A stretch of 39,183 bases of DNA from an uncultured Ignavibacteria bacterium (GTDB lineage: Bacteria > Bacteroidota > Ignavibacteria > Kapaibacteriales > Kapaibacteriaceae): contig CALMZQ010000142.1 of NCBI GenBank assembly GCA_937870915.1, positions 1 through 39,183 on the forward strand, in the 5' to 3' direction. Both the position numbers and the translations under genes were made by a program. This document shows positions 1-39,183 of this stretch, one piece after another. A model generated the notes under the pieces. The model ran no database searches. It saw nothing but the letters and a program-made list of their open reading frames with translations, and was not told the origin of the DNA. The stretch's first letter is position 1. Each line of letters starts with the position of its first letter.

Positions 1-3000
1 GTAAGACGAATGTTCACTGGGTTGATCGTTGAGGCTACCAACCCTGTGTCGGCCAGAAACTCCACGGCGGAGATCGTCACATCAGACCACGACAAATCAC
101 CAAGACATGCCGTGAATGTGAGGGTGGCAATCGTATCAGATTGTGGAGGAAGATCACTCTCCACCGTCACACGACGCATTACGCTGTCTGTTCCAACGTC
201 TACTGCAGCTTCATCTAGGACAAGCACACTTCTTCTGAATGCAAGATAGACTCGCGTTCTGGTCGTAGCCTGGGAGCGCAACCACTCAGCCCCCTTTGTG
301 ATCGTGACGGGAATACTCATCCTGTCACCAATATCGATGGAGTCTGATGGAGGTATCAATCGCACCTGAACCGTATCATCCTCGGGATCCGTGGTGTCTG
401 ATGTGTCACCGATTACTGCATAGAAGTGTATGGTAGCAACTGCTGTATCCGTTGATCCATACGCCGTGAGGATAGCTGTGATGTTTTGCGACGTTTGAAC
501 ATCAATCATCAACGTTACTATGATGGAATCGCCGGGTTGTAGTAGTTGGGGAAGGGGCTCAACAGGACCCAAGGACACGTTTGTATCGGAACCCAGAATG
601 CTCAAAGAATCGAGTATGATATCTGCAGTGCCGATGTTCTTCACACGTACAACATGCGTTGCTGTTCCAACCACTCTGATGGTGTCCGGTTCTCCAGATA
701 GTACGGCCAATTCAGCTCGAGCTGAATCCGGTGGACGAATTCCAACGTACTCTAACGTTGCTTGCGCAGATATCACTGTGCTCGTCCATACAGTAAAGAG
801 CGTCGACCGCAGGCCTGTATCACTCGGCGAGATCGTTGCCAGCACCGTCCACGTGGATCCACCGGCAACGATCACCGGCATCGGCTGAGTTGGGATCGTG
901 ATGCCTGGATCGAAGTACGTGATGCTATCGATACGAAGGGCAACAGATGACAGATTCACTACACTCAGAGAAACAGTTGTGTCCGAACCTACGGGGATCG
1001 TACCCGCAGATACGTTTTGCACAACAAATCCGGGTGTCGGCAGAACGGAGACGATAGTATGCGACTGCTCGAATTGACGCGTTCCAAAGCGTGCCTTGTA
1101 TACTAGCTGATGCGCCCCGAGCTGTTTGGCGCGGACTGCAAGACGAACAGTATCTGCGGCACCTGCATCAAGAGTAAACGTAGTTGCTGATATCGATGGT
1201 CCAATGATCCATGCCGGATCGGGCACAAGATCTTCAACGGCTATTGTCACCGTAGTTGAACGATCACCTCGGTTCTTCAAAGGTATTCGAATGGTATCGG
1301 GAGTATCTAGCAACACTGTATCCGGTGCAGGTGCTAGTATCACTACATCTGCCTGACGTGAGTCTACTCCATTCCACCGAACACGTGCATTACTCTGCGT
1401 TCCGTTGTAGTACAGAACAACATCTGCCGAATCAACACCTTCAACAATTGCAGCACAGGATAGCTCAATAGAAGACGTGTCCGTTGAAATGTTGTTCGGG
1501 TATCCTACGATGAGAAGGGGCATTCCGGACGGCTCAACAACAACACTATCTACACGGACAAGAGAAGGTCCGCTCCGCACGATCGTCATTGAGAGAGGGC
1601 GTGGCGATGTGAGTTCAATGTTTCCTGCATCTACATCAACAAGACTCAACTGCGTTGGCCTAGGTCCAACAACGGAATCGATCGAAACACCACGAAGGAC
1701 AACAACTGACGTATCGCCATCAACAACGATCAACACTGAGTCAACGAGGACTCCAACAGTCGATGGCGCCCAGCGCACCGTTACAGCCACCTGTTGTTTT
1801 GGACCGATTGCATATGGAGGCGTTATCGAAAACGAAACACTATTCGAACCCGCTACGGAGACTATTGACTCCACAGTAGCCGCTCGCAACTGGCCTTCGT
1901 TGGCTATCCTGATGATTCCGGATCCCGACCGACCGATTAACACCGTATCGAAAGAGATCAGTGTTGGCGATATCGATATCTGAGGGAGTGGACTCCAACG
2001 CAACATGTAGCAGTCAGGCATGGCACCCGCGTTTGGTGCTGCACGTTCCGGCGATAGTCCAATCGGAAGATTCTCTGATGTCGTCTGCCCGTACAGAACA
2101 AACTCAGCATCCCTATTTGTTGACAGCCACCGAGGCATATCAAGACCAGAGCCCGAAACATAGCTTCCATAGTTCATGTGTTTCAGATCCGCAGAGAGGA
2201 TGAACACAGCGGCATCGATAGCACCCTGGGGACCGGACTGCATCGCATCTGTAGTAGTGGCAAGCGAGCCGGATGTTTCAATGGCCACACAGATGTTGCC
2301 GTCTTCGTCTACACAGAGAGAACGGACAGTATCCGCGTCCGAACTACCGAGGTAGCTGGAGGCAATGACTGTTCCCGCAGCATCAACAATGCTCACAAAA
2401 CCATCGGTGGCTCCGGCCTTCGTTGCAGAGTACGAGCCCACGGTAGCAGGCAATAGAGCTGACTCCGTTGTTCCACCAATGATCACACTTCCGGAAGGAC
2501 CTTGTTGGGCATCAACCGGACGAATATCTTCATCGCCTTCAATCATGGTTGTTCGCAGGAGTCCACCGGAGATCTGCATAACCTGCACGCTCGCACCTCT
2601 GTGGTCACGCTCCGCAACAGGTGCGCCCGGAAGGTCGGCACTTTTTGTTGACCCTACAAGCACGAACTCATCATCACTCAGTGCGATAACGCGAACAATC
2701 TCATCATCTGCATCGCCCCCTGCATACGTAGCATACAGCACCGATCGTAGGTCTTGCGCGAGCACGAGCATAAAGCCATCGTCATCGCCCCCTGCAATAG
2801 CCTGCATAGCTGTTGGCGATGTCTGGATCTTTTCATCGTCAGTTGTCCCAGCCATCACCACGGATCCGTCGCTTCGAACCACTGTATGGTTCACGTGAAG
2901 CTTCTTCTCTGTAACGAACTGAAGAGAGGATATCACTGTTGACAGAGTTGAATCCAGCCGCATTACAACAACACGATTTGTTCCGTCATCATCGTATTCA

Positions 3001-3398
3001 ACAGTTGCAGTAGAAGCAAAGTCTGTACCTGTTGTACGAAAAACAACGATCACACTTCCGTCCGGATCTGACGTTACCGACAGCGCTTCATCATCCGCGC
3101 TTGAGCCGACATATGTTGCTGCATGTCGCCTTCCCTCAGCTGTTCGCCTTTCGAGTACCACATCTCGCCCACCAATCGGCGTGGTGCGATAAGCACCCGA
3201 GGTTGTTTCGATATCCACCGATTTTGTTGTGTAGATGCACAACACACCGCCGTTCGTATATGATGAAACAACAAGATCCTGTTCAGTTGCCGAGCCCCCT
3301 ATATACGTTCCACCAACCGATGATTGAGCAACGGAAAGCTGAGTACCCATGGTTAGACAGATACTCAGCAAAAGTGTGATAAGGGGGCTACTGGTCAC
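1..3398 (-). CDS. Secreted SBBP beta-propeller / choice-of-anchor D protein (3' end outside window)
   Basis: The minus frame is open from a GTG at 3398 to the window edge (at least 1132 codons). An in-frame TAG lies four codons upstream of the GTG, and the next downstream ATG (3350) would lose the signal peptide, so GTG is the likely start. Residues 1-25 form a signal peptide ending in LSVAQ. Residues about 26-470 hold repeated SBBP-like blades with motifs such as DGSVVMAGTT, DEFVLVGSTKSADLPG and DGFVSIVDA. From about residue 475 the pattern changes to ASPM/SPD2/Hydin-type beta domains (ISFDTVLIGRSGSGIIRI; 'VGSDTTVSLSVVNLSS'). The architecture resembles the secreted T9SS proteins elsewhere in the window, so a C-terminal sorting domain is expected beyond the edge but cannot be seen. 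It starts 22 bp after the Rieske stop, so it may be the last gene of that operon. The substrate and role are unknown. Confidence 0.85.
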   Translation of the reverse strand, partial: MTSSPLITLLLSICLTMGTQLSVAQSSVGGTYIGGSATEQDLVVSSYTNGGVLCIYTTKSVDIETTSGAYRTTPIGGRDVVLERRTAEGRRHAATYVGSSADDEALSVTSDPDGSVIVVFRTTGTDFASTATVEYDDDGTNRVVVMRLDSTLSTVISSLQFVTEKKLHVNHTVVRSDGSVVMAGTTDDEKIQTSPTAMQAIAGGDDDGFMLVLAQDLRSVLYATYAGGDADDEIVRVIALSDDEFVLVGSTKSADLPGAPVAERDHRGASVQVMQISGGLLRTTMIEGDEDIRPVDAQQGPSGSVIIGGTTESALLPATVGSYSATKAGATDGFVSIVDAAGTVIASSYLGSSDADTVRSLCVDEDGNICVAIETSGSLATTTDAMQSGPQGAIDAAVFILSADLKHMNYGSYVSGSGLDMPRWLSTNRDAEFVLYGQTTSENLPIGLSPERAAPNAGAMPDCYMLRWSPLPQISISPTLISFDTVLIGRSGSGIIRIANEGQLRAATVESIVSVAGSNSVSFSITPPYAIGPKQQVAVTVRWAPSTVGVLVDSVLIVVDGDTSVVVLRGVSIDSVVGPRPTQLSLVDVDAGNIELTSPRPLSMTIVRSGPSLVRVDSVVVEPSGMPLLIVGYPNNISTDTSSIELSCAAIVEGVDSADVVLYYNGTQSNARVRWNGVDSRQADVVILAPAPDTVLLDTPDTIRIPLKNRGDRSTTVTIAVEDLVPDPAWIIGPSISATTFTLDAGAADTVRLAVRAKQLGAHQLVYKARFGTRQFEQSHTIVSVLPTPGFVVQNVSAGTIPVGSDTTVSLSVVNLSSVALRIDSITYFDPGITIPTQPMPVIVAGGSTWTVLATISPSDTGLRSTLFTVWTSTVISAQATLEYVGIRPPDSARAELAVLSGEPDTIRVVGTATHVVRVKNIGTADIILDSLSILGSDTNVSLGPVEPLPQLLQPGDSIIVTLMIDVQTSQNITAILTAYGSTDTAVATIHFYAVIGDTSDTTDPEDDTVQVRLIPPSDSIDIGDRMSIPVTITKGAEWLRSQATTRTRVYLAFRRSVLVLDEAAVDVGTDSVMRRVTVESDLPPQSDTIATLTFTACLGDLSWSDVTISAVEFLADTGLVASTINPVNIRL

Positions 3399-3420
3399 GT
3401 TAGCAAACTACAGCACCTTT

Positions 3421-3912
3421 CTAGAACGTTATTCGAAGGATGTGCGTTGTTGGGTTGTATGCCGTAGTGTACCGTTGAAGTGGTGTTGGAGCCGTATCCG
3501 TTTGTGGTTCGCCAGTTGATACTAAGAACTCCTCTTCATGACGCGGACAGATCATTCTATCCGAACCGTTGGTTGGAACGTTGATAAGTGTTCCTTGATG
3601 AGTGCAGACAGCACTAAAAACAGCAAAGGTTTCTTCACCGGTGCGAATGATGATCACCGGCTGACTGTTGTTGTTCGGTACAAAAGCCTTCCGCACTGCA
3701 CCGCCTACAGTATTCAGCTCTGGAATTGTGGTTACATCAACGTCAACTTTGTCGCCAGTGGAAGGCGAGGGAGCAACGATCCTATCATCGGATTCGCACG
3801 AAGACACAATGGCAGTGAGAGCCAGACCGCACAATCCGATCCCGGCACTTCGAAGAGAGACATCAAGAAACGCTCTTCGGTTGACCTGTCGAGGTGACGG
3901 AGTGTCCATCAT
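3421..3912 (-). CDS. Rieske [2Fe-2S] protein, Tat-type lipoprotein
   Basis: A 163-residue exported iron-sulfur protein. The N-terminus has a twin arginine (R12-R13 in NRRAFL), a hydrophobic stretch and a lipobox ending at C39 (IVSSC), suggesting Tat export and lipid anchoring. The Rieske cluster ligands are visible as C103-T-H105 and C122-P-R-H125. The second loop reads CPRHEEEF rather than the common CPCHGS-F, so the disulfide cysteine found in bc1-type Rieske proteins is absent. That favours a low-potential, ferredoxin-like Rieske rather than a bc1 subunit. The start ATG overlaps the stop of the YceI gene (ATGATG junction), implying translational coupling. With the upstream YceI and haem-porin genes it suggests a periplasmic electron-transfer chain; the partners are not proven. 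Confidence 0.9.
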   Translation of the reverse strand: MMDTPSPRQVNRRAFLDVSLRSAGIGLCGLALTAIVSSCESDDRIVAPSPSTGDKVDVDVTTIPELNTVGGAVRKAFVPNNNSQPVIIIRTGEETFAVFSAVCTHQGTLINVPTNGSDRMICPRHEEEFLVSTGEPQTDTAPTPLQRYTTAYNPTTHILRITF

Positions 3913-4877
3913 TTGTCTCCCGTATTACCGAAGAGTGAAGCATGGATCTCGATCGATTGGCTCACCTTGTCGTTAAAGCTCTTGCGTCCCTTTACGCCGA
4001 AATCACTCCACGGCACAGTGAATCGTGCATCGAGCATAACAAGATCACCAGACGCGCGAGCCTTTGTTGCATCACTTGCCCGAACGTAGGTGATTGTAAC
4101 GCTTGCTTCCATGGATTTGGTTACACCGTGCATGGTGAATTCACCAACGGCAGTAGCCTTGATCGTTGCTTTAGCACCATCCGTTTGCACCACAGAGATG
4201 TTTCGCAGCTCTCGCACCACGTAGGTGATCGACGGATGATGTTCCGCATCTAGCCACTCCTCACTCAACATATGGCCGTCTCGCTTTGACATGCCGGTCT
4301 GCATGGAGCTTGTGGTAACGGTAATCGTGCCAGCGGTTGCTTCAAGGTTTGCAGGATCGATCATGAAACCACCGGCAATACCTGATGCAGAACCTTCAAT
4401 CTTCTCCAGCGGTGCATTGCTGACAAAGGTGAGTTCATTGGTTCGTACAGCATTGTTCAGCTTCACATACCTTTTCCCGGATACTCCAACCTTTGCATCT
4501 GTGGCTGCATTTGAAACCGAGAATGCCAGCGTTGCCACAAGTGCCAGGGATGCAATTCGAGCCACACCCTGGTGGGAAGAGCTACGTCTGCGTGATAAGA
4601 TCACACCGGCAAAGGAAAGCCCCATACCTAATGCCATCCATGGAGCAGCGCCAAACGGGAAAGCTACATCCAACAACCCCATCCATTGTCCGGGTTCATA
4701 GGTTGTTGTGCGGACAGTGGTGCCAAACAAGGCGTCTACTTCCTCCTTCACAACCGGACGTCCGTCACGTGAATAGATTAACATGTCTCCATAGGAAATG
4801 GAGTTTGTGATCCATACCGAGGCCATTGCAACGGTGAGTGCAAGGCCGATGAGGATGAGTGTTCGTGGGAGTGACAT
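3909..4877 (-). CDS. Membrane-anchored YceI-family protein
   Basis: A 322-residue protein. The start at 4877 is chosen because the longer frame would run back through the preceding gene; an AGAGAGAG stretch precedes this ATG. Residues about 5-24, 70-95 and 105-122 are hydrophobic and probably membrane-spanning. The C-terminal 190 residues are a YceI domain with the family pattern SSMQTGMSKRDGHMLSEEWL followed by DAEHHPSITY. YceI domains are lipocalin-like barrels that bind isoprenoid or other hydrophobic ligands in the periplasm. Fusion to several N-terminal helices is less usual than the simple secreted form. The gene lies 38 bp downstream of the haem-porin gene and overlaps the Rieske gene by 4 bp. 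A role in quinone or lipid delivery to this redox module is an inference. Confidence 0.88.
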   Translation of the reverse strand: MSLPRTLILIGLALTVAMASVWITNSISYGDMLIYSRDGRPVVKEEVDALFGTTVRTTTYEPGQWMGLLDVAFPFGAAPWMALGMGLSFAGVILSRRRSSSHQGVARIASLALVATLAFSVSNAATDAKVGVSGKRYVKLNNAVRTNELTFVSNAPLEKIEGSASGIAGGFMIDPANLEATAGTITVTTSSMQTGMSKRDGHMLSEEWLDAEHHPSITYVVRELRNISVVQTDGAKATIKATAVGEFTMHGVTKSMEASVTITYVRASDATKARASGDLVMLDARFTVPWSDFGVKGRKSFNDKVSQSIEIHASLFGNTGDK

Positions 4878-4915
4878 CGTGTTCTCTCTCTCGTTAGTTG
4901 GTGACGTGATGGTGT

Positions 4916-6082
4916 TTAGTAGAAGATGTGGATCTGTACATTCCAGCGTTTTGCCTTGTACTGGTCGAGCAACTGCGGTGACTGACCTGTCTCTACGATG
5001 CGGTAGTCGGGTCGGATCTCGAGGAACGGCAACACAAACACTTGAGCTCCAATCACCCACTGTGTAACTGTGGATTCATATGCTGTAGGGGCTATGGAGG
5101 TAAGGGTTGCCTGTTCCGCACGACCTTCCAGATAGACTCCGTCAAACACCTTTACCATGAGTGCAACGATGGCATTGCGTGTATCGGCAAGTCCTTGTGA
5201 GTGCATCATGAAAACTTCGCCCATGAGCGACACGCGATCTTCCAGGCCAACGCCGGCAAAGACAGACGTCATGGTCATCGAATTGGCAGCCAGCACAGAG
5301 GCACCCACGTATGAATTCGTGATCGATGTGAATGTGTTATGATCGCTCACCACCAATCGTCCGCTATAGCCAACACTCCCGGGAGTGATCTGCCTCCCGT
5401 TGATGTTTACCTTGGCCAGATTGGTCATATCAAACACACCAGCCGAAAGACTCAGCCACGTTGGAGTAGCATAGGTGATCTCTGCACCATATTCTGCGTA
5501 GTTCGGTGCGATAAGGGGGTGGGCATATGCCGTATTATCGGCGATCTGTCTGATCATCATCGAATGGTCGTCATAACGCATTCCCATCGATGGCTGAAAA
5601 TGCCCTATACGAAGCTGTGGCCAGTCCTTGGTTGGTTGAGCAAGAACGGAGGCCGACCACGACGTTTGCCCATCATACCGTATAGGACCGGCATTGTAGG
5701 TACCCTCAACCGTTATCCCCTCCTGCGGTGTCCACGCCGCGTGCATGGCAACCTGCATGGGAAAGGTCTTGCGGGTGGAGCCAGAATCAATACCTCTGGA
5801 CGATTGCGCTCGTAGGTCAAGCCCATAGTTGAACGTCTCGTTCAAGGTCAGATTACTCTGTTGAAGGGGCTCAAAAAGTCCCCCGAGACCTATCGAGGAT
5901 GGCTTGACGATGCTCTCATCCATCATGGAATACCATCCAAGCTCGTTCCGTAGGCCGGCCCCCTGCTGATTCACATGGCAGTTTGCGCACCTATTCCCAC
6001 TCATCAGGGTGTACTGCGGAATTGCCAGCACAGCTGGGGCGGACAGGATGAGCAAGACAGCAATAGCGCCAAAGATTCTCAC
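4916..6082 (-). CDS. Cyc2-like fusion: monohaem c-type cytochrome plus outer-membrane porin
   Basis: A 388-residue protein. A signal peptide (about 1-20) is followed at once by a single haem-c site, C32-A-N-C35-H36, in the context SGNRCANCHVNQQGAG. The remaining 340 residues have the alternating pattern of an outer-membrane beta-barrel and end in an aromatic residue (IHIFY), as outer-membrane barrels commonly do. A short haem domain at the N-terminus of a porin is the layout of Cyc2, the outer-membrane iron oxidase, but other CxxCH-porin families share it and I cannot assign it firmly. It is the first gene of the run that continues with YceI and Rieske proteins. The divergent neighbour begins 160 bp away. 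Extracellular electron exchange is plausible; the electron donor or acceptor is unknown. Confidence 0.85.
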   Translation of the reverse strand: MRIFGAIAVLLILSAPAVLAIPQYTLMSGNRCANCHVNQQGAGLRNELGWYSMMDESIVKPSSIGLGGLFEPLQQSNLTLNETFNYGLDLRAQSSRGIDSGSTRKTFPMQVAMHAAWTPQEGITVEGTYNAGPIRYDGQTSWSASVLAQPTKDWPQLRIGHFQPSMGMRYDDHSMMIRQIADNTAYAHPLIAPNYAEYGAEITYATPTWLSLSAGVFDMTNLAKVNINGRQITPGSVGYSGRLVVSDHNTFTSITNSYVGASVLAANSMTMTSVFAGVGLEDRVSLMGEVFMMHSQGLADTRNAIVALMVKVFDGVYLEGRAEQATLTSIAPTAYESTVTQWVIGAQVFVLPFLEIRPDYRIVETGQSPQLLDQYKAKRWNVQIHIFY

Positions 6083-6138
6083 GAGGTTCCACGAGATAGG
6101 TAGGTGTTTTGCACTACATGGACGATGGGCTCCAAAGA

Positions 6139-6162
6139 GTTACACCCTTATTCCTCTGTAAC
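6139..6162. promoter_or_regulatory. Inverted repeat GTTACA-N12-TGTAAC in divergent promoter region
   Basis: A 6-bp inverted repeat (6139-6144 and 6157-6162) with a 12-bp spacer lies between the divergent haem-porin gene and the secreted SBBP gene. It could be an operator for a dimeric regulator. It is short enough to arise by chance. No clear promoter elements were recognised in this 160-bp region. Confidence 0.25.
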
Positions 6163-6204
6163 CAATGCCGTCATTTTTGCTTTATCCGCAGTTGGGGTTC
6201 ACAT

Positions 6205-6237
6205 CGGCCTTGTGCCGCGCTCTTTTCATTACGGGAG
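6205..6237 (+). promoter_or_regulatory. 5' leader hairpin and TCATTAyGGGAG ribosome-binding site
   Basis: A small hairpin (CGGC 6205-6208, loop CTTGT, GCCG 6214-6217) is followed by TCATTACGGGAG at 6226-6237, five bases before the ATG at 6243. The same arrangement, with TCATTATGGGAG, precedes the fibre-like gene at 17232. The GGGAGG fixes the start of the downstream gene at 6243 rather than at an upstream in-frame ATG (6165). Confidence 0.4.
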
Positions 6238-6242
6238 GATCT

Positions 6243-9200
6243 ATGTTCCGCTTGATATTCCTTACGCTATTCATACCCGTAGCGATGTTTGGCAGTTCAC
6301 TGCCTCGACCGCAGGTATTTATTGCAAATCAAGGTCAGTGGCCCGCAAGTGTTCTCTATGGAGCTGCAACGAACGATGTTTCGGTGTGGATCACAAAGAC
6401 CGGAATGATCCTTGATCAGTTTGGCAAGAGTGCCTCGGGGACGCAGCAGCACCATGCCGTTACCCTTAACGTGATAGGCGCCAGCGGCACTCCGGTGCTC
6501 GACGTTCGAACGTCCACTTCAAGCCCCGTCATCACCATGCAGAAGGCCGGTTTGAGCTCTTCTGTACTTCAAACAGCAACGTCTGTAATCGTTCGGAATA
6601 TTCGCCCTGGCATTCACGTAGAGTATGTCTGGGAGAACGGTGCGGTTCGTTACAACGTATTGGTTGACCAGGGAACACAGCTTCCTTCGCCACTCTTCAC
6701 AGTGACCGGGGCCAGCGACCTCTCGGCCGCAGCGGACGGTTTTACCTATACCACGTCTCTCGGCTCGATCGCGATGTCAGGTCTGGCTGCCTATGCCATT
6801 ACTCCCGACCAAAAACGTTCCGTAAAGCCCCTTGCACGGGGCTCCGAGATCGGCTTTGTTGTTTCCGATCGCAATTCATCTGAGGCACTCACGGTAGACC
6901 CTCTGGTTTCTGCACGTTCGATCCACGGAAGCGGAGTACAAGAGATAACATCGATGATGCTGGACAGACAGGGCAATGTTGTGATAGCCGGATCTACGAA
7001 CTCCTTTGATATCGAGATTCCATCCGGTGGAGCCACTCCGAATGGAGCAGCCGGTACTGATGGCTTTGTTGCCTGTCTTACGCCGGACCTCAAGACGATC
7101 ATTGCATGGACCTATGTTGCCGGTGACAGCAACGAAGTAGTGAGATCGGTTGTGGTTAGCCCCCTTGGCGATATTTGGGTAACGGGCGAAACCAACTCAA
7201 CGGACTTGCCTGTGTCTGCTGCCAAGGGCGGCAAATACTCCGGTACGGTTGATGGTTTTGTCTTCCGGTTCTCATCGGATCTCAAACGCATCCTCGCAGG
7301 GAAATACCTATCTGGGAACAAGGAAGACCTTCCGCACTCGATCGCATGCAACGCTCAGGGCGACGTACTTATCTGTGGCCAGACGCGCTCTACATCGGGG
7401 CTTTCCATCAGTGTTGGATATGACCTTTCACACAATGGCGGCTGGGATGCCTTTGTGATCAAGATCGAGAAGACCGGTGCTGATGTTGAGCACTTCACAT
7501 ATTTCGGCAGTCCGGGCGATGATGCATTTACGACGATCATTATAGACCAATCTGGCAACACCGTTGTTGGTGGATGGACAGCTTCAAACGAGCTGGAAAC
7601 ATTCCCAGCAAAGAGTCGCGTATGGGTTCCGGATGAAAAGGACTACTACTATGGCGGGCATTGGGAAGAGTCTGGCTCAAACCCGTATGACGTAGAATTT
7701 AATGGCGGTGCAACTGACGCAATCATCGTGAAATTCACCTCCGAGAGTTTGTTAACCTTCTCTACGTATTTCGGTGGCAAGGGAGAAGACAAAGCACGCC
7801 GTGTTCTTGCAAGCAAGGACGGACGTATCACGGTAGTTGGCACAACAACCTCCTCAGACCTGCCACTCCCCGAGGGAAGCGCTTCGGCATATCGTGGACG
7901 GTCCGATGTGTTTGTCTTTGGGCTTAGCCCTGACGGACTGCGCCTCAACAGCTGTCTGTATTACGGTGGCACGGGAAATGATGAGGCTGGTGATGCAGCA
8001 TTGGATGCAAAAGAGAATATCGTGCTCACAGGCAGCACAACATCCACAGATCTACCCCAGGCCGGTGCCGGCACATCTAACACCACGCTTGGCGCTGAAG
8101 ATGTCTTTTTAGCTACCGTTACGTCTTCGGAAGTTCTGTATTCAACCGTTATGGGTTGGATGGGTAACGACAAATCCACATCGATGGCTCTTGATGTGCG
8201 TGGTGATGTGTTTCTTGCCGGTATAACAACCTCTACATTGCCGGGACAAGCGCTTGCAGCGAATACCGACGGTTGGGTTGCAAAGTGGGCCTACGGAACA
8301 CTTGCCTTCCGCAACCCTGCGGCGGGTTCTGTGTTCTGTACGGGATCGCAAGTAACGATTTCCTGGATCACCGAAGAGATCGCCGCTACATCCACGTATG
8401 GTGTGGACTACTCAACAGACAATGGACTCACGTGGATGTCTGCAGCTTCCGGAGTAAAAGCAAAGTCCTATATCTGGAGCGTACCGTCACAACGACCTGA
8501 TTCCGGGATGGTTCTCCTGCGCGTAACATCAACCAATGGTCACGCTGCTCTCGGTTCCACTCCATTCGCCGTTGAGTCTGCACCAACCTTCACATCGCAG
8601 CCCACTTCTGCCGCGTTTTGTCCTTCCTCTCGCATTGAACTTGCGCCTGAAGTAGCTTCAACAACAGCCACGTATCAATGGCGCAAAAACGGTGCTCCGA
8701 TAGCAGGTGCCACTCAACGTATCCTAACGATTCCGTCTGCGCAGGTGGGTGATGCAGGTTCGTATGATGTGGTTGCAACAACGTCCTGTGGTACGTCTAC
8801 AAGCACGGCAGCTGTGATCAACGTTGCTCCGCAACCGATCATCACAAGCCAACCACTATCCGATAAGGTAGCCGAAGGCGGTTCTGTAATCCTACGTGTG
8901 AAGGCAGATGGCGAAGCACTCACGTATCAATGGAACCACAATGGAGCATTGGTTTCCGGTGCAACAGCGGACACCCTTGAACTAAATGGACTCACAAAGG
9001 CACAAGAGGGTACGTACCGGTGCGTAATCGGCTCTGCCTGTGGGAGCTCAACCTCAAGCGATGCAACGATTCTTGTTGGCACAACATCGGTCGATGAAGA
9101 AGAGTATACCAACGTCCTCCGTGTTTCGCCACAACCGGCATCGGACCTCGTTACAGTCACAACACCATTCACGTTGTCGGGGTTGGCTGTGGTCAACGTC

Positions 9201-9359
9201 TACAATGTAGAAGGCTTTAACGTTGGACGCCAAACGAGCGTTCCAACCTCTCCAACATCCTTCACGTTGTCGCTCGGCCACCTTCCACCCGGCTTCTATA
9301 GTCTTGTGGTAACTGACGGCACTACGCTACTTCGTCAGCTCTTGATGATCACGCGATAA
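6243..9359 (+). CDS. Secreted SBBP beta-propeller protein with Ig-like domains and T9SS sorting domain
   Basis: A 1038-residue extracellular protein. The start at 6243 is set by GGGAGG and gives a clean signal peptide (MFRLIFLTLFIPVAMFGSSL). Residues about 25-215 match the N-terminal domain common in SBBP proteins (FIANQGQWPASVLYG near its beginning). Residues about 220-690 carry beta-propeller repeats with motifs such as GNVVIAGSTNS, GDIWVTGETNSTDLP and GDVLICGQTRSTSG. Two Ig-like domains follow (about 780-955; YQWRKNGAPIAGA and YQWNHNGALVSGA). The last 80 residues form a T9SS C-terminal sorting domain (VLRVSPQPASDLVTV ... LPPGFYSLVV). The protein should cross the outer membrane by T9SS and remain on the surface or be released. 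The ligand is unknown; adhesion or polymer binding would fit. Confidence 0.92.
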   Translation: MFRLIFLTLFIPVAMFGSSLPRPQVFIANQGQWPASVLYGAATNDVSVWITKTGMILDQFGKSASGTQQHHAVTLNVIGASGTPVLDVRTSTSSPVITMQKAGLSSSVLQTATSVIVRNIRPGIHVEYVWENGAVRYNVLVDQGTQLPSPLFTVTGASDLSAAADGFTYTTSLGSIAMSGLAAYAITPDQKRSVKPLARGSEIGFVVSDRNSSEALTVDPLVSARSIHGSGVQEITSMMLDRQGNVVIAGSTNSFDIEIPSGGATPNGAAGTDGFVACLTPDLKTIIAWTYVAGDSNEVVRSVVVSPLGDIWVTGETNSTDLPVSAAKGGKYSGTVDGFVFRFSSDLKRILAGKYLSGNKEDLPHSIACNAQGDVLICGQTRSTSGLSISVGYDLSHNGGWDAFVIKIEKTGADVEHFTYFGSPGDDAFTTIIIDQSGNTVVGGWTASNELETFPAKSRVWVPDEKDYYYGGHWEESGSNPYDVEFNGGATDAIIVKFTSESLLTFSTYFGGKGEDKARRVLASKDGRITVVGTTTSSDLPLPEGSASAYRGRSDVFVFGLSPDGLRLNSCLYYGGTGNDEAGDAALDAKENIVLTGSTTSTDLPQAGAGTSNTTLGAEDVFLATVTSSEVLYSTVMGWMGNDKSTSMALDVRGDVFLAGITTSTLPGQALAANTDGWVAKWAYGTLAFRNPAAGSVFCTGSQVTISWITEEIAATSTYGVDYSTDNGLTWMSAASGVKAKSYIWSVPSQRPDSGMVLLRVTSTNGHAALGSTPFAVESAPTFTSQPTSAAFCPSSRIELAPEVASTTATYQWRKNGAPIAGATQRILTIPSAQVGDAGSYDVVATTSCGTSTSTAAVINVAPQPIITSQPLSDKVAEGGSVILRVKADGEALTYQWNHNGALVSGATADTLELNGLTKAQEGTYRCVIGSACGSSTSSDATILVGTTSVDEEEYTNVLRVSPQPASDLVTVTTPFTLSGLAVVNVYNVEGFNVGRQTSVPTSPTSFTLSLGHLPPGFYSLVVTDGTTLLRQLLMITR

Positions 9360-9370
9360 GGGGCTTATCG
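9354..9370. terminator. Bidirectional hairpin carrying both convergent stop codons
   Basis: CGATAAG (9354-9360), loop GGG and CTTATCG (9364-9370) form a perfect 7-bp stem. The left arm contains the TAA of the plus-strand gene and the right arm the TAA of the minus-strand gene. The apex is also a copy of AAGGGGCT (9358-9365). No U-tract follows on either strand, so it is not a classic intrinsic terminator. Confidence 0.35.
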
Positions 9371-10234
9371 TTTGAATGGAGCCACGAGCTGACTCCAAAA
9401 GGAATGCGGATACGACTCCACCCCCTCGAAACCGAGGGGGATGTCGCGTCCGCTTTCTGGTATATAGGCCTGCCCAAACATCCAATCCCACACGCTGAGC
9501 GAGATGCCATAGTTCACGCTCTTTCTCCCCGCCGGCAGGTCCTTGGCATGGTGCCAGATGTGCATCTGAGGTGAGTTAAAGAGATACTTCAATGGTCCGA
9601 TCGGCAACTCAATGTTTGCATGGTTGAGGTGACCAATGGTAAGGGCAAAAATGTGGACGGCAAAAAAGTCCTGGAGTCCAAAACCAAAGAAGGCCAGAGG
9701 GAGATATTCGATGGTACGATAGACGATGGTTTCCATCCAGTGGTAGCGCAAGTGTGCGGCAAAACCCATCTGCTCAACGCTGTGATGCACTTTGTGAAAT
9801 TCCCAGAGCCGAGGAGATGCATGGAGTAGCCGGTGAACATTCCATTGGATAAAGTCTCGTGCGATGAATAAGATCAGCAGCTGCGACCACCCGGGCAGAG
9901 CTCGTACGTCGATCCATTCAAACGATGTGATGCCGGTAACGGCTGTTACACCCGAACGAATCATGAAGACCACCACATCTGATACGGCAGCGTACCCGAT
10001 AAGCGAGAACACAAAAAAATTGAAGAACATATACCATGCGTCGAGCCAGAAGTCTTGACGGATCTTGGGTTGGCCCTTTCTCCAGGGCATTACAAGCTCC
10101 AAGATCCACACAGCCACAGAAAGTCCGATCAGCCACCAGAAGTAGTTGTGCCAACTTGGTACCGTGATCTCCCTCCAGAGGTAGTTTGCATACCCTGAGT
10201 AGGCGTTGGTAACGATGTTCAGAATGTCATTCAT
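9365..10234 (-). CDS. Fatty acid hydroxylase / sterol desaturase superfamily membrane protein
   Basis: A 289-residue integral membrane di-iron enzyme. Hydrophobic segments lie at about 30-50, 64-95 and 115-127, and another around 175-200. The histidine clusters that ligate the non-haem di-iron centre are visible: H134-R-L-L-H138, H147-K-V-H-H151, H202-L-N-H205 and H225-I-W-H-H229. Length and spacing fit the sterol desaturase/fatty acid hydroxylase family, whose members hydroxylate or desaturate lipids, sterols, carotenoids or alkylglycerols using O2. The substrate cannot be deduced here. It is convergent with the SBBP gene (5 bp apart) and divergent from the VWA gene, so it is probably monocistronic. 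The ATG at 10234 is the only sensible start. Confidence 0.9.
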   Translation of the reverse strand: MNDILNIVTNAYSGYANYLWREITVPSWHNYFWWLIGLSVAVWILELVMPWRKGQPKIRQDFWLDAWYMFFNFFVFSLIGYAAVSDVVVFMIRSGVTAVTGITSFEWIDVRALPGWSQLLILFIARDFIQWNVHRLLHASPRLWEFHKVHHSVEQMGFAAHLRYHWMETIVYRTIEYLPLAFFGFGLQDFFAVHIFALTIGHLNHANIELPIGPLKYLFNSPQMHIWHHAKDLPAGRKSVNYGISLSVWDWMFGQAYIPESGRDIPLGFEGVESYPHSFWSQLVAPFKR

Positions 10235-10249
10235 GATGCAAACTACGGT

Positions 10250-10282
10250 TGATCACGGAAGACTTCTTGTGACGTGATCACA
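10250..10282. promoter_or_regulatory. Inverted repeat with CRP/FNR-like core between divergent genes
   Basis: TGATCACG (10250-10257) and CGTGATCA (10273-10280) form a perfect 8-bp inverted repeat with a 15-bp spacer. The right side also reads TGTGA-CGTGA-TCACA (10268-10282), resembling CRP/FNR half-sites but with a 5-bp rather than 6-bp spacer. It sits in the 81-bp gap between the hydroxylase and VWA genes, where an operator could act on either. Which regulator, if any, binds is unknown. Confidence 0.35.
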
Positions 10283-10315
10283 GTCCGCCGAACACCGTAA
10301 CTTTCCCCCTTCCAA

Positions 10316-13300
10316 ATGGTCGGAATTCTTGTGCGCAGTAGGCCCATCGTATACGTCATCTTCATGTTCGTCCTGGCAGTGTCTGCCGGTGCGCAATCTA
10401 TTGACGCATTTGGACTCAAGATTGGACCGTGGCCGGCAATGGAGGCAAAGCTCCTTGTTACTGATGCGCTTGGACGAACACTGCGCCCCACGCTAGCCGA
10501 CCTCCAGGTATGGGAGGAAGATGTGCGGGTACAGAACCTGCGGCTGGACTGCCCGCAACCTGTGGAAATGCTCCCGGCATCGATTGCTCTAAGCATCGAC
10601 ATCTCAAATTCCATGTCGCGTGATATCCCACCTGAGGTGATGTTCCTTGCCCGCAACTTTTGTACAGCGCTCGTTCGTGGAACAACGATGCCCCCTTCAG
10701 ACATCGCTCTGCAGGTTTGCGATGAAGCGCCTCGGACGTTGCTTGATTTCACGACAAATTCCCAACGCCTCATAGATGTAATCTCAACTGTTGTACCGCG
10801 TGGTGGCAACGACTTCGTAAAACACCTGCTTGATGCTGATGACGGACTACTCTCCATTGCCTCGCGTGGCTCCAATGCTCGTGCTGCCGTCCTTGTGACA
10901 GATGCGTTTTGGGAGTCGATGTCAAATGAAGACATCCAACGTTCTATCGACATCTGCACACAGAACAACATCCGATTTTTTGTTGTTGTGATGACCGAAC
11001 GTGGTCTGTCAACAACCGGCATCGTTGAATCGTTCCGCACCATTGCCGCTGCAACCGGTGGTGGCGTGTTTGAAGGTATTGTGACAGACTCCATGGCCAC
11101 AGCACTTGCAGCTTCACTTGTCACAACAGTCGAAGGCGCAGAGCCATGTACCGTTACCTGGGACGCATGGCCATTGTGTCCTGCTGCAGATGTACGTCGG
11201 ATCACCTATGGTGTGCGTGGCGTAGATACCATAACAATCAACTACCCAGCTCAATGGTTTGAGAAACGGCAGCTCATTGTCTCTCCCGATGTTGTACGGT
11301 TCACAACACTCCCCAGTGGCTCTACCGGCTCAGCCATCGTGCGTGTTACGGCGCGGAGAGCTCCGGCCACGATCGTTTCTGTCTATTCGCCCGACCCCGC
11401 GTTCACAGTAGCCCCCTCCTCCTTTACACTCACAGAAGGGGCATCCATTGACCTAACGATCACCTATACATCAGATGGTAGGGGGCTCATTGGAACCCGA
11501 CTCAAGCTTGTAGATCCGGCTTGTGAATGGGAGATGCCGGTGATCCGTGTATCGCGAACGGTATCACCCGGTGTGTATGATATTGATGTGACCGATCCCA
11601 ACGGCAAAGAGGTCTTTCTAGCTGGCTCGGATACTATCATCACGTGGCAAAGCGGAGACACAACTCGTCCGGTAGATGTAGACGTAACGATCGATTACGG
11701 GGCTTCGTGGATACCTGTTGCGCGTGGCGTGATAGGCACGCAAGTTCCATGGGCACCTATTCCACGTGTGGAGTCCGATCAGTGTCTTGCGCGTGTTACA
11801 TCCACTGCCCCGCCCCTTCCCGACTCTCTTCTTGCTTTTGCGTATGAATGCACTGCGATCGATGTAATGCCAACAGTGCCCTCAAATTCGTGGAGCGGTT
11901 CTATCGCTATCGCAACCGCGTATGGATTCCTAGCACGCGGAGCACAGGGGTATTCGCGTATAGATGCAGTGTGGCAACCACATACGGATACGATTTGCGA
12001 CGTGGTAGGAGACCCAACGCAACCATCTCGGATCATAACTGGTTCCGTGGATGGCACTTGTGCTGTACATGATGATGTGATGACGCTTCGATCTATGCTG
12101 CATGGCTCTCCTGTGCGCGCCGTACAATTCGCAGGTGTCGGGTCGTGGTGTTATTCTGCCGGTGATGATGGAAGGATCATTCAATGGGACTATACCACGG
12201 GCTCGCTACAACGCGTGATCGTCTCACTTGGTTCACCAATCGTTGCCATGCGTTGCATAGGTTCGGATTCCATCGTGGTGGCCACACTTGATGGTGTAAC
12301 GCGGTGTATACGTGCATCTGATGGTACCAACATCTGGCAACTGACGCGAGGTAGCGATGCCATTCGATCTGTGGATGTTCATCATGCTCACCATAAGATC
12401 GCCGTTGGTACGATAAACGGTATGGTCTATACTCTCGATCCAACTGATGGTTCTGCCACCACTATCCCGCTTCAGGTATCGGCAACCAACGCTCCCATTG
12501 TTGATGTTTCTTTTGGGAACGACAACGTTGCCATCAGCCTCATTCTTGCTGCTTGTGGCGATGGTGAGATGTACTCTGCGATACCAAGTACATCCAGTCT
12601 TACTCCGTTGCGACATTACAGTCGTCCGGGACGTTGCGTTGCACGTTATGATGATGTGATCGCTCTTGGTTGGAGCGGATCGATTACCACGTCGTTTGTG
12701 TCACCCGACCCACTTTCAGCGGCCTTTACCAATGATGTAGATGTAATCCTCAACGCCATGCTCAACCGCTCCGCTACCAGACTCGTTACTGTGTCTCAAG
12801 GGGGCTGGGCATGGATCTGGGACATAGCCTCTCGCAGACCAGAGCAGGCATTTCGGATCGATCCTATCGATCCGCTGATCGTACCTGCATTGAGTCCAAG
12901 TGGACGCTTCCTTGTTGCAATGTCCGACAATTCTACCTTGGCGTTATATGATTTGGATGACGTTCGTACACCACCAGCTACTTCCGTGATTGGTGGTGGT
13001 GTCTACGTGCTCAAGTTCGATCCGGAGGACGATGCATTGTTGGGTGTTGGAAGCGGTGTTGGTGTAACACGAGTGTCCATCCCATCACTTGTGGAAGGTA
13101 TTACCTATCCATCGTCTTTTGGCGAGGTGATTGACTTTGCATGGAGTCCGGATGGCTCACTCCTTTCCATCGTTGAACCCAACGCCAGCATTCGCACTAT
13201 AGACATGGTTACGGGTATTGTTCCGCCTCCGATACCGGTGAACAACATCATCGATGGTAGCATCACAAGTATTGCCTGGCATCCTAACGGAACACAGCTC

Positions 13301-14956
13301 TACGCCGCGAGTGCAAACAATCTTTCGCTCATTGATGTACCAACGCGTAGTGTTGCATTGCAGGTTGACCTCGACGCACCGGCTAATGAGGTTTCGGTAT
13401 CTCCTCTCGGCACCCAGGTTGTGGTGGTTCACAGCAATAGAGCGGAACCGGTTCAGATTTTTGATGCGAGTTCTCTTACATCCATCACCGGTGTAGGTGG
13501 ATCGCTCGGGCCGAAGTATGCCCCTTCACATGGTAGGTTTGCCGGCGCAACTCTTATGCATGCTACATCTTCCGCGTTCGGCGCCGGTATCGTCCGCAGT
13601 CTCGGTCCGGCAGGTCCAACAACCATATCCGATGTGTCCGATACACTCTTCTCCATCGTTTGGCCTCGTGCAACGGCAAAAAACGTAGACATGGGTAGAG
13701 TCCGCGTCACTCAGCGTAAGGACTCAACGGTTGCTGACCTCGTAAGCAATGCAACAGCGTTCAGGCTGCGGGCAGATTCGATCCGAATTCTCGGAATCAA
13801 TGCTTCGGACTACAGAGTGACCATCGAGAACGTTCCGGGTACATTGGGAGCCCCGTCCCTATCCCGTGGAGAGATCACCTTTATTCCCTCCGGACTTGGC
13901 GTACGAACTGCATCATGTGAGATCTATGTGGGTAGAGATACTGCAAGCTTCACCCTTACCGGAATTGGCGTAGAGCCAACGTTGGCCTTTGTGCGACAGC
14001 GCGTTGACATGGGGACTCATCTTATCGGAGAGACATTTGACTCAACGGTGGTTGTGTTACGTAGTGTATCTGCAAGCCCAACGCAGATCGTTCGCATGTG
14101 TCTTTTGGATGCGCCTGGCTTGCCGTTCCGCATCGTAGAAGGGGCTGAGGTATCGTGTGCAGCTCCACGTGTTATTGCACCGGGCGACAGCATACGGCTT
14201 GTACTTCGTTTTGTCCCGTCGTTCATCGGACGCGTATCAACGTTGTTGGAAGTTGAGACCGATGACGGACTCGGAACGTATGATGTAACCGTCCTAGGCA
14301 CCGGCATAGGCCCAGTGATAGGCATTCGCAGTGATTCCGGATATCCCGGAGACAGGCGCCCCTTTACACTTGAAATGCGTGGTGTGAATGGCATGCTACA
14401 GGGAGGTGCAACTCTTGGGTTTGAGGCAGAGTTGACCTTTGAGCCATCTGTAGTGGTTCCGCAAGCAGGAGAGAAAACTGCGGACGGTACCGTGATCATG
14501 CGTGGTACATGGTCGGGCACAGATTCCGTGATCGGAAGTATACCGGCAACGATTGTTCTTGGACGCAAAGATTCAACCATCATCTCTATCGCTCGTTTTG
14601 TCTGGTTCGATGAGCAAGGGGCTCCTCTGGACCGAGATCTCAAACTGGAGAACGGCGTATACCGCGTACTTGGCATCTGCGATGAGAACGGCAATCGACT
14701 CTTTGAGCCGGGATCATCATCGGTGAGGATACGTTATACGCAAGCCGGAATCAGCGTTGACGTATCGTTGAGGCAAGAAGACGATGTGACCGTTGAGGTG
14801 ATGACACTGCAGGGGAGAATGATCAAGAGCATACACGAAAGAGGTCGACCAGGACAGCTGACTGTCCCGATCGACCTCGCGGATATTGCTCATGGCGTTT
14901 ATATGATTCGCATCAGCACGAGTAGCACCATGAAGAGTGTACTTACTTCGTGGTAG
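10316..14956 (+). CDS. Giant secreted VWA + beta-propeller + choice-of-anchor D protein with T9SS sorting domain
   Basis: A 1546-residue protein with a signal peptide ending at AVSAGAQ (about residue 27). Residues about 85-275 form a von Willebrand factor A domain with an intact MIDAS motif D95-I-S97-N-S99, implying a bound metal ion and ligand binding. A beta-sandwich stretch follows to about 540. Residues about 560-1090 are WD40-like propeller blades (for example VVGDPTQPSRIITGSVDG, WSPDGSLLSIVE, WHPNGTQLYAASANN). Residues about 1110-1330 are ASPM/SPD2/Hydin-like. Residues about 1335-1450 form a cohesin-like module ending in YRVLGIC. The final 90 residues are a T9SS sorting domain (VTVEVMTLQGRMIKSI ... 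GVYMIRI). It overlaps the convergent rhodanese gene by 14 bp. A surface adhesion or scaffolding role is inferred. Confidence 0.92.
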   Translation: MVGILVRSRPIVYVIFMFVLAVSAGAQSIDAFGLKIGPWPAMEAKLLVTDALGRTLRPTLADLQVWEEDVRVQNLRLDCPQPVEMLPASIALSIDISNSMSRDIPPEVMFLARNFCTALVRGTTMPPSDIALQVCDEAPRTLLDFTTNSQRLIDVISTVVPRGGNDFVKHLLDADDGLLSIASRGSNARAAVLVTDAFWESMSNEDIQRSIDICTQNNIRFFVVVMTERGLSTTGIVESFRTIAAATGGGVFEGIVTDSMATALAASLVTTVEGAEPCTVTWDAWPLCPAADVRRITYGVRGVDTITINYPAQWFEKRQLIVSPDVVRFTTLPSGSTGSAIVRVTARRAPATIVSVYSPDPAFTVAPSSFTLTEGASIDLTITYTSDGRGLIGTRLKLVDPACEWEMPVIRVSRTVSPGVYDIDVTDPNGKEVFLAGSDTIITWQSGDTTRPVDVDVTIDYGASWIPVARGVIGTQVPWAPIPRVESDQCLARVTSTAPPLPDSLLAFAYECTAIDVMPTVPSNSWSGSIAIATAYGFLARGAQGYSRIDAVWQPHTDTICDVVGDPTQPSRIITGSVDGTCAVHDDVMTLRSMLHGSPVRAVQFAGVGSWCYSAGDDGRIIQWDYTTGSLQRVIVSLGSPIVAMRCIGSDSIVVATLDGVTRCIRASDGTNIWQLTRGSDAIRSVDVHHAHHKIAVGTINGMVYTLDPTDGSATTIPLQVSATNAPIVDVSFGNDNVAISLILAACGDGEMYSAIPSTSSLTPLRHYSRPGRCVARYDDVIALGWSGSITTSFVSPDPLSAAFTNDVDVILNAMLNRSATRLVTVSQGGWAWIWDIASRRPEQAFRIDPIDPLIVPALSPSGRFLVAMSDNSTLALYDLDDVRTPPATSVIGGGVYVLKFDPEDDALLGVGSGVGVTRVSIPSLVEGITYPSSFGEVIDFAWSPDGSLLSIVEPNASIRTIDMVTGIVPPPIPVNNIIDGSITSIAWHPNGTQLYAASANNLSLIDVPTRSVALQVDLDAPANEVSVSPLGTQVVVVHSNRAEPVQIFDASSLTSITGVGGSLGPKYAPSHGRFAGATLMHATSSAFGAGIVRSLGPAGPTTISDVSDTLFSIVWPRATAKNVDMGRVRVTQRKDSTVADLVSNATAFRLRADSIRILGINASDYRVTIENVPGTLGAPSLSRGEITFIPSGLGVRTASCEIYVGRDTASFTLTGIGVEPTLAFVRQRVDMGTHLIGETFDSTVVVLRSVSASPTQIVRMCLLDAPGLPFRIVEGAEVSCAAPRVIAPGDSIRLVLRFVPSFIGRVSTLLEVETDDGLGTYDVTVLGTGIGPVIGIRSDSGYPGDRRPFTLEMRGVNGMLQGGATLGFEAELTFEPSVVVPQAGEKTADGTVIMRGTWSGTDSVIGSIPATIVLGRKDSTIISIARFVWFDEQGAPLDRDLKLENGVYRVLGICDENGNRLFEPGSSSVRIRYTQAGISVDVSLRQEDDVTVEVMTLQGRMIKSIHERGRPGQLTVPIDLADIAHGVYMIRISTSSTMKSVLTSW

Positions 14957-15341
14957 TTGGTAACCCCGCGCCCGACCATGCATTGTAGCCACCCGAAACG
15001 TTGTACACGTTCTTGAAGCCTTTCTTCACCATGATATCCGAAGCGCGAGCGCTACGTCCACCAACGGCGCAATAGACAACTACCGGTTTGTTCTTATCGA
15101 GCTTGGCGATGTTTGCATCAAAGCCTGCATCATTGACGTTCGCAAGCTTAGCATCCTTGAGATGCCCGGCCCGATATTCATCTGGTGTGCGTACATCAAG
15201 GACCACAACGCCCCCTTTATCGATCATCGCCTTTGCTTCTGAGACGTTGATATTCTTCCTCGTCTGTCCACATGCCGTGGACGTAACAAGGACAACACTT
15301 AAAAGCAACACCGGCATGGCGCGCATGAAGAATCGCATCAT
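14943..15341 (-). CDS. Lipoprotein rhodanese-domain protein (periplasmic)
   Basis: A 132-residue protein. A signal peptide ends in the lipobox LVTSTAC (C24), so it is probably lipid-anchored in the periplasm. A single rhodanese domain follows, with LDVRTPDEYRAGH and the active loop C91-A-V-G-G-R, giving an intact catalytic cysteine for sulfane-sulfur transfer. The start at 15341 overlaps the stop of the upstream rhodanese gene (ATGATG junction); an upstream ATG in frame would lie inside that gene. With the cytoplasmic rhodanese and SQR nearby it would form a pair handling persulfide or thiosulfate on both sides of the inner membrane. That division of labour is inferred. Confidence 0.92.
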   Translation of the reverse strand: MMRFFMRAMPVLLLSVVLVTSTACGQTRKNINVSEAKAMIDKGGVVVLDVRTPDEYRAGHLKDAKLANVNDAGFDANIAKLDKNKPVVVYCAVGGRSARASDIMVKKGFKNVYNVSGGYNAWSGAGLPTTTK

Positions 15342-15664
15342 TTGTTCTCCTGAATATCTGCCATCAGGCGGTTTACGGATGTCCACGGACCACCGTTAAA
15401 AGCCTTGTAGCCCTTTGACGTGGCCAATCCTGTGGCCGAACCACTCCGTCCGCCCGAAGCGCAGCAGAATACGATCGGCTTCGATGATGGCATCGAACTA
15501 AGTTTGTTTGGGAGTTCATTCAACGGAATGTTCTTAGAGCCGGCAACATGTCCACCGCTGAATTCGACTGGCGTGCGCACGTCGATAACAACTGCGCCAT
15601 TGCGAAGTGCTTCGGCAATATCATCGCTGCCTCCACCCATCATGTTTTTGAGAAAGCTGAGCAT
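15338..15664 (-). CDS. Cytoplasmic single-domain rhodanese
   Basis: A 108-residue protein without signal peptide, with a short glycine-rich N-terminus (NMMGGGSDD) and one rhodanese domain. VIDVRTPVEFSGGHVAGSKN matches the family, and the active loop is C68-A-S-G-G-R73, preceded by a second cysteine C67. It should transfer sulfane sulfur from a donor such as glutathione or protein persulfide or thiosulfate. It is translationally coupled to the lipoprotein rhodanese downstream. The SQR gene lies upstream on the same strand, separated by 169 bp that include a tandem repeat array, so the two may or may not be co-transcribed. Confidence 0.93.
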   Translation of the reverse strand: MLSFLKNMMGGGSDDIAEALRNGAVVIDVRTPVEFSGGHVAGSKNIPLNELPNKLSSMPSSKPIVFCCASGGRSGSATGLATSKGYKAFNGGPWTSVNRLMADIQENK

Positions 15665-15679
15665 GTGATCCTTAGAGAT

Positions 15680-15759
15680 ACAGAGTTACAGAGTTACAGA
15701 GTTACTAGTTACTAGTTACTAGTTACTAGTTACCAGTTACTAGTTACTAGTTACTAGTT
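15680..15759. repeat. Tandem repeat: 3 x ACAGAGTT (8 bp) then 8 x ACTAGTT (7 bp)
   Basis: Three exact copies of the octamer ACAGAGTT (15680-15703) pass without a break into eight copies of the heptamer ACTAGTT (15704-15759; the fifth copy is ACCAGTT). The two units share the core AGTTAC, so one probably derived from the other. A short inverted repeat, ACGGT (15760-15764) and ACCGT (15773-15777), follows. The array occupies half of the 169-bp gap between SQR and the rhodanese pair and ends 15 bp before the rhodanese start codon. Copy number could vary by slipped-strand mispairing and alter the leader or promoter of the rhodanese genes. The rest of the gap shows no gene. Confidence 0.95.
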
Positions 15760-15833
15760 ACGGTACTAGGTAACCGTTACTGTACGAAAGTATGGATGGG
15801 GCTGACTCTGTTTCTGTGACGGAGTCACAATCC

Positions 15834-17027
15834 TCAGACATGGGCGTGGCGGCGACTCCAAAGGAAGTACTTCTCAAAGGCCAACTTGGCCCGGTGTGCT
15901 TCCGGACCAGGGATAATAAAGGAGTGTTCTCGTGGACTCAGCATATGATCACCAACGATCATCATGCCCATGTTTCCGGTATCCATGATGCAATAGGCAG
16001 CCATATCATCGAACTTCTCCTTTTTGAGTGGGAGTCCCTTGATATCGGCAACGATGTTCTTCACAGCTGTTTTTGCCATTTGTTCTGTTGGCCAACCAGT
16101 CTTTGGAACACCACAGGGAACTTCTGTTTCCATAGGGGGCTTGATGTGGACGGCAACGCCGGCAGCAAAAACGTTCTTGTATGTTGGATGTTGATAGGCA
16201 TCATCCACTTCGATGAAGCCATTCGCGTTGGCAAGACCGGGTGTGTTACGAACTGCATCAACTCCAAGGAAGCGAGGCATGATCATGGTGAATTTCGAAG
16301 GATAGAACTCACCGTTCTGAAGTTCAACACCATCTACACGGACTTCTTTGATGACGGAGTTGAGCTTATAATCGATGTGATACGTCTTGAACATCCACTC
16401 GCACATCTTCTGTGCGTTTCCAAAGCCACCGATACCAAAGTGTGCAGCAAATGGTTCAGAGGTGATATAGGTGATCGGCGCTTTGTCCTTGATGTGGTTC
16501 TTTGCCACTTGATAGCGTGTGTTGAAGAGGAACTCATATGCAGCACCGAAACATGCAGCCCCCTGAGCAGAGGCTATCACGATAGGACCCGGATCCTTGA
16601 GGAAGGAAGTCCAAGCCTCACGTGTCTTTTGTGCAACTCCAAGGCCAACTATGGAGTGAGAGTGTTCGCGAAGTCCGGGGATGTAGTCGTAGTCAACCTT
16701 TGGGCCTGTTCCGATTAACACATAATCATACCGTACGGGCTCGTGGTCCTTGATCAGAACAAGATTCGCATCAAGATCAAAACGTTCAACTTCGGCCTCA
16801 ATGAACTTGATGCCGTGAGAGCTATAGATAGGACGCACATCGAACGTAATGTCTTCTTCTTCGCGAAGTCCAAATGGATACCAGATCAGAGATGGGAAGA
16901 AAAGGAACTTGTGCGTATTGGCTATCACGGTTACATCGTGATTGTCGCCAACCAATTCCTTGAGTTCTATCGCAGCAGTGTATCCGGCAAAGTTCGTGCC
17001 GATGATGGCGATGTGTTTGCGTTCCAT
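15834..17027 (-). CDS. sqr: Sulfide:quinone oxidoreductase (SQR-family flavoprotein)
   Basis: A 397-residue FAD-dependent, membrane-associated enzyme that oxidises sulfide to sulfane sulfur and reduces quinone. An N-terminal dinucleotide fold (IAIIGTNFAGYTAA) and the second FAD motif (VLIGTGPKVDYDYIPG) are present. From memory of the Acidithiobacillus ferrooxidans enzyme it aligns well: GPIVIASAQGAACFGAAYEF carries C159 (equivalent of Cys160), AAYCIMDTG carries C346 (Cys356), and VPCGVPKTGWPTEQM matches the quinone-site region. The position of Cys128 in that enzyme reads LGVAQ here, so the third redox cysteine is missing. An excellent Shine-Dalgarno (AGGAGG, five bases before ATG) fixes the start. 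It is divergent from the fibre gene and upstream of two rhodaneses, consistent with sulfide oxidation. Confidence 0.93.
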   Translation of the reverse strand: MERKHIAIIGTNFAGYTAAIELKELVGDNHDVTVIANTHKFLFFPSLIWYPFGLREEEDITFDVRPIYSSHGIKFIEAEVERFDLDANLVLIKDHEPVRYDYVLIGTGPKVDYDYIPGLREHSHSIVGLGVAQKTREAWTSFLKDPGPIVIASAQGAACFGAAYEFLFNTRYQVAKNHIKDKAPITYITSEPFAAHFGIGGFGNAQKMCEWMFKTYHIDYKLNSVIKEVRVDGVELQNGEFYPSKFTMIMPRFLGVDAVRNTPGLANANGFIEVDDAYQHPTYKNVFAAGVAVHIKPPMETEVPCGVPKTGWPTEQMAKTAVKNIVADIKGLPLKKEKFDDMAAYCIMDTGNMGMMIVGDHMLSPREHSFIIPGPEAHRAKLAFEKYFLWSRRHAHV

Positions 17028-17125
17028 GGGAACCTCCTAGGTTGAAGTACTGCACGCAAGTTCGGGGTGAACACATGCCGCTTCTATGACCTTTGTCACA
17101 TTTCGGACAGATATAGCTGATATTA

Positions 17126-17149
17126 AAATTCGGCATCATGTGCGAATTT
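17126..17149. promoter_or_regulatory. Inverted repeat AAATTCG-N10-CGAATTT between SQR and fibre genes
   Basis: A perfect 7-bp inverted repeat (17126-17132 and 17143-17149) with a 10-bp spacer lies in the 204-bp divergent region. The size suits a dimeric transcription factor operator that could act on either gene. No consensus that I recognise matches it, and no confident -10/-35 or Bacteroidota-type promoter could be assigned in this region. Confidence 0.35.
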
Positions 17150-17189
17150 CTACGTAGTCACCTTAGGTTTGCAGCCTATCCAAAGGGAA

Positions 17190-17227
17190 CTGCCAAGGGG
17201 GCAGGGCCCTTACTATCATTATGGGAG
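17190..17227 (+). promoter_or_regulatory. 5' leader hairpin and TCATTAyGGGAG ribosome-binding site
   Basis: CTGCC (17190-17194), loop AAGGG and GGCAG (17200-17204) form a hairpin, followed by TCATTATGGGAG at 17216-17227, four bases before the ATG at 17232. This repeats the arrangement found before the gene at 6243 (11 of 12 bases identical in the TCATTAyGGGAG block). It supports 17232 as the true start of the fibre gene. Confidence 0.4.
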
Positions 17228-17231
17228 CCAT

Positions 17232-20200
17232 ATGGAAGTGTCTACCTTCCTCCGCCGCGCGTTAGTTGTAGTCTCGATTCTATTTGCTGTGGGCACGGCA
17301 TCGGCACAGATTCCGCGGACAATTTCGTATCAGGGACTTCTGACAACGGCGGCCAATGATCCCGTTGCTGACGGGCAACAGTCGCTGACATTTGCCATAT
17401 ACGACTCACCAACGGGTGGTACAGCACTCTGGACTGAAGTACAGAATGCCACCACACTTCAAGGAGTGTTCGAGGTAACACTGGGTTCTGTAACGCCCCT
17501 TATCCTCCCCTTCGACAAGCCATATTATTTGGGGATCACACTGCAAGGAAACCCCGAATACACTCCACGTATTGGTCTAGCTGCAGCTCCGTATGCACTT
17601 GCCGCACAAACAGCGGTATCGGCCGCAACGGCTACATCCCTTTCTCCGAATGCAACAGGTGCTGTATTGTCGTTGAATGGGGCTCAGGGTGCACTAACGA
17701 TGCAGGGTCAGGGGGCAACCACTGTTACAGCCTCTGGGCAAACCATAACCATCTCCTCCACTGATGATGGTATAAAGACATTGGCGAACACGGATGGAAT
17801 CATTGGCATAACGTCGCCTTCAGGACCAAGCACCACGATCGGCATCAATGATGGTTCCATCACCCAGGCCAAACTCGCGCCGGGGATCACTGTTCCTCCT
17901 TCTGGAGCTGCAGGGGGCGATCTGGTTGGGACATATCCCGACCCACAGATCAGAGATGCAGCGGTAACAACGTCCAAGATTGCTGATGGGGCCATCACCA
18001 CAACCAAGGTGGCAGATCTATCAGTCACAACCCCAAAGCTGGCTGATGACGCAGTTACCACACCAAAGATCGCCGATGGGAATGTCACCACGTCAAAATT
18101 GGCAGACGGTGCAGTAACCACGTCTAAGGTTACCGACGCGTCTATCACAACTGCAAAGTTGGCCGATGGTGCAGTTACAACGGTGAAGATCGCAGACGGT
18201 TCGGTGAATACATCAAAGATCGCCGATGGTGCCGTAACGTCGCAGAAGCTCAATACTACCGGTGTTACCCCGGGCTCCTATGGCACGGCAACTGAAGTTG
18301 CTTCATTCACCGTTGATCCGTCCGGTCGGCTCACACAAGCCGGAAACATCGCCATTGCAGGCACACTACCCGGTGGTGCAGCAGGTGGAGACCTTTCGGG
18401 AACCTATCCTAATCCATCCGTTCGAGACTCAGCGATCACATCACAAAAGCTCGGATCGTTGAGCGTTACTACAGTTAAACTCGCAGATGGCGCAGTAACC
18501 ACATCGAAGATCGCTGATGGTTCGATCACCACATTGAAGCTCGTGGACCTCAGTGTAACAACCTCCAAGCTTGCTGATAATGCGGTAACCACACCGAAGA
18601 TCACCGATGGTGCTGTTACGTCTCTGAAGATGAGCAACACCGGTGTAGTTCCTGGACTCTATGGCTCCCAAACATCTGTTGGGCAATTTTCTGTTGATGC
18701 TGCTGGTCGCATTACCGTAGCGCAAAATCTCTCCATCATTGGAGTTCCGCCGGGTGGCACTGCTGGTGGTGACCTCACCGGACTCTACCCCAACCCAACG
18801 ATTGCCAACAACGCTGTTACATCGCAGAAGATGAGTAACACCGGCGTCACTGTAGGCTCTTATGGTACAGCTACAAGCGTAAGCCAGATCACCGTAGACG
18901 CTGCCGGTCGCATCACCACTGCAGCCAATGTCCCAATCGTAGGTGTTCCGCCTGGAGGTGCCGCCGGTGGTGACCTAACGGGTTCGTATCCTAATCCAAT
19001 CATCACCAACAACGCTGTTACCACAGCGAAACTCGGTGATGCTTCTGTAACTACACTCAAGCTCGCTGACGGATCGGTTACTACGCCGAAACTTGCAGAT
19101 GCTTCCGTAACTACATTAAAGCTTGCAGATAACTCGGTTTCTACAACCCAGCTCATTGATGGTTCCGTTACATCGCAAAAGATGAGTAACACTGGAGTCA
19201 CCGCGGGCTCCTATGGTACTACAACGAGTGTAAGCCAGATCACCGTTGATGCAGCAGGTCGCATTACAACGGCAACGAACGTTCCTATTGTTGGTGTTCC
19301 GCCAGGAGGCAATGCCGGTGGTGACCTAACAGGTACCTATCCAAACCCAACAATCACGAATGGTGCAGTAACAACATCCAAGCTTGCAGATGGATCGGTT
19401 ACTACTTCCAAACTTGCAGACGCATCAGTAACCACGTTGAAGCTAGCAGATAACTCGGTTTCTACAACAAAGCTCGTTGATGGTGCCGTTACCTCGCAGA
19501 AGATGAGCAACACCGGCGTTACCGCAGGCTCTTACGGCACTGCTACGAGTGTAAGCCAGATCACCGTTGATGCTGCAGGCCGCATCACTACTGCTACCGA
19601 TGTCCCTATCGTAGGTGTACCTCCGGGTGGTTCAGCCGGTGGTGACCTAACGGGTACCTATCCGAACCCGACGATCACCAACAACGCCGTCACAACATCG
19701 AAGCTCGCAGATGCTTCCGTAACAACACTCAAGCTCGCAGACGGATCTGTAACAACACCGAAACTTGCGGACGGATCTGTAACAACGCCGAAGCTCGCAG
19801 ACGGTTCTGTAACTACACTTAAGCTTGCTGATGGATCGGTATCAACAGTGAAGATTGTGGATGGTGCCGTTACTTCGCAGAAGATGAGCAACACCGGCGT
19901 AACCGTGGGCTCTTACGGCACTGCTACGAGTGTAAGCCAGATCACCGTTGATGCTGCAGGCCGCATCACTACTGCTACCGATGTCCCTATCGTAGGTGTA
20001 CCTCCGGGTGGTTCAGCCGGTGGTGACCTAACGGGTACCTATCCGAACCCGACGATCACCAACAACGCCGTCACAACATCGAAGCTCGCAGATGCTTCCG
20101 TAACAGCACTCAAGCTCGCAGACGGATCTGTAACAACACCGAAACTCGCAGACGGTTCAGTAACAACGTCGAAGCTCGCAGATGGATCGGTATCAACGTT

Positions 20201-23200
20201 GAAGATTGTTGATGGTGCCGTTACCTCGCAGAAGATGAGTAGCACCGGTGTTACCGCAGGCTCCTACGGTACGGCTACGAGCGTTAGCCAGATCACGGTA
20301 GATGCCGCCGGTCGCATCACGACAGCCGCCAATGTCCCTATCGTAGGCGTAACTCCGGGCGGTGCAGCCGGTGGTGACCTAACAGGCACGTATCCGAATC
20401 CGACAATCGCGAACGACGCCGTTACAACATCGAAGCTCGCGGATAACTCCGTAGCCACCGCAAAGATCATTGATGGTGCCGTTACGTCGGCAAAGATGAG
20501 CAACACCGGCGTTACGGTTGGCACGTACGGTACCGCTACGAGCGTTAGCCAGATTACCGTTGATGCTGCCGGTCGCATTACCACAGCAACCAACGTTCCC
20601 ATCGTTGGAGTAACACCGGGTGGTGCCGCCGGTGGTGATCTTGCGGGCACGTATCCGAATCCTACCGTTGCTGCAAATGCCGGTACAAACATCATGACGG
20701 CATTGAATAACGTTTCAACAGTGGGAATACTTGGTATCAATCGAGGCGGAACGGGAGCTAGCACCGCTAGTGGAGCGTTGAACAACCTGTTACCAACACA
20801 AGCCGGCAATGCCGGGCGAACATTGGTAACTGACGGGACGAATGCATCGTGGCAATCTGCCGGAACATTATCCGGCAATGGCACTGCGCAGCAGATCGCA
20901 TGGTGGAGAACACCAACATCGCTCGGTGGGAACAGCAACTTGTTCTACGACACAACCAATGCACGAGTAGGGATTGGTAATGCCGCACCTGCATATCCGC
21001 TTTCGTTCACAAATGCCGTTGGACCAAAGGTAAGTCTATGGCGTGATGAAGTCTCCGGTTCTACGTATGGATTCTCGATGGCGGCGTTTACACTTCAGAT
21101 CCATGCCGGCTTCAATCTAGACGACATCTCCTTTGGCAACATGCATAACGGAACATATTCTGAGTCAGCCCGCATCAACAATGATGCTGCTTCTGGTCAG
21201 CCACGTCTTCAATTGATGAAGGATGCAACCCCTGTTGCGAGTCAGTTTGAACAACATCTCGAACTATACTCGCCTAACACTGGACTATCACAGAACATGA
21301 ACCGTATACGATTCCACCAATCGTCTCAGTACTGGGGATACATTGGCTACCACGCATTCTCGCAGAATGGTAGAGGTGAATACGTCTTTGAGAGCCTTAA
21401 CAATGGCGGAGCTACGCTCCATGCTTCAGGAGGTCTCATCCTTAATGCCTACACACCTGGTGGCTGGCTCACACCCGCAGCAGGACAAGGACAGATCTAC
21501 TTTGACAATACTCAACAGAAGTTCCTTGTATCTGAGAATGCATCGGCATTTACCCCACTGCTCAACGGTTCAACAGGTATCCTGTATAACACTACGTCGG
21601 CGCAGGCTTCGGCTACACCACGAACCAATTTCCTCTTCAACGTAGCGTATTTGGCGGCTGCACCTGATGCGGCGGCGAGTGGAGCTGTGATCACTTCCTC
21701 TGCAGGTGCCGCAGGCAACCTCAATGCGACTGCTCTCACACTTGTTGCAACGGCAACAGGTACAGGAACGGCAACCGCACTCAACGCAACAGGGAATGTC
21801 AACATCCAGAATGCGAACTCCTATCGCATCGGCGGTGAAACCTTCCTTTGGAGGGGTCCAACTGGCGGAGGTGATAACGTCTTCGTTGGGAATACAACAA
21901 ACACTACAAACACCGGTTTCTTTAGCACGTTTGTTGGTACGGGTGCTGGTACGTCGCAGGTGGACGGTAACTGGAATACGGCGGTGGGAACCCGTTCTGC
22001 CCGCTACAATACGTCGGGCGATGGGAACACATATGTTGGTACGGCTGCTGGCGAAGGACAATCCGGACTCACCACCGGAAGTAACAACACCTTCATGGGA
22101 GCATTTGCCGCGTTTCTTTTAACGACCGGCAGTGCGAACACCGGTATTGGCATACTTGCCCTCAATGACCTTGCTGATGGGAACAACAATACTGCTCTTG
22201 GCGCTTATGCCGGACAGAATGTTTCGTCAGCATCACAGAATGTGCTCATCGGCACCAACACCGGCAATACAATAACAACCGAGGGCAACAACACGCTTAT
22301 TGGCTATAACGCCCAAGTACCCGTAGGTGTGACGAACTCAACAGCACTCGGTCATCGTGCCTATGCATCCGGTAGTGATGTACTTGTCTTAGGTGCAACT
22401 GCCGGAGTAAACGGTGCTACCACCTCAACAAAGGTTGGTATCAACAATACGAACCCACAATCTCCACTCTCTTTTGCGAACAATGTTGGTCAAAAGATCA
22501 GTCTGTGGCATAACAGCGGATCAGGTTCCACCTACGGCTTCAGCATTGCAGCAAGTACGTTGCAGATCCACTCAGGGGAGTTGAATGACGACATCTCATT
22601 CGGTCACTATGGCGGTGGTGCGTACAATGAACTTGGACGCTTTAATACGGATGCTACCGGGATCTATAGTGCACGATTAGTTCTCTACAAGAATGCAACG
22701 GATCAAGCCGGATTCAATGACTTTGAACAGCATCTAGATCTGTATTCAAACAACACAGGCAACTCTCAACACCTCGTAAGGCTCCGATTCTCACACGATA
22801 ATCAGTATTGGGGTTATCTCGGATACCATGCTTTCACGCAGAATGGTAGAGGGGAATTTGTCTTCCAAGGTTTGAACGGTCAAGGGGCATCCTTGAGAGC
22901 AACGGGTGCACTTATATTGGCTGGGTATTCGCAAGGCGGCTGGGTAACGCCTACAGCTGGCCAGGGACAACTATACTTCGACAACGGACTCAATAGATTC
23001 CAAGTTTCGGAGAATGGTGGCACCTTCCGAAACATTGTGAACTCAACAACTGCACGTACGATCGTTACCAGCGCCGTTGCCATCGACCCACCGAACATTG
23101 GAGCAGGAACGGCAGCCAGTCTTGACCTAGCGGTTGCAGGTGCTGTTGTTGGAGATGTGGTATCTGTTTCACCCGATGCAGAACTCTTGGACGGACTCGT

Positions 23201-23318
23201 GATCGCAAGTGCCCGTGTTAGTGCGGCAGGTGTTGTTCGTGTACGCCTGTTCAATGCAACAGCCGGTGCGCTCGATCAAGCCAACGTGACATTCAACGTG
23301 TCCTTGGTGCAACAATGA
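17232..23318 (+). CDS. Giant tail-fibre/adhesin-like repeat protein
   Basis: A 2028-residue secreted protein (start set by GGAG and a signal peptide ending TASAQ). Residues about 26-120 form a conserved N-terminal domain ([20 protein letters not shown]). Residues about 200-1150 are long repeats made of [13 protein letters not shown], runs of K-LADGSVTT-type decapeptides, [15 protein letters not shown] and [12 protein letters not shown]. Such repeats are typical of trimeric phage tail-fibre-like or collagen-like surface shafts. [18 protein letters not shown] (about 1170) matches phage tail-fibre motifs. Two copies of a roughly 190-residue domain (about 1260-1445 and 1745-1935) flank a YadA-head-like stretch (about 1560-1720) with repeats such as [14 protein letters not shown] and [11 protein letters not shown] beta-rich end (about 1940-2028) lacks an evident T9SS domain. 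It is coupled to two downstream genes; a surface fibre or adhesin is inferred. Confidence 0.92.
17830..20700 (+). repeat. Long imperfect repeats encoding the fibre shaft
   Basis: The DNA encodes successive blocks that begin with [13 protein letters not shown]-type sequence, continue with a variable number of decapeptides of the type [10 protein letters not shown], and close with SQKMSNTGV and [13 protein letters not shown]. Blocks vary from about 170 to 400 bp because the number of decapeptides differs. Spacer decapeptides recur every 30 bp. The pattern suggests expansion and contraction by recombination or slippage. Confidence 0.9.
19530..20105 (+). repeat. Pair of identical ~195-bp segments, offset 381 bp
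   Basis: Bases 19530-19724 and 19911-20105 read identically in a base-by-base comparison, although the flanking repeats differ at many third positions. This indicates a recent duplication or gene conversion within the shaft region. Confidence 0.85.
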
Positions 23319-24220
23319 TGGTCAACCATACAAGGTTGCACTCCTTCATTTGTGCCATCTTCATTGTGTGTGCCTCATTCTCTATACACGCTCAACAGCT
23401 TCAGCGAGGCGTGGTTGGTAGTGGAGGTGCACGTATAGCCACTCCTACATCGGCGCTTCGTGGTACGGTTGGACAAGCCGCTACCGGACGTGTTGTTTCC
23501 GGTTCATCGAAACACAACATCGGATTTTGGTATCGCAGCTCAACGGGCGGGACCGTTGTAGCAGTGCCCAATAGAGAAGGAGAAATCGGCCAGACAACTA
23601 CGGTTCAGATCCTTCTTACTACGTCCAAGGGACTTGTTACCTATGGTCCACGCGGATTCATCATCAAACTGCGCTACAATGCAACAGTATTGGTGAATAA
23701 GAGCCCCTTCCCGTGCGTAAGAGATGGAGACGATTGTGTTCTTACTATCACCGGTACCGTTCAAGATAGCGTGGCGGTTTTGGCAGAGGTGCCATTTCTC
23801 GTTACGCTTGGTAATGCGGAACGCACCAGCCTTACCCTTGACAGCGTTGAGTGGGTTGGCGCATCGTCCATCGCAACAGAGAAGCGGGATGGTGTGTTTC
23901 AAGCCCTCGGGATCTGCAAGGATGGTGATACTGTACGTTTGATCAAGCGCGGTCCTTCGGCCGGTATCACAGGAGTGTCTCCAATGCCGGTGCGTTCTTC
24001 AGCAACCATCAAAGCCGTACTCATCGAGCGCGGTCCAACACGTATGATCCTGATCGATGCCGTTGGACGCGAGATCGCAACGGTGTTCGATGAGATCGAC
24101 GCTATGCCTGGTAGCAGAGATGTGGATATGAACGTTCGTGAGGTTGCATCCGGCTCCTACTATCTGGTACTTATGACGCCAAACGAGCTCTTCTCCCTTC
24201 CATTCATGATCAGCAAGTGA
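23315..24220 (+). CDS. Small T9SS-sorted surface protein with cohesin-like module
   Basis: A 301-residue protein. A signal peptide ends near SIHAQ (residue 26). Residues about 30-72 hold a conserved Bacteroidota motif ([20 protein letters not shown] ... HNIGFWY). A cohesin-like beta-sandwich follows (about 75-205), ending in [11 protein letters not shown]. The last 85 residues form a T9SS sorting domain ([15 protein letters not shown] ... [11 protein letters not shown]). The ATG overlaps the stop of the giant fibre gene (ATGATG junction), so it is translationally coupled to it. It may be a surface partner that links the fibre to the cell; this is inferred from operon position only. Confidence 0.9.
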
Positions 24221-24227
24221 GATGTGC

Positions 24228-26237
24228 ATGAAAAACTCATTTGCGCTATTGATCTGCGCCTTCTCATTGATCTTGCAGCATGAGACATCTGCCCAACAGG
24301 CAGATGTACCATTCGACTCAACGCCCTACCGACAATATTCCCTTGGTGCATATGGGAGCGCTGGCATAAACCTGCATTCCGCTGACATCACGGGGCTCCC
24401 GGGTATTCCGAGTTGTTGTCCAACCTATTCAACAGGAACGGGATTCGGCTTCTCCGTTGGTGGACTTTACGATAACGCATTCTCTTCATCATTGAGTCTG
24501 TTAAGTCGTATAGGTCTTATGGGTGCCGGCGGTACACTTACCGCAACAGAAAACACTCTTGTCAATACCGATGGAACGGAACTGCAAGGGACCTTCCTTC
24601 ATACGCTAAACACGTCGCGACTCTTTGCGACTATTGAGCCCCTTCTTCAACTACGTGTTGCGGGAGATCTCAATGCGATTATCGGTCCATCAATTGGATT
24701 TGGATTGACTACGTCGTTCGATCAAGAAGAACGCATTGAGTCACCTTCGGATGCCACCTTTGAGAATGGACAGAAGACACGGTTTGTGTATAGTGGCTCG
24801 ATACCTGATGCGTCATCGATCTATGCGGGGATTGTCCTTGGGCTTCGGTATGAATTGCCGATGAAGTCTGATAAATCAATGTCCATCGTGCCGGAATTCA
24901 CCTATACACTTGGAGTTACAAGTCTACAGTCAACACAGGAATGGGGCATGGGTTCTATCCGTGCAGGTGTCTCTGTACAATGGAACACGTGGGTCATACC
25001 AACTCCGCCCCCACCGCCGCCACCGCCTCCGCCACCCCCACCGCCTCCACCGCCGCCCGTACTTCCGGTCTTGGCTGTGAGCGGTATTGGTGTGGATCTG
25101 ATTGACGCCAACGGACAGAAGATCAAGGACAGCGTAATCACGGTAACAAACATCGTGTCCACAAACCTCTATGCATTGTTGAACTATGTGTTCTTCGATG
25201 ATTCGAGTTCCACCATCCCTTCTCGCTATCGCCAGCTATCATCAACGCAGGCTGATGTGTTTGACATCAAGAGCTTGAATGGGGCGGGCACCATGCCGAT
25301 CTACTATCAGATGTTGAATATTGTTGGCCTTAAACTTCGAAGCACACCAACAGCAAACCTTACGTTGATCGGATGTAATAGCAATGTTGGCGTTGAGAAG
25401 GGCAATACTGCACTGTCGAGGTCTCGCGCCGAGAGTGTGAAGAAGTACTTTGTTGAGGTATGGGGCATCTCGCCATCACGCCTCACCGTTAAAGAGCGCA
25501 ATCTTCCGGAAGTACCATCCAACTCAGCATCGCAGGACGGAATCGAAGAGAACCGTCGGGTAGAGATTGTGGCCAATGACAAGTCTATTCTCGAGCCATT
25601 GTTCTTCACCGACACCACGCGTACGTCCAGTGCGCCAATTGTTCGCTTCAATCAGAACATACGTTCAGAGGCCGGCGTTCAACGATGGGATATCGTGGCT
25701 CGCCAAGGAAACAAGGATCTCAAGACCTTCAGCGGATCCGGCTCAGACCTAGAGTCCTCCTTGGATTGGAATCTTGGGAGTGAACTGGGATCGCTCCCTT
25801 CCTCAGATGAACCAATTCGATACACGATAAAGGTTGTTGACAAGGATGGGCAAAGAAGGGACACCGTAGGTAGCGAGATCGATGTAAAGCAAGTGGTCCG
25901 CAAGGACAAGCGTATCGAGAAATTCACCCTCATCATCTTCGGATTCAACGAGTCTGAATTCACCGACGCTCACGAGCGGATTATTGCCATCATCAAACAA
26001 CGGATCGCTGCCAACTCGACCGTTACGGTTGAAGGTCACACAGACCGTTCGGGCGAAGCCGAATACAATCAGAAGTTATCACAACGAAGAGCGGACGCAA
26101 CAGCAAGTCGTCTAAAAGTCCCCGCCGATCGCGCCAAAGGATTCGGCAGTTCAGACCTTCTCTACGACAACGCAACTCCGGAAGGCAGACTCTACTGTCG
26201 GACGGTGCTGATTACGGTGGAGACACCGTTGGAATGA
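24228..26237 (+). CDS. OmpA-family outer-membrane protein with poly-proline linker and two OmpA-like domains
   Basis: A 669-residue protein (an ATG at 24222 would add Met-Cys). After a signal peptide (to about ETSAQ) residues about 30-255 look like an outer-membrane beta-barrel. A linker of about 18 consecutive prolines (about 262-279) leads to two periplasmic OmpA-like regions. The first (about 310-460) ends in GIEENRRVEIV. The second (about 560-668) has the classic VEGHTDRSGEAEYNQKLSQR peptidoglycan-binding signature. The barrel anchors it in the outer membrane while the C-terminal domains hold peptidoglycan. The gene starts a few bases after the T9SS gene and is followed by a hairpin, making it the last gene of the surface-fibre operon. 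It could anchor the fibre to the wall. Confidence 0.92.
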   Translation: MKNSFALLICAFSLILQHETSAQQADVPFDSTPYRQYSLGAYGSAGINLHSADITGLPGIPSCCPTYSTGTGFGFSVGGLYDNAFSSSLSLLSRIGLMGAGGTLTATENTLVNTDGTELQGTFLHTLNTSRLFATIEPLLQLRVAGDLNAIIGPSIGFGLTTSFDQEERIESPSDATFENGQKTRFVYSGSIPDASSIYAGIVLGLRYELPMKSDKSMSIVPEFTYTLGVTSLQSTQEWGMGSIRAGVSVQWNTWVIPTPPPPPPPPPPPPPPPPPPVLPVLAVSGIGVDLIDANGQKIKDSVITVTNIVSTNLYALLNYVFFDDSSSTIPSRYRQLSSTQADVFDIKSLNGAGTMPIYYQMLNIVGLKLRSTPTANLTLIGCNSNVGVEKGNTALSRSRAESVKKYFVEVWGISPSRLTVKERNLPEVPSNSASQDGIEENRRVEIVANDKSILEPLFFTDTTRTSSAPIVRFNQNIRSEAGVQRWDIVARQGNKDLKTFSGSGSDLESSLDWNLGSELGSLPSSDEPIRYTIKVVDKDGQRRDTVGSEIDVKQVVRKDKRIEKFTLIIFGFNESEFTDAHERIIAIIKQRIAANSTVTVEGHTDRSGEAEYNQKLSQRRADATASRLKVPADRAKGFGSSDLLYDNATPEGRLYCRTVLITVETPLE

Positions 26238-26273
26238 TATCTGGTTGATTACCTGATTAACTCTACACTGCCT

Positions 26274-26311
26274 GAGCCGTTGGTTGTCCTCAATCGGATA
26301 TCCAACGGCTC
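26274..26311 (+). terminator. Hairpin after the fibre operon
   Basis: GAGCCGTTGG (26274-26283) and CCAACGGCTC (26302-26311) form a perfect 10-bp stem with an 18-base loop, 37 bp after the OmpA stop. Only a weak T-rich stretch follows (TTGTCGTAGATTT), so termination efficiency is uncertain. The rest of the 123-bp gap before the next gene shows nothing recognisable. Confidence 0.6.
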
Positions 26312-26360
26312 TTGTCGTAGATTTGGGTTGGGTACATTCAATAGCGGATGAAGGGGTGCA

Positions 26361-29300
26361 ATGGCAATACGTCGAATTCTCGCGTTTTTGATTTTGGTGG
26401 GACTTATCGCCGTTGCTTTGCCTGCTCAAGACGCAAAGAACGTGAAAGATGATTTGGGGCGTCAGGGATTATGGAAGGTCTGGCTAACCCGTAGTTATGA
26501 AGAGAGTACAGATTCAACATTGGCACCCTTCTATCGAATCGTTACATACAAGGACAACATAGAGTCCGGTCCCTTCACCGATTACTTCAGGAGTGGCTCT
26601 TTATACCGAAAGGGGAATCTGATTCGGGTTGGGAAGCTGTCGGTACCTGATGGAGTTGTTGAAGTGTACCGGGAATCCGGCTCAATTGAGGCCCACGAGT
26701 CGTTCTACCGAGGCAAGCGCTCAGGCCCATACACGAAGTATGCTATCTCTGGAGCAATCACGGTCAGAGGCGAGTACGATGAAGACCGAAGAGTCGGTAC
26801 CTGGACCACGTTCTATGAGAGCGGTAAGGTCAAGTCTCGAGGGAGTTACGTTGACAACTATCAAGACGGAGAGTGGACAACCTATTTAGAGGACGGTTCG
26901 GTTAAGGAAACCAATCTCTTTGCTGACGGAAGGCTCATCGAGTGGTCAGCGCTTCTCGAGCTCTGCGAGAAGACGAGCACGCCAGAACGAGTTACTGATG
27001 CACTGCGATACTGGGAACAGGCGCGAACTGCTGTGTATAGTTCGTTTGGTGCAACCTCTCTACCAGCGGGACGATTGCATATGGCACGATGCCGTATTGC
27101 CTGGATACAGGATAATGAATCCCTTTCATTGCAACATCTCGATACAGCAATTCAAATCTTCCGCGGCGCGGGGGATGCCGGCAGATTGTCTCATAGTGAG
27201 GCGATACAGAAGATTATTGATTTTGCTCACGAGCAGTATGCAACGAAGCTCCTGACTCGCCTGACCCCAGTACTGATCGAGATCATGGATCACGACACTA
27301 CACTCGACTACGAGAGCTGTAAACGGCTTCTCGGTTCATCCTGTCGTAGCAACGTTGTGATCAAAGATCATTCCCTTCTACGAAAGCACGTGAGTTGGGC
27401 CTCAAAAAAGATCCCCCAACTTGCTACAGTAAAGGACTCAGCCTACACGACTGAGATGTATGGCATTTGGCATTCTCTCCTTACGGCCGCCTTTTTCATG
27501 AAGGAGTATGAGATACAAGCACAATGCCGACGCGAAGCAGAGGCCCTGCCTGGTCTAGAGAACAACTTTCGTGTTAAAGTACTGCGCATTGAATTTCTAT
27601 GTACTCGTGCCATGGACATTATCGCAGACTCAGCGATCTCTTGGCCCGAAAAGAAGATTCGCCTCCTAATATTTTTAGATGAGAGCCGTGCGATCGCGGG
27701 ATTGACGTATGGAGTCGAATTCTCTACCGTTGCTAAATATGGCATCGAAATGACAGACACTGCGTTTGTTCGTGCAGTCCTTAACAAAGTGCCCAAGAAA
27801 GGTGCCGTTGCAACTGCTAGTACGAAACACATCATCGCTGGTCATTACGTGTGGCTCTACCTAGCCGAACAGAACTGTGACTCAGCTCGAAGATATCTAG
27901 AAGAGGTTCGGTTGCATAGTGAAGCAACAGCGCAATCGTATCTCTATGATAGATACAAAGAGAAGGTAGAAAATTGCGGTAGAGCAGACTCCATACGTGA
28001 ACTCCCTGAGGTCGATTCGCTTCGCAGAAGCAAAGGAGAGATTACCTCATTGTCACTACGAGACCTATTGACCACTGTATTGACAAAGGACGCACCCATC
28101 TATCTAGCTGCCATTGCTGAGGGGGCAACATCTGAGCAACGTCTTCAGTCACTGCTTCTTGTTGATTCAATTGCGCCACTTCCATCAGATTCGGTCTACA
28201 TGGAGAGATATTCTCGGATTCGCCAGACGGTTCGTACGGCCGTCGAGAACAAGACTGAACCAGTTGACAGGGCCGAAGTACTGTTTCGTGTGTTACACGA
28301 CTCAATTCTAACTAAGTATGTGGTGAGTGTTCCTCTCCGTAGCGTGTTTGAGAGCGGGCAGTACAACTGCGCCTCAGCTGTGGTGCTCTACTCACTCCTT
28401 TGCAATGACTTTGGGATACCAATCACCTACTATACTTCTCCGGGACATATAGCATGTGGGATACCCGACAAGAACACGAACACCGTGATCCCGGTTGAGC
28501 TCACAGCTCCTGTAGACGGATTCAGGTTCCTTAAGATGAGAGACTCCCTCATTGCCCACCTACTTTCATTCAAGTTGATCACGCAGGACGAAGTAGATGA
28601 ACTAGGTATTGATTCGATCTACCGACAGTATTATGAACACAACCAAGTGAGGTCATTTGAGAGTTTGCTATCCGTGGTCTCCAGCAATGCATCATTTCGA
28701 GCTAGGTACGGAGACGAGGAGTTCAATGAACAGTATTACGAGAGCATCTTAAGGACCACTGTTCTTGATTCTTCTAGGAATCAATGGTCACTTCACTACA
28801 GATTGCTACCCTTGGCATTGGATTCAACTCTTGCTGGCAGATTCGTTAGAGATGCGCGGTACATGGCAGCATATTTTAACGGTCAGAGACATTTCGCCAA
28901 CATGGTTCTTCCGTTACTTGCTGGACTCGGAGTCATCGTCCATAGAAACGGCGGCGGCGTGTCTGTGGAACAGGCATTCCAGACCTTTTATGACCACACG
29001 CAGGAGGACAGCAACGGACTCGTATTGCGTCAGTTAGTTCAGACCGCGTATGCAGGCTATCGTCTCGGCATCGCGATGGAGGCTGGTCACACAGACTCTG
29101 CATATGCATATTTTCGAAAGTACTGGTCAGATCGCCCCATTGATCGTTATCCTGGCCTCGACCACGTAGTTCGGGCTTATGCTGATGATTGCATTGAAGA
29201 TGGGGCATACTCCACAGCGTTGTATGTAGTCGAAGATCGCCTTCAGAAAATAGCAACACCAACAGCGCAAACCGACCTTGTTCAGGTATCAGCGAAGATC

Positions 29301-29903
29301 CTTCAATCGTACTATGTTGCAGCAGTTGATAGCTCCGAGTATCGTCGCATTGTTAGGCAGTTCATGAAGGAGTACCTGCTCATGCTCCCTGAGAAGTCGG
29401 AACAGGTAAGGCAGTTGAGATTCATCCTTGAAAAGGCTGTCCTTTTTGCCCGTCATGAGCTGGGCACCATTGCAATTGCAGAGGCAAAAGCACTTGGATT
29501 TGCAAAGGACGACATGGCAACAATCGAGAGTGTTCATAATGTGATGCTACAGAATCGAGCACGTGTTACTTCGATGAAAGGCGTTGATTATAGTATTGAA
29601 CTCTATCTGGGTGATTTCAATGGACCGATAACTACATACATTCCAGCAGGAAAGACGGTGTTGTCAGCCAGAGTCGTAGCGAGCGGACTTGAGCCTGGTC
29701 AGCAGTTCGCTTTGAAAGTGATTGTTAAGTCATCGCAGTCTGCTGAGTACGTAATCATTGATCAGCAGTATGGAGCCGTAGACAAGATCACCTATTGCTA
29801 CAATTCCTTCTCTGCCTATAGGGCTTCCCTAACATCCAAAGCAACCATACAAGTGTTTGTCAATGGCAAGAAGGTACTCTCTCAAGACTATGACGTGCGA
29901 TAG
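26361..29903 (+). CDS. Secreted MORN-repeat protein with transglutaminase-like domain
   Basis: A 1180-residue protein preceded by GAAGGGG, with a signal peptide ending at ALPAQ (residue 23). Residues about 50-195 carry MORN/YwqK-type repeats (RSGPYTKYAISGAITVRGEY, VGTWTTFYESGKVKSRGSY, DGEWTTYLEDGSVKE). A helical, TPR-like region follows (about 200-640). Residues about 655-730 resemble a transglutaminase-like cysteine protease core: C670 in SGQYNCASAVVLYSLLCNDF, H696 in SPGHIACGI, and an acidic residue in VIPVELTAPVDGF. More helical sequence (about 740-1070) and a C-terminal beta domain (about 1075-1180) complete it. No T9SS domain is visible. Base composition appears more AT-rich than neighbouring genes. 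It stands alone between a hairpin and a convergent gene. The function is unknown; peptidase or cross-linking activity is possible if the triad is real. Confidence 0.88.
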   Translation: MAIRRILAFLILVGLIAVALPAQDAKNVKDDLGRQGLWKVWLTRSYEESTDSTLAPFYRIVTYKDNIESGPFTDYFRSGSLYRKGNLIRVGKLSVPDGVVEVYRESGSIEAHESFYRGKRSGPYTKYAISGAITVRGEYDEDRRVGTWTTFYESGKVKSRGSYVDNYQDGEWTTYLEDGSVKETNLFADGRLIEWSALLELCEKTSTPERVTDALRYWEQARTAVYSSFGATSLPAGRLHMARCRIAWIQDNESLSLQHLDTAIQIFRGAGDAGRLSHSEAIQKIIDFAHEQYATKLLTRLTPVLIEIMDHDTTLDYESCKRLLGSSCRSNVVIKDHSLLRKHVSWASKKIPQLATVKDSAYTTEMYGIWHSLLTAAFFMKEYEIQAQCRREAEALPGLENNFRVKVLRIEFLCTRAMDIIADSAISWPEKKIRLLIFLDESRAIAGLTYGVEFSTVAKYGIEMTDTAFVRAVLNKVPKKGAVATASTKHIIAGHYVWLYLAEQNCDSARRYLEEVRLHSEATAQSYLYDRYKEKVENCGRADSIRELPEVDSLRRSKGEITSLSLRDLLTTVLTKDAPIYLAAIAEGATSEQRLQSLLLVDSIAPLPSDSVYMERYSRIRQTVRTAVENKTEPVDRAEVLFRVLHDSILTKYVVSVPLRSVFESGQYNCASAVVLYSLLCNDFGIPITYYTSPGHIACGIPDKNTNTVIPVELTAPVDGFRFLKMRDSLIAHLLSFKLITQDEVDELGIDSIYRQYYEHNQVRSFESLLSVVSSNASFRARYGDEEFNEQYYESILRTTVLDSSRNQWSLHYRLLPLALDSTLAGRFVRDARYMAAYFNGQRHFANMVLPLLAGLGVIVHRNGGGVSVEQAFQTFYDHTQEDSNGLVLRQLVQTAYAGYRLGIAMEAGHTDSAYAYFRKYWSDRPIDRYPGLDHVVRAYADDCIEDGAYSTALYVVEDRLQKIATPTAQTDLVQVSAKILQSYYVAAVDSSEYRRIVRQFMKEYLLMLPEKSEQVRQLRFILEKAVLFARHELGTIAIAEAKALGFAKDDMATIESVHNVMLQNRARVTSMKGVDYSIELYLGDFNGPITTYIPAGKTVLSARVVASGLEPGQQFALKVIVKSSQSAEYVIIDQQYGAVDKITYCYNSFSAYRASLTSKATIQVFVNGKKVLSQDYDVR

Positions 29904-29916
29904 CTATATCAATCCT

Positions 29917-32133
29917 CTACATATCCGCCTTCACCGTCACAAAGAAGCTACGGGGCTCGGCAGGAATAATGCCGGGTCCCGGATAGCTATCAGCTCTTCG
30001 GGTGAAGTATGACGAGCCGAGTACGTTGTTGCAACTCGCATCAACACTGATTGCTCCGAACGTGTAGCCAACGGTGATGTCCGCTACAGAATAGGCAGGA
30101 ATACTACCCGATACAGCGGATGCTGTATACTCGGCGTTGCTTGCATCACTGAATTGTTTGCCGATGAAGGACAACAGAAGGGATATCCGAAAGCCCCCTT
30201 CCTTTACATTGAGTCCGGTTCGTAACACGTAGGATGGCACATACTCAACGGCATTACCATCGATAGACGGATCGTCAGAAGACAGATACTCGCCCTGAAG
30301 AACAGTTCCATTGATGATCCAATGAATGGCCGGCAGTCCGAATCCACGCCAGAACATGGCTGTGAGGTCGATATCCGTTACGGCTTCGATACCTGCAGTG
30401 TACGCGTCGGCAATGTTTGTTCGATATCTGTATGGAAGGTAAAGGGGCTCCTCGTCACTTCGCAGTACCTCTCCGATCTTATCGTTGTACCGGAGATAGA
30501 ATGCGGATGCATCCCACGAGATCATGTCGGAGACCTGACCCCTCACGCCAAGGTCAAGCGTGTAGCCCCGTTCATCAGCGATGTTCGGATCGATCTTGAG
30601 ATTGGGGTTGTTGATGCGCAGATCGCTGAAGGTAATAGAACGATAGTTCTGTGTTGCATTGGCATAGATTTCAATCGGACCAATCATGTAACTCGCACCA
30701 AGTCCTACGAGCTGAATTGTACGCGATCTCTCTTGCTCTTCGTAGACAAGTGAGTCTACCACAAGATTGCCGGCTAGATCCTTCACACGCAATGCATAAT
30801 ATCCATCGGCTCGTGTTGTAATGTGTTCTACGCGCATGCCCGGAACAAGCCTGAACTCCGGTGTAACAGAAATGAGTGCCTCTGCAAAGAGTGCTGCGTT
30901 GTCATTTGGGAACCGATAGTCCGACCCTTCGAGTCGGCTGGGATTGGAGAATGAAAAGTCCGGACCACTTCCGTCCGAGGCATCACCTTGTTGCTGTGTT
31001 GTGGTGCCTCGATACACGCGCACTCCAGCTAACAACGACCAAGGGGCATCGCCCAACACAAGATCATGTTGAATCGTGGTCTCGTTGCCGATCGATTGAA
31101 ATGTTCCGTCGATCATCGTGCGTGGACCGCCTAGGTCAACAGTGTTGATCCTGTCGAGATTCCCAAGTGCCTGGCGCGAGCTAAGATTCCCAAAGAGCAC
31201 AGATCGCAATGATGTTCGTGCAGATATGAACCAATCGAGCGTGATCGACGCAAGATTCCAGTTCACATTGAACCAATTGCGTGCGCGCACGGACTGTGAT
31301 GGATCGGTCTCAAACATGCGGTCAGTGAGTCCACCCGGCTGATGGGCGAGGTACGTCATAAACGTGTAGTCTGCCCTGACTCTCACCTGTGATGTGATGT
31401 TCGTTGTTACAGCGGCATAAGCTAGATGTTGATGGAAGTCACTGTTCGGCCTCCACCCGTCTGCCCTACGGAACTGATACAACGCCACATAGTTTGTGCC
31501 ATCCACAGTACCGCCAAGGCGCGCAAAGGCTCCGGCAAATCCGAACGACCCAGCAGACAAGGACGCATCCGCTGCAAGGGGTGCCGTACGAGCCCCTTCC
31601 TTGAATACGAAGTTCACAACACCACCAAACTGTGTTCCGTAACGTAGGGCTCCCGCACCGCGAACAATGTCTATTCGCTCCAGTGCGGCCATCGGCGGAA
31701 CGTAATAGCTCTCCGGATATCCAAGTGGGTCGGCCGAAATGTCATAGCCGTTCTGTCGTGTTGTGAAATTCGATGTGCGATTCGGATTCAAACCACGACC
31801 ACCAATACCAAGCTGGAGGCCTGCGCCATCACTTTCCCATATGTTGAGACCTGCCACACCCGACATTGTTTGACGTGTGTTATTCGTAGCCGTGTTCGCG
31901 ATCACATTTTCAAGCTTGATCCGCTCAGTCTTCTTTGCAGCATAGATCGCGCCCGCTTCAATGTCATTCACTCGCGATATGAGAAAGGGACTAACGTGTG
32001 TATCCAACACATCAACGGTTGGAAGAACGAGCGTGTCCTTCCGCGTTCGTGTGCTATCTACCAACCACCGCTGTTGCGCCGAAGCGACGAACACGGCACA
32101 GAGTGAAACACCAACGATGAGGAGGATTTTCAT
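29917..32133 (-). CDS. TonB-dependent outer-membrane receptor, FecA-like
   Basis: A 738-residue protein. A signal peptide (MKILLIVGVSLCAVFVASAQ) is followed by a plug domain (about 60-190) with features seen in FecA-type siderophore/ferric citrate receptors: LGIGGRGLNPNRTSNF, a PLGYPESYYVPP stretch, and IDIVRGAGALRYGTQFGGVV. The remaining 540 residues form the 22-strand barrel. The final residues (SFFVTVKADM) do not end in the usual aromatic residue. It would import a metal chelate using TonB energy. It is the last gene of the DUF4856-imelysin-HTTM operon and overlaps the HTTM stop by 4 bp. The substrate is probably iron-related, but copper or other metals cannot be excluded. Confidence 0.93.
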   Translation of the reverse strand: MKILLIVGVSLCAVFVASAQQRWLVDSTRTRKDTLVLPTVDVLDTHVSPFLISRVNDIEAGAIYAAKKTERIKLENVIANTATNNTRQTMSGVAGLNIWESDGAGLQLGIGGRGLNPNRTSNFTTRQNGYDISADPLGYPESYYVPPMAALERIDIVRGAGALRYGTQFGGVVNFVFKEGARTAPLAADASLSAGSFGFAGAFARLGGTVDGTNYVALYQFRRADGWRPNSDFHQHLAYAAVTTNITSQVRVRADYTFMTYLAHQPGGLTDRMFETDPSQSVRARNWFNVNWNLASITLDWFISARTSLRSVLFGNLSSRQALGNLDRINTVDLGGPRTMIDGTFQSIGNETTIQHDLVLGDAPWSLLAGVRVYRGTTTQQQGDASDGSGPDFSFSNPSRLEGSDYRFPNDNAALFAEALISVTPEFRLVPGMRVEHITTRADGYYALRVKDLAGNLVVDSLVYEEQERSRTIQLVGLGASYMIGPIEIYANATQNYRSITFSDLRINNPNLKIDPNIADERGYTLDLGVRGQVSDMISWDASAFYLRYNDKIGEVLRSDEEPLYLPYRYRTNIADAYTAGIEAVTDIDLTAMFWRGFGLPAIHWIINGTVLQGEYLSSDDPSIDGNAVEYVPSYVLRTGLNVKEGGFRISLLLSFIGKQFSDASNAEYTASAVSGSIPAYSVADITVGYTFGAISVDASCNNVLGSSYFTRRADSYPGPGIIPAEPRSFFVTVKADM

Positions 32134-33428
32134 CGCGCACGCACCCAGTCATATCGATGGAAACCGAGCTCTTCACGAGCAAGATCTCGATCCGGATCAA
32201 TGAGTAGCGCACTAGGAGCACCATTCAGCGTAACCCATACTTCTGCGGTCACTCTTGGGTCCATCATTCCAAGTGATTGGTAGTGATCGTGAAGTTTATG
32301 TGCGAACTGTACGATCATATCCGGTTGCATGGACATTTGTTTCTCCTGATGCTGATTGAGAAACATTCCGTTGTCCACGTATCCCCTGCGTCCGGTTGCT
32401 CTATCCTCAACAGCAAAGGCAGCTGTCCCTGCTTTCTCCATCAGCATTACACGCCAAGAAAAACGATATCCTTCCTCCGTCCACAACAATTCTCCGGGAT
32501 ACAACAGATATCGCCACGGAACGAGAATCTGAATAACAAGGAACACGGCAAGCACCCACTTCAGTACGGGATAGCGCGGTGTAGGTACGACATCCTTTGC
32601 CACACGAGCCCCTTGAAAGAAGAAGACCAACGTCATGGCAATCATCACGAGTGGGAAGACACCTATCTGAAACATCAAGCCCGTTACTCCATGAAAAACG
32701 ATCACGGCAAGGTAGGCTATACCACGGGTGCTCTTCCGGGATAACAGAAATGGCACGCTCACATCGTAGACCATTCCGATCCACGCAAAGGCCCATGGCA
32801 GCCACCAAAGCGTCATGAGCGGTCCGATCAGTGGGAGATCGGATTGTGCTGGCAGCCATATTCGAAGGGGCATGGCATCAACGAGCCACGACGATGTAAT
32901 CTTTGCGATACCGGCATAGAAATACACAAGACCGATCTGGACCTTGAATACATCCAATGTCCACTGCGGAATACCCTCAACGCGAAGTTGCGGCCTTCGC
33001 CAAACATCGATCGAATACATTCGGTGCGCGGGAACCAAGCAGAGCAAGAACGCTACGAGACTTACAAAGTAGTAGTGGTTGAGGTAGTAGGTCTTATCGA
33101 TCAATTCTACATAGGTAAAGCACAGAAAGAACACAACGGCACTCACCCGGTACCAAGCACCGAGCATGATGCCCAGTGCAGCGGCTGTCATCACACCGAA
33201 CACCCAATACATTCCCGGTGAACCAAGCGAAACCACCCACTCAAATCCTTGATATGGAAAGTGCAACGTTGGTTGGATGTACTGTTCGTCTATCCATCCT
33301 AGCGCGATGAATCGAACACAAGAGATCACCATCACACAACCAAACAGCACCCGTAGCAAGGCTAGAGGTGCTGGTGTGATCGATCTGTCCAGATACGTCG
33401 CGATGGTTGTTCGAAAACTAATCGCCAT
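32130..33428 (-). CDS. HTTM-domain integral membrane protein (vitamin K gamma-carboxylase-like)
   Basis: A 432-residue protein with about eight to ten hydrophobic segments and a hydrophilic tail (about 330-432). The start at 33428 gives an 11-bp overlap with the imelysin gene; a longer frame would extend further into it. The N-terminal region (ALLRVLFGCVMVISC ... YLNHYYFVSLVAFLL, QIGLVYFYAGIAKI, WLVDAMPLRIWL) matches the horizontally transferred transmembrane (HTTM) family, related to vitamin K-dependent gamma-carboxylase. Bacterial HTTM proteins frequently sit with imelysin and TonB receptors in Bacteroidota. The reaction is unknown. Whether it carboxylates a partner protein such as the neighbouring lipoproteins is speculative. 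Confidence 0.9.
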   Translation of the reverse strand: MAISFRTTIATYLDRSITPAPLALLRVLFGCVMVISCVRFIALGWIDEQYIQPTLHFPYQGFEWVVSLGSPGMYWVFGVMTAAALGIMLGAWYRVSAVVFFLCFTYVELIDKTYYLNHYYFVSLVAFLLCLVPAHRMYSIDVWRRPQLRVEGIPQWTLDVFKVQIGLVYFYAGIAKITSSWLVDAMPLRIWLPAQSDLPLIGPLMTLWWLPWAFAWIGMVYDVSVPFLLSRKSTRGIAYLAVIVFHGVTGLMFQIGVFPLVMIAMTLVFFFQGARVAKDVVPTPRYPVLKWVLAVFLVIQILVPWRYLLYPGELLWTEEGYRFSWRVMLMEKAGTAAFAVEDRATGRRGYVDNGMFLNQHQEKQMSMQPDMIVQFAHKLHDHYQSLGMMDPRVTAEVWVTLNGAPSALLIDPDRDLAREELGFHRYDWVRAR

Positions 33429-34527
33429 CTCCGCTGCTATACGTAATGGAGATACCAAGGAGGGATGACATCTCGCTCTTCCAAAAACGTGTTAGCTTTT
33501 GCAATTCAGTGTAAAGGGGCTCAACAGACGTGGGGTTTGTGCTAACGAGTGTTGACAAAGGCGTGTTGGTTCCGAGTGTGGTAAATGCATTTTCAACAGC
33601 AGCGATCTGCGACTCTGTATCGGCGATAAGTCGTTCGCCATTCGCTACGGTCTTCAAATATGATCGGAAGGACGGGAAGGTGTCGCCCTCTGGCGTACGC
33701 CCATACCACAGATCTACGGCTGCATCGAATTGTGCCCGAGCTAGCGGTAACGAAGCACCGGCATAGAAACACTCTACCTTTGTTGGTTCCGCAACAGCCT
33801 GTCCGGCACGTTTACCTAATGGCAGTGCCACTTTATAGTTCTTCAACAGCTCGTAACCGATGTTCATGTAATTGAAGAGCAGACTTACTGAGCTTCCGGC
33901 ATCTGTTCCGGAACGATCGATGAATTGTTGACGGTAGGGACCGGTCCACGACGTAACAACCGTATGGATTTCTCTATAGATAGCATTTGCCACTGCAGAT
34001 GTATAGACTCTTCTGTTCACATTCGCTTCCCCACTGAACCTCGCGATGATCTCATCAGGTGTTCCGCTGTTCAAGAGATAGTCAAGTGCAGCAAGCCCCC
34101 TTGTATCTCGTTGGAAATTCTGAAAGGATGTATCGCCGCTGATAATAAAGGCTTCGATCGCTTCTGCGTTGGCAGGGAATGTTGCGATGTTCTCGACCAT
34201 AGACCCTAGAGCGCCTTCGGCAGGACCAAAGTCATAGGTCACGATTGACTGCCAATGGTTTGTGAGAGCTAAGACTGCCGAACGGAGGGTATCAATTGTT
34301 GCTCGGCTAGGCGAAGTGTTTGCAATGAGATCTGAACTGAGCCGAGAAACACGCAGAGCCTCTGCATCAACAACGTTCAGAGAGGGGATGATAAGCTTGT
34401 CCGCTACTCCACGAAGCATAGCCTGACGGTCAAAAGCATCCACAGATGTTCCGTTTCCATCATCGGAACATGACATGGTGATGAGAGCTATCGCAGATGC
34501 GAGCAGTATCGACAAGGAAAGCTTCAT
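33418..34527 (-). CDS. Imelysin-family lipoprotein
   Basis: A 369-residue lipoprotein. The signal peptide ends in the lipobox LITMSC (C20). The start at 34527 is chosen because it gives an ATGA overlap with the DUF4856 gene and a clean signal peptide. Imelysin features include FDRQAMLRGVADKLIIPSLN near the N-terminus, YDFGPAEGALGSMVENIATF, RGLAALDYLL, GTDAGSSVSLLFNYMNIGYE, ALPLGKRAG, and the terminal ITYSSGDGD. The GxHxxE motif of canonical imelysin/IrpA reads GLAALD here, with no histidine, as I recall for the Bacteroidota branch. Imelysins are alpha-helical periplasmic proteins tied to iron acquisition; no peptidase activity should be assumed. Confidence 0.93.
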   Translation of the reverse strand: MKLSLSILLASAIALITMSCSDDGNGTSVDAFDRQAMLRGVADKLIIPSLNVVDAEALRVSRLSSDLIANTSPSRATIDTLRSAVLALTNHWQSIVTYDFGPAEGALGSMVENIATFPANAEAIEAFIISGDTSFQNFQRDTRGLAALDYLLNSGTPDEIIARFSGEANVNRRVYTSAVANAIYREIHTVVTSWTGPYRQQFIDRSGTDAGSSVSLLFNYMNIGYELLKNYKVALPLGKRAGQAVAEPTKVECFYAGASLPLARAQFDAAVDLWYGRTPEGDTFPSFRSYLKTVANGERLIADTESQIAAVENAFTTLGTNTPLSTLVSTNPTSVEPLYTELQKLTRFWKSEMSSLLGISITYSSGDGD

Positions 34528-35624
34528 TGACGTCCTTGTGCGGCTACCCAATTCGTTTTGAAGGACTCCATTTCTGCGTCACTGAATCCATAGATCGCCT
34601 TCAATGAGCTACGGGCTTCAACTACTTTGGACAAATACGTCACGGGTTGTTGCCAGATCACGAACGACGTATACGGTCCATCTGCCGGAGCCTGAAGTAG
34701 TACGAGTAGTGCGTTGATCTCTGCATCGGTGATGATACGAGACGATTGAGGAACCGATTTCCACCCATGAAGGAAGCCAACACATTCACCGTATGAATGA
34801 ATAGCGCCGGCCCGCGTCTTATCATCAATGGTAGTAGCCGAGAGTCCGTCAACAACGGCATAGGTGTAGTTGATGACTGTAGCCATCATTGACCGTTCCC
34901 ATGTGGTACGCATCGTTGTAAATGCCGTGTTTCTGTCACCATTATAGTCGGATCCCGAGCGAACTGCTGCCTGGGCTGTTATGGCAGCATTCTTAAACTG
35001 TGTGTATAACCCCTTGCCGTCATTCTGATCTCGGCGAGCACAATAGGCAGCGGCATATTTGTCGGGGTTGTTCGTGGCCTTATCTGTATTCGGGAAGGAT
35101 GGATGAGCTCCAAAGGTGGCCACAATTCTGTCGATGGTTGCCAATGTGATATCACCACCCATCAATTTCACAGCATGATTGTAAAGGGCGGCTGCATAGA
35201 GCCCCTTTTCAATCAATTGCTCCATTTCTAAACCGTGTTCATCAAAAAGATAGCCGCTATACACACCTCCTGTTGAGGCTGGCGGAGCTGATTGCCAATC
35301 GTAGGACTTTCCACTTACGCGAGCGAGAGTGGCCATGTATTGATCCACATAGCTGGCATAATACGAGCCGGTAAAGGGGCGAATTGGCTCGTAGGCACCT
35401 TGCATTGCATCGATGGACACTGTTTTACCTTCTGTCCGACCGGTCTTCATGATCGTTGCCAACGTCTGCATGTCTGCCAGTAGGTTTCGCTCCACCGAAA
35501 CATTGGCTGTGAACGCTGTTGTGTCGTAGGCCGCCGGTACCACGAGCGGGTCGGGGTCAACAGAGCAGCCAGAGAAACCAACTAGAAAAAGGCCTAACGT
35601 GGCCAGTGCGAGAAACCTTGACAT
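34524..35624 (-). CDS. DUF4856-family lipoprotein
   Basis: A 366-residue lipoprotein (lipobox VGFSGC, C20) with AAGGG before the ATG. The sequence matches what I know of DUF4856 proteins: a conserved early segment (RNLLADMQTLATIMKTGRTE), then HGLEMEQLIEKGLYAAALYN and TWERSMMATVINYTYAVVDG. The fold is predicted to be alpha-helical and related to imelysin. DUF4856 genes are usually next to imelysin and TonB receptor genes in Bacteroidota, as here. It is the first gene of the operon, 50 bp downstream of a palindrome. A role in binding or delivering metal at the cell surface or in the periplasm is inferred from context. Confidence 0.85.
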   Translation of the reverse strand: MSRFLALATLGLFLVGFSGCSVDPDPLVVPAAYDTTAFTANVSVERNLLADMQTLATIMKTGRTEGKTVSIDAMQGAYEPIRPFTGSYYASYVDQYMATLARVSGKSYDWQSAPPASTGGVYSGYLFDEHGLEMEQLIEKGLYAAALYNHAVKLMGGDITLATIDRIVATFGAHPSFPNTDKATNNPDKYAAAYCARRDQNDGKGLYTQFKNAAITAQAAVRSGSDYNGDRNTAFTTMRTTWERSMMATVINYTYAVVDGLSATTIDDKTRAGAIHSYGECVGFLHGWKSVPQSSRIITDAEINALLVLLQAPADGPYTSFVIWQQPVTYLSKVVEARSSLKAIYGFSDAEMESFKTNWVAAQGRQ

Positions 35625-35656
35625 TTCGGACCCTTGTAACTGCGACGAATATGGTC

Positions 35657-35688
35657 CGAATTTAACGCTTATCTGGACTTAGTCCAAA
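35657..35688 (-). promoter_or_regulatory. Bacteroidota-type promoter enclosing a 13-bp palindromic operator
   Basis: On the minus strand TTTG (35688-35685) and TAAATTCG (35664-35657) resemble the Bacteroidota -33 (TTTG) and -7 (TAnnTTTG) elements, 20 bp apart. The perfect palindrome TGGACTAAGTCCA (35674-35686) lies between and overlaps the -33 element. That placement would let a bound repressor block transcription of the DUF4856-imelysin-HTTM-TonB operon. A metal-responsive Fur-, DtxR- or Rrf2-type regulator is plausible, but I do not recognise the consensus. The upstream gene ends at 35711, so this 86-bp gap is a natural transcription start. Confidence 0.5.
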
Positions 35689-35710
35689 TAAAAAGAAGAT
35701 AAAACTGCAT

Positions 35711-37495
35711 TCATAAGCCCGCAGCGCTCTTTATACCAGATCTGATTGGGAACCAAACGGTCTGCATGATTGCAGCGTCATTGGGGATAGTGTATCGGAT
35801 CTTTCCGGGAGCATATCCATCTCCGTCATTGTCATTCTTGATAACGAGCCAGTTTGCGAGGAACGATGCGATTCCGTCAAAAAAGCCGGTCTTCTTGGTT
35901 TTCTTGTTCACCAGCTCGAATTCTAGTCCAGTGAAATGGGGCTCTACAACACCCACACATTTCCGACCACGGATGGTAAAGGAAAACGATGAAGCTCGCG
36001 CCACACCGCTGCTGACATGGAGGTTATCTGCAATTGGAAGGAAACTGTTGAGATGCGAGATGTTCATCTTTCCAAGTGCGCCTTTTGCAGTAAGCGTGTA
36101 GACCTTGGATGTAAGAGGAATGGTAAATGAAGCTTCCATCATGGCCTGTCCTACAAAAACACCTCTGGCCCAAACATTGAATGGGCGCACCACTTGGTCG
36201 GGTGTATTTGTGAGGTGTACAGCCATCATCTTCACACCGGACCACCATAACTCTGCTGGCTTCACACTATGTTTCCAACGTTCGCCGTAAAGGATCGTTG
36301 CTGAGTCTACACGAATGGTATCGATGCTAAGACTGAACGGGATGGTAGCCATGATCTCATTGGGCATTAGCGGATGTTCAGTTGCGGGATCAGAACGTAG
36401 TCTCTTATTGCTCGCTATGTCGAGGTCGAGTTTTGCAAGATCCACGGTCTTCACATGCAAGGCTGTTCGTGCAGTAAGTGCGGCAAAGTCAATTTCTCCC
36501 AAGCGCAATCGCGTGCCTGTAATGCGAAAACGGTCGTTGTTGTATTTCTTGGCGGCAAAGTAGTCTACGTCATTCTGACTCGGGCCAAGGTCAAACTGAC
36601 GTATGGTGATCTCCTTTGTACGGTATGAGAAGACGACATCCGAAGCCTGATATGCATAGGCGATGGGAGAATGATAGGCAACAGAATCAACAGACAACAT
36701 CGAGTCTGTAGGGCTTACGAGAATGTGAAGCCCCGTAACGAGGACCGACCTATCATCTGCATAAATCCGTACCCACTTTTCGAGCGATAGTTCGAATCGA
36801 TCTATGGGGCGTTCTGCGGGCTTCAAAGAGTCAATCGATATGTTACGCAACTTCACAGATAGCCCCGTCATCTCACCCGTGAACATGGCATCCGGGTCCA
36901 CATCCGTGTTCGTGAACGAGAGACCCACAACGTCGATCGCAGAGATATGAAACGGTTGCGCATACGTTGGAAGTGCCTGCACCATAAGCGTATGTAGTAT
37001 GGAGTCTACGTTGGGTATATGTGGGAGAGAAACCAGCGCCGTATCTGGGACAACGACAGTATCAACACCACTCCCTCCCCATACTTGATAACGCACTTTT
37101 GGATCTGCAATCATTACCGAGCTGAGTGAAAGACCACCGCCCCAGAGAATATCCCAGGGGAAGATTCCCCTCACCTGAACGATCGGCATATCGATGTCAA
37201 CCAGCTTACCAATACTTGTCGTTGTGTCTCGATATCGGATACGAATATCGTGCACATCGAGTGCGCCCATATAGTAGGCAAAATCAATCTTGCCTAGTTC
37301 AATTTCAACCTTACCCTGAGAAGCGTTCGATGCACCAGTTGTAATTCGCGTGCGGACGTATTGCGTGATCGCGGTACGAATGCTTTCATTGATCGCACCG
37401 GAGAACAACACGTAGGTGATTGCAACTATCCCAACAACCAGAACGAACGACCCGACTGAGATCGCAATGATCTTCTTCCAGTTCCACTTCTTCAT
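35711..37495 (-). CDS. AsmA-like periplasmic protein, paralogue A
   Basis: A 594-residue protein with a short cytoplasmic head (MKKWNWKK) and a single N-terminal transmembrane helix (about 9-32), leaving a large periplasmic domain. The sequence is beta-rich and of the AsmA/repeating-beta-groove kind: an N-terminal IDFAYYMGALDVHDIRIRYR block, central LDIASNKRLRSDP, and a C-terminal region with NWLVIKNDNDGDGY and DAAIMQTVWFPIR. The family assignment is from layout and pattern, not a firm motif. AsmA-like proteins are involved in lipid transport or outer-membrane assembly. It lies 18 bp after a full-length homologue, so the pair are tandem paralogues in one operon. Confidence 0.85.
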   Translation of the reverse strand: MKKWNWKKIIAISVGSFVLVVGIVAITYVLFSGAINESIRTAITQYVRTRITTGASNASQGKVEIELGKIDFAYYMGALDVHDIRIRYRDTTTSIGKLVDIDMPIVQVRGIFPWDILWGGGLSLSSVMIADPKVRYQVWGGSGVDTVVVPDTALVSLPHIPNVDSILHTLMVQALPTYAQPFHISAIDVVGLSFTNTDVDPDAMFTGEMTGLSVKLRNISIDSLKPAERPIDRFELSLEKWVRIYADDRSVLVTGLHILVSPTDSMLSVDSVAYHSPIAYAYQASDVVFSYRTKEITIRQFDLGPSQNDVDYFAAKKYNNDRFRITGTRLRLGEIDFAALTARTALHVKTVDLAKLDLDIASNKRLRSDPATEHPLMPNEIMATIPFSLSIDTIRVDSATILYGERWKHSVKPAELWWSGVKMMAVHLTNTPDQVVRPFNVWARGVFVGQAMMEASFTIPLTSKVYTLTAKGALGKMNISHLNSFLPIADNLHVSSGVARASSFSFTIRGRKCVGVVEPHFTGLEFELVNKKTKKTGFFDGIASFLANWLVIKNDNDGDGYAPGKIRYTIPNDAAIMQTVWFPIRSGIKSAAGL

Positions 37496-37513
37496 ACATC
37501 CTTTGTGAAAACC

Positions 37514-39183
37514 TCAGATCCCGGCTGCCTTTCCTAACCCTTCGCGGATTGGGAACCAAATGGTCTGCATAATTGCCGCATCTCGTGGCAGTGTGTATCG
37601 GATCACACCATCCTTGTAGTTATCACCGTTGTTGTCGTTCTTGATCACAATCCAGTTCGCCACAAAGGACACTAGACTATTGAAGAATCCGCTTGATTTC
37701 TTCGACTTCTTATCCAGAATGGCGATCTCGAGATCGTTGAAATGGGGTTGTACAACACCCGTACACGCACGTCCACGTATCGTGTAACTGAATGCCGCGG
37801 ATGAGGCAACGCCACTCTTAATCTTCACGTTCTCTGCGATGGGCAAAAACCCGTTGAGTTCTGTAACATCAAACCGGCCCAGGGTTCCTCGTGCTGATAG
37901 CATGTAGACCGGAGCCGTGAGTGGCATTGAGAATGTTGCTTCCATGGTTGACCGATTCAAGAATGTTCCCTTTGCCCATATGGTAAGGGGCTTCTCCATT
38001 TGATCATTGGTGTTACGCAGGTTTGTTGCGAGCACTTTGATCCCCTTCCACGTGAGAGTTGCCGGATCAACACTGTGCTTCCAACGTTCACCATACCGTA
38101 TTGAAGCAGCATCAATAACCACGCTGTCCACCGCGAGTACGAATGGTATCGTTTGAGCGAGTTCATTGGGCATACGTGCCGGTCCGGACGTGGGATCAAC
38201 ACGTAGGCGTCGATTACTCAAGATGTCGAGGTTCAACTCCCCAACATTGATTTTGCGAACGTGTAGCGCCGTTTGAGCTGTTAGTGAAGAAAAGTCTATG
38301 TCCTGCAACGTGACGTGACTTCCGCGCACGCGAAAGCGGTCGCTGTTATATGCCGTGCCCTTGAAATATGTTTCATCATCATGTGTAGGGCCCAGTTCAA
38401 AGCCCCCTATTGAGAGGAGTCGAGTGCGATACGAGAACAACACCTTTGAAGCTGAATAGGTGTAGGCGGTGGGGAGATGATACTCCACGGAGTCTATTGT
38501 CAGTGCTGAATCAACATCAGAAACGGTAACGTTGAGCCCCTTTACAAGAATGAAACGGTCACTCGAATACCGACGACTCCATTCGTCCAAGCGCACCATG
38601 ACACTGGCAATGGGTTTGACCTCCGGATGGCCTGCGCGTACGCTTATCCGTCCTAGGTCCAAGGAGAATCCACGGATCCGGCCGGCATATTCTGAGCCCG
38701 GATCATCGTCCTGATTTTCAAGTGAGGCATCGACGAGTCGAACACCATCGATGGAAAGGGGCTGAACGTTCGTTGGTACAAGGCGCACAAACAGGATGTT
38801 CAGAAGCGAATCCACATTGGGAATCTTGGGTAGTCTCACCACCGCTGTGTCGGGATGGGATACAGGACCTGCCACGCGAGCATCCCACGACCGTAGTTGT
38901 ATTGCCGGTCGATCAATCGTAATTGTTCCTAACGAGAGCCCACCCCCATTGATAACATCCCACGGGAGGAGTCCGGTAACACGTAACTCCGGAAGTTCAA
39001 TGCGAAGCGTACTTCCCAAGATCTCTGAACTATCGTGATAAGTAACGCTAATCCGACGAACATGCAGGGATCCCGTATAGTAGGTATAGTCGATATCTCC
39101 AATCAAGATGTCGAGCTTTCCATCCGACGCAGTCCTAGCCTCATTCCGAACACGTGTCTGAATGTATTCAACGATGGCACTAC
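37514..39183 (-). CDS. AsmA-like periplasmic protein, paralogue B (5' end outside window)
   Basis: The frame is open to the window edge (556 codons seen). Alignment with paralogue A shows that about 35-40 N-terminal residues, including the transmembrane helix, lie outside; the ATG at 39106 is internal. Shared blocks include IPNVDS, YGERWKHSV, NWIVIKNDN and DAAIMQTIWFPIR. The C-terminus is complete. The homology runs through the whole visible length, so the pair arose by tandem duplication with considerable divergence. Its function would parallel that of paralogue A; the two may form a heterodimer or handle different lipids, which is speculation. Confidence 0.85.
   Translation of the reverse strand, partial: SAIVEYIQTRVRNEARTASDGKLDILIGDIDYTYYTGSLHVRRISVTYHDSSEILGSTLRIELPELRVTGLLPWDVINGGGLSLGTITIDRPAIQLRSWDARVAGPVSHPDTAVVRLPKIPNVDSLLNILFVRLVPTNVQPLSIDGVRLVDASLENQDDDPGSEYAGRIRGFSLDLGRISVRAGHPEVKPIASVMVRLDEWSRRYSSDRFILVKGLNVTVSDVDSALTIDSVEYHLPTAYTYSASKVLFSYRTRLLSIGGFELGPTHDDETYFKGTAYNSDRFRVRGSHVTLQDIDFSSLTAQTALHVRKINVGELNLDILSNRRLRVDPTSGPARMPNELAQTIPFVLAVDSVVIDAASIRYGERWKHSVDPATLTWKGIKVLATNLRNTNDQMEKPLTIWAKGTFLNRSTMEATFSMPLTAPVYMLSARGTLGRFDVTELNGFLPIAENVKIKSGVASSAAFSYTIRGRACTGVVQPHFNDLEIAILDKKSKKSSGFFNSLVSFVANWIVIKNDNNGDNYKDGVIRYTLPRDAAIMQTIWFPIREGLGKAAGI

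Follow-up and report, generated by a model that had tools for sequence, protein, structure and literature searches.

A short asymmetric word dispersed through genomes of an apparently Candidatus Kapaibacterium-like family, a possible self-DNA tag

The octamer in the window and in the genome

The window, by which we mean the whole 39,183-nucleotide stretch that was analyzed, carries 16 exact matches to AGCCCCTT, 7 on the forward strand and 9 on the reverse, and 46 matches to the degenerate form [ACT]GCCCC[CT]T (Table 1). Across 100 dinucleotide shuffles of the window, AGCCCCTT occurred 0.67 times on average and 4 times at most, and none of the shuffles reached 16. Under an order-3 Markov model, it had the top score among all 8-mers (16 versus 0.9 expected), and AGCCCCCT (12 versus 0.56) and AGCCCCCTT (6 versus 0.19) were likewise in excess. 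The original prediction, made from the window alone, had described an over-represented octamer of the AGCCCC(C)TT type with frequent near-variants starting in T or C, and had proposed a genome-wide count; the word and its variants are indeed frequent, and the excess extends to the genome. In 3.32 Mb, AGCCCCTT is present in 1162 copies (597 on the forward and 565 on the reverse strand), compared with 65 copies (34 and 31) of the reversed word that served as the control, and AGCCCCYT is present in 2004 copies versus 93 for its reversed counterpart. The full motif can be written as [A>C/T]GCCCC[T/C]T, at a density of about 1 per 0.9 kb on both strands.

Table 1. Motif sites in the window, in window coordinates (motif, [ACT]GCCCC[CT]T)
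Feature	Position	Strand	Basis
AGCCCCCT site	288..295	+	motif match
AGCCCCTT site	552..559	-	exact match
TGCCCCTT variant site	1515..1522	-	motif match
CGCCCCCT variant site	2714..2721	+	motif match
CGCCCCCT variant site	2786..2793	+	motif match
AGCCCCCT site	3293..3300	+	motif match
AGCCCCCT site	3382..3389	-	motif match
AGCCCCTT site	5864..5871	-	exact match
AGCCCCTT site	6826..6833	+	exact match
AGCCCCCT site	7158..7165	+	motif match
AGCCCCTT site	9358..9365	-	exact match
TGCCCCCT variant site	10689..10696	+	motif match
AGCCCCCT site	11410..11417	+	motif match
TGCCCCTT variant site	11436..11443	-	motif match
AGCCCCCT site	11480..11487	-	motif match
CGCCCCTT variant site	11811..11818	+	motif match
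AGCCCCCT site	12799..12806	-	motif match
TGCCCCTT variant site	13519..13526	+	motif match
AGCCCCTT site	14139..14146	-	exact match
CGCCCCTT variant site	14357..14364	+	motif match
AGCCCCTT site	14616..14623	-	exact match
CGCCCCCT variant site	15209..15216	+	motif match
AGCCCCCT site	16134..16141	-	motif match
AGCCCCCT site	16557..16564	+	motif match
TGCCCCCT variant site	17196..17203	-	motif match
CGCCCCTT variant site	17494..17501	+	motif match
TGCCCCCT variant site	17710..17717	-	motif match
CGCCCCCT variant site	17912..17919	-	motif match
TGCCCCTT variant site	22882..22889	-	motif match
AGCCCCTT site	23702..23709	+	exact match
AGCCCCTT site	24637..24644	+	exact match
TGCCCCCT variant site	28120..28127	-	motif match
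AGCCCCCT site	30192..30199	+	motif match
AGCCCCTT site	30442..30449	-	exact match
TGCCCCTT variant site	31041..31048	-	motif match
AGCCCCTT site	31591..31598	+	exact match
AGCCCCTT site	32607..32614	+	exact match
TGCCCCTT variant site	32865..32872	-	motif match
AGCCCCTT site	33514..33521	-	exact match
AGCCCCCT site	34094..34101	+	motif match
AGCCCCTT site	35200..35207	+	exact match
CGCCCCTT variant site	35374..35381	-	motif match
AGCCCCTT site	37985..37992	-	exact match
AGCCCCCT site	38401..38408	+	motif match
AGCCCCTT site	38535..38542	+	exact match
AGCCCCTT site	38756..38763	-	exact match

When synonymous codons were shuffled in 209.7 kb of predicted coding sequence, AGCCCCYT occurred 9.7 times against 133 observed, less than one-tenth, and codon usage is therefore not the cause of the excess. 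The sites also occupy all six reading frames of the predicted genes, a count resting on crude gene calls (the coding fraction of 0.95 for genome G000 is too high). An explanation by codon usage or by a single favored frame, either of which would have told against the proposal of selection on DNA, thus fails. Taken together with the conservation of sites in one species pair, described below, these results support the conclusion that the word is under selection at the DNA level. We consider it hardly credible that codon usage, composition, or a repeat family gave rise to the sites as a side effect: we found no point in favor of this, and against it stand the codon shuffle, the use of six frames, the far lower counts of the reversed word, and the fact that the sites are isolated and, in that species pair, conserved in position.

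Distribution, dialects, and conservation of sites

Of the 23 genomes of the family, 19 had the motif at least 3-fold more often than the reversed word, as did none of 37 from the sister families of the order, and the motif is confined to this one family, which is apparently Candidatus Kapaibacterium-like. One family member, G017, showed no comparable motif. Small samples of sister families f2, f3, f5, f6, and f9 (60 to 160 kb each, f2 and f9 combined) contained no comparably prominent word. When motifs were fitted without supervision and site density was left free, the fit moved toward codon structure or composition for 7 of 9 genomes, leaving G000 and G010 usable; at fixed density, 8 genomes were fitted, and the profiles of G013 and G017 failed and were left out. 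Stretch L055 of G014, filled by a repeat array, was excluded from the fixed-density profile, the codon shuffle, and the spacing counts, and was included in the frame counts and in the sampled-word and first flank analyses.

Related dialects exist within the family, as is required of the uptake sequences of Neisseriaceae (DUS) and Pasteurellaceae (USS). The dialect word of G012, CCNTGCCGCCYT, has 510 copies versus 10 for its control, and no more than 23 in any of 17 further family genomes that were searched; we infer that it is the same evolving motif as AGCCCCTT. G016 has its own word, GGCCCCCTT, found 12 times versus 0.6 in a 126-kb sample (results for G015 likewise rest on a sample, of 95 kb). 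The flanks differ as well, with C positions beyond the core on both sides in G014, chiefly downstream in G018, and as CC upstream plus one C downstream in G012, and the dialect in its extended form spans 12 positions. Conservation of individual sites, which the original prediction had proposed to examine between related genomes, was evident in one pair and low in most others. At 68.5% DNA identity, 12 of 16 sites of G010 are also sites in G000, compared with 1 of 25 from G000 to G007, 0 of 26 to G013, 0 of 17 to G012, and 2 of 9 from G014 to G018 (all counts deduplicated for overlapping frames).

Orientation of neighboring sites

Across six genomes (G013, G015, G016, and G017 were left out, as was the 5.6-kb stretch L025 of G012 from the neighbor count), neighboring sites lay in opposite orientation 451 times and in the same orientation 253 times (P = 8e-14). 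Sites in the same orientation avoid one another within about 0.8 kb, whereas sites in opposite orientation do not. Same-orientation pairs closer than 800 bp numbered 62 in G000 versus 101±10 expected and 8 in G014 versus 28±5 expected, and in these pair counts the spacing is not explained by gene orientation. G007 taken alone showed no significant alternation (31 versus 23, P = 0.34). This orientation-dependent spacing of motif sites is a new observation.

G014 is assembled as a single contig, and with its replichores placed by eye from GC skew, the sites divide 99:72, a polarity of 57.9% versus 53.6% expected from dinucleotides. A polar replication signal of the KOPS type was rejected on this lack of strong polarity in the one genome. 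In E. coli K-12, for which we took 500 kb of the 4.64 Mb as a control (counts of KOPS-like and of two arbitrary words there were too low to be informative), same-orientation Chi pairs within 1 kb were enriched (25 versus 12.4±3.3) and opposite-orientation pairs were depleted (3 versus 7.8±2.7). Since E. coli is one species, in which Chi strongly follows strand and gene direction, this control is suggestive only. The original prediction had argued against Chi- and KOPS-like signals from a lack of strand bias; that argument was quick, but the near-composition polarity and the opposite clustering of Chi point the same way.

E. coli Chi is also a G-rich octamer present in excess and recognized in a single orientation, and the G-rich strand of the present word, AAGGGGCT, resembles known Chi words. 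An AddAB enzyme could read it on a degraded end and switch to recombination, and such an orientation-dependent reader could explain the spacing. PDDEXK_1 proteins of AddAB-like size, which from their size may be AddAB, are present in all 16 family genomes searched. However, all 10 of the motif-free sister-family genomes searched have this protein family as well, E. coli Chi has strand polarity and forms same-orientation clusters, the reverse of what we see, the polarity in G014 falls short of strand-polar, and known Chi words are shorter than the extended motif; we consider a Chi-like signal rather unlikely. The spacing would also suit an asymmetric target of an enzyme that modifies DNA or marks one strand, such as by methylation for strand discrimination or self-marking, with a HIP1-like origin, in that an asymmetric site marks one strand and spacing along each strand would be useful. 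To our knowledge, a twentyfold enrichment would be unusual for the target of a methyltransferase. HIP1 of cyanobacteria is, like the present word, a single over-represented octamer; it is a palindrome, and because AGCCCCTT is not, HIP1 fits poorly. A modifying enzyme is an unlikely source of the pattern. Binding by an intracellular chromosome-organizing or replication protein would be consistent with a genome-wide distribution on both strands and orientation-dependent spacing. Against this, site numbers in G014 range from 4 to 13 per 20-kb stretch with no gradient visible by eye, polarity there is near the composition-based value, and the rapid change of dialect within one family would be unusual for an essential chromosome protein, which makes this explanation quite improbable.

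Competence genes and a possible self-DNA tag

Among the candidates listed in the original prediction, an uptake-sequence-like element fits best. On balance, we favor the view that the sites tag self DNA throughout the genome, much as uptake sequences do in Neisseriaceae and Pasteurellaceae, with uptake itself surmised. As in those systems, the word is short and asymmetric, occurs about once per kb on both strands and in all frames, has a replichore polarity near the composition value (G014 only), and is accompanied by ComEC, DprA, and a ComEA-like protein. Of the 23 family genomes, 21 have ComEC, and DprA and the ComEA-like HHH_3 were each found in 22. The expected co-occurrence with competence genes holds within the family, but 17 of 17 sister-family genomes also have all three and yet lack the motif, and so these genes do not predict it.

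The T2SS/T4P ATPase PF00437, the one pilus family searched, was above the cut-off in none of the 23 family genomes. This result speaks against the pilus machinery and pilin receptor that characterize DUS and USS systems, and with them against the ComP-type route; an importer would have to be pilus-free. A candidate only for that role is a cluster of surface genes in family genomes, which encodes an outer-membrane barrel together with a DUF4397 protein and a DUF5689/nuclease-like protein. In G012 and G014, the DUF5689 protein has a further match, to a DNase-like domain (for G012 slightly below the Pfam cut-off). Sister families f3 and f9, which lack the motif, have the set too; the motif-less G017 retains it along with ComEC, DprA, and HHH_3; in G018 the three genes are not together; and DUF5689 had no match in the draft assemblies of the motif-bearing G001 and G008.

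Pasteurellaceae USS share with the present motif a strong core and weaker flanks. In the self-tag model, a cell-surface protein would bind double-stranded DNA bearing the asymmetric motif (the core [A>C/T]GCCCC[T/C]T and less strongly constrained C positions beside it) and start import, after which single strands would enter by way of ComEC and be recombined with DprA and RecA. Import would run one way from each site, so that a second site pointing the same way less than about 0.8 kb off would be redundant and one pointing the opposite way would not. Neisseriaceae DUS, as described in the available text of PMC3630211, are likewise short, asymmetric, high-copy words whose versions differ between related species around a shared core. 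They differ from the present motif in sequence, and the family here has no detected type IV pilus ATPase and shows same-orientation avoidance. Uptake by Haemophilus influenzae is reported, in the available part of PMC1939737, to be independent of site orientation, unlike the spacing observed here, and orientation-dependent spacing is therefore no known trait of uptake sequences as far as that source goes. From the parts available, Riemerella is reported to be transformed without pili (PMC8459023), and R. columbina favors its own DNA (PMC7965970). The Riemerella ComEC, DprA, HHH, DUF1343, DUF5689, and CarboxypepD_reg outer-membrane genes, as given in the available part of PMC8459023, have domain-level counterparts in the family, and the barrel-DUF4397-DUF5689 cluster is related to those transformation genes by domain. 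Differences are that the available text of PMC8459023 and PMC7965970 names no uptake word and that the DUF5689 protein of G012 and G014 carries the additional DNase-like match. In literature searches, including one for the exact AGCCCCTT, none of the titles and abstract openings listed names such a word for this lineage.

A more specific proposal, which we offer tentatively and with some doubt, is a pilus-free, Bacteroidota-type uptake in which an evolving, dialect-forming self word would direct one-way import through the barrel and its DUF5689/nuclease-like partner. If this is true, a system based on uptake words evolved here without the type IV pilus, and the orientation-dependent spacing is the genomic trace of directional import. 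The uptake sequences that we know of all belong to two proteobacterial families that import DNA by type IV pili; a dialect-forming counterpart without a pilus motor would show repeated evolution of self-DNA tagging. Directional import could also be tested simply from genome sequence, through orientation-dependent spacing, in Haemophilus and Neisseria. The self-tag reading, if true, marks these uncultured bacteria as naturally transformable.

Abundance and distribution of the motif

The window contains 16 copies of the octamer AGCCCCTT, divided 7 to 9 between the strands; dinucleotide-shuffled versions average 0.67. The excess that had been predicted extends through the whole genome (G000; 3.32 Mb in 233 contigs), which contains 597 copies on the plus strand and 565 on the minus strand; the reversed word, our control, is found 34 and 31 times, respectively. 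The shape of the motif was derived from single-base variants of the word in 219 kb of this genome. Position 1 prefers A, with C or T rarer and G not enriched; positions 2 to 6 are GCCCC, with no substitution tolerated; either T or C fits position 7, where A and G are weaker; and position 8 is T. The degenerate form [ACT]GCCCC[CT]T occurs 242 times in the 219 kb, or once per 906 bases, and 46 times in the window, bearing out the suggestion that variants beginning with T or C are also frequent.

At 64 to 68% identity, one window protein has its closest named relatives in two Candidatus Kapaibacterium metagenome-assembled genomes (MAGs) and a Bacteroidetes MAG, and on this ground the window probably comes from a Kapaibacterium-like lineage. 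Five loci from named relatives, pooled (52 kb), contained 23 AGCCCCYT words against 1.1 expected. Among 60 genomes surveyed, including the window's own, AGCCCCTT reached at least three times the control count in 19 of 23 genomes of the family and in 0 of 37 from the sister families of the order. Of 158 genomes drawn from the phylum, nine are in the family; seven of these have 548 to 2004 copies of AGCCCCYT, and no count exceeds 336 in the 149 genomes from elsewhere in the phylum. The word is absent as a motif from the other two family genomes drawn, G012 and G017. Outside the family, modest ratios at far lower density were seen in G198 (178 versus 29) and G159 (58 versus 7). G145, like G198 a member of family f22, shows 178 versus 49, also at low density; our guess is that terminator stems perhaps account for the excess in these two f22 genomes.

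Several other repeats were noticed (see the table). Of nine further 20-kb stretches from the same genome, three (L003, L007, and L009) again have clusters of the 9-mers of the heptamer array. The word CTATTCGCTA may be a second tandem repeat; its 15 copies in the G000 sample (window plus L001 to L009) fall in 4 of 10 stretches. The L055 array, which we infer to be CRISPR-like, lies in the sole G014 stretch with more than 20 of its repeat words.

Features located in the window and in fetched genome stretches
Stretch	Coordinates	Feature
Window	15703-15760	Short tandem heptamer array, units TAACTAG/TTACTAG
Window	17169-23318	Large ORF bearing DUF5907 repeats
Window	17920-22881	No motif sites in window scan; bulk of the DUF5907-repeat ORF
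Window	18969-20382	GGTGACCTAA, five copies spaced 321 to 381 bases, within the large ORF
L055	G014:C1:1960001-1980000	Repeat array; words of one unit found ~159 times in G014 sample
L229	6406-8685	DUF5689 fused to endonuclease/exonuclease/phosphatase-like domain; barrel and DUF4397 protein adjoin
L230	6321-8150	As for L229

Dialects and conservation of sites

The four family genomes below the threefold ratio are G012, G015, G016, and G017. G012 uses the word CCNTGCCGCCYT, with 248 copies on the plus strand and 262 on the minus strand against 6 and 4 for the control; each of the 17 other family genomes counted (18 of 23 in all) has at most 23 copies. Genome samples yielded GGCCCCCTT in G016 (12 versus 0.6) and TGCCCCCT in G015 (11 versus 1.2). 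No comparable word stood out in 152 kb of G017, which belongs to the same genus as G012, and its CCTTGCCG (35 versus 10.9) is at most a trace. Site profiles contain extra C positions beyond the core. In G014 these lie on either side of it, in G018 they are chiefly downstream, and in G012 they consist of CC upstream and a single C downstream; profile sites in these genomes occur once per 1.1 to 1.5 kb. Compared without gaps, CCWAAGCCCCYT of G014 and CCWTGCCGCCYT of G012 are of equal length and have CCW, a C, and CCYT in common, a likeness suggesting that they may be forms of one evolving motif.

In ~18 kb of aligned coding DNA around one locus, G010 and G000 share 68.5% nucleotide identity, and 12 of 16 G010 sites were kept as sites in G000. 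The word was identical at 9 of the 16, versus 7.8% of ordinary 8-mers; in the reverse direction, 13 of 28 were kept. Turnover was high from G000 to G007 (1 of 25 kept), G014 (3 of 25), G018 (3 of 22), G013 (0 of 26), G012 (0 of 17), and G017 (0 of 21), as well as from G010 to G007 (2 of 13) and from G014 to G018 (2 of 9).

Orientation-dependent spacing and alternative explanations

Neighboring sites alternate in orientation, with 451 opposite and 253 same in six genomes (p=8e-14); p was <0.05 singly in all but G007. The G012 dialect CCNTGCCNCC behaves likewise (64 opposite, 37 same, p=0.009). The alternation arises because same-orientation pairs are scarce at short range. Under a null that retained gene orientation, same-orientation pairs within 800 bp numbered 62 against 101±10 expected in G000 and 8 against 28±5 in G014, and opposite pairs numbered 128 against 105±10 and 37 against 29±5, respectively. 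Facing pairs slightly exceeded back-to-back pairs (136 versus 97 within 800 bp in four genomes).

Codon usage was rejected as the cause. Synonymous codon shuffling inside genes left 9.7 AGCCCCYT words of 133 observed in G000 and 13.2 of 138 in G014, and sites occupy all six gene frames, in keeping with the several frames of the original prediction. The strongest rival, that the motif is a recombination signal like Chi, we consider improbable. Strong polarity, which the original prediction had doubted for a KOPS- or Chi-like element, was not seen in the 20 stretches analyzed from G014, a genome in a single contig: one replichore strand carried 99 sites and the other 72 (57.9%, against 53.6% predicted from dinucleotide composition, with replichore limits placed by eye from GC skew). 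Moreover, Chi itself (99 sites in 500 kb of Escherichia coli K-12) shows the reverse spacing, with 25 same-orientation pairs within 1 kb against 12.4±3.3 expected and 3 opposite pairs against 7.8±2.7. A methylation mark specific to one strand would be a further, less likely reading.

Candidate import genes and a possible self tag

ComEC, DprA, and ComEA-like HHH_3 proteins were found in 21, 22, and 22 of 23 family genomes, respectively. Each was also found in 17 of 17 sister-family genomes; therefore, these genes leave the motif unexplained. None of the 23 family genomes had a match above the cut-off to the type II secretion/type IV pilus ATPase (PF00437), and PDDEXK_1 proteins of AddAB-like size were present in all 16 family genomes searched. 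Riemerella anatipestifer is reportedly transformed without detectable pilus genes and requires, among others, DUF5689, CarboxypepD_reg outer-membrane, HHH, and DUF1343 proteins (PMC8459023). In the family, DUF5689 was found in 20 of 23 genomes (not in G001, G008, or G022; in G000 as just two pieces below the cut-off, at contig ends) and DUF1343 (NamZ_N) in 21 of 23; the two lie ~7 to 10 kb apart on the same contig in 12 genomes.

Among the 10 family loci fetched, 9 (all but that of G018) have a CarboxypepD_reg barrel grouped with DUF4397 and DUF5689 proteins. In G014, the DUF5689 protein also contains an endonuclease/exonuclease/phosphatase domain above the cut-off; in G012, the match falls barely below it (24.3 versus 24.5 bits). 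Judged by eye against known motifs, its catalytic residues seem intact, and its C terminus seems to resemble a type IX secretion sorting tail. The trio was likewise found in sister families that lack the motif (f3, in G057 and G047; f9, in G030), and G024 has the barrel with DUF5689, so the set is only a candidate importer.

On balance, the motif is probably an uptake-sequence-like self tag. This putative role fits the facts best because of the density of sites, the dialects within one family, the flanks, and the low polarity, and because sites are kept in one pair of genomes and turned over in others. Unlike the uptake sequences of Neisseriaceae and Pasteurellaceae, the motif belongs to a family in which no pilus motor was found, and its spacing depends on orientation. 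In Haemophilus influenzae, uptake is reportedly unaffected by site orientation (PMC1939737). If import in the Kapaibacterium-like family ran one way from a bound site, orientation-dependent spacing of the self tag would be the expected result.
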